Shown here: positions 1 through 64,000 of the stretch, piece after piece
How the letters are laid out: each line of letters begins with the position of its first letter
Numbering within the stretch: the first letter of the stretch is position 1
Origin: Mycolicibacterium madagascariense
Lineage (GTDB): Bacteria > Actinomycetota > Actinomycetes > Mycobacteriales > Mycobacteriaceae
Length of the DNA stretch: 64,000 nt
Reading direction: 5' to 3'
Assembly: GCF_010729665.1 (NCBI RefSeq)
Contig: NZ_AP022610.1
Span: 2,914,001-2,978,000 of the forward strand
The notes under the pieces: generated by a model
Seen by the model: the letters and a program-made list of their open reading frames with translations, nothing else
The model's database searches: none
What the model was told of the DNA's origin: nothing
Position numbers and translations under genes: made by a program

Positions 1-771
1 CTGGAGCGCGACGACCTCGACCCCGGCGCTACGGGGTCGGTGCAGGGGGAGCAGACCCACCCCGTACCCGGCCGCGATCAGGTCCTCGACCAACTCCAGG
101 CTGTCGATCTGGTGGGCGATGCGGGGCTGAAAGCCGTTGAGCGCACCCAGTGTTCGCACGGCACGTTCGTCGGCGGTGTTGCGCGAGTTGACGATCCAGT
201 CATGCCCGGCGTACCTCGAGACGTCGGCGGGCCCGTCGGAGTCGGCGGCGGGGACGCCGAGCCCCCACGGGGTCGACCACAGCGGCGTGGCCTCCAGGAC
301 CGGGCCGGGACTCGCCGGAGCCAAGTTGTAGTCGTAGGCCAGCACGAGATCCAGATCGTCGTCGGCGAGCAGCGCGAAGGCCTCGATCGGTTCGTACTCG
401 CTGACGATGACGCGCACGGCCGGGTGAGTCCGGGCCAACTCCGCCAGTATCGGGAGCAGCGACACGCGAATGCCCGTCGAAAACCCGCCCACCCGAAGCG
501 TGCCCGCGGGTTCGGCCTCGGGGTCGAGGTCGAGACGCGCGGTGTCCACCGCCGCCAGGATCGTCACCGCGTGATCGGCCAGCCGGCGACCCGCCGGAGT
601 CAACCGCACCCGTCTGCCCTGCGGCTCGATCAGGTCGACGCCGACGTCCTTCGCCAGCGCGGCGATCTGCTGGGACACCGTCGAGGTGGTCAGGTGGTGC
701 GCTTCGGCGACCGCTCGCATCGAGCCGAGACGCGACAGCGCGAGCAGCAGCAGGAGTCGGCGGGTGTCCAC
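1..771 (-). CDS. LysR-family transcriptional regulator (3' end outside window)
   Basis: This is a DNA-binding regulator of the LysR type. The N-terminal winged helix-turn-helix (about residues 1-60) contains the typical stretch SMRAVAEAHHLTTSTVSQQI, followed by GRRVRLTPAGRRLADHA. An effector-binding domain then begins around residue 85 (AGTLRVGGFSTG) and runs to the window edge, so the C-terminus is missing and only 257 codons are visible. The GTG at 769-771 was chosen because it gives the usual start, a few residues before the HTH (VDTRRLLLLLALSRLGS); an overlapping ATG lies in the wrong frame. The gene is divergent from the large kinase at 928, with a short shared intergenic region. The ligand cannot be inferred. 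Confidence 0.85.
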   Translation of the reverse strand, partial: MDTRRLLLLLALSRLGSMRAVAEAHHLTTSTVSQQIAALAKDVGVDLIEPQGRRVRLTPAGRRLADHAVTILAAVDTARLDLDPEAEPAGTLRVGGFSTGIRVSLLPILAELARTHPAVRVIVSEYEPIEAFALLADDDLDLVLAYDYNLAPASPGPVLEATPLWSTPWGLGVPAADSDGPADVSRYAGHDWIVNSRNTADERAVRTLGALNGFQPRIAHQIDSLELVEDLIAAGYGVGLLPLHRPRSAGVEVVALQ

Positions 772-927
772 GCACGCATTGTCGTCGGGGTACCCCGCGG
801 GGCCCGCCTGGGGTCGGTCTCGGTCAAGGGCGGTGTCGAGGGGGCATGATCGGGGTACCTTCGCTGGTGGCGAGGGGGGCGGTCTCCCCGGTCGCCGGGA
901 CGTCGTCGTACGAGAGGGCTGGATTGC

Positions 928-3900
928 GTGAGCGCTGGGCGGCACGAGTCCCACGACGGCGTCTTCGACGCTGATCCCCAGATCGGCGGGGATCTGGCCC
1001 AGGTCGATTGGGCGGCAACGCCGCTCGGCAATCCGGACCAGTGGCCGCAGAGCCTGCAGACCGCGGTCAGCATCCTGCTGTCGACGCGGTTCTCGATGTG
1101 GATGGCGTGGGGGCCCGAGCTCACCTTCTTCTGCAATGCGGCGTATCGCCGGGACACGCTGGCGGCGAAGTATCCGTGGGCGCTGGGCCGGCCGGCGAGC
1201 GAGGTGTGGGCCGAGATCTGGGACGACATCGGACCGCGGATCGATCGCGTGCTGTCCACCGGCCAGGCGACGTGGGACGAAGCGCTGCTGCTGTTCTTGG
1301 AGCGGTCCGGGTATTCCGAGGAGTCCTATCACACGTTCTCCTACAGCCCGCTGCGCGACGACGACGGCACGGTCGTCGGAATCCTCTGTGTCGTAAGCGA
1401 AGACACCGAGCGGGTGATCAGCGGTCGACGCATGACGACGCTGCGCGAACTGGGCTCCGACCCCAGCGTGCGCCCCTCGGAGGCAGAGATGCTGGACTCC
1501 GCGGCGCGCCAACTCGAGCACAACCTGAACGACCTGCCGTTCACCCTGACCTACCTGTTCGACGACGACGGGTCCGCGCGGCTGGTGGCCACCAGCGGCA
1601 TCACCGCCGGGCACCCCGTGGCGCCGGCCGAGTTGCCCGCGGACGCGCCCGGCGTATGGCCGCACGAGGCATCGAGACGTGGCGACGCGGTGCTCGTCGA
1701 GCTGACGGGTGACCCCTACGCCGACCTGCCGACCGGCGCCTGGCCGGCACCGCCGACCCACGCGCTGGTGGTGCCGCTGCAACAGCAGGGCGCCGCTCCG
1801 CTGGGTTTCCTGGTCGCCGCGCTCAACCGCTACCGGCCCCTCGACGACGGCTACCGCGGGTTCGTCGAACTGATCGCCGCGCACGTCGCCGCCGAGGTGG
1901 GCAGCGCGCGCAGCTACCGGGCCGAACAGCGCCGCGCCGAGGATCTCGCCGAGCTGGACCGCGCCAAGACCACCTTCTTCTCCAACATCAGCCACGAATT
2001 CCGCACGCCACTGACCCTGATCCTCGGCCCGGTGGCGGATCTGCGGGCGCGCGCCGGGGGCATCGACGACGCGGCCCGCCACGAGCTGGACGTCGTCCAT
2101 CGCAACGGCCTGCGGCTGGCGAAACTGGTCAATACGCTCCTGGACTTCTCCCGCATCGAGGCGGGCCGCATGCAGGCCCGGTACGAACCGGTCGATCTCG
2201 CGGCCGTGACGGCCGAACTCGCCAGCGTCTTCCGCTCGGCCGTCGACCGGGCCGGCCTGGACCTCGTGGTCGACGCCGAACCGCTGGAGAACCCCGTCTA
2301 CGTCGACCGCGACATGTGGGAGAAGGTCGTCCTCAACCTCCTGTCGAACGCTCTGAAGTTCACGTTCGACGGCGCCATCACGGTGCGGGTGACGAGCGAG
2401 GGAGGCGAGGCCGTCGTCACGGTGGCCGACACCGGCATCGGCGTCGCCCCCGACGAGATGCCCCGGCTGTTCGAGCGCTTCCACCGCATCGAGACCGCGC
2501 GCGCCCGGTCCAACGAGGGCAGCGGGATCGGTCTGGCGTTGGTCAAGGAGCTCGTCGAACTGCACGGCGGCACCATCAGCGCCACCAGCACGCCGGGTGC
2601 GGGCACGACCTTCGACATCCGCCTGCCGTTCGGCTCTGCCCACCTTCGACCGGAGAACCTGGCGGAGGGGCCGACCCGCACCGGCTCCGCGACGGCCGAC
2701 CCGTACGTCCAGGAGGCGCTGCGATGGCTGCCGTCCGAGGGGCCGACCACCGACGAATCGATCTCCGGGTCGACCGACGTCGGCAGCGTGGCCGCACCCG
2801 CGCCCGTCTCGGGACCACGGGCCCGCGTGCTGGTCGCCGACGACAACACCGACATGCGCGAGTACCTGGTCCGACTGCTGGAGGCGTCGGGGTACGACGT
2901 CGAGGCCGTCGGCGACGGGCAGCAGGCCCTGGAGGGAGTGCGGGCGCACCTGCCCGACCTGGTCGTCAGCGACGTGATGATGCCCCGGCTCGACGGCCTC
3001 GAGCTCGTCGCCAGGCTGCGCGCCGATCCGCGCACCGCGGTGGTGCCCGTCCTGCTGCTGTCGGCGCGAGCCGGGCAGGAGGCCTCCATCGAGGGGCTGC
3101 ACGCCGGTGCCGACGACTACCTGGTCAAGCCGTTCGCCGCGGCCGAGTTGCTCGCCCGCGTCCGCGCCAACGTCGAACTGTCGCGGTTGCGCAACCACCA
3201 CGCCCGCTGGCGCACCGCGCTCATCGACTCCCTGCAGGAGGCGTTCTTCGTCTGCGACGACCGGGGCGCGGTCATCGAGACCAATGCGGCGTTCGCCGAC
3301 GTGCTCGGCTACGGGGCCGACGGGTTGCCCTACGAGCCGCCCCACCCCTGGTTCCCCGACGCGGAGTCCGACCCCGAGGCCTACGAGCAGGTCGCCGAGT
3401 CCTTCGCCGGCCTGCTCGATCAAGAGCAGGGGACGTTCACCGTTCCCGTCACCCACCGCGACGGGCACCGGCTCTGGGTCACCTTCACCTTCAACCACGC
3501 CGAGGACCCCGACACCGGGCGTCGCGTCATGGTGGGCACCTTCAGGGACGTCACCGCCGAGCACTACGTCGTACAGCGTCAGACGGCGTTGGCGGCGTTG
3601 AATCAGGTTCTGGCCCAAGCAGATACCGTGGACGAGGCGGTGCTGTCGGCGGCCGGGCGGCTGCACGAGCTGTGGCGGACCGACCGGGTCCTGGCCGTCA
3701 CGTTCCCGATGGCCGGGGCGCCGACACCCATGGGTTCCGACGCCCCGCGGGTGGTCGGCGTCGGGACGGGCGCACCACAGTGGACGGAGTTGCCACCGCA
3801 GACGCGATCCGCGATCGAGACGTTGCGCGACGGCGACCTGCTCGTAGTGGACGCCTCCGCCCCGGGTTCCGCCGGGATCGCGCTGCAACATCCACACGGC

Positions 3901-5106
3901 GTGCTGGTGCTCAGGGTGGACTTGTCCGAACGACGACACTTCACCGCCGAGGATCAGACTCTGCTGGTGATGCTGGCGGGTCGGCTCGGGCAGGGTCTGC
4001 ACCGCGTCCAGCAGCTCGACCAGCAGCGCGAGACGGCGCTGGCGCTGCAGCATGCCATCCTCGGGCCTGCGGACCTGCCCGCCGGATTCGCGGTGCGCTA
4101 CGCGCCCGCGTCCAGTCCGCTGCAGGTCGGCGGTGACTGGTACGACGTCGTCGAGCTCGACGACGGCCGCATCGCGCTCATCGTCGGGGACTGCGTGGGA
4201 CACGGCCTGGCCGCGGCGACGGTGATGGGCCAACTGCGCAGCGCCTGCCGGGCACTGCTGCTCGAACAACCCAGTCCCAGTGCCGCGCTCGCCGCGCTGG
4301 ACCGGTTCGCCGCACGGCTACCCGGCGCGGTGTGCACGACGGCCTTCTGCGCGGTGCTCGACACCGGTACCGGCGAGCTGACGTACTCCAGCGCCGGTCA
4401 CCCACCGCCGGTCCTCGTCCACGGCGACCGCACGGCGACGACCCTCGAAGACGGCCGGGCGATCCCACTGGGCTTGCGGCCCAATCGGTTTCGGCCGGAA
4501 TCCCAGACCGTCCTGCCGCCGCGCGCCACGCTGCTGCTCTACACCGACGGCCTGGTGGAGCGCCGCAGGCAACCACTGGACTTCGGCATCGCGCGGGCCA
4601 CCGATCTGGTGCGCGAGGGCAGCGCGCTCGACCTCGACGAGTTGGCCAGCGACATCCTGTCGCGGCTGACCCCGGAGGGCGGGTATCAGGACGACGTCGC
4701 GCTGCTGCTGTACCGCCAGCCGACGCCATTGCACCTCGACTTTCCCGCCAGTGTCGACGAGCTCGCCGGCACCCGCACGGCGCTGCGCACGTGGTTGACG
4801 CGGGCCGACATGAAGGCCGATCAGGTGCAGGACGTCCTGATCGCCACGGGGGAGGCGGTCGCCAACGCCATCGAGCACGGACACCGCAACTCGCCGGGAG
4901 GCACCGTCACCCTGCGGGCCACCGCGCTCGCCGACCGCGTGCTCGTCACCGTGGTGGACACCGGTGTCTGGAAGACGCCTCGCCCAGACGTCGACATCAC
5001 CCGCGGTCGCGGTGTCACACTGATGAAGGCCCTCATGCAGGACGTGTCCATCGTTCCCGACGCGAACGGCACCACCGTTCACATGTACTCCAGGATCGCG
5101 CCATGA
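928..5106 (+). CDS. Multidomain hybrid histidine kinase / receiver / SpoIIE-type phosphatase / anti-sigma-like kinase
   Basis: This 1392-residue cytosolic signalling protein has no obvious membrane segments. Visible order: PAS-like sensor (about 45-165), GAF-like region (about 190-330), HisKA with SNISHEFRTP (phospho-acceptor His356), HATPase_c (about 465-575, NLLSNALKF and DTGIGV boxes), receiver (about 632-750, DDN near 638, phospho-acceptor Asp682 in SDVMMPRLDG, Lys in LVKPF), second PAS (about 765-890), GAF-like region (about 895-1040), SpoIIE/PP2C phosphatase (about 1045-1245, GGDWYD and GDCVGHG metal-binding motifs), and a C-terminal RsbW-like HATPase (about 1265-1390, EAVANAIEHGH). It starts at GTG 928. 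Its stop overlaps the start of the STAS gene (ATGA), so the two are translationally coupled. The family relation is to RsbU/Rv1364c-like partner-switch regulators. The target sigma factor is unknown. Confidence 0.93.
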   Translation: MSAGRHESHDGVFDADPQIGGDLAQVDWAATPLGNPDQWPQSLQTAVSILLSTRFSMWMAWGPELTFFCNAAYRRDTLAAKYPWALGRPASEVWAEIWDDIGPRIDRVLSTGQATWDEALLLFLERSGYSEESYHTFSYSPLRDDDGTVVGILCVVSEDTERVISGRRMTTLRELGSDPSVRPSEAEMLDSAARQLEHNLNDLPFTLTYLFDDDGSARLVATSGITAGHPVAPAELPADAPGVWPHEASRRGDAVLVELTGDPYADLPTGAWPAPPTHALVVPLQQQGAAPLGFLVAALNRYRPLDDGYRGFVELIAAHVAAEVGSARSYRAEQRRAEDLAELDRAKTTFFSNISHEFRTPLTLILGPVADLRARAGGIDDAARHELDVVHRNGLRLAKLVNTLLDFSRIEAGRMQARYEPVDLAAVTAELASVFRSAVDRAGLDLVVDAEPLENPVYVDRDMWEKVVLNLLSNALKFTFDGAITVRVTSEGGEAVVTVADTGIGVAPDEMPRLFERFHRIETARARSNEGSGIGLALVKELVELHGGTISATSTPGAGTTFDIRLPFGSAHLRPENLAEGPTRTGSATADPYVQEALRWLPSEGPTTDESISGSTDVGSVAAPAPVSGPRARVLVADDNTDMREYLVRLLEASGYDVEAVGDGQQALEGVRAHLPDLVVSDVMMPRLDGLELVARLRADPRTAVVPVLLLSARAGQEASIEGLHAGADDYLVKPFAAAELLARVRANVELSRLRNHHARWRTALIDSLQEAFFVCDDRGAVIETNAAFADVLGYGADGLPYEPPHPWFPDAESDPEAYEQVAESFAGLLDQEQGTFTVPVTHRDGHRLWVTFTFNHAEDPDTGRRVMVGTFRDVTAEHYVVQRQTALAALNQVLAQADTVDEAVLSAAGRLHELWRTDRVLAVTFPMAGAPTPMGSDAPRVVGVGTGAPQWTELPPQTRSAIETLRDGDLLVVDASAPGSAGIALQHPHGVLVLRVDLSERRHFTAEDQTLLVMLAGRLGQGLHRVQQLDQQRETALALQHAILGPADLPAGFAVRYAPASSPLQVGGDWYDVVELDDGRIALIVGDCVGHGLAAATVMGQLRSACRALLLEQPSPSAALAALDRFAARLPGAVCTTAFCAVLDTGTGELTYSSAGHPPPVLVHGDRTATTLEDGRAIPLGLRPNRFRPESQTVLPPRATLLLYTDGLVERRRQPLDFGIARATDLVREGSALDLDELASDILSRLTPEGGYQDDVALLLYRQPTPLHLDFPASVDELAGTRTALRTWLTRADMKADQVQDVLIATGEAVANAIEHGHRNSPGGTVTLRATALADRVLVTVVDTGVWKTPRPDVDITRGRGVTLMKALMQDVSIVPDANGTTVHMYSRIAP

Positions 5107-5423
5107 CGACACCGTTGACCATCGACGTCAACCGCCGAGACGGTGGGACCGTGGCCGTCGTCGCCACCGGCGAGATCGACCTGAGCAACGTCCATACCTT
5201 CGCCAGCGCACTCGACGACGCCATCGCCGGAAGCAGCGGCGCGCAGGTGACCGTCGACCTCAGTGCCGTCGACTACCTGGACAGCGGGGGCATCAACGTG
5301 CTGTTCGACAAGGCCGATCACATCCGGCTCATCGTCAAGCCGCTGCTGATTCCGGTGCTGACGATCAGCGGTCTCACCGAGCTGGCCACGGTGGAAGCCG
5401 CCGAAGGCCGTCGCAACGGGTGA
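5103..5423 (+). CDS. STAS-domain anti-sigma factor antagonist
   Basis: This 106-residue single STAS domain protein has the characteristic strand-helix pattern (VAVVATGEIDLSNVHTF, then VTVDLSAVDYLDSGGINVLF). Family members bind anti-sigma kinases and are switched by serine phosphorylation. The motif here reads DSGG where DSSG or DSAG is more usual, so one serine of the motif is kept. ATG 5103 overlaps the TGA of the upstream kinase by the ATGA arrangement. The natural partners are therefore the C-terminal HATPase (kinase) and SpoIIE (phosphatase) domains of that protein. A separate sigma factor is not encoded nearby. Confidence 0.9.
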   Translation: MTTPLTIDVNRRDGGTVAVVATGEIDLSNVHTFASALDDAIAGSSGAQVTVDLSAVDYLDSGGINVLFDKADHIRLIVKPLLIPVLTISGLTELATVEAAEGRRNG

Positions 5424-5440
5424 ACCCGGCCGGAGCCTGA

Positions 5441-5461
5441 CCGTTCACGAATCGTGAACGG
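5441..5461. promoter_or_regulatory. Perfect palindrome upstream of EamA transporter (candidate operator)
   Basis: CCGTTCACGA and TCGTGAACGG form a perfect 10-bp inverted repeat around one central base. It lies 18 bp after the STAS stop and ahead of the transporter start at 5517. Partial half-sites (CCGAACGG at about 5487, ACCGTTCAC at 5519) follow. The symmetry is typical of a dimeric repressor site; the protein that binds it is not identifiable here. A stem-loop role is also possible. Confidence 0.5.
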
Positions 5462-5516
5462 TATGTCCGCGAATATCACGTGGACCCGAACGGTCGTCAT
5501 CGCCTTCAATACCGGC

Positions 5517-6380
5517 ATGACCGTTCACCACGCGCGCACCGGCGTCCTCATGGCCCTGGGGTCGATGACCTGCGTGCAGGTGGGCCTGGTCGTGGCGATC
5601 GGCCTGATCGATCGCATCGGCGTGGAGGGCGCCGCCTGGCTGCGGCTGACCTGGGCCGGCGTGTTGCTCGTGATCGTGGTGCGCCCCCGTCGATCGGCGT
5701 TCACCAAGACCACCCTGCTGACCTGCGTCGTCCTCGGCGTCGTCACCGCAACCGTCACGCTGTCGTTCATGGCGGCCATCGGCCGGATTCCCCTCGGCAC
5801 GGCGAGCGCGCTGGAGTTCCTCGGGCCCCTCGGCGTCGCGGTCTGCCGCGGTGAGGGCAGGCACCGCCTGGCCTGGCCGGGCGTCGCAGCCCTCGGCGTT
5901 CTGCTGCTCACCCGGCCGTGGGAGGGTGCCATCGACCCGGTCGGCGTCGCGTGTGCCCTGGCCGCCGCGGTGTGCTGGGCGGCGTACATCCTGTTGACCC
6001 AGCGGGTCGGCGACGGCGTCGAGGGGGTCAACGGGCTGGCCGTGTCGATGGGGGTCGCGGCCGTGGTCTCGACGGTGGCCGTGGGGCACTGGGTGATACC
6101 GCGCATCACACCGGAGATCCTGCTCGTCGGGGTGGGCCTGGCCATCCTGCTTCCCGTCGTCCCCTTCACCCTGGAGCTGCTTGCTCTGCGCAGGCTGACG
6201 ACCGCGTCCTTCGGAACGCTGATGAGCCTCGAGCCCGCCCTCGCGATGCTCGTCGGATACGTGATGCTGGCGCAGCGCCCCGGTCCGACCGGGCTGGTCG
6301 GCATCTGCCTCGTCGTCGTCGCGGGGATCGGCGCCGCGCGCACCGGCACCCGGACGCCGGCTCTCGTCGCGGTTAACTGA
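5517..6380 (+). CDS. EamA/DMT-family transporter (RhtA-like)
   Basis: This is an integral membrane protein of about 287 residues with roughly ten hydrophobic segments, arranged as two EamA repeats. Examples are [18 protein letters not shown] and [12 protein letters not shown] in the first, and [52 protein letters not shown] segments in the second. The closest-looking group is the RhtA-type amino-acid/metabolite exporters; the substrate is unknown. The reading frame is open from a GTG at 5454 and an ATG at 5463, but both lie in or next to the palindrome at 5441-5461. ATG 5517 gives the usual family length and places the membrane domain right at the N-terminus, so it was preferred. No strong ribosome-binding site marks any of the three. 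Confidence 0.8.
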
Positions 6381-6784
6381 CCGCCCGGCGTGTCGCGTAT
6401 CGAGCTACCGACCGCCTCGCGGGCAGCTACGAAAATGCCGTTCCCGAAACATCATTCGGAATGAGTCCGGCAAACGATGATCATCGACGGTGATCCCACC
6501 CGGCGGCGCGACCACACGGCCGCTGAGGCGGCGCTGACGAGACTCGGGCCTGCATAAAGAGGTTCGATGCTGCGCTAGGCCGCGTGCGCTGCCACCGCCC
6601 GTCGGCACCGTTGCCGGCCATGCCGCCCGCCGAGATGGCGCTGCGGGCTCCGCAAAGAAACCTACCAGCCAGTCGCAAATAATTTGCTATGCGTCAAAAT
6701 GGCGACACAATTTCCTGGTTAGACATTGTTTATACCAAAGGTATTATATTGCTTAGAGAGCTCGGACAGCCATGAAAGGGAGCC
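6381..6784. other. 404-bp intergenic region with AT-rich promoter-like segment
   Basis: No convincing gene is seen here. The right half (about 6670-6760) is strikingly AT-rich for this genome. It holds the perfect palindrome GCAAAT-A-ATTTGC (6675-6687) and a TATTAT/TATATT stretch at about 6741-6752 that could be a -10 element for the gene at 6785. Confidence 0.5.
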
Positions 6785-7534
6785 ATGACGACCGTCGAAC
6801 TCACGACCCTCACCCCCACCCGACTCGGAGGAGTCATCTCCTGGTGGGATCCGCTAGGGGAGTGCGCGATGACCATTGCCGACCCCCACACCGCACCGGA
6901 GTTGTTCGCCGAGTACCACACCGGTGCGGTCAAGAGTTACGCCCGGTTCGGAGTCGGGGACGCCCTCGACGCAGACGTGGCCCGGTGCGCTGACGACACC
7001 ACGCTGTTCTGGGCGCTGACCGACGTCGACGGTCGCGTGATCGGCGGAGTCAGGGCCAAGGGCCCGCTGCGGTCACCCGAGGAGTCGCACGCCGTGGTCG
7101 AGTGGCACGGCAGGCCGGGCGAGGACGCCGTGCACGCCATGATCTCCGAACGCATCCCGTTCGGCATCCTCGAGATGAAGGCGGCCTGGCTGTCCAGCCG
7201 CGGTTCGCGCAACGAGAACAGGGCGAAGATGATCGCGCGCAGCGGCTTTCACGCCATGGAACTGCTGGGCATCGAGTTCTGCATGGCGACGTCGGCAGCG
7301 CACATCCTCGAGCAGTGGCGGTCCTCCGGCGGGGTGGTCGCCCCCATCCCCGCGACGCCGTACCCCGACGAGCGGTATCAGACCAAGATGATGTGGTGGG
7401 ACCGGCACACGTTCACCGACCACGGCGAGCCCGCACAGATCGAGGCCATCGAAACCGAAATGGCAAGAGCCGCACGCACGTTGGCGAGCTTCGGCCTCGA
7501 CGACGACGAGGACCGGGACGCCACTGCTGCTTGA
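6785..7534 (+). CDS. Conserved protein of unknown function, possibly GNAT-like
   Basis: This is a soluble protein of 249 residues that I cannot assign with certainty. Segments such as LFWALTDVDGRVIGGVRAKG, KMIARSGFHAMELLGIEFCM and PIPATPYPDERYQTKMMWW are reminiscent of the core strands and final strands of acetyltransferase-like folds, so a GNAT-type acyltransferase is a tentative suggestion only. It starts at ATG 6785, preceded by AAAGGGAG. A long AT-rich leader suggests its own regulated promoter. It is convergent with the GGDEF gene that ends at 7565. Confidence 0.7.
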   Translation: MTTVELTTLTPTRLGGVISWWDPLGECAMTIADPHTAPELFAEYHTGAVKSYARFGVGDALDADVARCADDTTLFWALTDVDGRVIGGVRAKGPLRSPEESHAVVEWHGRPGEDAVHAMISERIPFGILEMKAAWLSSRGSRNENRAKMIARSGFHAMELLGIEFCMATSAAHILEQWRSSGGVVAPIPATPYPDERYQTKMMWWDRHTFTDHGEPAQIEAIETEMARAARTLASFGLDDDEDRDATAA

Positions 7535-7564
7535 GAGCGCTGCGAGCTGACCTCACGCCATGCG

Positions 7565-9202
7565 TCAGGGCTTGGCCGACTGCACCACCGTGCGCCGCCC
7601 GGTGGCCTTCGCCGCGTACATGGCGCGGTCGGCCTCGCGCAGCAGGGTGGCGGCGTCCCGCTCGTCGTCGGGTCTGACCTCGACCGCACCCACGCTGGCG
7701 CCGATCTTCACCGAACCCCCTGCCACGGCGATGGGTTCGACGAACACCCTGGCGATGCGCTGGGTCAGATCATGACGTTCGGCGTGCCGGGCCGACCCCA
7801 CCAACAGCACCACGAATTCGTCGCCGGCGAGTCGACACACCACGTCGTCTCGGCGCACGGCAGCCCGAATGCGTTGGGCGGCAGCGGTGATGACGGCATC
7901 GCCCGCGTCGTGGCCGAGGGAGTCGTTGACGCTCTTGAGGTCGTCGAGGTCGATGAAGAACAACGCGGCCAGGCTCCCCTCGGCCCGCAGCCGCTTGGCC
8001 GTCGCCACCAGGTGCGCGCGGTTGGGCAGCCCGGTCAGCGAGTCGTGCGTCGCCTCGTGGACCAGCCGTTCGGCGGCCGACCGGGTCGCGGTGATGTCCC
8101 TGAAGCACACCAGCACGGCCGAGCGCTCACCCTCGTCCGGGTTGAGCCGGCGGGCGTTCACCGACAGCCAGCGGCCCGTGCCGTCCGTGCGTTCGCGTGC
8201 GAACATCTCGCCCTCGTAGGGCGCCCCGGTCTCGAGAGTGTGCAGGACCGGTCGCGCCCCGGGTTCGAGCGGGTGGCCTGCATCGTCGTACACGACGGTG
8301 TCGCGCAGGCTCATCCAGCGGCCGACCAGGTCGCCGTAACCCGCTGCACCATCGGGCAAGGGGCCGAGCATCCGCTCCGCCTCCGGGTTCGTCGACAGGA
8401 TTCGACCCGTGTGGCTGAGCACCAGCACCGCCTCGTCGAGCGTGGCGACCACCGCCTCGAAATGCCGTTCGGCCCGCCGCAGGGCGGTCTGATCCGAGCA
8501 CAGCAGCACGAACCCGTCGTCCATGGAGGCGGCCGAGACGCGGATGGCCAGGGCCTCCCCGCGGGGCGTGTAGTGCGTCGCGCTGACGGTGCCCCCCGCG
8601 GCGATGATCTTGCGCGGGTCCAATTCGGCGCCGACGGCCTCGCTGACCGGTTGGTGCAGGACGCGCTCCGCGGCGCGGCCGTAGATGCATTCGGCCGCCG
8701 GGTTCCAACTGGTGACCACGCCGGTGGCGGTGGTAGCGATGATCGCGTCGCTGACGTGGTCGACCAGCGCGGCCTGGTACCGCACGGCCGACTGGGCGGC
8801 CTTCTGCGCGGTCAGGTCGCGAAAGATCACCTGGAAGGCGGGCACGTCGTTCCAAGTGCTCAGCACGGACACGGCCTCGACGTCGAGCGTGGTGGCGTCG
8901 AAGCGCAGCATGACGGCCTCCGACGGCTCGGACACGTCGCCCGGCTCCCGGAGCGCGGAGATGCGGTTGAGCATGGGCGGCACGGAATCCGCATGGACGA
9001 ACTGCGTGATCATCTGTCCGACCAGCTGCTCGGCGGACGTGGCGCGCATCCACCGAACGGCAGCGGCGTTGACGTAGACGACGCGACCCATCTGATGCAC
9101 GCAGATCGCGTCGGGGCTGTGCTCCAGCAGTTTGCGGTAGCGCTGATCCGGGGTTTCGACGGGCGCGGACGCGTGGTCACCGTCGTCTCGAGCTGTCGTC
9201 AC
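7565..9202 (-). CDS. PAS-PAS-PAS-GGDEF diguanylate cyclase-like protein
   Basis: This predicted c-di-GMP synthase has 545 residues. Three PAS sensor domains (about 20-130, 140-245, 252-375) precede a GGDEF domain (about 380-540) that begins ATHDSLTGLPNR. The signature is AGDEF (near residue 459) instead of GGDEF. An RxxD inhibitory-site motif (RRDD) lies five residues before it, as in product-inhibited cyclases. The conserved substrate loop FFIDLDDLKSVNDSLGHDAGD is intact, so activity is plausible. The frame is open upstream to 9295, but GTG 9202 gives a sensible N-terminus and follows a G-rich stretch; the extra 31 residues look non-coding. There are no membrane segments, so it probably senses a cytosolic cue. 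Confidence 0.88.
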   Translation of the reverse strand: MTTARDDGDHASAPVETPDQRYRKLLEHSPDAICVHQMGRVVYVNAAAVRWMRATSAEQLVGQMITQFVHADSVPPMLNRISALREPGDVSEPSEAVMLRFDATTLDVEAVSVLSTWNDVPAFQVIFRDLTAQKAAQSAVRYQAALVDHVSDAIIATTATGVVTSWNPAAECIYGRAAERVLHQPVSEAVGAELDPRKIIAAGGTVSATHYTPRGEALAIRVSAASMDDGFVLLCSDQTALRRAERHFEAVVATLDEAVLVLSHTGRILSTNPEAERMLGPLPDGAAGYGDLVGRWMSLRDTVVYDDAGHPLEPGARPVLHTLETGAPYEGEMFARERTDGTGRWLSVNARRLNPDEGERSAVLVCFRDITATRSAAERLVHEATHDSLTGLPNRAHLVATAKRLRAEGSLAALFFIDLDDLKSVNDSLGHDAGDAVITAAAQRIRAAVRRDDVVCRLAGDEFVVLLVGSARHAERHDLTQRIARVFVEPIAVAGGSVKIGASVGAVEVRPDDERDAATLLREADRAMYAAKATGRRTVVQSAKP

Positions 9203-9370
9203 ACCACATCCCACCGCATTCGTCCTGCCCCGGGTCACGTTAACACCGGCGCTGGCGAAGAACAGGTGGGACCGGTGATTAGTCCAACTGGTCAATACCC
9301 GTCGCCAAGCGGTTAATCAGTGGTAGCGACGTCCGCCTTGGACGCGCTCACGTCGAAGGGAGACTCGAGC

Positions 9371-10528
9371 ATGCATGACACCGCCACGAACATCATCGGC
9401 ATCGGTGCGGTCACGGGATACGGCTGGGGCGCGGGGGCGCTCTGGGACGGACTGCTCAGCAGCAAGCCCGCCGCGGCACTATTCGAGGGGTACGGCGCCG
9501 GCGGTGACGGCGCGTGGCTGGCGCGCGTACCCGCGGGCGGTGATGCGCGTGACGGTGCCAGCCGGTCGGCGCGCGCCATGCGGTACGCCGCACGCGAAGC
9601 CATGACCGACGCCAGGGACCGCGGCTGGACGCCCGGCGGCCGTGTCGGGTTGGTGCATGCCGTGGTGCTGCCGGAGTCCGAGGAGTGGCGGCAGTTCTAC
9701 GTCGCCGAGGGCGGACAGCGCAAGGTGCGCGACTATCTCGCCCTGATGCCGTCGACGCCTGTCTCGATGTTGATGCAGGAGAACGACTTTCACGGCCCCG
9801 CCATGAACGTCTCGGCGATGTGCGCGTCGGGCAACGCCGGGTTGATCACCGCGAAGATGTGGCTGGACGCGGGCATCGTCGACGACGTCGTGTTCATCGC
9901 GACCGATCTGTCGCTCACTCCGGAGAACGTCGAACACTTCGTCAAGCTGGGGGTGGCCGTGGTCGACGCCGAGCCCCTCGACGCCTGCCGCCCCTTCCAG
10001 GAGGGCAGCCGGGGCTTCGCCGTGGGGGAGGCGTCGGTGAGCTTCGTGCTGTCCGCGCGCGGCGACGCCGCCTACACCAGGCTGCTGGGTGGCGCGATGA
10101 CCCACGACGCGTTCCACGTGACGTCGGTCGACCCCGCCCGCACCCACGTCGACGGGTGCGTCCGGGAGGCCCTGCACACGTCGGGGGTCGACGCGGCCGA
10201 CGTCCGGTACGTCAACGCACACGGTCCCGGCACCCAGCAGTGCGACACGGCCGAGGCGGGCATCCTCGACGAGATCTTCGACGGCCGACCGCAGATCTAC
10301 TCGGTCAAACCGTTGACCGGGCACTGCCAGGGCGCCGCCGCGGCGGTCGAACTAGCCGCTGCGGCAATGGGTTACGTGCACGGCGTGATCCCGGCACCGC
10401 CCACCGTCGCACCGGGACATGACAGACTGCTGGACGGCCCGACTCCCATGGACGCCGGGATCACCCTCAAGACGTCGCTCGGCATGGGCGGCCAGAACTC
10501 GGCGGTCGTGCTCGCGCCGGCCGGTTAG
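9371..10528 (+). CDS. Orphan beta-ketoacyl synthase (thiolase-fold) enzyme
   Basis: This 385-residue ketosynthase-fold protein has the canonical C-H-H triad: Cys151 in VSAMCASGNAG, His284 in NAHGPGTQQCD and His318 in PLTGHCQGAA. It also has the C-terminal glycine-rich loop TSLGMGGQNSAVVL. It would condense acyl chains bound to ACP or CoA. No ACP, ketoreductase or PKS partner lies nearby, so pathway and substrate are unknown. ATG 9371 was chosen because GAAGGGAGA precedes it at suitable spacing; an in-frame upstream start at 9320 lacks this. Its TAG stop overlaps the opposing stop of the potC-like gene by three bases. Confidence 0.85.
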   Translation: MHDTATNIIGIGAVTGYGWGAGALWDGLLSSKPAAALFEGYGAGGDGAWLARVPAGGDARDGASRSARAMRYAAREAMTDARDRGWTPGGRVGLVHAVVLPESEEWRQFYVAEGGQRKVRDYLALMPSTPVSMLMQENDFHGPAMNVSAMCASGNAGLITAKMWLDAGIVDDVVFIATDLSLTPENVEHFVKLGVAVVDAEPLDACRPFQEGSRGFAVGEASVSFVLSARGDAAYTRLLGGAMTHDAFHVTSVDPARTHVDGCVREALHTSGVDAADVRYVNAHGPGTQQCDTAEAGILDEIFDGRPQIYSVKPLTGHCQGAAAAVELAAAAMGYVHGVIPAPPTVAPGHDRLLDGPTPMDAGITLKTSLGMGGQNSAVVLAPAG

Positions 10529-11388
10529 ACGACGACGCGCTTGCGGCGGTACAGCGTTCCGACGGCCAGTAGCACCAGGCTGATCACCAGGATGGCCGTC
10601 GCAAGCACGTCGATCTGCGGCGGCACGGCTGCCTTGACGGCCGCATTCACGAACAGTGGATAGGTCACCGTCGAACCGCTGACGAAGTAGGTGACGATGA
10701 AGTCGTCGAGCGAGAGCGCGAACGACAGCATCGCCGCCGCCACGATCCCCGGAACGATCAGCGGCAGCGTCACGCGGAAGAACGTCCGGGCGGGGCTGGC
10801 GCCCAGATCCATCGACGCATCCTCCAGGGTCCAGTCGAAACCGCGGACCCGCGCCCGCACCGTCATCGCGACGAAGCTGATCTCGAAGGCGACGTGAGCG
10901 ATGAGGATCGTCGTGAAGCCGGTCGCCCAACCCAGGTCGAGGAACAACGTCAACAGCGAGGCGCCCATCACCACCTCCGGCGCCGTCAGGGGCAGCACCA
11001 GGAAGGTCTCGACGGCCTTGTTGCCGCGAAAGCGCTGACGCACCAGGGCAATGGCGAGCAGGGTGCCCAGCACCACGGCGATCAGCGTGGACAGCGCCGC
11101 GACCTCGACGCTCATCTTCAACGCCTGGGCCAGCGCCGGATACTTGAAGGGGTCGGCCCAGTTGTCGAGGGTGAAGCCCTGCCACGTGTAGTTGAACTTG
11201 CCCGCAGGCTTGTTGAACGAGAACAGCACGATCACGAAGATGGGCAGGAAGATGTAGAGCAGTACGAGCGCGGCGATCACCCTGAGCACGACGTCGCCGA
11301 ACCGGCCCGATCCCCGGATCGAGCGCCTGGTTCGAGCGGGTGGACCGTCGATGGCGTCGACGATCGCGGCGCCCTCCTGAATCGTCAT
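10525..11388 (-). CDS. potC: ABC transporter permease, PotC-like (polyamine-type importer)
   Basis: This 287-residue inner-membrane permease has about six hydrophobic helices. The EAA-type loop contacting the ATPase reads EDASMDLGASPARTFFRVTLPLIVPGI. It is the second membrane subunit of a spermidine/putrescine-type importer. ATG 11388 overlaps the stop of the upstream potB-like gene as ATGA. It is the last gene of the minus-strand operon potA-potD-potB-potC. The true substrate could be a polyamine or another small cationic compound. Confidence 0.9.
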   Translation of the reverse strand: MTIQEGAAIVDAIDGPPARTRRSIRGSGRFGDVVLRVIAALVLLYIFLPIFVIVLFSFNKPAGKFNYTWQGFTLDNWADPFKYPALAQALKMSVEVAALSTLIAVVLGTLLAIALVRQRFRGNKAVETFLVLPLTAPEVVMGASLLTLFLDLGWATGFTTILIAHVAFEISFVAMTVRARVRGFDWTLEDASMDLGASPARTFFRVTLPLIVPGIVAAAMLSFALSLDDFIVTYFVSGSTVTYPLFVNAAVKAAVPPQIDVLATAILVISLVLLAVGTLYRRKRVVV

Positions 11389-12260
11389 ACCAGGTCCTCC
11401 GTCCCGAGAGCCCGCGTGTAGGACAGCACGCCGACGAGGATCATCGCCATCAGCAGGAAGCTCAGCGCCGCCGCTCCCGGATAGTCCTTCACGACCAGGA
11501 ACTGCTTCTGAATCACGTTGCCGATCATGGTGGTCTGCGTGCTGCCGAGGTAGTCGGCGTTGATGAAGTCGCCCATGGCGGGGATGAAGACCAGCAGACT
11601 GCCCGCCAGGACACCCGGAATGGACAGTGGCAGTACGACTTTCCCGAACGCGCGCGGGCCCGACGAGTACAGGTCCCGCGATGCCTCGAGCAGGCGCGGA
11701 TCGATCTTCTCCAGGCTCACGTACAGCGGCAGGATCATGAACGTCATCGAGTTGTAGATCAGCCCGCCGATGACGGCCCAGCTGGTAGACAGCAGCCGAC
11801 CATCGGACGGCAGCAGCCCGATCGCGCCGAGAGTGTGCACCACGACGCCGTCGTCGGCGAGGATCGTCTTCCACGCCAGCGTCCGCACCAGGAACGTGAC
11901 GAAGAACGGCAGCACGACCAGACCCAGCAGCAGGTTCTTGTACCGGCCCGACTTGAAGGCGATGACGTAGGCCAACGGGTAGGAGATCACCAGCGAGACC
12001 ACCGTGGCCGTGAAGGCGTACAGCAGCGACCGCAGGATCTGGTCCTGGTACGTCGACAGCGCGTGACCGTAGTTGCCGAAGTCCCACGCAAACGTCAACT
12101 GCGGCAAGTAGATCGAGCCGCCCATCGTCGAGAGCGAGGTGCGGAACAGCGACCAGAACGGGACGACGAAGAAGATCAGGAGGTACGCCAGCGCGGGCAG
12201 GATCATCAGGTAGGGCGCGATCCTGCTGCGCTGGCGGTTACTGCTGGCGGCGCCTGCCAT
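11385..12260 (-). CDS. potB: ABC transporter permease, PotB-like
   Basis: This 291-residue permease starts MAGAASSNRQRSR, followed by a first helix (YLMILPALAYLLIFFVVPFW). The periplasmic region resembles PotB/PotH, and the EAA loop is EASRDLYSSGPRAFGKVVLPLSIPG. ATG 12260 lies 11 bp after the substrate-binding protein stop and was preferred over a longer in-frame extension into that gene. It pairs with the PotC-like subunit encoded immediately downstream with a 4-bp overlap. Confidence 0.9.
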   Translation of the reverse strand: MAGAASSNRQRSRIAPYLMILPALAYLLIFFVVPFWSLFRTSLSTMGGSIYLPQLTFAWDFGNYGHALSTYQDQILRSLLYAFTATVVSLVISYPLAYVIAFKSGRYKNLLLGLVVLPFFVTFLVRTLAWKTILADDGVVVHTLGAIGLLPSDGRLLSTSWAVIGGLIYNSMTFMILPLYVSLEKIDPRLLEASRDLYSSGPRAFGKVVLPLSIPGVLAGSLLVFIPAMGDFINADYLGSTQTTMIGNVIQKQFLVVKDYPGAAALSFLLMAMILVGVLSYTRALGTEDLV

Positions 12261-12271
12261 GGGCGAGCCCG

Positions 12272-13459
12272 CTAGCTGCCGGTGACGGCGGCGTACGCCG
12301 TGTTGAATTGCTGGGTCTGCTCGTCGGTGAGCGCCGCCCAGGTGTGCAGCTTGTCGGTGTAGTCCTTGGGAGGCACGATGAGCGGATTGGCCGACAGCTT
12401 GGGGTTGATCTTGTTCAGCTCGTCGGTCATGTCGGCGAGCACCGGCACGTACTGGGTCTTCGCGATCAGCTTGGCGTAGTTCGGCCGGTCGTAGACGTAG
12501 TTGATCCACGCCTCGGCCGCATGCTGATTCTGGGTGGTGTACGGAATGACCTGGGTGTCGACGAACCACGTGCCGCCGCCCTCCGGCACCACGAACGCGA
12601 GGTCCGGATTGTCGGCCTGGAGCTGCACGACGTCACCCGAGTACGCCTGGGCGACGATGACGTTGCCCGCCGCGAGATCGTCGGTGTAGTCGTTGCCGGT
12701 GAAACGCCGGATCTGACCCTTGTCCTTCTGTTCCTTGACCGTGTCGACGGCCTTCTGGAGACCCCCGATGTCGGGCTTCTCGATCGAACTGCCCTGCGAC
12801 AGCATGACCATGCCCAGCCCGTCCTGCGTGTCGGAGAGGAGGCTGACCTTGCCCTTGAACTTCGGGTCCCACAGGTCCTCGACCTTGGTGATGTCGCGGC
12901 CGGCGAGCTTCCTGTTGTAGGCCAGCCCGGTCATGCCCGACATGTAGGGCGCAATGAACTTGCGCCCCGGATCGTCCGGATTGTTCAGCAGGTCGGGGCG
13001 CAGGTTCTTCTTGTTGGGCACCCGGGTGTCGCTGATCTCGTTGAGCCAGCCCAATTGCTTGAGCCGCAGCGCCATGAACTGGGTCGGCACGACGAGGTCC
13101 GCCCCGATGTCCTGCTTGCGCGACAACGGCTCCTTGTTCTTGGCGAACCACTCCTCGTTGTCGTTGAAGTCCTCCTTGTAGTCCACGGTCAGCTTGGTCG
13201 CGGCTTGGAACGCCGCGACGAAACCGTCGGCCATGTACAACGGCCAGTTCGAGATCCGCAGGTTGCCGGTGGCCGGCGCCCCGTCGTCGGGCGGTGTGGA
13301 GGACGAGCTGCTCGCGGTGGTACTGCTCGAGCCGCACGCGGCGAGGAACGACGGGCCCAGCACCAGGGCCGCGGCGGCCGCGGCGCCGCCGCCGAGGAAG
13401 CGGCGGCGATTGGTGGGGGTGGCGTCGAGCTTCGAGAAGGGGTCGATCGAGGAGGCCAT
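12272..13459 (-). CDS. potD: Polyamine-type substrate-binding lipoprotein, PotD-like
   Basis: This 395-residue extracytoplasmic binding protein carries a twin-arginine-like NRRRFLGGG followed by a hydrophobic stretch and the lipobox LAAC, so it is probably a Tat- or Sec-exported lipoprotein. A low-complexity Ser/Thr linker precedes the mature domain (LRISNWPLYMADGFVAAFQ), typical of PotD/PotF proteins. ATG 13459 was chosen because AAAGG sits seven bases upstream; alternatives are ATG 13465 and GTG 13474 in the same frame. It sits between the ATPase gene (63 bp upstream) and the two permease genes. Confidence 0.9.
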   Translation of the reverse strand: MASSIDPFSKLDATPTNRRRFLGGGAAAAAALVLGPSFLAACGSSSTTASSSSSTPPDDGAPATGNLRISNWPLYMADGFVAAFQAATKLTVDYKEDFNDNEEWFAKNKEPLSRKQDIGADLVVPTQFMALRLKQLGWLNEISDTRVPNKKNLRPDLLNNPDDPGRKFIAPYMSGMTGLAYNRKLAGRDITKVEDLWDPKFKGKVSLLSDTQDGLGMVMLSQGSSIEKPDIGGLQKAVDTVKEQKDKGQIRRFTGNDYTDDLAAGNVIVAQAYSGDVVQLQADNPDLAFVVPEGGGTWFVDTQVIPYTTQNQHAAEAWINYVYDRPNYAKLIAKTQYVPVLADMTDELNKINPKLSANPLIVPPKDYTDKLHTWAALTDEQTQQFNTAYAAVTGS

Positions 13460-13522
13460 GGTCATGCCTTTCACGAGGTCTGGGGGAGGGGGTAAGTGGA
13501 CGGCACGTGCTCGACGCGGTGC

Positions 13523-14719
13523 TCAGGAGTCGTCGAGCATCTCCTCCAGGTCCTCGGTCGTCGGGATGTCGGCGGCCGGAAGGATCAGCGACGCGTCGGG
13601 AGTCCAGCTCACGTGCACCGGGTCGCCGGGTCGCAGCAGCGGGAGATCCTGTTCGGGACCCACGTGGGCGAGGATCGGGGAGCCGTCGACGGCGGCGAGC
13701 TGCAGCCGGACCACCGGACCCTGGAAGACGAGGTCGGTGACCGTCGCCGAGACCGTCGCGACGTCGCCGCTCGGCCGCTCCATCGAGACCCGCACGCGTT
13801 CGGGACGCACCATGAGGGTGGCCTGGCCGCCCGTCTCGATGGTGGTGTCACCCGGCCGGGCGCGCAGCGTGGTGCCCAGTACCGAGAGCCGGGCGTAGTC
13901 GCCGTCACTGCCCTGCTGCTGGCCGTGCCACAGATTGGCCTGGCCGATGAAGCTGGCGACGAAGACCGTGTTGGGCCGGTCGTAGATCTCGGTGGGCGAT
14001 CCGATTTGCTCGACGTTGCCCGCGTTCATGACCGCGATGCGGTCACTCATCGTCAGGGCTTCCTCCTGGTCATGCGTCACGTAGACGAACGTGATGCCGA
14101 CCTCGCGTTGAATGCGCTTGAGCTCGAACTGCATGACGTGCCGCAGCTTGAGGTCCAACGCACCCAGTGGCTCGTCGAGCAGCAGTGCGCTGGGGTAGTT
14201 GACGAGCGCCCGGGCCAGCGCGACCCGCTGCTGTTGACCGCCGGACAGCTGCGACGGCTTGCGCTTGGCGAAGTCGGTGAGGCGGACGACCTCCAGCATC
14301 TCGTCGACGCGGCGCTTCACCTCGGCCTTGCCGTGCTTGAGACTGCGCGGGCCGTAGGCCACGTTGTCCCACACGGTCATGTGCGGGAAGAGGGCGTAGT
14401 GCTGGAACACGGTGTTGACGTTGCGCTTGTGGGGCGGGACCGTCGACACGTCGACGCCCTCGAGGCGGATGGCACCCTCGGTGGGCGTCTCGAATCCGGC
14501 GATCATTCGCAGGGTGGTCGTCTTCCCGCAGCCCGATGGGCCCAGCATCGAGAAGAACTCCCCGGATGCGATGGAGAAGTCGGCATCGGCCACCGCGACG
14601 TAGTCGTCGAACCGCTTCGTCACGTGGTCGATCTCGATGACCGGCTGCTGGGCCGCGCCGCGCGTCGCCGGTTCACGACCCGTCGCGCTGTCGACGGCGG
14701 TGCTGTCTGTGCCGCTCAG
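13523..14719 (-). CDS. potA: ABC transporter ATPase, PotA-like, probable CTG start
   Basis: This ATP-binding subunit of the polyamine-type importer has Walker [11 protein letters not shown]-loop [11 protein letters not shown], signature LSGGQQQR, Walker [11 protein letters not shown] and the switch His in [10 protein letters not shown]-terminal TOBE-like regulatory domain follows (about the last 100 residues). The only GTG/ATG-type start in the frame (GTG 14623) would delete the first conserved beta strand ([11 protein letters not shown]) seen in the family. Upstream the frame stays open to a stop at 14774-14776 without ATG, GTG or TTG, but contains CTG 14719 preceded by GGGAGG at six-base spacing. 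CTG is therefore the best-supported start. It is the first gene of the operon. Confidence 0.88.
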
Positions 14720-15061
14720 GACGAACCTCCCGATGATTGGCGCGAACTGATCCCCTCGACGAGATGACCCGACTCAGCCCGTGCGCTGTCGCTAAACCAT
14801 CGCCGATCTTGGGTGCCTTCGCAAGCGATTCCGCGTCGAAATCTCGTCTCGACGAAGGAATCCCTCGCCCAGGAGGTTGCTGGCCGGTGAATCCGCGGGT
14901 CTCGCACCACCGGACGACCTGCTCAGGCCCTCGTCGGGAACGATTCCGTGCTCTGCACAGCTCACGCTTAGGATCACCTCGATTGGTTCATAGGCAACCT
15001 ATCTAGTGTCGCCTCGTCGGGGTGAATCGGAGTGATTGCTCCGGAGGATAGGAGTAGGACG
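14720..15061. other. Divergent intergenic region between pot operon and Gly/Pro-rich protein
   Basis: No gene is seen. The region must hold the promoters of both divergent units. Near 14990-15002 there is a small dyad ATAGG-CAA-CCTAT with a TATCTA stretch beside it. A GGAGGATAGGAG ribosome-binding region precedes the start at 15062. Confidence 0.4.
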
Positions 15062-15823
15062 ATGAACCTGAAGAATGCGCTCGCGGGTGCCGCGCTGACG
15101 GGTGGGCTGGGCCTGGCCCTCCTGGCCGGCGGGACCGGCGTGGCATACGCCGCACCCGGCGGCGGCGGTGGCGGCTGCGTGCCGCCCATCTGCGGTGGTC
15201 CGGGCGGTGGCCCAGGTGGTGGCCCCGGCGGAGGACCGGGTCGCGGTGGCCCCGGCGGTCCGGGTGGCCCCGGCGACTTCCGCGGCCCCGGCGGACCCGG
15301 CGGCCCGGGTGATCGTGGACCCGGCGGTCCGGGTGGCCCCGGCGGTCCGGGTGGCCCCGGCGACTTCCGCGGCCCCGGCGGCCCAGGTGGACCCGGCGGT
15401 CCCGGTGGACCCGGTGACTTCCGCGGCCCTGGCGGACCCGGTGGTCCGGGCGACGATCGCGGGCCCGGCGGCCCGGGTGATCGCGGACCCGGCGGGCCCG
15501 GCGACTTCCGTGGTCCTGGTGGTCCCGGTGACTTCCGTGGTCCCGGCGGACCCAGCAACACCCGCGGACCCGACGGCCGCGACTGGGGACCACGTCCGCC
15601 CGACGCCTTCAGCGGCTTCCGCGGCGCCCCCTGGGGTGACGGACCCGCTCCCTGGGGCTGGGGAGCACCCCCGCGGGCCGGCTGGGATCGCCCCCTGCCG
15701 CCTCCCGGTGGGTTCTGGAACTACGGGCCGGTGAACTACTTCGGCTACGACGAGACCCCCGTGTTCGACCCCGGCTACAACGCCTGGGGCTTCTACTTCT
15801 TCGGAATCTGGGTCCCGCTGTAA
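15062..15823 (+). CDS. Secreted Gly/Pro-repeat (collagen-like) protein
   Basis: This 253-residue protein has an N-terminal signal peptide (LKNALAGAALTGGLGLALL..., cleavage after AYA). A long low-complexity block (about residues 35-165) is made of GGPGGPGD, DFRGPGG and DRGPGG units, giving near-continuous Gly-Pro-Gly triplets. The C-terminus is non-repetitive and aromatic-rich (NYGPVNYFGYDETPVFDPGYN, then WGFYFFGIWVPL); it is likely the conserved functional part. An exact function is not recognised; the composition suggests a cell-envelope or extracellular structural role. ATG 15062 was chosen over an upstream in-frame start because it begins the signal peptide and follows GGAG-rich sequence. 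Confidence 0.8.
   Translation: MNLKNALAGAALTGGLGLALLAGGTGVAYAAPGGGGGGCVPPICGGPGGGPGGGPGGGPGRGGPGGPGGPGDFRGPGGPGGPGDRGPGGPGGPGGPGGPGDFRGPGGPGGPGGPGGPGDFRGPGGPGGPGDDRGPGGPGDRGPGGPGDFRGPGGPGDFRGPGGPSNTRGPDGRDWGPRPPDAFSGFRGAPWGDGPAPWGWGAPPRAGWDRPLPPPGGFWNYGPVNYFGYDETPVFDPGYNAWGFYFFGIWVPL
15237..15560 (+). repeat. In-gene GGPGGPGD/DFRG tandem-like repeat block
   Basis: Degenerate 9- to 24-bp units encoding Gly-Gly-Pro and Asp-Phe-Arg-Gly are repeated throughout. The near-identical DNA units (for example GACTTCCGCGGCCCCGGCGG variants) make the block prone to slippage, so the copy number may vary between strains. Confidence 0.75.
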
Positions 15824-15836
15824 CCCCATCGGTGCA

Positions 15837-15870
15837 GGGCGGTCGCCTCGGCTCCCCGAGGCGACCGCCC
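15837..15870 (+). terminator. Strong hairpin after Gly/Pro-rich gene
   Basis: A perfect 15-bp GC-rich stem (GGGCGGTCGCCTCGG and its complement) with a CTCC loop begins 14 bp after the stop codon at 15823. No U-run follows, as is common for mycobacterial intrinsic-type terminators. It separates the gene from tspO. Confidence 0.7.
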
Positions 15871-15953
15871 GGCCCTTCCTCGCGAGCGCGGAGCTACCCT
15901 CGAGGCGATCGCCCCGCGGTCGCCGCGGTGAACCGACTCGAAGAGGAGTGCGA

Positions 15954-16436
15954 ATGCGCGCATCGACAGTGCTGAAGACCGGTGCCGCCGCCGCGGCCAC
16001 CGCCGTCGTCGGTGGTCTCGCGAGCGGGCCTGCCGTCCAGTCGGACTGGTACGCCAATCTCCGCAAGCCCAGCTTTCAGCCGCCGCGGCAAGCCTTTCCG
16101 ATCGTGTGGCCTCTGCTGTACGCCGACATCGCCGGCGTGTCCGCGGCGACCATCGACGAGCTGTCGGCGCGCGGCGATCGTGAAGGGGCCCGGACGTTTT
16201 CGCTGTTGCTCGCGCTCAACCTGCTCCTCAACGGGAGTTGGACGTGGTTCTTCTTCAACCAGCGCAAGCTCGGAGCGTCGGCCGTCGTGGCGGGAGCGCT
16301 GGCCGTCAGCAGCACCGACCTCACCAGGCGGGCCGTCCGCGCGAAGGGCCCATCGGCGAACGCGTTGTGGCCCTACCCGATCTGGTGCACCTTCGCGACG
16401 GCCCTGTCGAGCCGCATCTGGTGGCTGAACCGCTAG
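15954..16436 (+). CDS. TspO/MBR-family membrane protein
   Basis: This tryptophan-rich sensory protein homologue has 160 residues and about five membrane helices. Family marks include WYANLRKPSFQPPRQAFPIVWPLLY (the WxxxxxKPxxxPP...FxxVW motif) and NGSWTWFFFNQRKLG, with a C-terminal Trp pair. TspO proteins bind porphyrins and related ligands in the membrane. AAGAGGAG precedes ATG 15954; a GTG six bases earlier is also in frame. It is convergent with the molybdopterin oxidoreductase gene. Confidence 0.9.
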   Translation: MRASTVLKTGAAAAATAVVGGLASGPAVQSDWYANLRKPSFQPPRQAFPIVWPLLYADIAGVSAATIDELSARGDREGARTFSLLLALNLLLNGSWTWFFFNQRKLGASAVVAGALAVSSTDLTRRAVRAKGPSANALWPYPIWCTFATALSSRIWWLNR

Positions 16437-16448
16437 GCGGGCGACGCC

Positions 16449-18656
16449 CTAGAGCAGCCTGTCCAGGGTGATCGGAAGGTCGGTGACGCGCCTGCCCGTC
16501 GCGTTGAAGACGGCGTTGCCGATCGCCGGCGGCACCGCCACGATGACCAGTTCGCCAAGGCCCTTGACGCCCAACGGATCAGCCGCCTGGTCCTCACCGG
16601 GCAGGAACGTCGCATCGAGGGCGGGGATGTCGGCGTTCACCGGCACCAGGTAGTCGGACAGATTCGCGTTGACGATCCTGCCGTCGCGGTGATCGATCTG
16701 GGTGCCCTCGAGGAGTGCCATGCCGACGCCCATCACCATGGCGCCGATCGCCTGGCTGTGCGCCAGCCTCGGGTTGATGATGCGGCCGCCGTCGTAACAG
16801 CCGAAGACGCGCCGCACCCGGACCATGCCCAGGTCCTCGTCGACGCCGACCTCGGCGAACACCGCGCCGTAGGCGTACATCGAGAACCGCGTGTCGGCGT
16901 CGTCGGGGGTGTAGGTCGCCCTGGCCTCCTGGCTCTGCCACCCCTTGCGGCCCAACAGGTCCTGATACGTCTCACCCGTCGCCGGATTCCTCGCCGCGAA
17001 CATCCGGCCGTCGGCGACCGAGACGTCCTGCGGCGACACGCCGTGCAGGGGTGAGGCGGGATCGACGACCGCGGTGCGAATCAGCTTGTCGCGCAACTGG
17101 TTTGCCGCCAGTGCCACGGCCGATCCGACGCTGACCATGGTCCGTGAACCCGAATGCGATGGCGCGGTGGGGAATTGGCTGTCGCCGAGGGCGAACCTGA
17201 CGCGCGGCAGGGGGATGCCCAGGGCGTCGGCGGCGACCTGCGACATCGACGTGTAGGTGCCGGGGCCCATGTCGCCCGTCGCGCTGCAGGCGTCGGCGGT
17301 GCCGTCGCCGTTGATGCGCACCAGGGCCTCGCACTGACTGCGGTTGACGCGGTACCCGGCCGCCGCCATGCCGATGCCCACCAGCTCGTGCCCGTCGCGC
17401 ACCGAGCGCGGCGTGGGATTGCGCCGATCCCATCCGAACGACTGCGCACCCTGCACGAGACAGTCGCGCAGTCGGCGGGTGGAGAACGGCAGGCCGGTGG
17501 TCTGGTCGTGGGTCGGCTCGTTGCGCAGCCGCAGCTCGATGGGATCCAGCGCCAGCCGGTGAGCGAGGTCGTCGATGCCGGACTCCAGGACGAAGGCACC
17601 CGGGGTGGCGCCGGGGCCGCGCATCGGACATCCGACGTTGACGTCGAGGGGGACCACCCGGTAGGTGGAACGCATGTTGGGGCTGGCGTAGAGGAACTTC
17701 GCCGGGCCGGTGATGCTGTCCTCGAACGAGGCGTAGCGCGCGGACTCCGTGCGTCCTTCGTGGACGATCGCGGTCACCGTGCCGTCGCGGTTGGCGCCGA
17801 CCGCCAATCGCTGTCGGCTCGTCGGTCGGTAGCCGATTCCCTGGTAGGCCTGCTGGCGGGTCATGACGAGCTTGACGGGGCGGTTCAGCGCCTTGGCGGC
17901 GAACGCGGTCAGCAGCTGGTGCGGCCAGGTGCTGCCCGCGCTGCCGAACGCCCCGCCGATGAACGGGGACAGCACCCGCACGTGATCCTCGGGTATCCCG
18001 AACGCCGTGGCGTAGGCCTCCTGAGCCGAGTTGACGCCCTGCGCCTTGTCCCACACGGTGAGCCGGTCACCCTGCCAGCTCGCCACCGTCGCCGGCAGCT
18101 CCATGGGGTTGTGGTTGTAGCGGATGATCGAGAAGGTCAGATCCGAGACCACCGACGCCGCCGCCAGCGCCCGGTCCGGATCGCCCCGCGCGTAGTCGGG
18201 CTGATGCTCACCGGGGTGTGCCACCGCCTGCGGCGAGTCGATGTCCGTCACGTTCGGCGCCGGGGCGTAGCGCACGGAGACCAGCGCCGCCCCGTGCGCG
18301 GCGGCCTCCATCGAGTCGGCGACGACGACCGCGACCGGTTGCCCGAAGAAGGCCACGGCCCCCGCGTCGAACGGCAGGTGCAGCCCGGGGAACCGGTCGA
18401 ACACCTCGACGACGCCGGGCTCGCGGCGGGCGGCGGCGGCGTCGATCGCCGTGACGGTCCCGCGGGAGATGGTGCTGCACACCAACGCCGCGTGCAGCAG
18501 GTGGGGTCCCGGGTCCTGCACGGTCAGGTTGTCCGAGGCATAGCGCGCCGCTCCGGTCACCTTGAGGTGGCCGTCGACGCGCGCGATGGGCTGACCGGTC
18601 ACGGCTGCGACCGTGTGCACGGGAAGGGTCACCGCACCCCCGAAGATTGGCGTCAT
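16449..18656 (-). CDS. Xanthine dehydrogenase-family molybdopterin-binding subunit (PaoC-like)
   Basis: This is the large molybdenum-cofactor subunit of an aldehyde/xanthine-oxidase-type enzyme, 735 residues. The N-terminal a/b-hammerhead domain begins GQPIARVDGHLKVTGAARYA. Cofactor-binding segments include FIGGAFGSAG, the MRGPGATPG loop and the C-terminal GVKGLGE stretch carrying the catalytic Glu; the end (ITLDRLL) resembles E. coli PaoC. Such enzymes normally need a 2Fe-2S subunit and an FAD subunit in the same operon; neither is present on either side here. ATG 18656 gives the family-typical N-terminus. It is divergent from the amylase gene. Confidence 0.9.
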   Translation of the reverse strand: MTPIFGGAVTLPVHTVAAVTGQPIARVDGHLKVTGAARYASDNLTVQDPGPHLLHAALVCSTISRGTVTAIDAAAARREPGVVEVFDRFPGLHLPFDAGAVAFFGQPVAVVVADSMEAAAHGAALVSVRYAPAPNVTDIDSPQAVAHPGEHQPDYARGDPDRALAAASVVSDLTFSIIRYNHNPMELPATVASWQGDRLTVWDKAQGVNSAQEAYATAFGIPEDHVRVLSPFIGGAFGSAGSTWPHQLLTAFAAKALNRPVKLVMTRQQAYQGIGYRPTSRQRLAVGANRDGTVTAIVHEGRTESARYASFEDSITGPAKFLYASPNMRSTYRVVPLDVNVGCPMRGPGATPGAFVLESGIDDLAHRLALDPIELRLRNEPTHDQTTGLPFSTRRLRDCLVQGAQSFGWDRRNPTPRSVRDGHELVGIGMAAAGYRVNRSQCEALVRINGDGTADACSATGDMGPGTYTSMSQVAADALGIPLPRVRFALGDSQFPTAPSHSGSRTMVSVGSAVALAANQLRDKLIRTAVVDPASPLHGVSPQDVSVADGRMFAARNPATGETYQDLLGRKGWQSQEARATYTPDDADTRFSMYAYGAVFAEVGVDEDLGMVRVRRVFGCYDGGRIINPRLAHSQAIGAMVMGVGMALLEGTQIDHRDGRIVNANLSDYLVPVNADIPALDATFLPGEDQAADPLGVKGLGELVIVAVPPAIGNAVFNATGRRVTDLPITLDRLL

Positions 18657-18720
18657 GGGCCTGGAACCCCTTCGACGGTAGCCGACCACGCTGTGAGCGA
18701 CCGGCCGCTACGGTCACCGG

Positions 18721-20232
18721 ATGGCACGTTCCACAGCGTCCACGCCGCGGCGGTGGGCTTTCGCCCGCCACCCGTTCGTCTACGAGCTCGACACCTGGGT
18801 GTGGCTGTCGGATCTGAGCTCTCGCACCGGACGGCCGGTGAACCTGTCGACGGTGCCCGCGGCGGACTGGGACGCGATCGCCGACCTCGGGTTCGACGCG
18901 GTGTGGCTGATGGGCGTGTGGACGCGCAGCCCGGCCGGGGTGTCGGTGGCGCTGGCCGATCGCGAGCTCGTCGACTCCTTCCGGGCGGCTCTGCCGGACT
19001 ACGCGCCTGAGGACGTGATCGGCTCCGCCTACTGCATCCGGGCCTACGACGTCGCACCGGAGCTCGGCGGACGGGCCGGCCTGGCGGTCGCCCGGTCGGC
19101 GCTGGCCGCCAGGGGCATTGCGCTGCTGCTCGACTTCGTCCCCAATCACGTTGCGCCGGACCATGAGTGGACCTCGACCCATCCCGAGTACTTCGTACGG
19201 GGCAGCGCCGCCGACGTCGACCACGATCCCGAGTCGTTCACCGACGTCGGCGGCCGCATACTGGCCAACGGTCGCGACCCCTACTTTCCCGCGTGGCGAG
19301 ACGTGGTGCAGCTCAACGCATTCGATCCTGGTCTGCGCGCAGCGGTGGTCGACGTCCTGCGCGACATCGCTGACCAGTGCGACGGTGTCCGGTGCGACAT
19401 GGCGATGCTGGTCGTGAACGACGTCTTCGCGCGGACGTGGGGAGAGCGCGTCGGGGAGCCGCCCGACGCCGAGTACTGGCCCGCCACGATCGATGCGGTG
19501 CACCGCACCCACCCGGAATTCACGTTCCTCGCCGAGGCCTACTGGGACATGGAGGCACTCCTGCAGGACCAGGGCTTCGACTTCTGTTACGACAAGCGGC
19601 TCTACGACCGCCTCGTCGACGGTGACGTCGCCGGCATCCGCGCGCACCTCGCGGCCGATCCCGCCTTCCAGGACCGCCTCGTCCGGTTCGTCGAGAACCA
19701 CGACGAGCCCCGTGCGGCCGCGGTGTTCGACGCCGCGAGGGAGAAGGCCGCGACGGTGGCGACGCTCACCCAGACGGGAGCGCGGCTGATGCACGGGGGC
19801 CAGCTCGACGGGGCGAAGGTGCGGGTGCCGGTGTTCCTGCGGCGCGGACCGCACGAGGACGTCGACGCCGAACTGGCCGCGTTCCACCGGTCGCTGTTGG
19901 ATGCGTTGCGCGACGACACCTTTCGCACCGGCACCTGGCGTCCGTGTCAGACGTCGGGGTGGCCGGGCGACGACTCCTGGGCTCGCCTCGTGGCGTGGTG
20001 CTGGCAGGGTGACGCGCGCTGGCTGGTCGTCGTCAACCTCGGCCCGACGCCCGCCCGGGCCCTGACCCGCGTGCCCCTGACCGACGTCCGCGGCCGCACC
20101 CACCGGCTGACCGACCCCACCACCGGGCTCAGCGTGGTCCGGTCCGGCGACGACCTCGCCGATGGACTGTTCGTGGAGCTGGGGCCGTGGCAGTGGCATC
20201 TGTTCCGGCTGGACGAGATACCCACGGGCTGA
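18721..20232 (+). CDS. GH13 alpha-amylase-family protein
   Basis: This 503-residue TIM-barrel glycoside hydrolase-like protein has the catalytic set in place: Asp226 (nucleophile, GVRCDMAML), Glu272 (acid/base, FLAEAYWD) and Asp328 (VENHDEP). The second conserved region LLLDFVPNHVAPDH is also present. There is no signal peptide, so it is presumably cytosolic and acts on an internal alpha-glucan or glycoside. The C-terminal part (about 410-500) is a beta-sandwich-like domain. The nearest genes do not form an obvious glycogen or trehalose cluster, so the substrate is uncertain. Confidence 0.88.
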   Translation: MARSTASTPRRWAFARHPFVYELDTWVWLSDLSSRTGRPVNLSTVPAADWDAIADLGFDAVWLMGVWTRSPAGVSVALADRELVDSFRAALPDYAPEDVIGSAYCIRAYDVAPELGGRAGLAVARSALAARGIALLLDFVPNHVAPDHEWTSTHPEYFVRGSAADVDHDPESFTDVGGRILANGRDPYFPAWRDVVQLNAFDPGLRAAVVDVLRDIADQCDGVRCDMAMLVVNDVFARTWGERVGEPPDAEYWPATIDAVHRTHPEFTFLAEAYWDMEALLQDQGFDFCYDKRLYDRLVDGDVAGIRAHLAADPAFQDRLVRFVENHDEPRAAAVFDAAREKAATVATLTQTGARLMHGGQLDGAKVRVPVFLRRGPHEDVDAELAAFHRSLLDALRDDTFRTGTWRPCQTSGWPGDDSWARLVAWCWQGDARWLVVVNLGPTPARALTRVPLTDVRGRTHRLTDPTTGLSVVRSGDDLADGLFVELGPWQWHLFRLDEIPTG

Positions 20233-20247
20233 GCGATCTCGGCGGTG

Positions 20248-21522
20248 TCAGGCGACGCGTTCGCACGTGCGGCTGGTGGCGGGCTCGCCCGGACGGGGGC
20301 GGTATACGACACTCGAGCCCGACGCGACGATGCCAAGAGGTCCCGAGCCCGCGAAGCGTGCGAGCCCGGAGGCGCGAATCGCCCTGGCGGCCTTGGCCTG
20401 TCGACGTCCGATGCGCACTCCGGCCAGGGCCGGCAGCACCATGCCGACGACGCCGGGCAGCGCGGCTGCCGCGACGGCCGTCAGGGACGCCGCGATGACG
20501 AGGTGACCGTAGGTGTGGAAGAAGACCCGCAGCTGCTTGGGCAGCGTCGCGTCGGTCGCGGAGGGGGCCTGCGCCGGCCCGGATTCCCGTGCCGTGGGTG
20601 CGGTGTCGGTCCACCGGGACGGCGACACGGTCAGCAGCGATGGCGCGTCGGCGGTGCGGGCCGTGGCCGCTGCGCTTCCGCCGCCCGTCGCGGAGGACCA
20701 CGACGCACCGGTGAGCAGGCGGATCACCTGCAACGGCGACAGGACGTTGCCGCCGGGCCGGCCGTGCGGCGGCTCGACGGCGGGGGCCGGTGCGGCGACG
20801 TCGACCGTCGTCGGCGGCGGCGGCGGCTCGACGACGGGGCTGGGCGGGGCGGTCACGACGACCTCCTGGTCACCAACCGTGGGGTCGGGTGGTGACACGG
20901 GATCGGCCTGCGGTGCGGTCGGGTAGTCCGTGGCGCCCTCGGTCTGGGCGGGTGGCGCCGACGCGACCGTGGTCGGCGGTGCGACCGACGCGGCTGCCGG
21001 CGGCTCGCCCTGATCCGACGTCGGCGCCGGGTCCTCGGCCGAGGGGGTCGCAGCCGCCGTCGTCGCGTCGGACGCGGAGGTCCCGGCATCCTGCGTGGCG
21101 GTGATCGGCGCCTGGTCGACGGTCGACTGGGCGGTCCGGGTCGCCGCGCTGGATGCGGCCGAGGGCTCCGCCTCGGCCCCCGGGTCGGCGTCGGTACTGG
21201 CGTCGGCGGCGGGGGAGACGTCCTCGGTCGCCATGCGGCGCTGCACGATTGCCGTCGTCGTCGTCCGACCCGGCGGCGGGGCGGTGGCCGTCGGAGCGGA
21301 ACGGTGCCCGGCCGCGCCGCGGGGCACGCTCGGTGCCGTCGGATGACTGCTGACTCCGGGTGATGCCGCCCGGTCGGCGCCCGGCGCGGCGGCGGTGGCG
21401 CCGTGTCCCGACCCCGTCGGACCGGGCGTCGAATCCGCCAGGGCGGCGGCGCCCGCCGAGAGTACGAGGCCGCCCGCGACGAGGGACGCACCCGCGGCGA
21501 TGCGCAAGGGCGAAGGAGTCAT
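20248..21522 (-). CDS. Pro/Ala/Thr-rich exported or membrane-anchored protein
   Basis: The function of this 424-residue protein is not recognised. The N-terminus (SPLRIAAGASLVAGGLVLSAGAAALA) is a signal peptide or anchor. Residues about 30-270 are low-complexity Ala/Pro/Thr/Ser, likely wall-spanning. A more ordered C-terminal region (LPKQLRVFFHTYGHLVIAASLTAVAAAALPGVVG) contains a second hydrophobic segment of about 25 residues, followed by a basic tail (GVRIGRRQAKAARAIRASGLARF). ATG 21522 was chosen because GAAGGGGAC precedes it and it starts directly at the signal sequence. It is convergent with the amylase gene. Confidence 0.75.
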   Translation of the reverse strand: MTPSPLRIAAGASLVAGGLVLSAGAAALADSTPGPTGSGHGATAAAPGADRAASPGVSSHPTAPSVPRGAAGHRSAPTATAPPPGRTTTTAIVQRRMATEDVSPAADASTDADPGAEAEPSAASSAATRTAQSTVDQAPITATQDAGTSASDATTAAATPSAEDPAPTSDQGEPPAAASVAPPTTVASAPPAQTEGATDYPTAPQADPVSPPDPTVGDQEVVVTAPPSPVVEPPPPPTTVDVAAPAPAVEPPHGRPGGNVLSPLQVIRLLTGASWSSATGGGSAAATARTADAPSLLTVSPSRWTDTAPTARESGPAQAPSATDATLPKQLRVFFHTYGHLVIAASLTAVAAAALPGVVGMVLPALAGVRIGRRQAKAARAIRASGLARFAGSGPLGIVASGSSVVYRPRPGEPATSRTCERVA

Positions 21523-21612
21523 GCCGTCCCCTTCGACGCACGGCGAGCCGCCCACGCGGCTCGTGGAGCTAGCAGTCTGGCACGAAATTGACCCCTCCGT
21601 AGAGCATTGCGG

Positions 21613-22767
21613 TCAACGGACCGTGGCGAAGAAACGTCGAACGTCCTCCACGAAGAGCTCGGGCTGTTCGAAGGCCGCGAAGTGGCCCCCGCGCGGCATC
21701 GTCGTCCAGTGGGTGATGTGGTAATTCGGCTCGCACCACGCCCGCGGGGGACGGGTGATCTCCTTGGGGAACGATGCGATGCCGGTCGGCAGTTCGACGC
21801 GCCCGCCCGATCCTCTGGCCGCCCGGGATTCCCAGTACAGCCGCGCCGAGGACGCACCGGTCCCGGTCACCCAGTACAGCATTACGTCGTCGAGCATGGC
21901 GTCGCGACTGAGCGCGTTCTCCGGATGGCCGTCGCAGTCGGTCCACGACCAGAACTTCTCGACGATCCACGCGAGTTGTGCGACAGGCGAATCGACCAGT
22001 CCGTAACCGACGGTCTGCGGGCGGGTGGCCTGTTCCTTGAAGTAGCCGGAGTCCACGTTGCGGTAGTACTTCATCGCCGCCAGCGCCTCCTTCTCCTCGT
22101 CGCTGGGATTCTCGGCCGCACCGGGCGGCGGCGACGCCGTTGGCATGTTCGTATGAATCCCCACGCAGCTGCCGACGTTTCGGCCGATGTCGGTGGTCAC
22201 CGCCGCGCCCCAGTCACCGCCCTGCGCGCCGTAACGGTCGTAGCCGAGCCGCACCATGAGCGTGTCCCACGCCCTGGCGATCCGGTTCGTGTTCCAGCCC
22301 GTCTCGGCGGGCTTGCCCGAGAAGCCGTATCCGGGCAACGACGGACACACCACGTGGAACGCGTCCTGCGCACTCCCGCCGTGGGCGGTGGGATCGGTGA
22401 GCGGGCCGATGACCTGCTGGAACTCGACGATCGACCCCGGCCAGCCATGGGTGATGACCAACGGGAACGCGTCCTGGTGGCGAGATCGTTGATGCACGAA
22501 GTGAATTGGCAGGCCGTCGATCTCGGTGACGTACTGGTCGAACTGGTTCAACGCCGCCTCCCGCGTGCGCCAGTCGTACTCGTTGGCCCAGTAGTCGGCG
22601 AGCTCTCGGGTGTAGGCCAGGGGGATGCCCTGACTCCAGTCGAGGTTGCCGGCGGCCGCGGCTGCGACGGACTCGGGCTCCGGCCAGCGGGTGGCGTGCA
22701 GCCTGCGCCGCAGGTCGTCGAGAACGTCGTCGGGCACGTCGATGCGGAAGGGTTCAACGGTCGTCAT
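21613..22767 (-). CDS. Epoxide hydrolase-family alpha/beta hydrolase
   Basis: This 384-residue protein has the N-terminal epoxide-hydrolase domain ([26 protein letters not shown]) and an alpha/beta-hydrolase core. The oxyanion-hole motif HGWPGS lies near residue 108, the predicted nucleophile is Asp185 in GGDWGAA, and the catalytic His362 is in [11 protein letters not shown]. Asp in place of Ser fits microsomal-type epoxide hydrolases, which hydrate epoxides to diols. ATG 22767 begins the conserved N-terminal domain. It is divergent from the acyl-CoA dehydrogenase with about 150 bp between. Confidence 0.9.
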
Positions 22768-22918
22768 CCCTCGGATTGTGGTCCATTCCTCAGGGGCTCG
22801 CTTCGACGGCACGGCGGAGGCTGCGTACAGTTGTTCACCGAAGAGCGACGTCGTTGCCTACGTGCGCGTCGCGCGGCCACCGACGCGCGGATGGAATCCG
22901 CCGAAAGGACCTCTCGCC

Positions 22919-24130
22919 ATGACGTTTTCACTGGAACTGTCCGAGGACGTGATCGAGGTCCGCGACTGGGTCCACGACTTCGCTGAACAGGTCGTCCGAC
23001 CGGCCGCCGCGGAATGGGACGAGCGTGAGGAAACGCCGTGGCCGATCATCCAGGAAGCCGCCAAGGTGGGGCTCTACTCGGTGGATCTGTTCGCGACGCA
23101 GGCGGCCGAGCCGACGGGCCTCGGCATGCTGACGGTGTTCGAGGAATTGTTCTGGGGTGACGCCGGCATCGCGCTGTCGATCCTGGGCACGGGTCTGGCC
23201 GCCGCGTCGCTGGCCGCCAACGGAACACCCGAGCAGCTCGGGGAGTGGCTGCCGCAGATGTTCGGTTCGATCGCCGAGCCGCAGTTGGCGTCGTTCTGCT
23301 CGTCGGAACCCGGGGCGGGCTCCGACGTCGCGGCGATCATCACCCGCGCGCGTTACGACGAGGCCACCGACGAATGGGTGATCAACGGAACCAAGACGTG
23401 GGCCACCAACGGCGGCATCGCCAACGTGCACATCGTGGTGGCCTCGGTCCACCCGGACCTCGGCTCGCGCGGCCAGGCGACGTTCATCATCCCGCCGGGG
23501 ACCAAGGGCTTCAGTCAGGGTCAGAAGTTCACCAAGCACGGCATCCGCGCATCGCACACCGCCGAGGTCGTACTCGACGACGTCCGTATTCCCGGCAACC
23601 TCATCATCGGCGGCAGGGAGAAGTTCGAGGAGCGCATCGCCAAGGCGCGCGAGGGCCGGAGCTCGGCGGGCCAGGCGGCCATGAAGACCTTCGAGAGGAC
23701 CCGCCCCACGGTCGGCGCGATGGCGCTCGGGGTGTCCCGTGCGGCATACGAGTACGCACTGGACTACGCCCAGCAACGGGAGCAGTTCGGCCGCAAGATC
23801 GGTGACTTCCAGGCGGTCGCCTTCAAGCTGGCCGACATGAAGGCCCGCATCGACGCGTCCCGGCTGCTGGTGTGGCGGGCCGGGTGGATGGCCCGCAACA
23901 ACCTGCCGTTCACCAACGCCGAGGGGTCGATGGCGAAGCTCGTCGCCAGCGAGACCGCCGTGTACGTCACCGACGAGGCCATCCAGATCCTCGGCGGCAA
24001 CGGGTACACGCGCGACTATCCCGTCGAGCGCATGCACCGTGACGCCAAGATCTTCACGATCTTCGAGGGCACCAGCGAGATTCAGCGTCTGGTGATGGCC
24101 CGGGCGATCACCGGCCTGCCGCTGAAGTAG
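22919..24130 (+). CDS. Acyl-CoA dehydrogenase
   Basis: This 403-residue FAD-dependent enzyme introduces a double bond into acyl-CoA thioesters. Conserved elements include [12 protein letters not shown] and the WATNGG FAD/substrate segment, [38 protein letters not shown], and the C-terminal FEGTSEIQR loop bearing the catalytic Glu. ATG 22919 follows GAAAGGACC and matches the family start; the open frame upstream is not coding. The exact chain-length class is not evident. Confidence 0.92.
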
Positions 24131-24139
24131 CCGCGCCCG

Positions 24140-24898
24140 CTACACGATGAGGAGCCAGATCGCGGCGTAGTGGCAGATGGCCGCCGCCGCGGTGAACGCG
24201 TGGAAGAACTCGTGGTACCCGAACGTCTGAGGCCACGGGTTCGGCCAGCGCACTCCGTAGAGCACGGCGCCGATGTTGTAGAGCACGCCGCCGGCCACCA
24301 GCAACGCCACCACGCTCGGACCGCCGCCGGCCAGCAGCACGGGCGCGAACCAGATCGCGGCGTAGCCGAGCACCAGGTACAGCGGGACGCCGACCCACCT
24401 CGGTGAGGACGGCCAGAACATCTTCAGCGCGACACCTGCGGCGGCCCCGCAGTAGACGATCGTCAGCACCAGGGTGGCGGTGTGCGGCGGCATCGCCAGC
24501 ACCGCGAACGGCGTGTAGCTGCCCGCGATGAAGACGAAGATCATGGAGTGATCGGCGCGCTTCATCCACTTGCGGGTCGCCAGACTCCGCCACCGCACCC
24601 GGTGGTAGACCGCGCTCACGCTGAACATGCCGACGATCGTGGTCGTGTAGACGAGGGTTGCCAGACCCGCCTTCGGCGAGGCGGTCAACCAGGCGACCGG
24701 CACCAGGACGGCGCCGGCGACGATCGCCATCACCGCGCACACCACGTGGATGAGCCCCCTGGCGCGCGGGGCATGGAAGAAGTCGGTGACGGTGTCGGCC
24801 AGCACCTGCGGGAGGTCGTCGTCGCCACGCAGGATAGCTGGCGGGTCGTCGTCGACCGTCGATTCGACGTTGGTCGAACGCGCGACTGCGCCGCTCAT
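24140..24898 (-). CDS. Hemolysin III / PAQR-family membrane protein (TrhA-like)
   Basis: This 252-residue protein has seven predicted transmembrane helices after a polar N-terminus of about 45 residues. PAQR marks include RGLIHVVCAV, VSAVYHRVRW, MKRADHSMIFVFIAGSYTPF and the C-terminal FGYHEFFHAFTAAAAICHY, with the conserved Ser, His and Asp residues that form a metal site in this superfamily. ATG 24898 starts the protein; an upstream in-frame extension looks non-coding. It is convergent with the acyl-CoA dehydrogenase, nine bases apart. Confidence 0.9.
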   Translation of the reverse strand: MSGAVARSTNVESTVDDDPPAILRGDDDLPQVLADTVTDFFHAPRARGLIHVVCAVMAIVAGAVLVPVAWLTASPKAGLATLVYTTTIVGMFSVSAVYHRVRWRSLATRKWMKRADHSMIFVFIAGSYTPFAVLAMPPHTATLVLTIVYCGAAAGVALKMFWPSSPRWVGVPLYLVLGYAAIWFAPVLLAGGGPSVVALLVAGGVLYNIGAVLYGVRWPNPWPQTFGYHEFFHAFTAAAAICHYAAIWLLIV

Positions 24899-25005
24899 GG
24901 GACCGATCCGTGCTCGTTCAGGACATCTCCGCTGTCGAGGTTGAGCCGTTGCCGTCGGCAGGGCCGCCGCTGCTGCGGTCGGGCCTTGCGTCGAGGCTAC
25001 CCAAG

Positions 25006-25022
25006 CCCCCGCGTTTCGGGGG
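25006..25022. terminator. Small GC hairpin between hemolysin III and GGDEF-ANTAR genes
   Basis: CCCCCG-CGTTT-CGGGGG forms a perfect 6-bp stem. It lies 75-91 bp beyond the stop of the minus-strand GGDEF-ANTAR gene and could end that operon. There is no U-run. Confidence 0.35.
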
Positions 25023-25096
25023 TCCGCCGAGCCGTCTCGGAGGTGAAGCTCTGGTGTCGATCGCGTCACGTCGGCGCCGACGGGCGAGCGGCCTTG

Positions 25097-26350
25097 CTAC
25101 GGGTCGGGGGTCGCGATGCCGCCGGCACGTTCGACGGCGCGGTCCACCACCTGGCCGGCGACCTCGGCGAGCTCGGTGCCGTCGTCGTGACTCATCCGCT
25201 CGAGCACCTGCAGGGCGTCGTCGGTGGCCACCCCGGTCTGGGCCCGCAGGACGCCGATCGCCTGCTGGATCACCGCCGCCGCGTCGCTCGGCTCCGGTCG
25301 CGAGCCGACGGGGGAGCAATCGGCCTCGGGCGTGGCGACGTAGTGGGTCCTCCCGCCACCGTCGTTCTTCGCGGCGTACATCGCGGTGTCGGCGTCGCGC
25401 AGGATGCGCGCCGGGTCGCGAGGATCGTCGGGGCCGACGATGACGACGCCGATACTGGCCCCGATGCTCAGCCTGGCGGACCCCACCTGAAGGGACTCGG
25501 CCAGGCACGCGTGCACCCGCGCGGTGAGCGAGGCGATCTCGGCCTCGTCGAGGGGCGTGATGAGGGACGCCACGAACTCGTCCCCGCCGAGGCGGGCCAG
25601 CACGTCGTCGGGGTGCAGCGCCTGGTGCAACCTGCCCGCGGTGGCGCGGATGACGTCGTCGCCCGCGGCATGGCCCAGATCGTCGTTGACGTTCTTCAGC
25701 CGGTCGAGGTCGAGGAACAGGACCACGATGCGTTCGTGCTGCCGACGGCGCTCGGACAGGTGCGCCAGGAGACCGCGACGGTTGTGCAATCCGGTCAGCT
25801 CGTCGTGGTGAGCGAGGTAGCGGAGCTGTTCCTCGGCCGCGATGCGGGCCTGCACCTGAGCGAACAGCGAGGCAATGGCCTGCAGGGCGTTCAACTCCTC
25901 GCGTCGCCACCGCCGATCGCCAAACTTGACGAATCCCAGTGTGCCGGTAGTGATTTCGCCGGATACGAGCGGGACCGCCGCCATCGAACTGGCGTGGACG
26001 CTGCTGCCCGCCTCGATCAATCGTTGGTAGTCGGCATTGGCCGGCTCGGGACCGAAGACGGCGGGGGTCTTGCCGTGCTCGCACTGCGCGAACACGGGAT
26101 CGTCGGCGAAGTAGACCAGCGCCAGCGGATCCGGTTGGGGCACGGCGGATCGCGGCGGCCATTCGGCGACGAGCCTCGACGCGCCGATGCCGTGGTCGTT
26201 GTAGCGCAGGAAGCTGACGTCGACGTCGAGGTGGGCGACGAGGTCGGCCAACACGTCACGGCTGATCTGTACGGCGGTTCCAACGGTGGCCGCCATCAAC
26301 TTGGCTGCCGCCGCGGTGACGACGGCGTCGAGCTCGTACGGCGCGTTCAT
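25097..26350 (-). CDS. GAF-GGDEF-ANTAR fusion protein
   Basis: This 417-residue signalling protein has three modules: a GAF-like sensor (about 10-175), a diguanylate cyclase domain (about 180-340) with intact LGGDEF and substrate loop LFLDLDRLKNVNDDLGHAAGDD, and a C-terminal ANTAR-like domain (about 360-412). The last reads AVIQQAIGVLRAQTG, then ALQVLERMSHDDGTEL and AEVAGQVV. ANTAR domains bind paired RNA hairpins to prevent transcription termination. The RxxD inhibitory site appears as HPDD, so product inhibition may be lost. The gene starts 26 bp after the EAL-DICT gene, so the two are probably co-transcribed. Confidence 0.88.
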   Translation of the reverse strand: MNAPYELDAVVTAAAAKLMAATVGTAVQISRDVLADLVAHLDVDVSFLRYNDHGIGASRLVAEWPPRSAVPQPDPLALVYFADDPVFAQCEHGKTPAVFGPEPANADYQRLIEAGSSVHASSMAAVPLVSGEITTGTLGFVKFGDRRWRREELNALQAIASLFAQVQARIAAEEQLRYLAHHDELTGLHNRRGLLAHLSERRRQHERIVVLFLDLDRLKNVNDDLGHAAGDDVIRATAGRLHQALHPDDVLARLGGDEFVASLITPLDEAEIASLTARVHACLAESLQVGSARLSIGASIGVVIVGPDDPRDPARILRDADTAMYAAKNDGGGRTHYVATPEADCSPVGSRPEPSDAAAVIQQAIGVLRAQTGVATDDALQVLERMSHDDGTELAEVAGQVVDRAVERAGGIATPDP

Positions 26351-26376
26351 GCTTCGTTCCCTCGGCCAGCCGGTGG

Positions 26377-27663
26377 TCAGAGGATGCGATCAAGGAGGTT
26401 GCACGCAGCGGCGGTTACCAGCGAGCGGTCATAGGTGATGATGAAGTCGAACCGGCGGTCCGCGTCGCTGCGGCCGCGGAGGGCGTTGTCGGGGTGCTCG
26501 CGGGCGATCAGCGCGGCCGCGGTGTGCGGGCCGAGGGCCACGACCGTCCACTCGGCGGCCAGCGCATCGTCGGCGGCCAGGCAGACCTGCCGCACCCCAG
26601 GTCCCAGATCGGTCGGCAGGTTCTCGGCGAACACGGCGACGAGGGGGGAGCGGGTCGCGAAGTCGAGGTAGTCGCGGCGGGTCCGCCCGGTGAACCGCTT
26701 GGCGCGCTGCAGCGCGGTGAGCAGGATGGGTGGGTCGGCGGCGTTGCGGGCCTGGCTTTCGATGTGACGGGAGAACGCCGTCAGGGTCTGCTTCCTGCCG
26801 GTCCGCAGCGGGGCGTGATCCCCGATCAGGTCGAACGGCGACCCCGACGCGAGGCCGGGTCGCTCCCTCCTCGACGGAGGTGGCGACCAGCCCGCCGCCG
26901 CCGGGTGGTCGCTCATCAGGCCGGGTCGGCCGAACTTGTAGCCCTGCCCCAGCGTCGCGCCGACGGCGAGTGCCTGTTCGAGATGCTCGTCGGTCTCGAT
27001 GCCCTCCGCCAGGATCACCGCACCGGTGCGTTCGTGGTGGGCCAGCACCGCCGAGAGCGTCCTGGCCTGGTCGTCGTCGGGTTGGGACTGCACCAGGCCG
27101 AGATCCAGCTTCACGACGTCGGGGGAGACGACGTCGAGCAGTGCCATCGAGTCGGGATGGGTTCCCACGTCGTCCAGAGCGATGGCGAAACCCGCGTCAC
27201 GCAACGAGGCGACCTTCTGCAGCAGCAGATGCGGATGGGTGAGCAGGCTGCGCTCGGTCAGCTCGAACATCACCTGTAGTTCCCGCTGCCCGCGTTCCAG
27301 GACGGCACTGCGCGCCGCGGACGCAGTGCCGCTCGTCGGCTCACAGTTGATGCACAGCAAGGCTTTTCGGCCCAGACCATGATCGAGGGCCTGGGTGATG
27401 GCGGCGTCGATGCACAGCGCGTCCAACTCGTCGAGCTGGTTGCTGGCTCTGGCGCGCTCGAACACCATCGGCGGGCTGAGGCCCTCGAACGCCGGCCAGC
27501 GCGCCAGCGCCTCGAATCCCACTGTCGCGCCATCGCCGAGTGTCACGATGGGTTGGAACGCGGCGGCCAACCCGTCGCCGCGGACGGCAGCCTCCACCGC
27601 GCGAGCATCCTCGGGCAACTCGTGCGACGGAGCGACTCCCGCCCTGGGCAGTTCAATCGACAT
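26377..27663 (-). CDS. EAL-domain c-di-GMP phosphodiesterase with C-terminal DICT-type domain
   Basis: This 428-residue protein has an EAL domain (about 25-265) that retains FEALARW (Glu51), INCEP, FELTER, the ALDDVG aspartates, VKLDLGLV and LAEGIE. It therefore has the residues expected for hydrolysing c-di-GMP to pGpG. The C-terminal region (about 285-420; LTAFSRHIE..., VVALGPHTAAALIARE, FDFIITYDRSLV) resembles the DICT sensory domain found with diguanylate cyclases and two-component proteins. It sits directly upstream of the GAF-GGDEF-ANTAR gene, giving an opposed synthesis/degradation pair. Confidence 0.88.
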   Translation of the reverse strand: MSIELPRAGVAPSHELPEDARAVEAAVRGDGLAAAFQPIVTLGDGATVGFEALARWPAFEGLSPPMVFERARASNQLDELDALCIDAAITQALDHGLGRKALLCINCEPTSGTASAARSAVLERGQRELQVMFELTERSLLTHPHLLLQKVASLRDAGFAIALDDVGTHPDSMALLDVVSPDVVKLDLGLVQSQPDDDQARTLSAVLAHHERTGAVILAEGIETDEHLEQALAVGATLGQGYKFGRPGLMSDHPAAAGWSPPPSRRERPGLASGSPFDLIGDHAPLRTGRKQTLTAFSRHIESQARNAADPPILLTALQRAKRFTGRTRRDYLDFATRSPLVAVFAENLPTDLGPGVRQVCLAADDALAAEWTVVALGPHTAAALIAREHPDNALRGRSDADRRFDFIITYDRSLVTAAACNLLDRIL

Positions 27664-27954
27664 TGCGCCCCTCGTCCCATGCGTGTCGTCACGGTGCCAG
27701 GGTCTGGAGCAACTCCCGTGCCATTACCCGCTCACGGTCTTCCCACACCCGGTGACGTCGAGCCGATGCGGGAATCATCGCGTTTGCCATGGGCTGCGGC
27801 AACCTGGGCGCACAGAAGTAGTAAGTTCTGTTTCGCCAGGACGGCACGGTGCCGTACGTCGTGCGCTCGCGGGAAGCGTTGAGTCTCCAGCCTTCCGACC
27901 GCAAGGGTCGGTCGCGGGACACCCGTCTGAGCCTGGTCTCGAAAGGCCCCCATC

Positions 27955-28656
27955 GTGCCGGACACGGAGTACGCCAAAACCCTGCGTGACGCGATGACCG
28001 ACCTCACCCACCGGTTCGCCCACCCCACCAACGTCGATGAGATTCTCTATGGAATCACCACTGCTGCAGTGAATCTCATCGATGCAGTCGACAGTTGCGA
28101 TGTGCTCCTCATCGAGCACGCCGAGAAGTTCCGCTCGGTGGCCACCACGTCGCCGGTCGCCGCCGAACTCGACGGCATCCAACACCGTCACGGCGAAGGT
28201 CCCTGCATCGATGCGGCGGTCGGCGACACCATGGCGTTGTCGAACGACCTCCGAGACGACGAACGCTGGCCGAGATTCGCCACGGCGGCCGTGGAGGCCG
28301 GAGTGCACAGTGTGCTGTCCTTCCAGCTCTACACGCATCAGAAACAGCCCACCTGCCGGGGCGCGTTGAATCTGTTCAGCTCGCGACCGAATGCCTTCGA
28401 CTCCGATGCCCAGGCCATCGGCGCCATGCTGGCGACCCATGCGGCGATCGTGTTGATCGCTCAGGACCGCGAAGCGCAGTTCCAGTCCGCGCTGGCGAGT
28501 CGGGACGCCATCGGCCAGGCCAAGGGCATGATCATGGAACGCTTCCGCGTCGACGCCGTGCGCGCCTTCGAACTGCTCAAGAAGCTCTCTCAGGACACCA
28601 ACACTCGCCTGGTCGACGTCGCCGCGCAGATCGTGGCATCCGGACCGCCCGAGTAA
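27955..28656 (+). CDS. GAF-ANTAR domain regulator
   Basis: This 233-residue predicted RNA-binding antiterminator has an N-terminal GAF sensor (about 15-160; DSCDVLLIEH, HRHGEGPCIDA, GVHSVLSFQLY) and a C-terminal ANTAR domain (about 178-230; AIGQAKGMIMERFRVDA, AFELLKKLSQDTNTRLVDVA). It starts at GTG 27955, with GAAAGG upstream. It is divergent from the EAL-DICT/GGDEF-ANTAR operon, separated by about 290 bp. Many mycobacteria carry such proteins in several copies; the ligand of the GAF domain is unknown. Confidence 0.9.
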   Translation: MPDTEYAKTLRDAMTDLTHRFAHPTNVDEILYGITTAAVNLIDAVDSCDVLLIEHAEKFRSVATTSPVAAELDGIQHRHGEGPCIDAAVGDTMALSNDLRDDERWPRFATAAVEAGVHSVLSFQLYTHQKQPTCRGALNLFSSRPNAFDSDAQAIGAMLATHAAIVLIAQDREAQFQSALASRDAIGQAKGMIMERFRVDAVRAFELLKKLSQDTNTRLVDVAAQIVASGPPE

Positions 28657-28678
28657 GGGGCCTCAGCGCGGCGGGCCG

Positions 28679-29200
28679 TCAGCCTCCGACGGCGGCGCCC
28701 CCGGATACGCCGGCCCCGCCGCCACCGGTACCTCCGGAGCCGCTCGACCCGCTGCCACCACTGGAACCCGTGGGACCGGCTGGACCGCTGGCGCCACCGG
28801 AGCTGCCGCTGCCGCCGGTCCCACCGGAGCCGCCGGGAGCCTTGGGTCGAGTCGTGTCCGTGTCCCCGGGCGGGGCGCCAGGACCGGTGGGGCCGACGGC
28901 GCCACCGTTGGCCCCTGGGGCCGGGGCGCCGGACCCACCGCCCGCTCCCGGCGCGGGGGTGGCCGTGCCGGCCGTGGTCGCAGGAGCGGCCCCGCCCGTG
29001 GTGGTCGCCGGCACGCTCGTCGAAGTCGAGGTGCTGGGTGTGGTCGACGTACTCGTCGATCCGCCACCGGAATTCGATCCGCAGGCCGCCAGCAGGGGAG
29101 CGGCCGCCAGGGCAGCGCTCATCGCTGCGATGGCGGACCATCGACGCAGCGCAATCCTGCGATGGGTGTGGGCGGTGAGGCGAGAGTCGGTATCGATCAT
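28679..29200 (-). CDS. Gly/Ser-rich lipoprotein
   Basis: This 173-residue putative lipoprotein has a basic n-region (HTHRRIALRRW), a hydrophobic core and the lipobox LLAAC (Cys about 40). The rest is low-complexity: a Ser/Thr tract, a Pro/Ala/Gly tract and a Gly/Ser-rich tail with GGTGGSGSSGG units. No catalytic domain is visible, so a wall-linked or structural role is possible. ATG 29200 was chosen for the GGAG upstream; GTG 29215 is in frame too. It is convergent with the GAF-ANTAR gene. Confidence 0.75.
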   Translation of the reverse strand: MIDTDSRLTAHTHRRIALRRWSAIAAMSAALAAAPLLAACGSNSGGGSTSTSTTPSTSTSTSVPATTTGGAAPATTAGTATPAPGAGGGSGAPAPGANGGAVGPTGPGAPPGDTDTTRPKAPGGSGGTGGSGSSGGASGPAGPTGSSGGSGSSGSGGTGGGGAGVSGGAAVGG

Positions 29201-29426
29201 CGGGGTCTGCTCCACTTCGTTCGGCGATGAGCAATCGCGGCTTTCCCCCGCTATTGGCCCGCCAAACGGCGGAGACGCGGCTGGTGAATCAGTCCCGACG
29301 TCCGCGCCGTTGGTACGCTTCTTGACTCAATATGTTGTAGCGCAATGCTTTTCACGGTCGTGCGGCCGGGCACGGGTCGACGTCGGGCGTACGGTCGTCA
29401 CGATCACGTAATAGACGAGCGTTCTG

Positions 29427-29665
29427 ATGGCCGCGTCGACCTACGGGCAGCGGCACGACCCCTTTCCTTTCTGCGGCCGATGGGGCACCGTCGTCTTGGC
29501 GGCAGAAGGGACGCAGAGCTTTCACGGCCGCGCGGTCATGATCGAAGGACCGAGGGAGGAGACCACGGTGCCAGTGACGGCGAGGTCAACGACTTCGGCA
29601 GCGTCCGCAGCGTGTTCTTCCGCGATCCCGACGGACTCGAAGGCCAAGTGCTCGTCGCGAAGTAA
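29427..29665 (+). pseudogene. Remnant of a VOC/glyoxalase-family gene
   Basis: The last part (about 29580-29665) encodes DFGSVRSVFFRDPDGLEGQVLVAK-type sequence, the recognisable C-terminal strand of VOC-superfamily proteins. Just upstream the VOC-like pattern (FHGRAVMIEGPREET) is in another frame. No start codon with a full domain exists. The stretch is therefore a frameshifted or decayed fragment; exact limits are uncertain. It occupies the otherwise gene-free 29201-29691 interval. Confidence 0.5.
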
Positions 29666-29691
29666 TCCACGCAACTCATAGGAGACGACCG

Positions 29692-30132
29692 ATGTCCGAA
29701 CCAACACCGCCATGGTGGCTCAAGCCGGTGAACAAGGTTAACATGGCCATCCAGAAGTTGGGCATTCCCACCGGACCCGTCCGCGTGCTGACGGTGCCCG
29801 GCCGGACGTCGGGCCGGGCACGTCCCACCCCCGTCACGCCGTTCGAGGTCGACGGCCAGCTCTTCACCGTCGCGGGCTACCCGAAGGCGGACTGGGCCCT
29901 CAACGCGCGGGCTGCAGGCGCGGGCACGCTGACCCGCGGGCGTTCCTCTCATCGGGTCTCCATCGTCGAACTCTCCGCCGAGGACGCGCGCCCGGTGCTG
30001 CGCGCGCTCCCGACGAAGTTGCCGCAAGGGGTCGGCTTCTACAAGCGGTCCGGCCTCGTCACGCAGGGGAGTGCTGACGAATTCGAGGCGTTGGCGGGCC
30101 GTTGCCCCGTCTTTCGCCTCGATCCGGTCTAG
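29692..30132 (+). CDS. Nitroreductase/deazaflavin (F420)-dependent oxidoreductase family protein
   Basis: This 146-residue small protein is of the split beta-barrel Ddn type. The diagnostic stretch PVRVLTVPGRTSGRARPTPVTPFEVDGQ is followed by FTVAGYPKADWALNARAAGAGTLTRG, matching the family that binds cofactor F420. AGGAGACGACCG precedes ATG 29692 at good spacing. Its TAG stop overlaps the stop codon of the opposing SDR gene. Substrate unknown; relatives reduce quinones, nitroimidazoles or enones. Confidence 0.88.
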   Translation: MSEPTPPWWLKPVNKVNMAIQKLGIPTGPVRVLTVPGRTSGRARPTPVTPFEVDGQLFTVAGYPKADWALNARAAGAGTLTRGRSSHRVSIVELSAEDARPVLRALPTKLPQGVGFYKRSGLVTQGSADEFEALAGRCPVFRLDPV

Positions 30133-30914
30133 ATCCACCCACCGCTGGCGTCGAGTACCGACCCGGTGAGGTAGGACGCGTCCTCGGACAGGAGAAACGC
30201 TACGGCGGCGGCGATCTCCTGTGGATCAGCAAGGCGGCGAAGCGAATTCATGCTCTTCATTACCTTGTCGGGGTCGACGTCCGCCAGCTCCGGATGGGTG
30301 TAACTCTTGGCGTGTTCGGCAGCCATGTCGGTCGCAGTACCGCCAGGTGCGATGGCATTGATCGCAATGCCGGCTTCGGCCAGTTCGGGAGCGAGATTCA
30401 GCACCATGGCATTGACCGCGGCCTTGCTCGCTCCGTACAGCGTGTGATGGTGCACCGCAATGCGGGCGCTGATCGACGACGTCAACACGATGCGGCCGCC
30501 GTCCGTCATCGCCGCCACCGCTGCCTGGGTCACGAAGAGTTGACCCGCGACGTTGGTGTGGAAGATTCGGTCGAAGTCGTCCATCGTCAGCGACGCCAAC
30601 GGCCCGAAGTGTTCGATACCGGCGTTGCTCGCCAACAGGTGAAGTGCGCCGAACTGGTCGACCACGTCGCCGACGACCGACCGCGACTGTGCCGGATCGC
30701 TGACGTCGGCAGGAAGCGCCACCGCCCGGCCACCGCCGCCGGCGATCTCGTCGACCAGCGCCTGGGCCGCCTCGGCGTCGGAGCGGTAGTTTATGGCGAC
30801 GGCTGCACCCTCGGCGGCCAGTCGACGGGTGACGGCCGCACCGATGCCTCGGCTGCCCCCGGTGATCAGGGCGACCTTGCCGCCGAGTCGTGCTGCGGAA
30901 ATCTGGGTGGTCAT
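30129..30914 (-). CDS. SDR-family oxidoreductase
   Basis: This classical short-chain dehydrogenase/reductase has 261 residues, with the cofactor motif TGGSRGIG, the NAG motif (SNAGIEHFG), and a catalytic Ser (TSSIS), Tyr and Lys (YGASKAA). It ends with the usual LLSEDASYLTGSVLDASGGW. Arg/Ser after the glycine motif and NYRSD suggest NADP(H) preference. ATG 30914 follows GAAGGGACC at suitable spacing. The gene is convergent with the deazaflavin enzyme and lies upstream of a second SDR read in the same direction. Confidence 0.9.
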   Translation of the reverse strand: MTTQISAARLGGKVALITGGSRGIGAAVTRRLAAEGAAVAINYRSDAEAAQALVDEIAGGGGRAVALPADVSDPAQSRSVVGDVVDQFGALHLLASNAGIEHFGPLASLTMDDFDRIFHTNVAGQLFVTQAAVAAMTDGGRIVLTSSISARIAVHHHTLYGASKAAVNAMVLNLAPELAEAGIAINAIAPGGTATDMAAEHAKSYTHPELADVDPDKVMKSMNSLRRLADPQEIAAAVAFLLSEDASYLTGSVLDASGGWI

Positions 30915-31105
30915 GGAGTTGGTCCCTTCGTTGGTTCGTCCTCCACGATGGACGTTCGCAGCGGGGGCGTCCACCGAATGTTTGGTGGTGCGCGCCGCGT
31001 ATTCGTTGCGATCACCAATGCGTAAGCGTCACAGGGTTATTCGTCATCGTGACGATTTCACGGGAATTGGGCGGTGGCGTTGCCGACACCGCTGGGACCC
31101 GGTGG

Positions 31106-31882
31106 TCAGCGCCGTGGCGTGTCGTCGTTGACGTCCCAGATCTGTCCGGTCCCGTCGCCGCCGAGCCGGGCCAGCAGCGCGGCGGCGGACTGTTCGGGGC
31201 TGATCAACATGCCCGCGTCACGGAAGTGGACGAACTGGTTGCGGATCGCGGCACCGATGCGCTCTTCGGGTTGACTGCGGACCCAGTCGTGGATGGCGGT
31301 GTCGACGATCCCCGGCCGAAAGACGTTGACCGTCACCCCCGTGTCGGCGACTTCAGCCGCCAAGTTCAACGTGTGCGCCTCCAACGCCGCCTTGGAACTG
31401 GTGTAGGCATTGCCGCCGAGGAGTTGCGACGGCGCCACCGCCGCTCTGGCCGACACGTTGACGATCCGGCCCCACCGTCGGTCGCACATGCCAGGCAACA
31501 GCGTCAGCGTCAGGGTGGCGGGGCCGACCACGTTGACCGCGATCGCCGATGCCCACTCGTCGACGTCGACGTTCACGGTGGGTCCCATCGGCTGCACCGT
31601 CGCAGCGTTGTTGATCAGGATGTCGATCGCAGCGCATTCGTTCTGAACGTGCTGGATGGCATCCCGCAGAGCTGACGGGTCGGCGAGGTCGGTGGGCACG
31701 ACCACCACTCGGGCACCGCGTGCTCTACCACGCTCTGCGACCTCGTCGAGCTCGGGCTGCGAGCGGGCAAGCAGTGCCAATTCAGCGCCCGCGGAGGCCA
31801 AGCCCAACGCCACAGCCCGTCCGATGCCGCGGCCAGCCCCGGTCACCAGCGCGGTCTTGCCGGCGAAGGTCTCATCGGCCAT
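31106..31882 (-). CDS. SDR-family oxidoreductase with unusual upstream frame
   Basis: This 258-residue short-chain dehydrogenase has TGAGRGIGRAVA (cofactor), NNAATV (NAG variant), and Ser in VNVSARAAV with YTSSKAALE (Tyr-Lys). It starts MADETFAGKTALVTG from ATG 31882. The same frame extends upstream through sensible sequence (DELVAAAPVIRTPRRLVAD) to a TGA at 31976-31978. Before that it runs on to an ATG (32014) with AGAGAGG ahead of it, so a 12-codon peptide MITVNDPGWVKQ precedes in frame. The gene is divergent from a TetR regulator that probably controls it. Confidence 0.85.
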   Translation of the reverse strand: MADETFAGKTALVTGAGRGIGRAVALGLASAGAELALLARSQPELDEVAERGRARGARVVVVPTDLADPSALRDAIQHVQNECAAIDILINNAATVQPMGPTVNVDVDEWASAIAVNVVGPATLTLTLLPGMCDRRWGRIVNVSARAAVAPSQLLGGNAYTSSKAALEAHTLNLAAEVADTGVTVNVFRPGIVDTAIHDWVRSQPEERIGAAIRNQFVHFRDAGMLISPEQSAAALLARLGGDGTGQIWDVNDDTPRR

Positions 31883-32066
31883 GTCGGCCACCAGCCGCCG
31901 AGGCGTGCGAATCACGGGTGCGGCTGCGACCAATTCGTCGCGGGCTTGTCGAGTGCCGCCGGGCGTCGTCGAATGTCATTGCTTCACCCATCCGGGATCG
32001 TTGACGGTGATCATGTGAACCTCTCTGCAGGAACGCGTTTTACGTCATGAGCGCCACATCGATTTT

Positions 32067-32117
32067 TTGGAACGATCGGTTAGTAACGTACCGTAATTGG
32101 ACTGATCGTTCAAACTG
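32067..32117. promoter_or_regulatory. TetR-type operator/promoter region between SDR and tetR
   Basis: The intergenic DNA carries the inverted half-sites TTGGAACGATC and GATCGTTCAA about 33 bp apart. Between them lies a smaller dyad CGGTTAGTAACGTACCG. The AT-rich spacer and position between divergent starts fit an autoregulatory TetR operator. The binding protein is inferred from adjacency only. Confidence 0.5.
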
Positions 32118-32133
32118 CGAGTAGAGTGAAGAG

Positions 32134-32736
32134 ATGCCGCGTGGCAAGACGTTCGATCCGGAGGAGAAGGTCGAGGAGGCACTCGAGCTGTTTTGGCGCG
32201 AGGGCTGTGACGCCGTCAGCATTCAAGATCTCGTCGAGGGACTGGGGCTCAACCGCGGCAGTCTCTACGCGACCTATGGCGACAAGGAACAGCTGTGGCG
32301 GCGTGCGCTGACGCGCTACTGCGAGCAGCGCCGCGACTACCTGTCCGAGCTGCTCGAGAACCCGACGACGCCGGTGCTGCCCCGCATTCGGCGGCTCATG
32401 CTCGACACGGCCAATCCCACCGCCGGCGATCCCCACGGCTGCCTCATCGTCAACGCGATCACCGAACGCACCAACGATCCCGCGACGATGGACATCGTGA
32501 CCGGTCAGATCAACCATGTGGAAGACGTGCTGCGCCAAGCGTTTACCCGGGCCCGATCGGGTGGAGAGATCCCCGCTGGATCCTCGCCCCGTCGACTTGC
32601 CCGGTTCGTGGTGGTCACGCTGCAGGGGCTGCACGTGTACGACCGCGCGTTGGCCGATCCGCGACGGGCGCGTGACGCCGTGGACGTCGCCATGTCGGCG
32701 ATCTCTTCCGGCGCCGTCTCGGGCGGACGCACCTGA
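32134..32736 (+). CDS. TetR/AcrR-family transcriptional regulator
   Basis: This 200-residue regulator has an N-terminal HTH: ALELFWREGCDAVSIQDLVEGLGLNRGSLY followed by ATYGDKEQLW, the classic recognition helix. The C-terminal ligand domain contains GDPHGCLIVNAITER, resembling the TetR_C_6/YxaF-like subgroup. It is divergent from the SDR gene at 31882, and the spacer holds inverted repeats, so repression of that SDR and self-control is likely. The inducer is unknown. Confidence 0.9.
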   Translation: MPRGKTFDPEEKVEEALELFWREGCDAVSIQDLVEGLGLNRGSLYATYGDKEQLWRRALTRYCEQRRDYLSELLENPTTPVLPRIRRLMLDTANPTAGDPHGCLIVNAITERTNDPATMDIVTGQINHVEDVLRQAFTRARSGGEIPAGSSPRRLARFVVVTLQGLHVYDRALADPRRARDAVDVAMSAISSGAVSGGRT

Positions 32737-33284
32737 ACTAGGGGACTGCGAGAGGTGTTCCCGCCATTCGACATCGCCGGCTCGTCGGTAATTCGGCGGC
32801 CCGTCACAATGATCGACGGAACCGCCTGGCGATCGGGGGGCCTAGTTGCTAGCTGCCACGCAGCTGATCGATGAGGTGGTAACTCGACGGCCCGTCGGGC
32901 AGGACCCAGGCGGCACCCCGCGGACGGTTCTGGCGTCGGCCCATTTTCGCTAGTTGGTCCGCCCTGTGCCGTATTCGTATTCCACGAGCCAGTAGCTATT
33001 CGCGACCCCGGACCGTTGGCGCAGTACACGTAAAGACAGGCTGACCAGGGGCAAGACCGCCGCTGCCTGATTTACAAAATATTTGCAGTGCGTTTCTACT
33101 CTAGGGACGGGATGCCACGGCGCGTGACTGCATCGAGGTGTCCCCTGATCGGGGGACGGATGTTTCATCCCGTGCCGTGTCCGATCGCGGGACAGACGCC
33201 GCCGACGGATCGCAGCACGCTGCATCCGCCGCCGGCAGCATCTGCGCATCACGCCGACGAGCAAACAACGGAAGGGCAACCACG
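32737..33284. other. Intergenic region with promoter motif and one possible 31-codon ORF
   Basis: No standard gene is recognised. On the minus strand 32849-32944 encodes a 31-residue peptide beginning MGRRQNRPRGAAWV with mycobacterial-like codon use; it may be a small gene or a gene tail, and support is weak. The right part holds the 17-mer promoter motif at 33071 and the long leader of the gene at 33285. Confidence 0.4.
33071..33102 (+). promoter_or_regulatory. 17-mer promoter motif copy 1 with -10-like TACTCT
   Basis: TTTACAAAATATTTGCA (33071-33087) is followed nine bases later by TACTCT (33097-33102). The core CAAA-ATA-TTTG is an inverted repeat. This copy and copy 3 (minus strand at 40383-40399) also share the bases between motif and hexamer almost completely. 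It points toward the CDGP secreted protein at 33285. Confidence 0.65.
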
Positions 33285-33695
33285 ATGACCAACACCACCA
33301 CACAGCGCATGCGCCGCCTCGCCGGCGGCACCGTCCTGTTCACCGCTGCCGTGGCGTCGATCGCCGTGGGTGCCCCGGCGGTCGGTCATGCCGATCCCGG
33401 CCCCACCGCCGGCCCCACCATGGGTTGCGAAGTCATCCACTGGAGTTGGGCCTGGGCTGGCCGCCGCAAGGTGTGCGACGGCCCCAGGCAGGCCGACGGA
33501 AGCTGGCAGCGCATCCGCACCGTATACGATGTGGCGCACACCGACCCACAGAGTTGCACGTCCGATGGCAGCTGCAGTGGGGGCAAGTTTCATCCGGAAA
33601 CCGTCTATAACCAGGAGGCCTATCCGGTGACGGACGATACGGTGCTGCCCGACGAGCCCGGGTGGCTGCCGCCCTACACCTACAACGTCCTCTGA
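33285..33695 (+). CDS. Secreted CDGP-domain protein
   Basis: This 136-residue exported protein has a signal peptide (MRRLAGGTVLFTAAVASIAVGAPAVGHA, cleavage before DPGP). The mature part holds the CDGP-type segment KVCDGPRQADGSWQRIR, typical of a small family seen in mycobacteria, and several cysteines (GCEVIHW, QSCTSDGSCSGG) that could form disulfides. The function is not established. ATG 33285 follows GGAAGGGC. A leader of about 175 nt separates it from promoter motif copy 1. Confidence 0.85.
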   Translation: MTNTTTQRMRRLAGGTVLFTAAVASIAVGAPAVGHADPGPTAGPTMGCEVIHWSWAWAGRRKVCDGPRQADGSWQRIRTVYDVAHTDPQSCTSDGSCSGGKFHPETVYNQEAYPVTDDTVLPDEPGWLPPYTYNVL

Positions 33696-34174
33696 CCAAC
33701 CACAGACGCTTGAACGGGCCGGTCCGCATTGCGGGCCCGGCCCGCCAGTCGTTGGGCGTAGCTGACATGGCCAAAAGCCTGTCGGCATTGACGGCGGCGA
33801 TCGCGGCCTGGGCCATGACCCAATAACAGCCGCACCCGCCGACCTCAAGGCCGAACGATTTGCCTCACAGCGTCTTTGACGTTGACTTCGGCACAGTTCG
33901 CGCGTCGCGGGCCTGATGCCGGCCCGAGGGAATTTCTCACCGTCGGGGTCCAGCCGGACGAGAATCGTGACTTCGCGTGGATCGCCCGCGCCTAACGCAA
34001 CGCTCGATCCTGTGCGGTCGGTGTCTATTCGGGGTTCACGTCAGGCTTTACCCATTCAATTGCACGAACTCTCCACCGCGAGGGCGCGATTGCGATTGCG
34101 ATCGCGAAGCCAGCGGCGGGCATTGCGCTGATTTTGAGTGGCGTTACTGCCCGACATCACCTGTCGTGGCGATG
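33696..34174. other. Intergenic region, no gene recognised
   Basis: An imperfect GC hairpin (GGGCCGGTCCGC against GCGGGCCCGGCCC, about 33717-33743) follows the CDGP gene and may act as a terminator. The rest up to the convergent gene end at 34175 shows no convincing coding signal. Confidence 0.4.
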
Positions 34175-35566
34175 TCAGGAACCAGCCGACGTCGACGCCG
34201 CCTTGTGGGCGCTGCCATCTGGATCCGTCTTCGCAGCGGTAGGGGAGTCGTTGGCGGTTGATGCGGCGGCGGGCTCCTTGACCGACGTGTTCGACGACGT
34301 CGCCGAAGCACCGGCGGTGGTCTTCGGTTGCACCTTGTTGCCCGAGGTGACGTCCACGGTCTTGGTCGATGCCGTCTCGGCGTCAAGTGTGGTCTCGTCG
34401 GCGGCATGGTGTGCGGGGGCGTCGCTGCTCACCGTCGTCGAGTCGGTGGTCGCGGTCTTTGCAGAGACCTTGGAGGCTGCCGACGCGCTCGACTCTGCCA
34501 CGCCTGCAGTCGAAGTCGACGATTTCCGTGCAAGCGAGGTGCCGTCAGTCGTCGTCGACTTCTCGTGGGTCGAGGCGGCGGAGATGGACGGGCTCGACTG
34601 CGTGATGCCGGTGGCGGACTGAACGGACGTGGTGGTCGACGAGGCTCGAGTCGTCGGTGCGACGGTCGCTGTGACGGTGCTGGAAATGGTGGCTTCGTCA
34701 GGGAAGGCCGCTTGGACGAGGCTGGTGACGAAGTCGCGAGCGATGGCGAATCCGCCGTTTTGGCCGAAGGTGTTGGTGACGGCGGTTTGGAGGACGTTGC
34801 CAATACCGGCGGCGACCGCACTGGCGACCGCGACGGGGTTCAATGTCCCCAATGAGGAGATGACTCCTTGCACGGCATTCACCAGACTGGTCCGGGCGGA
34901 GACGTAGACGTCGCGAACGCGGAGTCCCTGCGTGTTGATGATTCTCGGTGCGGCTCTCACTGCGTTGGCCAGGGGACTGAGCGGTATGTAGCGCGCGATC
35001 GCCGCGGCGGCTTTGTCTGTGACGTCTGACTTTCCGTAGTCGACGAGGGGGTTGATGATGAGGCCCTCGAGGCTCGCGAAGGCGCCGTTGACGTTACCTT
35101 TCAGGAGGTTGCCGTATGCCGTAGCGACGGCGGAGAGCGTGTTGTTCGCGAACGACTGAATGATCCGGCCGATCAATTCGTCCACTGCCGTAACCACCGC
35201 CGCGTAGTCAGCCGGGTTCAAGGTGGGGAGTGAGAGGGTCGCATCGACTGCGATCAGGGGTGTGATGGCGGTGGGGGACGTCGCCACGGCCGCCAGCTGA
35301 TGCACCGAGGTCGTGGAGAGCAAGGTCGGAGACGTCGCCAACAGGCTGGCGACGGTCGGCCCGGTTGCCTCGAGGCTGTCGCGCAGGGCGGTCTCGGCTT
35401 GCCGCACCGTGCTGGCCGCCGATTGGGTGGCCGAGGTCAGTTGGGCGGCCAACCGGTGCGGAGTCGGCGTCGGTGAGATACCGAGGGCTCCGACCGAGAG
35501 CACTGCCGCAGCGACCAACACCGTCGACGACGTCGCGGCGCGTCCGGACACGCTAGCAACCTGCAT
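34175..35566 (-). CDS. Exported Ala/Ser/Thr-rich protein of unknown function
   Basis: This 463-residue protein has an N-terminal signal sequence or anchor (TVLVAAAVLSVGALGI). The middle (about 40-300) is ordered and mostly helical (DYAAVVTAVDELIGRIIQSFANN, NLLKGNVNGAFASLEGLI, ARDFVTSLVQAAFPDEA). The C-terminal 160 residues are a low-complexity Ser/Thr/Ala tail (TTDSTTVSSDAP and similar), likely extended through the wall. No enzyme domain is recognised; the layout recalls mycobacterial exported proteins near PGRS genes. ATG 35566 has AAAGCTGG upstream. Its leader shares 30 of 40 bases with that of the second PGRS gene. Confidence 0.78.
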   Translation of the reverse strand: MQVASVSGRAATSSTVLVAAAVLSVGALGISPTPTPHRLAAQLTSATQSAASTVRQAETALRDSLEATGPTVASLLATSPTLLSTTSVHQLAAVATSPTAITPLIAVDATLSLPTLNPADYAAVVTAVDELIGRIIQSFANNTLSAVATAYGNLLKGNVNGAFASLEGLIINPLVDYGKSDVTDKAAAAIARYIPLSPLANAVRAAPRIINTQGLRVRDVYVSARTSLVNAVQGVISSLGTLNPVAVASAVAAGIGNVLQTAVTNTFGQNGGFAIARDFVTSLVQAAFPDEATISSTVTATVAPTTRASSTTTSVQSATGITQSSPSISAASTHEKSTTTDGTSLARKSSTSTAGVAESSASAASKVSAKTATTDSTTVSSDAPAHHAADETTLDAETASTKTVDVTSGNKVQPKTTAGASATSSNTSVKEPAAASTANDSPTAAKTDPDGSAHKAASTSAGS

Positions 35567-35638
35567 GAGACCAGCTTTCGTGAAGAGGAAATGCGGGCGA
35601 ACACCCGTGCATCAGGAAACCTACAGTCGCGGCCGCGC

Positions 35639-35678
35639 TTTGCTGAGCGACCCCGCTGAGGTGACAGTAACGCACGAA
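35639..35678 (-). promoter_or_regulatory. Leader/promoter block shared with second PGRS gene (copy 1)
   Basis: An ungapped comparison with 50521-50560 gives 30 of 40 identical bases, with blocks TTTGCTGAG and GTGACNGTANCGCAC at identical spacing. On the minus strand a TACTGT -10-like hexamer lies in the block, about 90 bases before the start codon of the exported protein, with TTGACG upstream. Confidence 0.5.
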
Positions 35679-35740
35679 TGGGCGGCGGCGTCAATGTCTC
35701 GTCGAGGAAGAGGAGTTGTCAATCGGGCCACCCGCGCAGC

Positions 35741-35772
35741 TTTACAAAATATTTGCAATCCGTCGTTAAGGT
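35741..35772 (+). promoter_or_regulatory. 17-mer promoter motif copy 2 with TAAGGT
   Basis: An exact TTTACAAAATATTTGCA lies at 35741-35757, followed nine bases later by TAAGGT (35767-35772). It reads toward the small membrane protein at 36105; because the core is nearly symmetric it could also serve the minus-strand gene starting at 35566. Confidence 0.6.
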
Positions 35773-36104
35773 GGGTCGGTGTCCACTGTCGTGCTACCGA
35801 CAACCTGATGTGGCAGTGGCGATTTGGCGAGTCGGAGCCACCGGTGGAATTCGCGCGCGGAGTTCGCGTACGGCGGCGGTCGTTGACGCACCATCGAGCG
35901 AACGTTCGGGACGCGTCCATGGGTCCTCGATCAGTCCGGCCCCGGCACATGATCGCTGACCGCGTTGCTAGCGGGGTGTCGAGATAATGAATTCGATCGT
36001 CGATCGACGTTCGCGACACCAGCCGAAGATCAGCCGCCGCCTTCTCGCCGCGAACGCCGTCGCGACGTCCATGTGTCCAGTACGACTCGACACCGGGCAT
36101 CGAG

Positions 36105-36461
36105 ATGAGCCCACCAGTGGGTAACGCGCCAGAACACGTCGCCGGCGGAGAACGCCGCGCGGGCCGGCGATGGCCGACGTGGCTGCTGGCCGTGCTGACG
36201 GTCGTGGCAGCAGTATTTGTGATGCTGTTCGCCCTTGGCGCGGCGATGAGTACTGCTGGGTGCAGTGGCCCGGGATGTCCGGACATGAGCGCCCGGTCGC
36301 TATATGCGGTGCTGTTCTACGGCCCGCCGGCGGTGGCGGGGCTAACGGTCATCGGATCATTCTTTTTCGCCAAGCGTCGTTGGGGTTTTCTCGTCCCGCT
36401 AGGCGCGCTGATCCTGTTGGGCGTTGACCTGGCCGCGTTGGCCGCGATGTTCCGGCGTTAG
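36105..36461 (+). CDS. Small membrane protein, function unknown
   Basis: This 118-residue protein has three predicted membrane segments (WLLAVLTVVAAVFVMLFALGA, LYAVLFYGPPAVAGLTVIGSFFF, GFLVPLGALILLGVDLAALAAM). A short loop holds two cysteines (AGCSGPGCPDMS), and the protein has a basic C-terminus. No family was recognised. ATG 36105 begins directly before the polar N-terminus. It lies downstream of promoter motif copy 2 and convergent to the first PGRS gene. Confidence 0.65.
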   Translation: MSPPVGNAPEHVAGGERRAGRRWPTWLLAVLTVVAAVFVMLFALGAAMSTAGCSGPGCPDMSARSLYAVLFYGPPAVAGLTVIGSFFFAKRRWGFLVPLGALILLGVDLAALAAMFRR

Positions 36462-36731
36462 CCTGCGGCCCCCGGGACGACGATGGTCTTAGCGACAGCG
36501 CGCGGCGGGAACGGCCGCCGCGCCACGAACGGGACCGCGGCGTGGGGGAGAGGTACTCGTCACCGAGCAGAAAACACCGCCTCGAAAGGCGAAGTTGGAC
36601 AACCACTCTGGAAAGCACCGGTAACTCGTCGAATCGGTTTCGTCGTACTGCGGGTCTGCGCGGCTTCGACGTAATCGGCCATCGGGCACGCGGCCCCGGA
36701 CCCGTCGTGCCCGTGGCCCACCGCACGGTGC

Positions 36732-39700
36732 TCAGCCGTTGACGCCCGGCTTGCCGTTTCGGTCGGTTCCGATCCCACCGGGACCGCCGAGTCCGCCGGG
36801 AGCGCCCCCGGCGCCGCCGTCACCGCCGATGCCAGTGCTGGCCAGGGTGGCCTTGCCGTTGCCGCCGGCGCCACCTGCACCGCCGGTGCCGTTGCTCGCG
36901 CCGGCACCCCCGCCGCGGCCGCCGTTGCCGCCCCTGCCGCCGTTGCCGCCCGTGGCGGCCGAGGAAGCGCCCCGGACCGAGGCGCTGCCCCCCATTCCGC
37001 CGTTACCGCCGTTTCCGCCCGCACCGTTCGCGCCGTCCGCGCCCTTGGTGCCGGTGCCGCTGGCACCACCGGACCCAGCGCTACCGCCGTTGCCACGGAT
37101 GCCCCCGGTGCCCCCGGTGCCGCCGAGTCCGCCATCGCCGCCGCGCACCGTCGTCCTGCGCTTCACTTCGTTGACGCCGTTGCCTGCACCGCCGGTACCA
37201 CCGTTGCCGCCGGTGGCGCCGTTGCCGCCGCGGCCCCCGCTGCCGTTGGCGCCAGACGCGCCGTCGACGAGGCCCGTTCCGCCGTCGCCGCCACTGCCGC
37301 CGTTGCCACCGTTACCCCCGTTGCCACCGCTGGCACCATTACCACCGTTGCCACCGGTCCCGCCGACGAGCCCGGTGGCGCCATCGACGCCATTGACGCC
37401 CGCTGCACCGTTGCCGCCAGCGCCACCGTTGCCACCGGTACCGCCGGCGCCACCGTTGCCACGGGTGCCGGCGACGCCGCCTTGACCACCGGTGCCACCC
37501 GTCCCCGCCGCACCACCATCGCCTGCCAAGCCGCCGTCGCCGCCGCGACCGCCCGGGCCGCCGTCCAGACCGGCTCCGCCGTTACCGCCAGCGGCATCGG
37601 CGTTGACGCCTGGTTTACCGGCAGCGCCGGTGCCGCCCGTGCCGCCGTCGCCTCCGTTACCGCCCTTGCCGCCGTCCCCGTTGGCTCCGGCTTTCCCGGC
37701 GGCGGCGGTACCGCCGCCCGCCGCACCAATGATTCCGGCGTTGCCACCAGCTCCGCCATTGCCGCCGAGTCCGCCGAAGTTCCCGATGCCAGCGGCCCCG
37801 CCGAGGCCGACTCCGGGTGTCCCGGTATCTCCAGTAGCGCCGTTTCCGCCGTTTCCGCCTGCGGCGCCGTTGCCCGCGTTCCCGCCCGCGCCGTCGGTCC
37901 CGGCGGTACCCCTCACACCGCCGGTTCCTCCGGTGCCAGCCGAACCGGCGGTGCCGGCTGCGCCTCCGCGGCCTCCGTTACCTCCCGCACCGCCGACTTG
38001 TCCCTTGGCGCCGTTGGCACCGGGGGTGCTGCCGTTGGCGCCGTTGGCGCCGGCCGCACCGTTTCCGCCGTTGCCGCCGTCGGCGCCGTTGCCGGCATTT
38101 CCACCGTCACCGTTGGTGCCGTTGACGCCGTTGACTGAGCCTGCGCCGCCCGTCCCGGCGTTGCCGCCGTTGCCGCCACCACCGCCGTTTCCACCGGAGG
38201 TACCGTCGCCACCCGCTCCGCCAGGGTTCGCGGCGTTGGCGCCCGCGGATCCGCGGGCGCCGTTGGCACCGTTTCCGCCTTTGCCGCCGTTTCCGCCGTT
38301 GCCGCCGACACCTCGCACCGCGGACAGGCCGTCAGTACCGGCTTGGCCGCCGGTGCCGCCCGTACCCGCTGCGCCGCCAGCGCCTGAAGTGCCTGCAGCG
38401 CCGCCGTTTCCGCCGTTGCCGCCGGCCTGACCGTTGGTTCCGTCGCCGCCGTTCCCACCGGAGGGTGGGGCCGCCAAGCCAGCGGCGCCGTCGGCACCGT
38501 CAGCGCCGTTGGCGCCGGCCCCGCCATTGGCGGCGTTCCCCCCGTGACCGCCGGAACCGTTCACCCCGGCCATCCCGGACTTGCCGAACAATCCCGCACC
38601 GCCACCAGCGCCCGCGTCACCGCCAGTTCCACCGCTGCCGCCGGATCCACCAGCCATGCCGTCGCCGCCAGCACCGCCAGCCTCTTTGGCTGCCAAACCC
38701 TGGGTACCGGCCATGCCGCTGCCACCGGCTCCGCCGTCACCCCCGGATCCACCCGCACCGCCGTTACCGATCAGCAGACCGCCCCGGCCGCCGGCGCCGC
38801 CCTTGCCGCCTGCAGACCCGCCGGCACCGGATTGACCCTCGCTCACGCCGTCGGCGCCGGTGCTGCCATTGGCTCCGGCCCCGCCAGCGCCGCCGTTGCC
38901 CAAGAAGAGGCCACCGTTGGCGCCACGCCCCCCGGCACCGCCGTCGATGCCCAGTACGCCGGCGCCGCCGGCACCGCCGGTGCCAATGATTCCGACCGCG
39001 CCGCCGTTGCCGCCATTGAAGCCGCTACCGCCCACACCCAGCAATAACCCACCGTTACCGCCTCGGCACGCCGCGCCACCCACGCAGGTCGCAGCGGTGT
39101 AGCTGTAGCCGGTTCCCAGCAGCAACCCGGCGTCGGGGTGCGCGGCGGTGCCGTTGCCGATGAACAGCGTCAGCACGTCGTTGACGAAGTCGCCCAAGTT
39201 CGGTGCGGCGGCCGGCGGCTGCGTGGCGAGCGACGCGACGTTGATCCGCGGTGCCGCGGCAACAACGCTAGCGGTGGTGGTCGTGATCGCTGAATCATGT
39301 TGGGAAACAGCGGATTTCGTCGCTACCGACTTTACGGTGGACGAGTCCACTGCGCTGGGTGACGTCGACGCCGCGGGGCCCGAACTGGTCGCCCGCGTGA
39401 CTGTTGCGGCAGCGGTGGTCTTCCCGGCTCCGCCTGCCGTTGATTGGTGGCCGGCTCCGGGGCTCCCGGTGTCATCCTGGCGGCCAGCAGTATTGGAGAC
39501 GGCGCTGGTGCCCGTGTCGGTGCCGTGCTTACCGTTCCCATCCGCACGGCCTGCCGTGGTGGGGTGCCCGGTGCCATTCTTGGTCGACGCTCCCGCCGCG
39601 CCGGTCGACGACGACGCGGAGGTGCCGCTGGGACCGGTGGCGGGCCTCTTGGAGGTAGCCCCAGACAAAGATATCCCGCTCGACGTGCCCGACGTACCAG

Positions 39701-39989
39701 CTGCGGTGGACCCCGCTAGCGAATCCTTGGTTGACGTCGAACCCTTCGACGACGTACTGCTGCCCTTGCCTACGGACTCACCCGAATCGCCGGCATGCGT
39801 GGCCGAGGAACTCGCCTCGGAATGGGTGGTGTCGGCCTGGGCCACGGCGGCGCCGGAGAGCAGTGCCGCCCCGACCCCGACGCTGAACGCCCCGGCAGTC
39901 AACCAGCCCGACACCGGCAGCACCCGACCACCTTCACGTGCGGCTGCGCGTTTGCTGTGCTGACTATCCCTGCGGTGTCGCCCGGCCAT
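36732..39989 (-). CDS. PGRS-repeat surface protein with signal sequence instead of PE domain (paralogue 1)
   Basis: This 1085-residue protein has an N-terminal signal/anchor ([19 protein letters not shown], ending AQAD) instead of a PE domain. A Ser/Thr/Gly-rich linker (about 55-255) follows, then a conserved junction ([44 protein letters not shown] with two Cys). About 760 residues of PGRS-type repeats come next ([23 protein letters not shown] units). The C-terminus is [16 protein letters not shown] domains are calcium-binding-like glycine-rich folds on mycobacterial surfaces. ATG 39989 is preceded by GAGGAC. It is a paralogue of the gene at 44527-50362. Confidence 0.85.
36780..39080 (-). 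repeat. PGRS glycine-rich repeat array (paralogue 1)
   Basis: GC-rich 9-bp units encoding Gly-Gly-Asn/Ala/Thr occupy most of the gene. The opposite strand appears as long proline-rich open frames, which are shadows. Repeats of this type recombine and slip easily. Confidence 0.85.
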
Positions 39990-40382
39990 CGTCTGTCCTC
40001 GGAGTCCTTCGTCGTCTGATAGCGAAACACGGTCGTTCCGCTTCTGTCGCATGGTCATTCGTCTGTGGCTGCGAAGCCGTCGACCGGGTATCGAGCTCCG
40101 GCCGGGGCCTTCCGACAGCGCGGTGCATGGCTACGCCGAAGCGACGGTGATTTGCGCACCACACCGCAGACGACGAATCGTTGGCCCGGGCTCACGATTA
40201 GTTCCCGGGTACCACGTCGCCGTCGGTTGCCCTCGATGGGTGGTGATCACCGTGTTTCCGTCCCAGTCTCGTCACGCGCCCCCTGTCCGGTGGGATCGCG
40301 CGGTGTGTCAGCAGCGAGCGTCACTGTCACGACCGGTCGTCGATCGCGCGCGGGGGTTCGAGTCCTCAGAGTAGGAACGCAC

Positions 40383-40399
40383 TGCAAATATTTTGTAAA
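40383..40399 (-). promoter_or_regulatory. 17-mer promoter motif copy 3 upstream of PGRS paralogue 1
   Basis: On the minus strand TTTACAAAATATTTGCA is followed, nine bases later, by TACTCT (40368-40373). The intervening bases match copy 1 except one. It lies about 390 bases before the PGRS start codon at 39989, implying a long leader if this is its promoter. Confidence 0.65.
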
Positions 40400-40479
40400 T
40401 CAACCTCCGGCGACCGTCGATGACGTCGAACGTTTGCTGCGTGTAAAGAGTTGGTATTCGACGTCGTCCACCGCAGTAA

Positions 40480-40496
40480 CGTCACAGTGACGAATA
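40480..40496. repeat. Left copy of the CGTCACnGTGACGAATA repeat flanking the arsenic island
   Basis: CGTCACAGTGACGAATA is a 13-bp palindrome plus an AATA tail. A second copy in the same orientation (43684-43700) matches 16 of 17 bases, differing only at the palindrome centre. The two bracket the ars genes and the recombinase remnant. A third, shorter copy lies at 44136. Confidence 0.6.
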
Positions 40497-40796
40497 GGGC
40501 CACTCACACGGGGGTCTCGCGACCGCGGACCGCTGCCGCAAATTGGCCCAGTGAGCGCGAAGACAGGCTTGACTGCGGGCGCCCCGGGTTGCTTCTCCAT
40601 GTTGTTGGCACTCGCAGTTGTTATTGGTACCGACGCGCGCGAAGAAGGTGCGAGTCGTCCAACAGTGCGCCTTAGGCGGATACCTGCTGCATCGTGAAAA
40701 GGCGCCGGGCGACTGCGCGGAGTCGTGTCGATCAGCCAGTCGTCCCGTGGTGCGAGCATTTCATCAGATGCAACTCACACTGGTTTACTGGCATGG

Positions 40797-41288
40797 TCAC
40801 GTATCACTTTGTGTCGAGTGCGTTTCCGGTTTATGCCCCGGGGCCGTCTGATTCTGTTGGTGGGTGAGGCGGTCGGTGAGGTCGTTGACTCGGGCGTTGA
40901 TGTCGTCGCGGATGAGGCGCATGCGTTCGATGCCGTCGATCCCGCGCAGCGATGGTTCGTCGGTTTCCCAGATCTCAATTGGCGTGGTGGTCGGGTTGAG
41001 GTGAGCTTGGGTTCCGAGGACGACTATCAGATCAGCGGCGTCGATTAGGGCGGCGGTGAGCTGAGTGGGCGTGTGGTCGCTGATGTCGATGCCGAGTTCG
41101 GCGAGCGCTTGTGCGGAGATGCTATTGACTGAGGTGGTCCTGGCATGGGTTCCCGCCGAAAGCGTGTTGACGCGCCCTTGGGCGGCATGACGCATGAGGC
41201 CCTGTGCCATCACGGATTTCCCGGCATTGCTGACGCAGACGAATAGCACGGTGGGTGGGGCGGGTTGGGCGGGGAGGCTATCGGTCAC
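40797..41288 (-). CDS. arsC: Low-molecular-weight-phosphatase-type arsenate reductase
   Basis: This 163-residue protein is of the LMW-PTPase fold. Its P-loop reads VLFVCVSNAGKSVMAQGLM, with Lys where the usual CX5R motif has Arg; the related actinobacterial arsenate reductase group often shows a GGKS-like variant. Downstream elements STAGTHA-like (LSAGTHARTTSVN) and GIDISDHTPTQL fit the family. It would reduce arsenate to arsenite, which Acr3 exports; in actinobacteria the thiol may be mycothiol. GTG 41288 overlaps the acr3 stop by 11 bases, so it is translationally coupled. A long polar tail follows residue 140. Confidence 0.85.
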   Translation of the reverse strand: MTDSLPAQPAPPTVLFVCVSNAGKSVMAQGLMRHAAQGRVNTLSAGTHARTTSVNSISAQALAELGIDISDHTPTQLTAALIDAADLIVVLGTQAHLNPTTTPIEIWETDEPSLRGIDGIERMRLIRDDINARVNDLTDRLTHQQNQTAPGHKPETHSTQSDT

Positions 41289-42396
41289 GCGTGGCTCCTG
41301 GATCGGCGGTGACTCCAGATGGCGCGGTGACTGCGTCGGGGAAGCGGTGGCGCAGGGCCAGGGAGACGTAGACGAGTGCGACGAGGACCGGGACTTCGAT
41401 GAGTGGACCGACGACGCCGGCCAGGGCTTGGCCGGAGGTGGCGCCGTAGGTGGCGATCGCCACGGCGATGGCGAGTTCGAAGTTGTTGCCAGCGGCGGTG
41501 AATGCCAGGGTGGTGGTGCGTTGATAGCCCAGGTGCAGGACTGCCCCCAACAGGTAACCGCCGCCCCACATGATGGCGAAGTAGGCCAGCAGGGGCAGCG
41601 CGATGCGAACGACGTCAAGTGGTTTGTGGCTGATCTGGTCGCCCTGTAGGGCGAACAGCACGACGATGATGAACAGCAGCCCGTAGAGCGCCCACGGCCC
41701 GATGCGGGGCAGGAATCGCGCTTCGTACCAATCGCGGCCCTTCGCGCGCTCCCCGAGCCCTCGGGAGAGGTATCCCGCGGCCAGGGGGATGCCCAGGAAG
41801 ATGAGCACCGATTTGGCGATCTGCCAGGGCGAGGTGGTGATGCTGGTTGGGGGTAAGCCCAGCCAGCCGGGCAGCACCGAGAGGTAGAACCATCCCAGCA
41901 CGGCGAACATGACGACCTGGAAGATCGAGTTCAGTGCCACCAGGACGGCGGCGGCTTCGCGGTCACCGCAGGCCAAGTCGTTCCAGATGATGACCATGGC
42001 GATGCAGCGGGCCAGCCCGACGATGATCAGTCCGGTGCGGTATTCGGGCAGATCGGGCAGCAGCAGCCAGGCCAGGGCGAACATCAGCGCTGGGCCGAAC
42101 ACCCAGTTGAGCAGCAGGGAGCTGAGCAGGAGGCGGCGATCGGAGGCGACGGTGTCGAGGCGGTCGTAGCGAACCTTGGCCAGCACCGGATACATCATGA
42201 TCAGCAGACCTAGCGCGATGGGCAGGGAGATTCCGTCGACCTGCACGTCGTCCAGGGCGGTGTTCAGCCCGGGGATCAGCCGGCCCAGCAGCAGCCCAGC
42301 GGCCATGGCCACCCCGATCCAAACTGGCAACAGGCGGTCGAGGGTGGAAAGTCGTGCTGGAGCGGAGGATTCGTCGTTGGCTGTCCTATTGGTCAT
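41278..42396 (-). CDS. arsB: Arsenite efflux transporter, ACR3 family
   Basis: This 372-residue permease has ten predicted helices. Hallmarks of ACR3 are VGLARCIAMVIIWNDLACGDRE with the essential Cys131 in the fourth helix, NSIFQVVMF, and the second inverted-repeat segment FTAAGNNFELAIAVAIATYG with GPLIEVPVLVALVYVSL. It extrudes arsenite driven by proton motive force. It begins at ATG 42396, 33 bp after the arsI gene, and overlaps arsC. The gene is often named acr3 or arsB. Confidence 0.95.
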   Translation of the reverse strand: MTNRTANDESSAPARLSTLDRLLPVWIGVAMAAGLLLGRLIPGLNTALDDVQVDGISLPIALGLLIMMYPVLAKVRYDRLDTVASDRRLLLSSLLLNWVFGPALMFALAWLLLPDLPEYRTGLIIVGLARCIAMVIIWNDLACGDREAAAVLVALNSIFQVVMFAVLGWFYLSVLPGWLGLPPTSITTSPWQIAKSVLIFLGIPLAAGYLSRGLGERAKGRDWYEARFLPRIGPWALYGLLFIIVVLFALQGDQISHKPLDVVRIALPLLAYFAIMWGGGYLLGAVLHLGYQRTTTLAFTAAGNNFELAIAVAIATYGATSGQALAGVVGPLIEVPVLVALVYVSLALRHRFPDAVTAPSGVTADPGATRDR

Positions 42397-42429
42397 CGGA
42401 TTCTCCAGCTCGGGTCGACGAATGGGCGG

Positions 42430-42906
42430 TCAGCAGCACGACACCGTGGGCGCCGCCATGGGGTCCTGGCTGGCGCCGTCGCAGCACACCCCGCCGCCAC
42501 GGTTGGCGGCGTCGCCGTGTTGAGGGCTGGTGCCAAAGGTCTCGGAGTCGGCCAGCACGGTGTAGACCTCCCAGCGCTCACCGCCGGGCCCGGTCACCCA
42601 GACCTTGTCCTGGGTGGCGAAGCAACACGTGGTGCCAATCTCCTCGTCGGTGAACACGCCGGCCTCGGTCAGCCGAGCGATCTCGGCGTACACGGTGTCG
42701 CTGGAGTCGACCTCCACCCCGAGGTGGTTCAGGGTGCCGCCCCGGCCAGGGTTCTCCAGCAGCACCAGCTTCAGCGGTGGCTCGGTGATCGCGAAGTTCG
42801 CATACCCGGGTTTGCGCTTGGCCGGCTCGGCGCCAAAGAGCTTGGAGTAGAACGTGATCGCCGCGTCGAGGTCGTCGACGTTGAGGGCGAGCTGAACACG
42901 TGACAT
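42430..42906 (-). CDS. arsI: ArsI/CadI-type VOC-family dioxygenase (C-As lyase)
   Basis: This 158-residue vicinal-oxygen-chelate protein has metal ligands expected at Gln5 (RVQLALNV), His61 (NHLGVEV) and Glu in RWEVYTVL. The vicinal Cys94-Cys95 pair in GTTCCFATQD corresponds to the trivalent organoarsenic-binding cysteines of ArsI. ArsI cleaves the carbon-arsenic bond of methylarsenite or roxarsone-type compounds; CadI of mycobacteria is the same family. Further cysteines close the C-terminus (GGVCCDG, VSCC). ATG 42906 is right beside the operator region. It is the first gene of arsI-acr3-arsC. Confidence 0.9.
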   Translation of the reverse strand: MSRVQLALNVDDLDAAITFYSKLFGAEPAKRKPGYANFAITEPPLKLVLLENPGRGGTLNHLGVEVDSSDTVYAEIARLTEAGVFTDEEIGTTCCFATQDKVWVTGPGGERWEVYTVLADSETFGTSPQHGDAANRGGGVCCDGASQDPMAAPTVSCC

Positions 42907-42927
42907 GAGACGTCCTCCAAGTTGTGA

Positions 42928-42985
42928 GACATATATCGAACTCTGTGGCGTCGCCATCATGGCTTACCTCTTTGATATATGTCAA
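42928..42985. promoter_or_regulatory. ArsR operator pair between arsI and arsR
   Basis: GACATATATC (42928-42937) and GATATATGTC (42974-42983) are perfect 10-bp inverted repeats 36 bp apart. The right site is itself a near-palindrome TTGATATATGTCAA (42972-42985), typical of SmtB/ArsR operators. Each sits close to one of the two divergent starts, so one repressor could control both directions. Confidence 0.75.
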
Positions 42986-43006
42986 TGTCTGTGGCAGGGT
43001 GATTGC

Positions 43007-43366
43007 ATGCCCAAGGCGTTACCCGTGATCGACACCTCAGCACCGGTATGCTGCGCTCCGGTGGCCTCGGGTCCGATGAGTGACGATGATGCGTTGCAGA
43101 TCGCGCTGCGCCTCAAGGCACTGGCCGATCCGGCGCGAGTCAAGATCGTGTCGTATCTGTTCAGTTCCGCCGCCGGCGAGGAGAACTCCGGGGAGTTGGC
43201 CGCCGTGCTGGGCTTGACCGAGTCCACGGTCAGTCACCACCTGACCCAGCTGCGCAGGGCCGGGCTGGTGGTCTCGGATCGGCGCGGCATGAACGTGTTT
43301 CACCGCGTCCGCCCAGACGCACTACAGGCGTTGTGCGTAGCGTTGGATCCCAACTGCTGCATCTAA
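43007..43366 (+). CDS. arsR: ArsR-family arsenite-responsive repressor
   Basis: This 119-residue winged-helix repressor has an HTH (SGELAAVLGLTESTVSHHLTQLRRAGLV) and a wing (SDRRGMNVFHRV). The N-terminal vicinal pair Cys15-Cys16 matches the placement reported for actinobacterial (Corynebacterium-type) ArsR; residue 55 is Ala, where that protein has its third Cys. A C-terminal CysCys (PNCCI) may supply the extra ligand. ATG 43007 was chosen as it follows CAGGGTG and puts Cys15/16 in register; the frame is open upstream. It is divergent from arsI across the operator pair. Confidence 0.9.
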   Translation: MPKALPVIDTSAPVCCAPVASGPMSDDDALQIALRLKALADPARVKIVSYLFSSAAGEENSGELAAVLGLTESTVSHHLTQLRRAGLVVSDRRGMNVFHRVRPDALQALCVALDPNCCI

Positions 43367-43413
43367 TGGGGTGACGTTGATCGAGGTGTTCACTGCCCCG
43401 GGCATTCTTGGTG

Positions 43414-43684
43414 TTACGTGTCCGCGTGGATGCGGTCGGCCACGTAGGCGCCGTATTGGCCGGAGCCGCGGCGGTCGTGGCGGATCGCAGTTTGCGGGTT
43501 GCAGCCGAGGGCGTCGGCCAGGACCGGGGGCGGGGTGATCTGGGTGATGTCTGCCAGGTCCCGATGCGTGTAGAGAGCGAGGGGAATCCGAGGGTCTTGA
43601 GGCGGAGCCGGACGTGGCCGGCGGTGAGGTGATTCCCGGGTCGGTAGCCGGGAAACACCCACGGCCTGCGGCACAGGTTATTAC
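43414..43684 (-). pseudogene. Frameshifted C-terminal remnant of a tyrosine recombinase/integrase
   Basis: In one minus frame the DNA encodes WVFPGYRPGNHLTAGHVRLR and KTLGFP, typical of the region before the catalytic tail of actinobacterial site-specific recombinases. After a frame change at about 43575 it continues as IPLALYTHRDLADITQITP and VLADALGCNPQTAIRHDRR, ending YGAYVADRIHADT. Together these form the usual C-terminal tail. The rest of the gene is absent. It lies between arsR and the right flanking repeat, and so suggests past mobility of the arsenic island. Confidence 0.65.
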
Positions 43685-43700
43685 GTCACTGTGACGAATA
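43684..43700. repeat. Right copy of the CGTCACnGTGACGAATA repeat
   Basis: CGTCACTGTGACGAATA is in the same orientation as the copy at 40480-40496; including the neighbouring TNA, 17 of 19 bases agree. It abuts the recombinase remnant. It could be an attachment-site-like direct repeat or a shared operator. Confidence 0.6.
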
Positions 43701-43777
43701 AACACTTAGAGGCTGAGCCTTGGGCGCTTGACTCAATGCGGGACGATCAGGGGCGCACGGGACGCGGTCGACCAACC

Positions 43778-43802
43778 TGAATGCAACGGTACGTTGCATT
43801 CA
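43778..43802. promoter_or_regulatory. Perfect 11-bp inverted repeat (orphan operator-like site)
   Basis: TGAATGCAACG and CGTTGCATTCA flank a GTA spacer with no mismatch. No gene start lies nearby on either strand. It could be an operator left by a lost gene, or a recombinase or transposase end. Confidence 0.55.
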
Positions 43803-44135
43803 CTTAGAGAATCGCCAGCACAACCCCAAGACGGGAGCGGCCGAAGCTGCAAGTTAGACGGGAAAGCAGTTCCTCACAAGTATTCAACCAGCGACTGTGA
43901 CGATAAGAAAGAATGCCGATAAGCGACATTATGTCAGTTCGTAAGTTGGTTATTCGCATGGGCCACTGGCGTCGGTTAACGGCGCGACGAGGTCCATTGC
44001 ATTCATTGGTCGTCGGACAACCCGTGCTGCCCAGCGACGATCGGTCGAGCGGCCGGCCGTTGTGCAGAACCGCTTGCGACCGTCGGCCCAATCACCATGT
44101 CCCCGGGGTTGCCTCCGCCTTCGAGATCATCCTTT

Positions 44136-44150
44136 CGTCACGGTGACGAA
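44136..44150. repeat. Third CGTCACnGTGACGAA palindrome
   Basis: CGTCACGGTGACGAA matches the palindrome core of the two ars-flanking repeats but lacks the following TA (it reads GATG). It lies outside the candidate island. Confidence 0.45.
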
Positions 44151-44520
44151 GATGGACTAGGCGATATACATCCGTTGCGGGTCGCCCCCACGCTGCGACG
44201 GCCACTACCCACGCCACCCTCGGCCGGCCCGGCGACCACCCGGGCCGGATCGTGGGGGCCCCGGTCAACACGATATCGCCGTGCAGTATTGCCGGTGTGC
44301 CGGCAACGAGACCGGTGATACCCCGGCAAATCCGCTTTCCTTGGTGTGGTAGAGCCGCAGCCGTTGCGAACCAGGTGTGTCATCCCGGGCGCCGGGCACC
44401 GGTCCGGGACGCCCACAAGTGATGTAGACCGGCCAACTGACACCGTTGCCCCGGAGCCAATCTTTTTCTCCGCAACCACGTCCGTCATTTGGCGCTCCCG
44501 CGTTACGGGCCGAGACGTCT

Positions 44521-44536
44521 AGACCTCTAGAGGTCT
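44521..44536. repeat. Perfect 16-bp palindrome at the end of PGRS paralogue 2
   Basis: AGACCTCTAGAGGTCT is fully self-complementary and overlaps the stop codon at 44527-44529. It could be a protein-binding site or a short hairpin; its function is unknown. Confidence 0.45.
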
Positions 44537-47500
44537 TGACGTGTTTGGCCGTGGACGCCGTTGCGGCCGCTTCCCGCCGTCCCGACACCGCCCACGCCGC
44601 CTGCCCCACCCCCACCTAGGTAATCTGATATGTCGCCCCCGTTGCCCCCGTTGCCGCCGGCGCTGCCGGGAAGTGTCGCGTTGCCGCCGTTGCCGCCGTC
44701 GCCGCCTACTGCGAGAAGGGAGACGCGGCCTACGACATCGCCGCCGTCGCCGCCGTCACCGCCCTGGGCCAGTCCGGTGCCACCGGCGCCGCCGGTGCCC
44801 CCAATGCCTTCATTCAAGCGGGTACCCGACACGGTGACTTGCCCGCCCGAACCGCCGTCGCCTCCCGTTGTTCCCATGCCACCGCCGCCGCCGTGGCCTC
44901 CATACAGATTGTAGTTGGACGGAAAGGTCTCGACGTTCACATCGCTGGTGCCACCGGCGCCACCAGCGCCGCCGTTGCCCACGGTGGCGCCGTTGCCCCC
45001 GTTACCGCCGTCCCCACCAGCGCCACCGGTACCCGTTTCGAGTGAATTTGCGAATTCAGGGAGGTGGGTGCTGGCACCGTTGCCGCCGGCGCCGCCGTCA
45101 CCTCCAGCGCCGTTCGCGCCGGCAGTCGCGGCCGCCACTGATCCGCCGGTGCCGGGCTGGCCACCAAGTCCACCGTTCCCGCCGTTGCCACCGCTTCCAC
45201 CGTGGCCGCCGGTGACGTCCAGAGTTCTCTGGATGGGGTGACTCGGATCACGGAGTATCTGACCTCCGTCGCCCCCTGTGCCGCCTGCGCCGCCTTTGCC
45301 ACCGGTGCCGCCGGCACCGTCGAGGCCGGTGGCGCCCATGGTCGAGCCGGTGCCGCCGTGCCCGGCGTTACCGCCGGTGCCGCCCTGGCCGCCGGTGCCG
45401 CCGGCGCCGCCTGCAGTTCCGGCTGCGCCGGTGAAGGTGCCGTCGAACGGGACGAATCGGGAGGCGCCGTTCGTGCCGGGGGCGCCGTCGGCGCCGGTGC
45501 CGCCGCGACCGCCGGCGGCACCGTTGCCGCCCACGCCACCCACGCCTTGGGTAGAGCTGGCACCGGCTGCCCCCTGAATGCCGCCGGACCCGCCGCTGCC
45601 GGCCGCACCACCAACGCCGGCGATGCCGGCCGCGCCACCAGCGCCGCCATCGCCACCGGAGCCGCCGCTGCCGCCGGCGGTGCCGGCACCGCCGGCGCCG
45701 ATGCCGGTGGTGCCGTCGATGCCGGCTCTTCCGTTGCCACCGCTGCCGCCGGTGCCGCCCGCACCAGCGTTGCCGCCGGCCCCGCCGTCCCCGTTGCGTC
45801 CGCTGGCGCCGGTAATCGAACCACTGCCACCGCGCCCGCCGTCACCACCGGTACCGCCCGCGCCTCCTGAGCCACCGATCCCGCCGGTCCCGCCGTCGGC
45901 GCCTGCGCCACCAGCGGTCGTCGCATCGCCGCCGGTGCTGCCCGTCACGCCCTGGGCGCCGTCACCACCACGTCCACCCACTCCGCCGACGCCGCCCATG
46001 CCTCCGGCGCCTTGGTTCGCACTTGCACCGGTGGCGCCATCGCTGCCGCCGGTGCCCCCGGTGCCGGCGAGACCACCCGCGCCGGCGGTGCCGGCCGCGC
46101 CACCATCGCCGCCGTCCCCCCCATTACTTCCGGTGCCGCCAGCTGTGCCGGATTCACCCGGGGCGCCGCCGTCGAGTCCGTTCATCCCGGCCGCGCCGGT
46201 GGCGCCAGTTCCGCCGACCCCCCCGTCGGCGGCGTTTCCGCCGTTGCCGCCGTCACCGTTGGCGCCGCTCAGCCCGGTGACGGTGCCGGTGCCGCCGCGT
46301 CCGGCGTTGCCACCGGCCCCACCGATGCCGCCGGAACCGCCCGCACCACCGGTGGCGCCGTTCGCGCCGTTGCCCGCGGCGTCGATCCCCGCACCGGTGG
46401 CGCCGGTCGTGCCGGTGGCGCCGGTGGCGCCGTTGCCGCCACGGCCGCCATCACCGCCAGCACCGCCATTGCCTTGATTGGCCGCCTGGCCAGCGGTCCC
46501 GTCATGGCCACCGGTGCCGCCGATCCCCGCCGCGCCGCCGGTACCGGCAAGACCCGCCGCGCCGCCGGTTCCGCCATTGCTGCCGTTGCCACCAGCGCTG
46601 CCCGCACTACCGTCGGCGCCGGGCGTAGCCCCGTCTTCCCCGTCAGCGCCGTCAGCGCCGTTGGCACCGCGGCCACCGGTGCCGCCGTCAGCGGCGTCAC
46701 CGCCATCGCCACCGTCACCGTTGGTTCCGGCAGCGCCGATCGTGGAGCCCGCACCACCGGCGCCTGCGTTCCCGCCGGCGCCTCCGGCGCCGCCGCTGCC
46801 TCCGGTCCGCCCGGTCCCACCGGTACCCCCCGTCGATGAACCGTTCACACCCGCCCCACCGGTGGCGCCGTTGCCGCCGTCACCGCCGCGGCCACCGTCA
46901 CCGCCTGCCCCACCGACACCCTGGATCGCGTCGGCGCCGGTCCTCACCGCCCGGCACCGCCGACTCCCCGGTTCCGCCGTTGCCGCCTGCGGTGCCGTCC
47001 TGACCGCTGCCACCGATCGTGTACGCGTTGCCCCCGAACGCGCCGTCGACGCCGTCGGCACCATGCCCACCAGTGCCGCCGTCGGCGGCGTTCCCGCCGT
47101 TGCCGCCGTCGCCGTTGGTTCCGGTGGCCCCGGTCGTGGAGCCCGCACCACCGGCGCCGGCGTTGCCACCCGCGCCCCCGGCGCCGCCGCTGCCGCCGGT
47201 CTGCCCGGCCTGCCCGTTGGCCCCGGGGGTGGAATTCGCCGCGCCTACCGCAGCGGCCGCACCCGCCGCGCCCGCCGCACCGGGGGCGCCGTTACCGCCG
47301 TTACCGCCGCGACCTCCGTCACCGCCCGCCCCGCCAACACCCTGGATCGCGGCGGCACCGTCGGCGCCGGTGACCCCACCGCTGCCTCCGGTCCCGACGG
47401 CACCCCCGACACCGGCCAGACCGGCCGCGCCTCCGGCACCGCCGGCGCCGCCGTTGCCGCCTGCGGTGCCGTCGCCGCCGGTGCCACCGGCCGTGGTCGC

Positions 47501-50362
47501 GTTCGGCCCATCCGTACCGTCGATGCCGTCGGCGCCGCGGCCACCGTTCCCGCCGCCGCCAGCATTGCCGCCGTTGCCGCCGTCGCCGTTGGTTCCGGTG
47601 GCCCCGGTCGTGGAGCCCGCACCGCCGCCGCCGGCGTTGCCGCCCGCGCCTCCGGCGCCACCGCTACCACCGGCCTGCCCGGACCTACCGTTGGCTCCCG
47701 GGGTCGTAGCCGCCGCACCGTCCGTGCCGGCCGCGCCGTTGCCGCCCACGCCGCCGCGGCCCCCGTCGCCGCCGGCCCCGCCAACACCCTGTATCCCGGC
47801 GGTGCCCTCAGCGCCGCTGACCCCACCAGTGCCGCCGGTGCCCGCCGCACCCCCGACGCCGGCCAGACCGGCCGCCCCGCCGGTGCCACCCATGCCACCG
47901 TTGCCACCGGAGAGGCCCGCACCGCCGTATTCGCCGATCGCGACACCGCTGGCGCCGTCGTGACCGTCATTGCCGTTACCGCCGCGCCCACCGACACCGC
48001 CGTCGCCGGCGTTACCGCCGGTGCCGCCGTCGCCGTTGACCCCGGTGGCGCCGAGGGTGGAGCCCGCACCACCGCTGCCAGCGTTACCGCCCGCGCCTCC
48101 GGCGCCGCCGTTGCCGCCGACCTGCCCGTCACCCCCGACATACCCGCCGCCACCGACCCCCGGATAGGTGGCACCCGCCGCACCCGCCGCACCCGTGGCG
48201 CCGTTGCCGCCGCGACCACCGACCCCGCCGTTGCCGCCCGCCCCGCCCGCACCCTGGATGGCCGCGGCGCCGTCGGCGCCGGACTTTCCACCGGTACCGC
48301 CGGTCCCTGCGCTGCCTCCGACACCCGCCAGACCGGCCGCGCCGCCCGTTCCGCCGGTGCCGCCTATCCCACCGGCGGTGCCTGCGCCGCCATCGGCGCC
48401 GGAGGTCACACCATCGGTCCCGTCGGCACCGGTCGCGCCATCCGCACCGCGGCCACCGGTTCCGCCGTCAGCGGCGTCACCACCGGTGCCTCCCGAGCCG
48501 TTGACCCCAGCTGCGCCGATCGTGGAGCCCGCGCCGCCGGCACCGGCGTTGCCGCCCGCCCCTCCGGTGCCGCCGCTGCCGCCAGTGCCGCCGGTCCCGC
48601 CGTTGGCGCCGGGGTCCGGCCCTGCTGCGCCGGTGACACCAGCGGCGCCGCGTCCACCGGTGCCACCGCGGCCACCATCACCACCGGCACCGCCGACACC
48701 CTGCACCGCGCCGGCACCATTGGCGCCGCCCCCGCCACCGGTGCCTCCGCTGCCCGATGCGCCCCCGATGCCGGCCAGACCCGCCGCGCCACCGACGCCG
48801 CCGGTGCCGCCGGCCTGTCCGGCGCTGCCCGCACCTCCACTAGCGCCGGCCGTGGTTGCGTCCGCGCCGTCCGTGCCGACGGCGCCGTCCGCGCCGCGGC
48901 CACCGGTTCCGCCCATGCCTGCGTTGCCACCGCGGCCACCGGTTCCATTCACTCCTGACGTCCCGGCGGTCCCGAACAGTCCGGCACGACCTGCCGCGCC
49001 GGCGTCCCCGCCGACCCCACCCGTACCGCCGGATCCACCCGCCATACCGACACCACCGGTGGCTCCTGCCGTGGTGGCCGACAAGCCTTGGGCGCCGACC
49101 GCGCCATTGCCGCCAGCACCACCGGCCCCGCCAGCGCCGCCGCTGCCGCCAAATCCGATCAGCAGGCCGCCGCTGCCGCCAGCCCCGCCCCGACCACCCG
49201 CCGATCCGCTGGCACCGGACTGCCCCGCAGTCGTGCCATTCGCGCCACTAAGACCATTGACGCCCGCACCGCCGGCACCACCGGCCCCGATGAACAGGCC
49301 CCCGTTGCCGCCCGCACCCCCGGCGCCGCCGTTGATGCCGTTCACCCCGGCCCCGCCGTTGCCGCCGTTGCCAAGGAACCCGACCGCCCCACCGTTGCCG
49401 CCGTCGAAACCGGCGCCCCCGATGCCCAGCAGCAGGCCGCCGTTGCCGCCACGGCACGCCGCGCCGCTGCTGCAGGACGTGGCGGTGTAGCTGTACCCGG
49501 TGCCCAACAGCAGACCCGCATTCGGGTGGGTGGCGGTGCCGTTGCTGACGAACAACGCCAGCACCTGATTGAGCACCGTCCCCAGATCCGGCGGGGCCGC
49601 GGCCGGAGTGACCGCCGTGACGGCAAGGCGCGCCGGCGCCACGACGGCGCCAGTGGCCACCGCGCTCTGCGGGAGCGTCGACGACGCGATCGTTGGCACC
49701 TCGTGGAGGGTGCTCGACACCGCCGTCTTCGTCGCCGATGCCGTTTCGGTCGACGGGGTGCTGTCGTGCGGGGCGGTCGCCTCACTGATGTGAGCCGATG
49801 GTGACCTGTTGGCGGCTTGCATAGTGGATCTTGCCGCCGTGGATGGCGCCGACCCGGTGGTGTGGGCGGCCGAGCGTGACCCGGTACGCGCCGAGGTGCC
49901 GGCCTGCCCGGCGCCAGTCGAGGCCGACACCCCCGATGCATCCGTTGCAGACGACTGCGGCGACGACACTGACGACGCCGAAGAGGGTGAAGAGGACGAG
50001 GTGCCGCTACCGCCGGCGGCGGTGCTCACGGTCGCAGCGCCTGATGAGGACACCCCACTCGAGGTGTGCGACGTACTCGACGATCCGGCCGCCGACGGCG
50101 CGGCACCCTTCGACGTCGTCGGACCCTTCGACGACGCACCGCTGCCGGTGCCCGCGGACCCACCCGAATCGCCCGCATGCGTCGTGGAGGATGAACTCGA
50201 ATCGGAATGGGTGGTGTCAGCCTGGGCCGCGCCCGCACCGGCGAGCACCGCTGCGCCCACCCCGACGCCGACCGCGCCGGCAGTCAACCAGCCGGACACT
50301 GGCAACACCCGACCGACCCCACCGTCGCTGCGCCGCGTGTCCTTGCGATGCCTAGCCGCCAT
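44527..50362 (-). pseudogene. PGRS-repeat surface protein, paralogue 2, interrupted by a frameshift
   Basis: The N-terminal part (ATG 50362, GAGGGG upstream) encodes a signal/anchor almost identical to paralogue 1 ([23 protein letters not shown]), then a Ser/Thr linker, then the junction ([31 protein letters not shown]) and PGRS repeats. This frame runs to a stop at 46898 after the out-of-character tail [22 protein letters not shown]. The PGRS pattern resumes in another minus frame ([18 protein letters not shown]) and continues about 800 residues to a distinctive C-terminus (FPSNYNLYGGHGGGGGMG, then GRNGVHGQTRQDL) and a stop at 44527. The intact ancestor would have about 1,940 residues. Either the 1154-residue shortened form is made, or the locus is inactive or variable. 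Confidence 0.75.
46898..50362 (-). CDS. N-terminal open frame of PGRS paralogue 2 (1154 residues)
   Basis: This is the part of the second PGRS gene that can be translated without a frameshift. It has an export signal, a linker, a Cys-containing junction and about 800 residues of PGRS repeats organised in larger units of about 95 residues. Those units contain [16 protein letters not shown] followed by [19 protein letters not shown]. The last 20 or so residues are frameshifted nonsense. It may still be exported and displayed, since PGRS length is variable in general. Confidence 0.7.
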
Positions 50363-50520
50363 CAGAAGATTCCCCTCACCCGTCATACGTTCATTGATCA
50401 GCGAGCCGTGTCCAGCCCCCTGCCCCACCACCAGTGCTCACCGAACTCATCAAGACTCGCTGCCCCTGCTGAGGGGGATTCGAGCTAGAAGATCGCTGCA
50501 GCCCATAGACGTGACCCAAA

Positions 50521-50560
50521 TTTGCTGAGTGGTGACGCCGGGGTGACTGTAGCGCACAAA
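50521..50560 (-). promoter_or_regulatory. Leader/promoter block shared with 35639-35678 (copy 2)
   Basis: The same ungapped pattern (TTTGCTGAG, 22-bp phase, GTGACTGTAGCGCAC) as upstream of the exported protein at 35566. On the minus strand it contains TACAGT as a -10-like hexamer and lies 159 bases before the PGRS start at 50362. It suggests common control of the two exported proteins. Confidence 0.5.
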
Positions 50561-50633
50561 CGAGTACGCCCAACGTCACGTCTCCGCCCCGAAATGTGAC
50601 GTCTTTTCGGCCCGCTGCCGGGAGTCGAACCGG

Positions 50634-50664
50634 TTTACAAAATATTTGCAATCAGTCTTATACT
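50634..50664 (+). promoter_or_regulatory. 17-mer promoter motif copy 4 with TATACT
   Basis: An exact TTTACAAAATATTTGCA lies at 50634-50650, followed eight bases later by TATACT (50659-50664), the best -10 hexamer of the four copies. It reads toward the cutinase gene at 51071, with a leader of about 400 bases. Confidence 0.65.
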
Positions 50665-51070
50665 GCGCTGGAAGCTGGGGCTTATTGGTGGTGAAGGCAT
50701 TGTGGCAGTTGAGTATTCGGCCTTCCCGGCCCGTTCCGCCGGGAGCATCGACGGGGCCGCAGCTTGCCCCCGGCGACTATCCGGCGTCCGACACGCACCG
50801 CATCAGGACCATGAGGGTCACCTACCACTCCAGGCCCGACACCACCTACGCCCAACGTTGCTCAATCGTCGTCCGGGCGTTGCTCTACCGCAAGGAGATC
50901 CTTAGTGGCACCGCCGTCCCGAGATGAAGGACGAGCAGTAGACACACACGCCGTCTGCGCACTCCTGGCAGCATGGCCAACCGCCGTGGAACGCTGACGG
51001 GTTCGTCAGTTAACGCGTGATCTAGTCACATCAGCCCTCCGGCCCGTGGCTTCTCGGTAGTATCCCCGGT

Positions 51071-52000
51071 GTGAGCAACCCCCACAGGTCAGGCCGGGCG
51101 GCGAATTGGGCCGGAGGTCCTCTAGCTCGAGGCGGCGCCGCCGTGGCGGCCGTCGTCCTGTGGGCGGTCCCGGTCGCGATCACATCCCCTCTGCCGGTGG
51201 CGCTCGCCGACGACTGCCCCGACGCAGAGGTGATCTTCGCGCGGGGCACCGACGAGCCAGCCGGCCTGGGGCGGGTAGGTCAGGCTCTCGTCGACTCCCT
51301 GCGCCAGCAGACCGGCATGAACATCGACGCCTACCCGGTGAACTACAAGGCGAGCCTGTTCCAGCTGCACACTGACGATGGCTCGGAAGACGCTGTCTCG
51401 CAAGTGAAGTCGATGGCCGGAAAATGTCCGAACACACCGCTGGTGCTGGGTGGGTACTCCCAAGGCGCTTCGGTCATGGACATCGTCACCGGGGTCTCGG
51501 TGGACGGCCTGCTGCGAGGCACCTCGCTGCCCGCCACCTACGCCGACAACGTCGCCGCAGTCGTCACCTTCGGCAACGTGGCCGACCGCACCAATAAACC
51601 GATCTCCTCGAGCAGCGCGCTGCTCGGCGCGAAGGCGCTCGACCTGTGCAACCCAGCCGACCCGATCTGTCATGCCGGTCCCGGTAACGACTGGCAAGGA
51701 CACACCCAGGGATACGTCCCCGACTACACCGACCAGGCGGCGAGCTTCGTCGTCAGCAAACTCGTCGGAGCGCGGGCATCGACGTATCCGTCGACCCCGT
51801 CGCCGTACGGTTCCGCGCCCTTGGCGCCCTCGCCGTATGGTCCTTCGCCCTCGGGGCCCCCCTACGCGCCGTCGCCCTACGCGCCGTCGCCGTTGACGGC
51901 AACCGCGCCAGACGCAACGGCCCAATCGCCGTACCTGCCCCCCAGCCCCACGCCCTCAGCCCCGCTGCTGCCAGCGGATGGATCCATCACGTATCACTGA
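51071..52000 (+). CDS. Secreted cutinase-family esterase
   Basis: This 309-residue exported serine esterase has a signal/anchor of about 46 residues ending VALADD, then the cutinase core [15 protein letters not shown]. The nucleophile is Ser130 in GGYSQGAS, with Asp197 in CNPADPICH and His211 in [10 protein letters not shown]; cysteine pairs are conserved. The last 80 residues are a Pro/Ser/Tyr-rich tail with repeated PSPYGP/YAPSPY units, suggesting wall retention. Mycobacterial relatives (Cut/Culp proteins) act on lipids and esters. GTG 51071 was chosen; the leader is long and carries promoter motif copy 4. Confidence 0.92.
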
Positions 52001-52168
52001 TTGCGGACCCGAACCCGCGGCGTCGACGTCGACGCCGGGGGTTGGCCATGCGCGAGCACCATCTCCGCCGAGACCGAATACCTATCGCGCGACAGCGCAG
52101 AATCCGTTGTGCGGCAACGCCTTCAGTGTCCGTCTGCGAGTCGACGGTTTCCCAATAGGTCTCTGCAT

Positions 52169-52618
52169 TCAGCGCAGCGTGGAATCTTCCAGCACCCGAC
52201 GCAATCTGCCGAGCGCCGGCATGGCGGCGTCGATGCGCCTGCGGTCGTCAGCGCTCAGGTGCTGCAGTGCGCGGTCGAGGAGTTCCGAGCTGGCTCGGTC
52301 GTAGCGCTTGAGCAGGGTGCGCGCCTGTGCGGTGGGTTCGACTTCGACGTTGCGGGCATCGGTGTGACCGAGCGTGCGCGTCGCCAGGCCCGCTGCGGTC
52401 AGTGCCTTGATGAGGTTGCTGACGGTCGAGCGGGCCAGGCCCAGTTCGTCGGCGAGTTGCCCAGGTGTGGCGGACGGCTTGGCCGACATCGCCCGCAGCA
52501 GTTCGACCTGGGCGTCGGGTATGTCCGGCAACCCGTCGAAACGCAGCGTGGCACGGAGCAGGGCGCGGCGTAACGGACCGATCAGATGACTCAAGGTCTC
52601 CGCGGCAACGGTCGGCAT
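52169..52618 (-). CDS. MarR-family regulator, probable repressor of phenolic acid decarboxylase
   Basis: This 149-residue winged-helix protein has the DNA-binding stretch ATPGQLADELGLARSTVSNLIKALTAAGLATR and the wing GHTDARNVEVEPTAQ. MarR proteins of this kind respond to phenolic ligands. It is divergent from the padC-like gene with only 55 bp between, filled by a 29-bp perfect inverted repeat. ATG 52618 was preferred because the upstream in-frame start (52663) would lie inside the operator. Confidence 0.88.
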   Translation of the reverse strand: MPTVAAETLSHLIGPLRRALLRATLRFDGLPDIPDAQVELLRAMSAKPSATPGQLADELGLARSTVSNLIKALTAAGLATRTLGHTDARNVEVEPTAQARTLLKRYDRASSELLDRALQHLSADDRRRIDAAMPALGRLRRVLEDSTLR

Positions 52619-52636
52619 GACAGAAGCATTGCATAC

Positions 52637-52665
52637 TATTGCCACAAAACTATTTTGTGGCAATA
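52637..52665. promoter_or_regulatory. 29-bp perfect inverted-repeat operator between marR and padC
   Basis: TATTGCCACAAAA and TTTTGTGGCAATA form 13-bp arms around CTA without a mismatch. It ends nine bases before the padC start at 52674 and overlaps the likely promoter. Size and symmetry fit a MarR dimer site. Confidence 0.8.
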
Positions 52666-52673
52666 TCTAGAGC

Positions 52674-53201
52674 ATGAGCGCCTCCCCCTCGAACGCAACC
52701 TCCATTCCGCCGCAAGACCTGTCTGGGATCATCGGTCGTCGCTTCATCTACACCTATGCCAATGGCTGGCAGTACGAGTTGTACGTGAAGAACGCGACCA
52801 CCATCGACTACCGAATTCATACGGGGATGGTCGGCGGACGGTGGGTGAAGGACGAGACCGTCGATCTCGTCCAATTGTCCGGTGACGATTACAAGCTGTC
52901 GTGGAACGAACCCACCGGCACCAGCGTCGCGCTGAACATCATGCCCATCGCCCGCCGTCTGCACGGCACCATCTTCTTCCCGCAGTGGATCGAACAAGAC
53001 GGCTCGAAAACCGTTCTCTTCCAGAATGATCACATCGACCAGATGCGCGCCTACCGTGACGCGGGCCCCACCTACCCGATCTATGTAGTGCCCGAGTTCG
53101 CCGTCATCACCTTCATCGAGAACGTGGGCCCCGATGACGAGACGGCCATCGCCGCCGCCCCAAGCGATCTACCTGCCGGGTTCGCGGATCGGACGAACTG
53201 A
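52674..53201 (+). CDS. padC: Phenolic acid decarboxylase
   Basis: This 175-residue protein contains the hallmark strands of the PAD family: [55 protein letters not shown] and [12 protein letters not shown] enzymes decarboxylate p-coumaric, ferulic and caffeic acids to vinyl phenols in the cytosol without a cofactor, using Tyr, Arg and Glu residues within these strands. In most known bacteria the gene is controlled by PadR; here a MarR-type gene is the divergent partner. ATG 52674 follows directly after the operator. Confidence 0.92.
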
Positions 53202-53251
53202 CGATCGCGGCAAAGTGAGTGTCTAGCAGGCGATCGACCTCGCTTGGCCGG

Positions 53252-54463
53252 TCACGCGACGGCCAGGTTCAGCCGATCGAGCCGGCGGACGAGGATACTG
53301 GGGAGCCACTGCCCCACGTCGGCGGCCTGGATCCAAGTGGTCTGCTGCAACAGGACCCGCAACACGATCTGGGCTTCCAAACGTGCCAGTGCGGCGCCGA
53401 CGCAGAAGTGGGCTCCCCTGCCGAAGGTGACGTGTCCCTTGGCGTCGCCGCGGTCGAGCCGAAACTCATTGGGCTGGTTGAACTTAGCAGGATCACGGTT
53501 GGCTGCCCCCCACATCAGCAGCAGGCGGGAACCGGCCGCCAACGTCACTCCGCCGAGTGTGGTGTCCCTGACGACGTGGCGGTAGTGGCCACGAAACGGC
53601 GACTCGTACCGCAGCGTCTCCTCGATGAACGCACCCAGCAGCTCGGGACGCGTACGGACCGCCTCCTGTATCTCGGGACGAGTCGCCAGAATCCATGCTG
53701 CGCTGCCCAGCAAGGACGCCGTGGACTCCCCCGCTGCGCTGAACAAGGTGAGCATGATCGCCAGCGCCGCGAATTGCTCCACCTCACCGCAGGCGTAGCG
53801 GGCAGCCAGGTCGCCGATGAGGCCCGGCGCGCCAGCGGCGCCGGCGCTCGCGAAGTGCTCCATCACGTAACCGGAGAGCTCCATCGCGGCTACACCCGCG
53901 GCTTCGAGCTGGGCTGGGCTGACGACGCCGTCGAGCAATGTCGTGGTGGCATAGCCCAGCCGGATCAGCCTGTCGACGTCGTCCTCGGGCAGTCCCAGTA
54001 GTCGGGCAACCACCATCATCGGGAGTCGGTTGGCGATCGCACTCATCCATTCGACGTGACCGTCGATCACGCCTCCGGACCACAGACCGATCGCCGTGGT
54101 TTCGGCGAACTCCTCGATGACTCGGATCCGTCTGGCGCTGAGGTGGGGTACCAGGAGCTTTCGGTGCACGTCGTGCAGTGGGTCGTCGGCGGTGGCCAGC
54201 GCATGGTGCGGGGCGCCCAGAGGACCCATGTCGAACGGGGTGACGGTTCCGTCGCGATACACCATCGTCGCGGTCAGGTTGGACGAAAAGTCCTCGACAC
54301 GACCGACGGCCTCGGTGACGGCGTCCCAGCCACACACCGCGAAGAACACGGAGTCACCGATGCGGTGAACCGGCGCCTGGTCGCGCATCCGGTCATAGAG
54401 GGCGTACGGGTCCTGTAGGACGTCATCGTCGAAGAAGTCGGCGGCGTCGCCCAGCAGCGTCAT
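53252..54463 (-). CDS. Cytochrome P450
   Basis: This soluble haem monooxygenase has 403 residues. The haem-ligand loop is FGRGAHFCVGAALARLE (Cys354), the I-helix oxygen-activation motif is FSAAGESTAS, and the K-helix ExxR is EETLRYESP. Electron partners (ferredoxin, reductase) are not encoded nearby. ATG 54463 gives normal family length; an in-frame ATG at 54511 would add 16 residues and cannot be excluded. It is divergent from a TetR gene and convergent with padC. Confidence 0.92.
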   Translation of the reverse strand: MTLLGDAADFFDDDVLQDPYALYDRMRDQAPVHRIGDSVFFAVCGWDAVTEAVGRVEDFSSNLTATMVYRDGTVTPFDMGPLGAPHHALATADDPLHDVHRKLLVPHLSARRIRVIEEFAETTAIGLWSGGVIDGHVEWMSAIANRLPMMVVARLLGLPEDDVDRLIRLGYATTTLLDGVVSPAQLEAAGVAAMELSGYVMEHFASAGAAGAPGLIGDLAARYACGEVEQFAALAIMLTLFSAAGESTASLLGSAAWILATRPEIQEAVRTRPELLGAFIEETLRYESPFRGHYRHVVRDTTLGGVTLAAGSRLLLMWGAANRDPAKFNQPNEFRLDRGDAKGHVTFGRGAHFCVGAALARLEAQIVLRVLLQQTTWIQAADVGQWLPSILVRRLDRLNLAVA

Positions 54464-54578
54464 GCGATCAGGGTGGACTCTCCATATGCCCTCGTCAACG
54501 GCGTATGGCAAACACGAGACCGACCGGGTGGCGGTGCGGCGGAAGGATTTCTCAGACGCGAGGAACGACCAGCGCCTT

Positions 54579-54610
54579 CGCTGAGAATTCAGCGAGCATT
54601 CTTCTCAGCG
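54579..54610. promoter_or_regulatory. Nested inverted repeats upstream of tetR/P450
   Basis: CGCTGA-GAAT-TCAGCG (54579-54594) overlaps a second pairing CGCTGAGAA (54579-54587) with TTCTCAGCG (54602-54610). The arrangement lies between divergent P450 and TetR genes and fits an autoregulatory operator with two half-site pairings. Confidence 0.6.
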
Positions 54611-54657
54611 TGATAAACATCGGTCATGGGTTCGCCCGACGAGGGAACGTGGGAGCG

Positions 54658-55218
54658 ATGGTGACGAGCGACTGGCTGGTGGGGCCGGACCGACACCGTG
54701 AGGCCGCCGAACGCATCTACGCAGCAGCCGACGAGCTGCTGATCCGTCACGGATGGGACGCGTTCAGCATCGACGTCCTAGCTGCCAGGGTTCACTGCTC
54801 ACCAGCGACCATCTACCGCCACGCAGGAGGCAAGACCGCCATCCGAGACGTCGTGCTGAGAAGACAGGCAGAGCGCATCCTCGCCTCCGTTCGCGAAGCC
54901 ATCGCCGGGCTGACCGGCCCAGAGCGCGTGGTCACCGCCACCGTGGTTGCCCTACAGCGTCTGCGCGCCGATCCGCTCGCCAAGGTCATCCGCTCGCTGG
55001 CCCCATCACCCGGTGAGGAGTGGCTTGCCGATTCACCCATCGTGACGCGTTTCGCCGACGAGATGATCGGGCTCGACACACCCAATCCCCTTGCCGCGCA
55101 ATGGTTGGTGCGAACCTTCCTAGCCCTGTGGCATTGGCCGCTCAAAGACGCCGACGCCGAGGCACGAATGGTGCGTCGATTCCTGGGGCCGCCTTATGCG
55201 GTCGACATCGCGGAGTGA
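54658..55218 (+). CDS. TetR-family transcriptional regulator
   Basis: This 186-residue regulator has an HTH in IYAAADELLIRHGWDAFSIDVLAARVHCSPATIYRHAGGKTAIRDVVLRR. The C-terminal domain is helical (WLVRTFLALWHWPLKDADAEARMV) and presumably binds the inducer. ATG 54658 follows GGGAG at suitable spacing; the open frame extends upstream to 54505 but reads through the operator. It is divergent from the P450, which it likely controls. Confidence 0.88.
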   Translation: MVTSDWLVGPDRHREAAERIYAAADELLIRHGWDAFSIDVLAARVHCSPATIYRHAGGKTAIRDVVLRRQAERILASVREAIAGLTGPERVVTATVVALQRLRADPLAKVIRSLAPSPGEEWLADSPIVTRFADEMIGLDTPNPLAAQWLVRTFLALWHWPLKDADAEARMVRRFLGPPYAVDIAE

Positions 55219-55459
55219 ACGGGCCCGTCGGCGTCCGGACCGACTTTCGTCCAGGGAACGTGGACGGCTCGAATCTCGGCTCGTGGGACGCGACGTTCAC
55301 GACACACGACCGAGCACCCACGAATTTCGGTGATCCTGCTAACACCTGCGTACTTTTGCTAGCGCCAACGGGAAGACCTTCATCAGGCCCATACCGACGG
55401 AAGTGCACCGCCACGGGCTTCAAGAGGATCTACGCGGTGCACGCAACGGAAGGATTGAC

Positions 55460-55702
55460 ATGGCGGACAGCACCAGCGGACCCATCGCGGCTCTGCGGGC
55501 CCTCGTTGACGGCAGCGTGGGTCTCGCCAAGCAGGTCATCGGCATTCTGATCGGCAACGATCGTCTCCAGGAGCAGGGCAAGGCTCAGGTAGACAAGGCC
55601 GAGGCCGAGAAGGACGTCGCAAAGAAGGAAGCCGAGGCCGAGAAGGCTCGCGCCGAAGCCAAGACCCAGGAAGCGCGTCAGAAGGCGGCGCAGGAGTCCT
55701 AA
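55460..55702 (+). CDS. Small CsbD/microaggregate-binding-protein-like protein
   Basis: This 80-residue hydrophilic protein has a short N-terminal part (SGPIAALRALVDGSVGLAKQVIGILIGNDRLQEQG) resembling CsbD-like stress proteins. A charged helical tail of Lys/Glu/Ala repeats follows (KAEAEKDVAKKEAEAEK) and ends QKAAQES. The layout matches the mycobacterial microaggregate-binding protein 1 group. ATG 55460 follows GGAAGGATTGAC. It is followed by a strong hairpin terminator. Confidence 0.78.
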   Translation: MADSTSGPIAALRALVDGSVGLAKQVIGILIGNDRLQEQGKAQVDKAEAEKDVAKKEAEAEKARAEAKTQEARQKAAQES

Positions 55703-55716
55703 GACTCTCGCGTGAA

Positions 55717-55752
55717 GCGCACGGCCGGGCCAAATGTGGCTCGGCCGTGCGC
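55717..55752 (+). terminator. Hairpin terminator after MBP1-like gene
   Basis: GCGCACGGCC pairs perfectly with GGCCGTGCGC across a 16-base loop that can form extra pairs. It starts 15 bases after the stop at 55702. Confidence 0.65.
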
Positions 55753-55812
55753 CTATTCGCGCACACGGCCGAAGGCTCGGAGCCCGCCCCAGCCGCACAG
55801 AACTTAACGCCG

Positions 55813-56745
55813 TCAGGCCACCGGTTCGGCACCGCGGGCCGACCACGTGAAACTGCGCATCTCCGGCAACCGTGGAGCCAGACGCACGGCCACCGTCCGG
55901 CCCAAGTGATCGGCGGCAGCCACGGTGGTGTCCTGATCCACCCAGGCTTCCACCTCGACACGCAACGTCCGTCCCGACCATCTGGCCCGTGCGTGCGCAT
56001 GCACCACGCCCGGGGTCTCTTCGGCTACTTGCTCGGCGGTGGCCAACACCGCCGGATCCACCCCATCGAGGAGCCGGTGCCCGATGTCGGAGGACACCTC
56101 CCAGCCCACGTGACAAATGAAGCCGGTCACCACCAATCCGGCTACCGCGTCAGCCCATGACCACCCCAGCGCCACACCGAGCAGACCGATGAGCGCGCCA
56201 CCTGACGACAGAGCATCCAACCAAGAATGCTTCGCGTCGGCGATCATCGTCGCCGACTGAATCCGCTGCCCCACCGCGAGTTTGTATCGAGCCACCAACT
56301 GATTGCCGGCGATACCGATTACCGCTGCTGCGATCCCCCACCCGACGTGTGCGGTCGACCCATGCCGCAGCAGCTTCGACACGCTCTCGAACCCGGCCAC
56401 CATGGCGCTGGCCCAAATGACCAGTGCGACACCAACCCCGGCCAAGTCCTCGGCACGTTCGAACCCATAGGAATACCGTTCCGTCGGCGCTTTGCGCGAC
56501 GCACGAAAACCGATGAACACCAACACACTGGTCGACACGTCCGACAGGTTGTGCAACGCGTCCCCCAACAACGCCACCGAACCCGACAGCAACGCGATCA
56601 CCAGCTCCACCACACCGGTGACGGCCAACCCGAGAGCGCTCACGGCAATAGCGCGATTGGCCCGCCGCCGCTCGTCGCCGTCGTCCACCACCTCGGAAAG
56701 AGGGAAACTCACCCCAGGGTCACGCACACCAGTCGTCACATGCAT
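55813..56745 (-). CDS. Cation diffusion facilitator (CDF) metal exporter
   Basis: This 310-residue protein has about six membrane helices. Metal-binding motifs occur in the second (GDALHNLSD, Asp62 and Asp69 with His65) and fifth helix (ADAKHSWLDALSS), giving the H/D pattern of Zn/Cd/Co exporters. The cytosolic C-terminal domain (TPGVVHAHARARWSGRTLRVEVEAWVD) is the usual dimerisation and metal-sensing part. ATG 56745 was chosen; the frame is open upstream but the sequence is not protein-like. Confidence 0.92.
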   Translation of the reverse strand: MHVTTGVRDPGVSFPLSEVVDDGDERRRANRAIAVSALGLAVTGVVELVIALLSGSVALLGDALHNLSDVSTSVLVFIGFRASRKAPTERYSYGFERAEDLAGVGVALVIWASAMVAGFESVSKLLRHGSTAHVGWGIAAAVIGIAGNQLVARYKLAVGQRIQSATMIADAKHSWLDALSSGGALIGLLGVALGWSWADAVAGLVVTGFICHVGWEVSSDIGHRLLDGVDPAVLATAEQVAEETPGVVHAHARARWSGRTLRVEVEAWVDQDTTVAAADHLGRTVAVRLAPRLPEMRSFTWSARGAEPVA

Positions 56746-57041
56746 ACGTGCAGCCTGCCACTCGGCCACAGATCGTGGAATAGCGAACCACGGACCTCGC
56801 GATGTCGAATCGCCATCATCGAGTCGCAGAAGAACGCCGACATGCGTCGTCCAGCCCCGCAGGCGCTCGGCGGTAATCCCCAAGCGGCCCAATACGACTG
56901 GCCGATCGCCTTCGTTGGCCGCGCGCGGAAGTCATCACCGGGTCATTCAAGAGTGGACAGTTCGCGATCAGCGCCAATTCGACGACGATCGCACCCGCCC
57001 GAGATGCAAAAGTTCGTTACAGGTCAACGACTTTCGCACTC

Positions 57042-57323
57042 CTAATGGTGGCCACCGCCGTTGCTGCCGCTACCACCGTCGCCACCACCACCGCTGCCGG
57101 CATCACCGTTGCCGCCCGCACCCTCCGTCGGCGTGGGAGTGACCGGCGGAACGGCCTGCAGCGACGTCGTCGGACCCGGGGTCAGCGAGGTCGTACTCGA
57201 CGACGCAGTCGTCGGACCCGAACTACACCCGGCAAGGCACGAAATCACCGTCACGGCAGCCGCCGCGCACATCACCAGTTCTCGCCGCAATACCACCATC
57301 GTGCTCAATCCCATCTTCGACAC
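57042..57323 (-). CDS. Small Gly-rich lipoprotein
   Basis: This putative lipoprotein of up to 93 residues has the signal RRELVMCAAAAVTVISC and the lipobox LAGC. A Ser/Thr/Pro linker and a Gly/Asn-rich tail (GGGGDGGSGSNGGGHH) follow. The start is unresolved: GTG 57323, ATG 57314 or ATG 57299 all give a usable signal. No function can be inferred. Confidence 0.6.
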   Translation of the reverse strand: MSKMGLSTMVVLRRELVMCAAAAVTVISCLAGCSSGPTTASSSTTSLTPGPTTSLQAVPPVTPTPTEGAGGNGDAGSGGGGDGGSGSNGGGHH

Positions 57324-57521
57324 CGGTCGCCGACATCACTCGGCGACCACGCTTACCTGGACGCACTTACCCCCTGCCGATCTGCGCACGCCTGGACACC
57401 GCTTCTCCAAGAGAATCCGTAGCCGATTGAGAGGTATCTCCCCGAAAGTCCCCGATGGATGCCGGCGGCACCGTCGTCGCACGGGGCGCGAGTCGGCGGC
57501 GCGCGTCCTACGATGGCGTCG

Positions 57522-57851
57522 ATGACGAAGTCCTCGTATCGCATCGATCCGGTTGGCGACCTAGTTCATGCTCGAGAATTCATGGCCAAGCCCGTGGGTC
57601 TGCACAGCCCCGGGTTGCAACGGGTGCTCAACGTCCTGCGCGGCGAGCCGCTGGCGGGCAAGTACGTCTTGATCGAGGTCACGCCGCACCAATGCTGGCA
57701 GTTGGCCCGGCTGAGCGGAATCCGCGGCCAGGCGCCCATCGTCCTCGACACCGTCTTCACCGACCTGCTCACCGCGGAGCGGGAGGTGTTCGCCCTGCGC
57801 TGGAGGGAACACGTCGGCCAGGACCTCGTGCTCGACGGCGCCTCGTGGTGA
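57522..57851 (+). CDS. N,N-dimethylformamidase small-subunit-like protein
   Basis: This 109-residue protein (YRIDPVGDLVHAREFMAKPVG, then YVLIEVTPHQCWQLARLSG and VFTDLLTAEREVFALRWREHVG) resembles the small subunit of N,N-dimethylformamidase in size and position. Its stop overlaps the GTG start of the large-subunit gene (GTGA), as expected for a stoichiometric pair. ATG 57522 was chosen; ATG 57513 is three codons upstream. DMFase hydrolyses dimethylformamide to dimethylamine and formate. Confidence 0.75.
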   Translation: MTKSSYRIDPVGDLVHAREFMAKPVGLHSPGLQRVLNVLRGEPLAGKYVLIEVTPHQCWQLARLSGIRGQAPIVLDTVFTDLLTAEREVFALRWREHVGQDLVLDGASW

Positions 57852-60007
57852 CACTCACCGGCTACAGCGATCTGTTGTACTGCCGCCCCGGTGAGACGAT
57901 TGGCTTCAAGGTCAATTGTTCGTCGTCGGAGTACCGCGCCGACATCGTCCGAATCTTCTGCGGCGACACGAACCCCGAGGGCCCTGGGTTCAGGGAGCAC
58001 GTCGTCGAGACCCCGGCCAACGGGGTCCATCCGGGTCGGACGCAGGACATCGCCGCCGGCTCCTACGTCGAAGTACCGAATGATACTGTGCTGCAGTCGT
58101 TGTCGAGTTTTACCCTGCAGGCCTACGTGTGGCCGACGACACCTGACAAGGGTGAACAGGGACTGATCACCAAGTGGTCCGGTTCGGCCGGTTTCGCCCT
58201 GGTGGTCGACGGCGCCGGTACCATCGCGTTGAAGACCGCTGACGGACAACGACATCAGACCGTCTCGGTGGGCAAGCCCATGCAGGTCAGGCGCTGGTAC
58301 CGGGTAGGTGCGAGCGTGGACGCCGCGACCGGTGTGGCGACCGTCTTTCAAGTGCCACTGGATCCGGTGCCGGGCATCGACGACGCCGGCACCGTCGAAG
58401 CTCGACTGGGGTACGTACCGACCCAGGCCGACGTTCCGCTTCGCTTCGCCGCCTTCGACGGTCCGGCAGCGGTGTTCAACGGCAAGATCGACAATCCGCG
58501 GGTCTGGCGTGATGCCGAACGTCTCGACGTCGTGGGCAACTGGGACTTCAGCGTGGACATGGCATCCCAAGTGGCCGTGGACGTTTCGCCCAACGGCCTG
58601 CACGGCACCGTCGTCAACTTTCCCGCTCGCGCGATGACCGGGTGGAACTGGACCGGCGAGCAGATGGACTACAAGCAGGACCCCGGCCAATGGGGCGCCA
58701 TCCACTTCCACGATGACGACCTCTACGACGCCGGCTGGAGCACCGACTTCGCGCTGACGGTGCCAGAGACGATGACCAGCGGTCTCTACGCAGCCCGATT
58801 GCGCAGCGACGACGCCGAGGAATACATCCCGTTCACCGTCGGACCCGCCCCCGGGAAGGAACTTCGGACTGCTCTGGTCCTTCCCACCGCGAGCTACCTG
58901 GCCTACGGGAACGACCATCTCGGCACCGACGGCGGCAATGGCGAACTGCTCAACAACATCCTGAACGTCCTCACTCCCCCCGATCTGTTCCTCAACGAGC
59001 ACTGGGAATACGGCGGCTCGCTCTACGACGAGCACTCCGATGGCAGCGGGATCTGCTACTCGTCGCGGCTGCGGCCGCTGCTGCAGATGCGGCCGAAGGT
59101 GCAGTGCCTTCTCGGTGGATTCGGATCGTCGAAGCTGTGGCAATTCAACGCCGACACGCACATCGTAGATTGGTTGCGCGCCAGGGACATTGGGGTGGAC
59201 GTCTATACCGACGAGGAGCTCCATCACGCCGGTTACTCACTGCTGGAGCCGTACTCGGTGGTGCTGACCGGGTCACATCCGGAGTACACCTCCACCGAGA
59301 TGTGGGATGCGTACCACTCCTACACCCACCGTGGCGGCAGGCTGATGTACCTCGGCGGTGACGGGTTCTATTGGCGCATCGCCTATCACCCGCAATGCCC
59401 GGGCATCATCGAGTTGCGGCGTGCGGAGACCGGCGTGCGAGCCTGGGCGGCGAACCCCGGTGAGTACTACCAGAACTTCGACGGCCGCTACGGCGGCTTG
59501 TGGTTGCGCCAGGGACGGGCACCGCAGCAGCTGGTGGGAGTGGGGTTCTCCTGCCAAGGTTTCGATGTGTCGTCCTACTACCGTCGTCAGCCGGACAGCT
59601 TCGCCCCGGAGATGGCGTTCGTCTTCGCCGGCGTCGGTGACGACGAGCTGATCGGCGACTTCGGACTGATCGGCGGCGGCGCGGCAGGCCTCGAATTGGA
59701 CCGTTCGGGCGCCGAGCTCGGCACTCCACCCAATGCCCATCTACTGGCCTCCTCCGAGCGACACACCAACGCCTACTACCTCGTGCCCGAGGAATTCTTG
59801 GAGACGGGTCCCGCGTTGGGCGCCGACGAAAACCCCAATGCCAGAGCCGACATCGTCTTCATGGAGACACCAGATGCAGGCGCGGTGTTCTCCGTCGGGT
59901 CGATCGCCTGGGCTGGAAGTCTGTCGTCCAACGACTACGACAACAACGTCTCGCGCATCACGGAGAACGTGCTGCGACGATTCCTCGATCCTGCCCCGTT
60001 CACCTAG
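57848..60007 (+). CDS. N,N-dimethylformamidase large-subunit-family protein
   Basis: This 719-residue protein has an N-terminal all-beta region (GYSDLLYCRPGETIGFKVNC). Next come a LamG/concanavalin-like domain (about 70-230; LSSFTLQAYVWP, WYRVGASVDAATG) and a C-terminal catalytic part (about 300-710) with the family segments ASYLAYGNDHLG, DVYTDEELH, YTHRGGRLMYLGGDGFYWRI and GEYYQNFDGRYGGLW. The last also has EMAFVFAGVG. Known DMFases carry a mononuclear iron bound by two Tyr and one Glu; several conserved Tyr are present, but I did not map ligands. GTG 57848 overlaps the small subunit. Confidence 0.88.
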   Translation: MTLTGYSDLLYCRPGETIGFKVNCSSSEYRADIVRIFCGDTNPEGPGFREHVVETPANGVHPGRTQDIAAGSYVEVPNDTVLQSLSSFTLQAYVWPTTPDKGEQGLITKWSGSAGFALVVDGAGTIALKTADGQRHQTVSVGKPMQVRRWYRVGASVDAATGVATVFQVPLDPVPGIDDAGTVEARLGYVPTQADVPLRFAAFDGPAAVFNGKIDNPRVWRDAERLDVVGNWDFSVDMASQVAVDVSPNGLHGTVVNFPARAMTGWNWTGEQMDYKQDPGQWGAIHFHDDDLYDAGWSTDFALTVPETMTSGLYAARLRSDDAEEYIPFTVGPAPGKELRTALVLPTASYLAYGNDHLGTDGGNGELLNNILNVLTPPDLFLNEHWEYGGSLYDEHSDGSGICYSSRLRPLLQMRPKVQCLLGGFGSSKLWQFNADTHIVDWLRARDIGVDVYTDEELHHAGYSLLEPYSVVLTGSHPEYTSTEMWDAYHSYTHRGGRLMYLGGDGFYWRIAYHPQCPGIIELRRAETGVRAWAANPGEYYQNFDGRYGGLWLRQGRAPQQLVGVGFSCQGFDVSSYYRRQPDSFAPEMAFVFAGVGDDELIGDFGLIGGGAAGLELDRSGAELGTPPNAHLLASSERHTNAYYLVPEEFLETGPALGADENPNARADIVFMETPDAGAVFSVGSIAWAGSLSSNDYDNNVSRITENVLRRFLDPAPFT

Positions 60008-60058
60008 GCAGCGGACCGCGCTCACATAAGAAGCGAGGTCGGCGCTTAGGCATGGTGG

Positions 60059-60331
60059 CTACGTCACTTCGGTGAAGATGTCATCGATCTCGGCCGACCG
60101 CGGCGAAAAGATCTCGAGCAGACCGACGGCACGGACGGCGGGCGCCAGCTCGCGCAGCTGCTGGCGAATCATCTCGTAGTCCGGGTCCGTAGGCGAAACC
60201 GATTGCAGTAGTTTCGCATTCGCGACGAAAGCAGCGACGGTACCCTTACGCACCTCTACCCCGCCGAGGATGGTTTCGTCCTGGTCGTCGCGTAGCACGT
60301 CCTGTGGGCACAGTGCCAGTGTCGGCCTCAT
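60059..60331 (-). CDS. Hypothetical protein, 90 residues
   Basis: I do not recognise this small soluble protein (MRPTLALCPQDVLRDDQDETI, then GTVAAFVANAKLLQSVSPTD and MIRQQLRELAPAVRAVGLLEIF). GGAAGGGATTCC precedes ATG 60331, a good ribosome-binding site, and codon use is typical. It is divergent from a MarR gene, with a CGTGC-AAAAA-GCACG dyad between, so the MarR protein may regulate it. Confidence 0.7.
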   Translation of the reverse strand: MRPTLALCPQDVLRDDQDETILGGVEVRKGTVAAFVANAKLLQSVSPTDPDYEMIRQQLRELAPAVRAVGLLEIFSPRSAEIDDIFTEVT

Positions 60332-60387
60332 GGAATCCCTTCCGTTGTGCGTGCATTTGACACGCATTCTCGAATCTAGCCGCCCTG

Positions 60388-60402
60388 CGTGCAAAAAGCA
60401 CG
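60388..60402. promoter_or_regulatory. Dyad CGTGC-N5-GCACG between hypothetical gene and marR
   Basis: A 5-bp perfect inverted repeat around AAAAA sits 12 bases before the MarR start at 60415. It is a plausible MarR half-site pair. Confidence 0.4.
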
Positions 60403-60414
60403 TACCCTGTCGCG

Positions 60415-60861
60415 GTGGCCGCATCGTCCCCCGGAGACCGGATCGCCACCCAACTCGGGCGGCTCCTACAACGCAGTACGCGCCAGCACCTGTATCAACG
60501 AATCGTCGACGGCGTCGAAGGCGTCGACGTCTCGCTGTACCCGGTGCTGTCCGGCATCGACCGGATGGGCCCGACCACGGCGACCCGTCTTGCCGCCGTA
60601 ATCGGAGTCGACCGCAGCGCGACGACCCGCTACGTCACCCGACTGGTGGAGGCAGGACTCGTCGAGCGTTCCGTCGACGACTCCGACGCGCGGGGCACGC
60701 GGTTGGCCCTGACCCGCGCTGGATGTGAGACGGTGGCGGACATGCGACGGTCACTCGGCGCGATCGTCGACGAGATGCTGTCGACATGGCCGACGTCGGA
60801 CGCCAAGGTCTTCGCCGCCGCGCTCGAACGCTTCGCCGACGAACTCGAAGCGCTGCGCTGA
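60415..60861 (+). CDS. MarR-family transcriptional regulator
   Basis: This 148-residue winged-helix regulator has the HTH segment MGPTTATRLAAVIGVDRSATTRYVTRLVEAGLVER, the wing DDSDARGTRLALTRAG, and a long C-terminal dimerisation helix. It starts at GTG 60415 at the head of the conserved N-terminus. Location suggests control of the DMFase region or of the divergent 90-residue gene; the ligand is unknown. Confidence 0.88.
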   Translation: MAASSPGDRIATQLGRLLQRSTRQHLYQRIVDGVEGVDVSLYPVLSGIDRMGPTTATRLAAVIGVDRSATTRYVTRLVEAGLVERSVDDSDARGTRLALTRAGCETVADMRRSLGAIVDEMLSTWPTSDAKVFAAALERFADELEALR

Positions 60862-60912
60862 CCGGCATCCGACATCGGTCGGCCAGATCGACTTCGAAGT
60901 CGCCGCAGTCTA

Positions 60913-61079
60913 GAGAAGGCCAGGTCGAGGCGGCCGGCCTCCAGCAGCAGGGTCGTCTGTTCCCTGGTCTCCCAAAGCCGCCGGCCGAAGATGCCGCGCA
61001 GCGTGATGCCCTTCTTGTTGATGTGCGCGGCGATGTTGATCTCGGCGGGACGGCTGGGATGCCCGACGGTGACACCGTC
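60913..61079 (-). pseudogene. Fragment of an L-threonine 3-dehydrogenase-like gene
   Basis: Read on the minus strand without interruption, this encodes DGVTVGHPSRPAEINIAAH, INKKGITLRGIFGRRLWETR and TLLLEAGRLDLAF, the late segment of zinc-dependent threonine/alcohol dehydrogenases. The catalytic domain before it and the tail after it are missing, and flanking sequence is out of frame. It is a decayed remnant lying between the MarR gene and the SMP-30 gene. Confidence 0.65.
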
Positions 61080-61109
61080 GTACGACCTCCTCGCCGGCCC
61101 CCCGAGCGC

Positions 61110-61946
61110 CTAGGGTCGGCCGGCGCCCGAGGCGGGCGCGGGGAATACGGCGATGTGCCCGGTCGGCTCTCGCGGTGGCGTCGGGCCGCCCCACTGTTGG
61201 GCAGTGACATACAGATGGGGTGGGTGATCACCGCGACTGAGCGCGCACGCGAAGGCGCCCCGGTCCAGCTCGACGACGTCGAGGACGTCACCGCCCTCGC
61301 GGAGGCGAACGCAGTGCCGGTTGGCGACGTCGGCGTACCAAAGGGCGCCGTCGGTGTCCAGGCAGATGCCGTCGGGGTGGTCACCGGGGGTGTCGGCCCA
61401 GGTGCGCCGGCCCGTGAGGTGTCCGTCGTCGTCGATGTCGTACGCGGTGAGCCGGTTGGCGTGAGACTCGGCCACGATGAGCGTGGCGTCGTCGTCGGTG
61501 ATCGCCATGCCGTTGGGGAACGCGAGATCCCCGGCAACTGATTGCACGCTTCCGTCCACGGAGACCAGCGCGATGGATCCCGGTGCGGGTTGACCGCCGG
61601 GGAAGTCGAAGCCGATGGTGTTCACGTAGGCGTTGCCGTGCGCATCGACCACGATGTCGTTCCACGGCTTGTCCGAGATCGACTCCAGGTCGGCGTGCAC
61701 GACCATCGAGCCGTCGGGTTCGCGACGAAGGAGGCGACGTCGCGCCGAGTCGACGACGAGGAGCCGTCCGTCGGGCAGGAAGTCGATGCACATCGGGAAC
61801 GACTCGACCTCGACCACGACTTCGGGTGCCCCGCCGGGATCGACGGCGATCACCTGATGCGCGCCCCAATCGGAGAACCAGAGCCGCCCGTCGTGCCAAC
61901 GCGGTGATTCACCAAACCAGATTTGGCGCTGCATCAAGACGGTCAC
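61110..61946 (-). CDS. SMP-30/gluconolactonase-family protein
   Basis: This 278-residue beta-propeller lactonase has IWFGESPRWHDGRLWFSDW (metal-binding Glu), KPWNDIVVDAHGNAYVN (Asn/Asp), FPNGMAITDDDATLIVAESHANR (Asn) and HPDGICLDTDGALWYAD (Asp). It should hydrolyse sugar or other lactones with a divalent metal. The start is uncertain: GTG 61946 fits family N-termini (VTVL...), with TTG 61955 and ATG 61934 as alternatives. Confidence 0.88.
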   Translation of the reverse strand: MTVLMQRQIWFGESPRWHDGRLWFSDWGAHQVIAVDPGGAPEVVVEVESFPMCIDFLPDGRLLVVDSARRRLLRREPDGSMVVHADLESISDKPWNDIVVDAHGNAYVNTIGFDFPGGQPAPGSIALVSVDGSVQSVAGDLAFPNGMAITDDDATLIVAESHANRLTAYDIDDDGHLTGRRTWADTPGDHPDGICLDTDGALWYADVANRHCVRLREGGDVLDVVELDRGAFACALSRGDHPPHLYVTAQQWGGPTPPREPTGHIAVFPAPASGAGRP

Positions 61947-62042
61947 GAGTGTCAAGAGTGCCTGGCCGACGACGAGTCGTCGATGCCCAAGTTGCGCTCG
62001 AGACGATTCACGAGGCTCGGTTCATCTGAGGTGCGCCGTGGC

Positions 62043-62633
62043 TCATACCGGCGGTGCGGGTTCGTATTGGATGTAGCGCCGGATGTGACGGGCGCGGTCG
62101 GGGCCGGCGAGTCGGACGATGAGGTGTAGGGCCATGTCGATGCCGGCGGACACTCCTGAGGCGGTGATCGTGTCGCCGTCATCGACGAACCGCTCGTCGC
62201 GCCGCACGTCGATGGTGGGGTCCAGCTCGGCGAGCAGGTCCAGGGAGGCCCAGTGCGTGGTGGCAGGACGGTGCGCGAGTAGTCCGGCGGCGGCATAGAC
62301 GAGCGAACCCGTGCACACGCTCGTCATCAGTGGGACGGCGGCGCGCTGGCGGCGCAGCCAATCCAATTGGCCGTCATCGTGGAGTTGCGGGCGTGTGCCC
62401 TGGCCGCCGGGATAGATCAGCACGTCGAGCGGTGGAGCGTCGTCGAAGGAGTGCTGGGCTTGTATGACCAGTCCCTTCGCGCAGCGCACTAGTCCGCCTG
62501 AGCGGGATAGGCACGTGATCGCGTACCCGTCCTCTGGAAATCGTTGCGTCCACGCGGACAACACTTCCCATGGGCCGATCGCGTCGAGCTCCTCGACATC
62601 GGTGAACAGCACGATGCCGATGTGCTTGGTCAT
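62043..62633 (-). CDS. DJ-1/PfpI-family protein (isonitrile hydratase-like group)
   Basis: This 196-residue single-domain protein has the nucleophile-elbow Cys107 in TSVCTGSLVYAAAGLL and an upstream Glu in FTDVEELDAIGPWEVL. The IYPGGQGTRP and ASGVSAGIDMALHLIVRLAG segments are typical of the PfpI/AraC-type group that includes isonitrile hydratase (InhA). It lacks the C-terminal AraC HTH. A role in hydrating an isonitrile would suit the nitrile theme nearby, but that is inference. Confidence 0.85.
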   Translation of the reverse strand: MTKHIGIVLFTDVEELDAIGPWEVLSAWTQRFPEDGYAITCLSRSGGLVRCAKGLVIQAQHSFDDAPPLDVLIYPGGQGTRPQLHDDGQLDWLRRQRAAVPLMTSVCTGSLVYAAAGLLAHRPATTHWASLDLLAELDPTIDVRRDERFVDDGDTITASGVSAGIDMALHLIVRLAGPDRARHIRRYIQYEPAPPV

Positions 62634-62760
62634 CGGCGCGGTCCGTTGTTCGGCTGCCAGACCGTCTCAGTGTCCATGATTCTCACCGTAGCTTCGGACG
62701 CTGTTCATGGGTCTCGACGGTTTCCGCGCCTCGCGCGGTGAGCGTGTCAGGCCGGCTCGA

Positions 62761-63069
62761 TCAGGCGATCGGTCCCGCGTCTTCGGGACGTTCCGGGGTC
62801 CCCTGGCCGAGCTGGTGGCTCAGGCGCCGGTGGCTGACGACCAACCACCCGACTCCCCCACCCACGCCGACGACGGCGATGATCAGCCCCAGAACACCCG
62901 CGCTGGCGTTGCCAACGGCGAAGGCCGCAGCGGCCATGGCCACGGCGAATACACCGACCGCAATCGCCACGAACCCTGGCCATCGGCTGCGGTCCTTCAA
63001 TGACGCTCCTGCGACGGGTCCGACGCTGGAGCCCTCCGGATCGTTCTTTGCATCATGGATGTTGCTCAT
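62761..63069 (-). CDS. UsfY-like small membrane protein
   Basis: This 102-residue protein has a polar start (MSNIHDAKNDPEGSSVGP), then VAGASLKDRSRWPGFVAIAVGVFAVAMAAA and a second membrane segment (AGVLGLIIAVVGVGGGVGWLVV) followed by HRRLSHQLG. Layout and the AGxSLxD...WPG stretch resemble UsfY of the mycobacterial sigF locus. The function is unknown; relatives are linked to stress sigma-factor control. ATG 63069 was chosen; ATG 63078 is also in frame. Confidence 0.65.
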   Translation of the reverse strand: MSNIHDAKNDPEGSSVGPVAGASLKDRSRWPGFVAIAVGVFAVAMAAAAFAVGNASAGVLGLIIAVVGVGGGVGWLVVSHRRLSHQLGQGTPERPEDAGPIA

Positions 63070-63165
63070 GACCGTCATTCGTCGCCGGACGCTGGAAGGC
63101 GCCGTCCAAGCATCTGTCGGCTCCATCACAGGGAGGCTGCGGTGGCGGGGTTCGACCCGTCGGTC

Positions 63166-63471
63166 CTAGTGGTCGTGGGCAACCGCGTGGTCGTTGGCGT
63201 CGGTCAGTACCGGAGCGGTCAGCAGTTCATGGCGTTCGATGAGTTCGTCGAGCGTCGCGACCCAGTGGTCGTAGTACTCCCATTGCCCTCGCTCGGCTTC
63301 GGGCGTCCCCTCCCACTTTTGAATCGTCGCAATCAGGCCCTGCTGGAATTCGCTCCAGTCGTAATGCCGGAACTCCGAGAGCGCGAGTGCCAATCCGAAG
63401 GCCCGGCGCTGCCATTCGTGGTCGAACTGAGGCGCCGCCTGATCGGTGGTGCAGGTGTCGTGCAGTTTCAT
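63166..63471 (-). CDS. Nitrile hydratase accessory protein
   Basis: This 101-residue protein (EWQRRAFGLALALSEFRHYDW, EFQQGLIATIQ, EYYDHWVATLDELIERHELL) is typical of the nitrile hydratase accessory/beta-N-terminal-like family. Such proteins help load cobalt or carry the alpha subunit. ATG 63471 overlaps the alpha-subunit stop as ATGA. Confidence 0.85.
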   Translation of the reverse strand: MKLHDTCTTDQAAPQFDHEWQRRAFGLALALSEFRHYDWSEFQQGLIATIQKWEGTPEAERGQWEYYDHWVATLDELIERHELLTAPVLTDANDHAVAHDH

Positions 63472-64000
63472 GACGCCGGCCCTGCCAATGCGACGCCGAT
63501 CATGGCTTCGGTGGTCACCAGGTCCATGAGCATCTCGTCGGTGAAATCCTCTGTGCCGGCGGGCCTTTCGGGGATGACGAACCACCGCGAGTGCCCACTG
63601 GAGTCCCACACCTTGATCTCGGTGTCGGGGGGCAGGTCGACCCCGACCTCGGCGAGCACCTTGCGGGGTTCGCGCGCGGCACGTGAACGGAAGGTCGGAT
63701 CCTTGTACCAGTAGGGCGGCAGTCCGAGGACGGGCCACGGGAAGCAGGAGCACAGCGTGCAGATCACGAGGTTGTGCACCCCGGAGGTATTGGCAACCGC
63801 CTGCAGGTGCTCCCCCTCGGCGCCGGCCATGCCGTCGGGCAAGTCGAGTTCGGCGATCGCCGCGGGGGTGTCCAGGACGACCTTCTCGGCGAAAGCCGGG
63901 TCGGTCCAAGCCTTTACGACGATCTTCTTGCCGTTGAGCGGGGTCATCTCGGTCTCGAAGTACGCCAGCACCTTGTCCACGGTCTGCGCGGTGATGACAC
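63468..64000 (-). CDS. Nitrile hydratase/thiocyanate hydrolase alpha subunit (5' end outside window)
   Basis: This is the metal-bearing alpha (gamma in thiocyanate hydrolase) subunit. The claw motif CTLCSC is in HNLVICTLCSCFPWPVLGL; Thr in the second position is the cobalt-type signature. MAGAEGEHLQAVANT, PPYWYKDPTFRSRAAREPR and IKVWDSSGHSRWFVIPERP are also conserved. The first residues lie beyond the window end (frame open at 64000). It would hydrate nitriles to amides, or thiocyanate to carbonyl sulfide. It is coupled to the accessory gene by a 4-bp overlap. Confidence 0.93.
   Translation of the reverse strand, partial: VITAQTVDKVLAYFETEMTPLNGKKIVVKAWTDPAFAEKVVLDTPAAIAELDLPDGMAGAEGEHLQAVANTSGVHNLVICTLCSCFPWPVLGLPPYWYKDPTFRSRAAREPRKVLAEVGVDLPPDTEIKVWDSSGHSRWFVIPERPAGTEDFTDEMLMDLVTTEAMIGVALAGPAS

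Follow-up and report, generated by a model that had tools for sequence, protein, structure and literature searches.

A recurrent 17-mer in Mycolicibacterium madagascariense as the predicted operator of a large AfsR-type SARP

In the window, the 64,000-nucleotide stretch of DNA analysed here (G+C content 0.686), one 17-mer occurs in four exact copies, each followed by a hexamer resembling a -10 element. This raises the question of which protein reads it. The copies and their hexamers are located as follows.

33071..33087, plus strand: SARP-type box, copy 1, TTTACA-N5-TTTGCA direct repeat, exact 17-mer
33097..33102, plus strand: -10-like hexamer TACTCT, 9 nt downstream of copy 1
35741..35757, plus strand: SARP-type box, copy 2, exact 17-mer
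35767..35772, plus strand: -10-like hexamer TAAGGT, 9 nt downstream of copy 2
40383..40399, minus strand: SARP-type box, copy 3, exact 17-mer
40368..40373, minus strand: -10-like hexamer TACTCT, 9 nt downstream of copy 3
50634..50650, plus strand: SARP-type box, copy 4, exact 17-mer
50659..50664, plus strand: -10-like hexamer TATACT, 8 nt downstream of copy 4

No further match with up to three mismatches was found in the whole 64-kb window, and 100 dinucleotide shuffles gave an expected number of zero, supporting the claim of an earlier note on this DNA that the recurrence exceeds chance. The hexamers and their distances are as that note had described them, and so is the near-identity of the motif-to-hexamer spacers of copies 1 and 3, which agree in 8 of 9 bases.

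Each 17-mer is very probably the operator of a large AfsR-type SARP encoded elsewhere in the genome. What was observed is the conservation and spacing of the sites, the co-occurrence of regulator and sites in two genera, their proximity there, and the homology of the regulator; DNA binding, activation, the position of the transcription start and the inducing signal are what we infer. Two SARP protomers would sit side by side on TTTACA and TTTGCA, 11 bp apart, at about -38 to -22. The bound SARP would hold sigma region 4 and replace a proper -35 element, and transcription would start from the TANNNT 8-9 nt downstream of the 17-mer. The suggestion of a shared activator-type promoter site is supported.

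The two hexamers of TTTACA-N5-TTTGCA are alike in five of six bases and repeat with an 11-bp period. SARP boxes are described as direct repeats, 11 bp from one another; 8 bp lie between the 3' repeat and the -10, and the upstream repeat of AfsR overlaps a -35 element at -38 to -33 (PMC10936776). Both features, the 11-bp direct repeat and the 8-bp distance to the -10, were found here. The regulator-bearing genomes yielded 28 matches in all, of which 20 have TANNNT at offset 9 and three at offset 8, with about 0.07 expected; counted as a heptamer, the 3' repeat is 8 bp from the -10 in the former (20/28) and 7 bp in the latter (3/28). At either of these offsets the remaining five have no TANNNT; TGTACT is found in three Williamsia orthologues, and two sites (L064 and L075) have nothing good. 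Across 22 aligned sites, positions 1-17 and the -10 stand out by high column information, and the upstream columns are poor: those from -1 to -19 do not exceed 0.31 bits, and the adjoining base has 0.61.

The earlier note had pointed to a dyad, CAAA-ATA-TTTG, within the motif. It is formally present in the exact copies and could mark a palindromic operator to which a dimeric repressor or a nucleoid protein binds, but comparison between sites speaks for a direct repeat as the probable reading of the 17-mer. Variation about the dyad axis is lopsided: positions 11 and 12 are each changed in 4 of the 22 sites, and the partner positions 9 and 8 never vary. Beside the regulator gene of Williamsia maris the element reads TTTACA-TTTTC-TTTGCA, with TAGTGT at 9 nt, which keeps both hexamers and breaks the dyad. 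The fixed orientation relative to the -10 in 23 of the 28 sites also argues against a palindrome, and we regard this explanation as highly improbable.

The long, near-invariant upstream element at a nearly fixed distance from the hexamer would also suit an ECF-type alternative sigma factor that reads TTTACA/TTTGCA and the hexamer as its -35 and -10. This is very unlikely, though somewhat less so than a palindromic operator. The downstream hexamer is of the ordinary TANNNT type with variable inner positions (22 sites), and two hexamers placed 20 bp and 9 bp from the -10 are unlike a bipartite sigma promoter.

A genome-wide count, which the earlier note had proposed as a check, gave few copies: nine sites at up to three mismatches, five exact and four with one mismatch, against none for a control pattern. 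No sites with two or three mismatches were found in this whole-genome search. Restriction of the sites to an envelope-gene region, as the earlier note had it, holds within the window and fails genome-wide, as five of the nine lie elsewhere. The genes downstream of the four window copies are listed below.

33285..33695, plus strand: CDGP-domain protein, 136 aa, downstream of copy 1 (Pfam PF24238, E 2.2e-19; signal-like start by eye)
36105..36461, plus strand: ORF for a hydrophobic 118-aa protein, downstream of copy 2 (no Pfam match)
36732..39989, minus strand: Gly-rich PGRS-like protein, 1085 aa from the ATG at 39989, downstream of copy 3 (signal-like start by eye)
51071..52000, plus strand: cutinase gene, downstream of copy 4 (Pfam PF01083, E 2e-47)

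The PGRS-like protein gave no Pfam match and hence no match to a PE domain. The cutinase start codon lies about 400 nt from the predicted transcription start of copy 4, with an 80-codon ORF between, and the link of this gene to its site is loose and uncertain. Placement of every copy in the leader of an exported or membrane-protein gene is borne out for several exported-protein genes and doubtful for the cutinase; the long leaders are supported as predictions, with lengths of about 175-400 nt in the window. Among the nine sites one faces an ABM-domain gene, one a TetR gene about 0.5 kb away, and one points at a convergent PLP-enzyme gene. For the site L005 no likely same-strand gene follows within 1.7 kb. 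Assigned targets are often exported proteins, but a purely envelope regulon is not supported, given the ABM, TetR and convergent PLP-enzyme sites. On the best reading, the nine promoters of this genome would form a SARP-activated regulon of about that size, rich in exported and surface proteins. The neighbours and targets inspected comprise exported proteins and ABM, FAD-oxidase and amidohydrolase genes, with no obvious biosynthetic gene cluster among them.

Leaders from the predicted start to +85 were folded for 22 sites and showed no general RNA structure (mean z -0.23), a single leader (L009) reaching -3.76. An alignment of 11 leader sequences revealed segments in common that are too uneven for covariation counts. 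Some leaders have sequence in common beyond the promoter, for example L015 and L011 with L010/L009, as would be expected if the copies had no function of their own and were carried along by duplicated genes or a repeat element. Against this, conservation upstream of the site is slight, the downstream genes belong to different families, and the 17-mer is near-invariant across two genera, which leaves passengers with a negligible probability. The alternative sigma factor, the dyad operator and the repeat element were tried and rejected on the grounds given for each.

The candidate regulator is a large SARP of 1149 aa (G000 C1:1742709-1746155), encoded 4 kb from a site, and the only BTAD protein detected in this genome. 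Its predicted layout is a winged helix, a BTAD, an AAA/STAND-type ATPase and a long C-terminus. The BTAD matches PF03704 above the cut-off (E 2.7e-20) and the ATPase matches AAA_16 (E 3.2e-29), with the P-loop GEAGSGKTT; a weak NB-ARC match (E 6.9e-4) is below the family cut-off. The winged helix itself has no Pfam match. A profile of the SARP region built from seven homologues gives matches to EmbR (7-251) and AfsR (29-252), the EmbR match (E 2.1e-11) spanning nearly the whole region, and an AlphaFold2 model of the SARP region of one orthologue shows a winged helix and a helical domain (pLDDT 91.9). Profile and model point to an N-terminal OmpR-type winged helix. No TPR family was detected in the C-terminus at E <= 0.001 in Pfam.

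Does the regulator occur together with its presumed sites? Full-length homologues are present in four of 297 sampled genomes of the genus, this one and three relatives at 73-79% identity, and sites with a -10 at up to one mismatch occur in exactly those four; one further genome among the 297 has a single site, without a -10. In an rpoB tree the four regulator-bearing Mycobacterium genomes form one clade, so the co-occurrence does not represent four independent events, and no P value is given because a contingency test on 297 genomes would overstate it. One genome nested in the clade (G153) has neither regulator nor sites. The pattern is largely repeated in the genus of Williamsia maris. All eight genomes found with regulators of at least 73% identity (three in that genus) have at least one match at up to two mismatches, and in six genomes no more than 8 kb separate the regulator gene from a match with a -10. 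Alternative-sigma and nucleoid-protein readings look less likely than a SARP because the SARP co-occurs with the sites, often near one, and its family is known for such an architecture.

The correspondence has exceptions. Four genomes with regulators of 54-58% identity have no match (G300-G302 at up to three mismatches, G308 at up to two), and a genome with regulators at 60% and 47% (G304) has one match, which overlaps an ORF end and lacks a -10; in our reading, these cases may reflect a changed specificity. One regulator homologue has an in-frame stop, yet its genome (G303) carries two sites with a -10, and two genomes with regulators of 77-79% (G298 and G305) have no 17-mer match with TANNNT. 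Another genome (G035) has six matches at up to three mismatches against one for the control pattern.

AfsR of Streptomyces coelicolor, which acts on the afs box of the afsS promoter, is likewise a large SARP with BTAD and P-loop ATPase, and its direct repeats, also 11 bp apart, overlap the -35 region and lie close to the -10. If the -10 here is at -12 to -7, the TT(T/C)A cores of both repeats would stand in the AfsR register. The repeats themselves differ, CGTT(T/C)ATCGNN for AfsR and TTTACA/TTTGCA here. With AfsR residue numbers counted by hand, R92, which contacts T-38 according to PMC10936776, aligns with Arg in all 10 homologues aligned, whereas T88 is Gly in the regulator. Unlike AfsR, the regulator has no detected TPR in its C-terminus, and its presumed targets are scattered genes, many for exported proteins, instead of an antibiotic cluster. 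EmbR of Mycobacterium tuberculosis shares the SARP-type winged helix and BTAD and is also mycobacterial, but ends in an FHA domain (PMC10936776) where the present protein has an AAA ATPase and a long C-terminus.

An element about 9 nt upstream of TANNNT without a conventional -35 would suit any activator that adapts the housekeeping sigma factor, including a PafBC-like WYL protein or a response regulator of the OmpR/PhoB type; direct repeats with an 11-bp period also serve OmpR-type proteins. A receiver domain, which an OmpR/PhoB response regulator would carry, was not found among the Pfam matches of the SARP. Mycobacterial PafBC resembles our proposal in adapting the housekeeping sigma through an element near -26, which it engages, but it is a WYL-domain heterodimer for DNA damage and differs in family (PMC11804915). 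Co-occurrence of the SARP with the sites in two genera, often near one, speaks against another activator, which we consider unlikely, although the least so of the alternatives to the SARP.

Activation of antibiotic clusters is the role for which SARPs are mainly known. The 17-mer string was not found in the literature searched, which covered few of the subscription journals, and searches for SARP together with M. hodleri, Mycobacterium, Mycolicibacterium, surface proteins or adhesins returned nothing on such a regulon. If the assignment is true, it would extend the role of the family to cell-surface remodelling in mycobacteria, with the regulator, a near-invariant operator and a scattered target list precisely named. 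The regulon may also be traceable through transfer between genera, the regulator being 77% identical between Mycobacterium and Williamsia maris and 71-85% among Mycobacterium species. A CDGP gene adjoins the regulator in two relatives, identified by Pfam in one (L039) and by likeness to it in the other (L061), and a site stands in front of the latter only. A more speculative and rather doubtful extension is a transferable surface-remodelling switch, in which the SARP-ATPase moved between Mycobacterium and Williamsia and recruited unrelated genes by a copied promoter-leader cassette. The cassette would comprise the site, the -10 and the leader, in some cases together with the opening codons of an exported adhesin. 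The small molecule that the SARP-ATPase senses might then be produced or broken down by the linked amidohydrolase, ABM and FAD-oxidase enzymes.

The four 17-mers were found at the positions proposed in an earlier note, with the same downstream hexamers at the same spacings of 9, 9, 9 and 8 nt:

33071–33087 (+), followed by TACTCT
35741–35757 (+), followed by TAAGGT
40383–40399 (−), followed by TACTCT
50634–50650 (+), followed by TATACT

No further copy with up to three mismatches was found in the window, and 100 shuffles gave an expectation of none. A search of the own genome (5.94 Mb) at ≤3 mismatches returned nine sites, five exact and four with one mismatch; none had two or three mismatches, and the control pattern yielded zero. 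The proposed restriction to the envelope-gene region did not hold for the whole genome, as five of the nine sites lie outside the window. The window region is therefore a cluster of four sites and not the complete set.

The 17-mer can be read as a direct repeat with an 11-bp period, TTTACA-N5-TTTGCA, and the own-genome one-mismatch copies vary solely at positions 10 and 12. An alignment of 22 sites (all sites known at that stage minus L012 and L064) showed high information at positions 1–17, T19, T23 and the −10, and low information upstream, where the adjoining base has 0.61 bits and no position from −1 to −19 exceeds 0.31 bits. In all 28 matches from regulator-bearing genomes, TANNNT follows the 17-mer after 9 nt in 20 and after 8 nt in three, against a background expectation of 0.07. 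Three orthologous Williamsia sites carry TGTACT at 9 nt, and neither L064 nor L075 shows a hexamer of this kind at 8–9 nt. An element of Williamsia maris 0.1 kb from the regulator gene keeps both hexamers and a −10, and its middle is not kept; it breaks the dyad seen in the earlier note and retains the direct repeat. Two looser elements of like layout near the G308 and G303 regulators were left out of the counts.

Published passages describe SARPs as binding direct repeats 11 or 22 bp apart, with the 3′ member 8 bp from the −10, and place the centre of the AfsR box at −29.5, overlapping a poor −35 element (PMC10936776; PMC10972967). Because of this repeat/−10 layout, BTAD proteins were sought in ten genomes. 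The own genome encodes one, 4.1 kb from site L007, and three relatives with good sites encode one each, of the same type; no BTAD protein of this type was found in the remaining six. The regulator, of 1149 residues, contains BTAD and AAA_16 domains and matches AfsR and EmbR. The predicted structure of the SARP region of the Mycolicibacterium sp. P1-18 orthologue (pLDDT 91.9) has a winged helix and then a helical domain. We infer that the 17-mer and −10 form a putative operator-promoter unit of this AfsR-type activator, which would bind the site, activate transcription in response to a signal and control a regulon rich in surface proteins. This kind of system is already known; the literature searched contained neither this regulator member nor its site or targets.

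Regulator matches at E ≤ 1e-60 occur in nine of 297 genus genomes. Four encode a full-length protein (the own genome, G035 with 79%, G151 with 78% and G136 with 73% identity), and the other five matches have 31–32% identity and no SARP region. The site at ≤1 mismatch occurs in five of the 297, namely these four and G166, whose match, L012, is the sole one in a genome without the regulator and has no TANNNT. A larger sample yielded a full-length regulator in five of 396 genomes, the fifth being G314 (58% complete), which appears to be the L052 draft genome; L052 carries one match. An rpoB-domain tree of 29 genomes places the four genus genomes with a full-length regulator in one clade with G153 nested within; neither a regulator match nor a site at ≤3 mismatches was found in G153. 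A 17-mer match is present in every one of the eight genomes whose regulator reaches 73% identity or more. Among six genomes with a regulator of ≤60% identity, sites with a −10 occur in G303 only, where a single stop interrupts the frame of the regulator. The W. muralis-type recognition helix differs, which may explain the genomes without matches.

Distance from 17-mer match to regulator gene, by genome
G000 (own genome): 4.1 kb
G151: 4.4 kb
G035: 7.7 kb
G136: 0.8 kb
Mycobacterium draft: 0.5 kb
G303: 1.3 kb
G304: 1.6 kb, match without −10

The G304 match, the only one in that genome, overlaps the end of an ORF. In G298, G299 and G305 the 17-mer matches do not lie close to the regulator.

When 84,980 species genomes were scanned with two short peptide patterns only, which several later-found relatives escaped, nine relatives were picked up; they fall in Mycobacterium/Mycolicibacterium, Williamsia and a single record under the name Kitasatospora arboriphila. 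The regulator in that record (L058, NZ_JNYV01000002.1) shares 96% identity with the Williamsia muralis regulator, and the record may be mislabelled. In a protein search with 8000 candidates scored, 29 of 36 matches had at least 53% identity, the named ones belonging to Mycobacterium/Mycolicibacterium, Williamsia and Rhodococcus sp. MEB064. Within the W. maris genus, six of eight genomes encode a homologue and five of those six have a match at ≤2 mismatches; no match occurs in the two that lack a homologue.

Putative own-genome targets
Window sites: CDGP protein; 118-residue hydrophobic protein; PGRS-like protein; cutinase (loose link)
L008, outside window: second PGRS-like protein
L009, outside window: cadherin/Ig-like protein
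L007, outside window: ABM-domain protein
L006, outside window: TetR gene about 0.5 kb away
L005 (G000 C1:3302906), outside window: runs towards a convergent PLP-enzyme gene

The suggested link to envelope genes applies to at most six of these nine targets, which appear exported or membrane-bound as judged by eye. L005 matches the 17-mer exactly and has a good −10, but its strand carries no likely gene over the next 1.7 kb; an antisense or orphan transcript is possible. The relatives' targets comprise a cadherin/Ig-like protein, PGRS-like proteins, a FAD-oxidase/ABM pair and an SdpA-family gene, with a GH18 match below the cut-off; in Williamsia they include a small protein whose PA-IL lectin match falls below the cut-off. 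This list excludes L064, L074, L075, L077 and L117–L119, which had no family-search assignment or no match.

The FAD-oxidase leader at L015 (G035) resembles the adhesin locus L010 over 35 bp at 86% identity spanning a former start codon, and over a further 24 bp at 92% from the adhesin coding start. The leader of L011 (ABM) resembles L010 over 55 bp at 76%. These likenesses suggest that adhesin genes were the source from which some promoters, together with their leaders, were captured. Downstream of the site, the L015 leader contains a degenerate copy of the start of a cadherin/Ig-like protein gene, comprising its leader and first codons. The L007 leader had no match at E ≤ 1e-3, and RNA folding gave no general leader structure.

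Two PGRS-like frames overlap on the same strand of the window (44527–47169 and 46898–50431, −), with a signal-like start on the upstream frame only; they look like one long gene broken by a frame change, and no 17-mer site was found for either. The SdpA-family gene (PF17418, E 1.5e-25) lies downstream of an exact site in Mycobacterium yunnanensis (L042, 8068–8793, −). The ABM gene is present twice in G136 (C4:359449–360529 and C12:58052–59135), each copy split into two pieces that overlap and differ in frame. Two species carry, near the regulator and ABM genes, a gene for a guanine-deaminase-like amidohydrolase (L038, 8217–9707, −; L041, 9179–9854, +, the latter by likeness only), which is possibly linked to the signal that the regulator senses.
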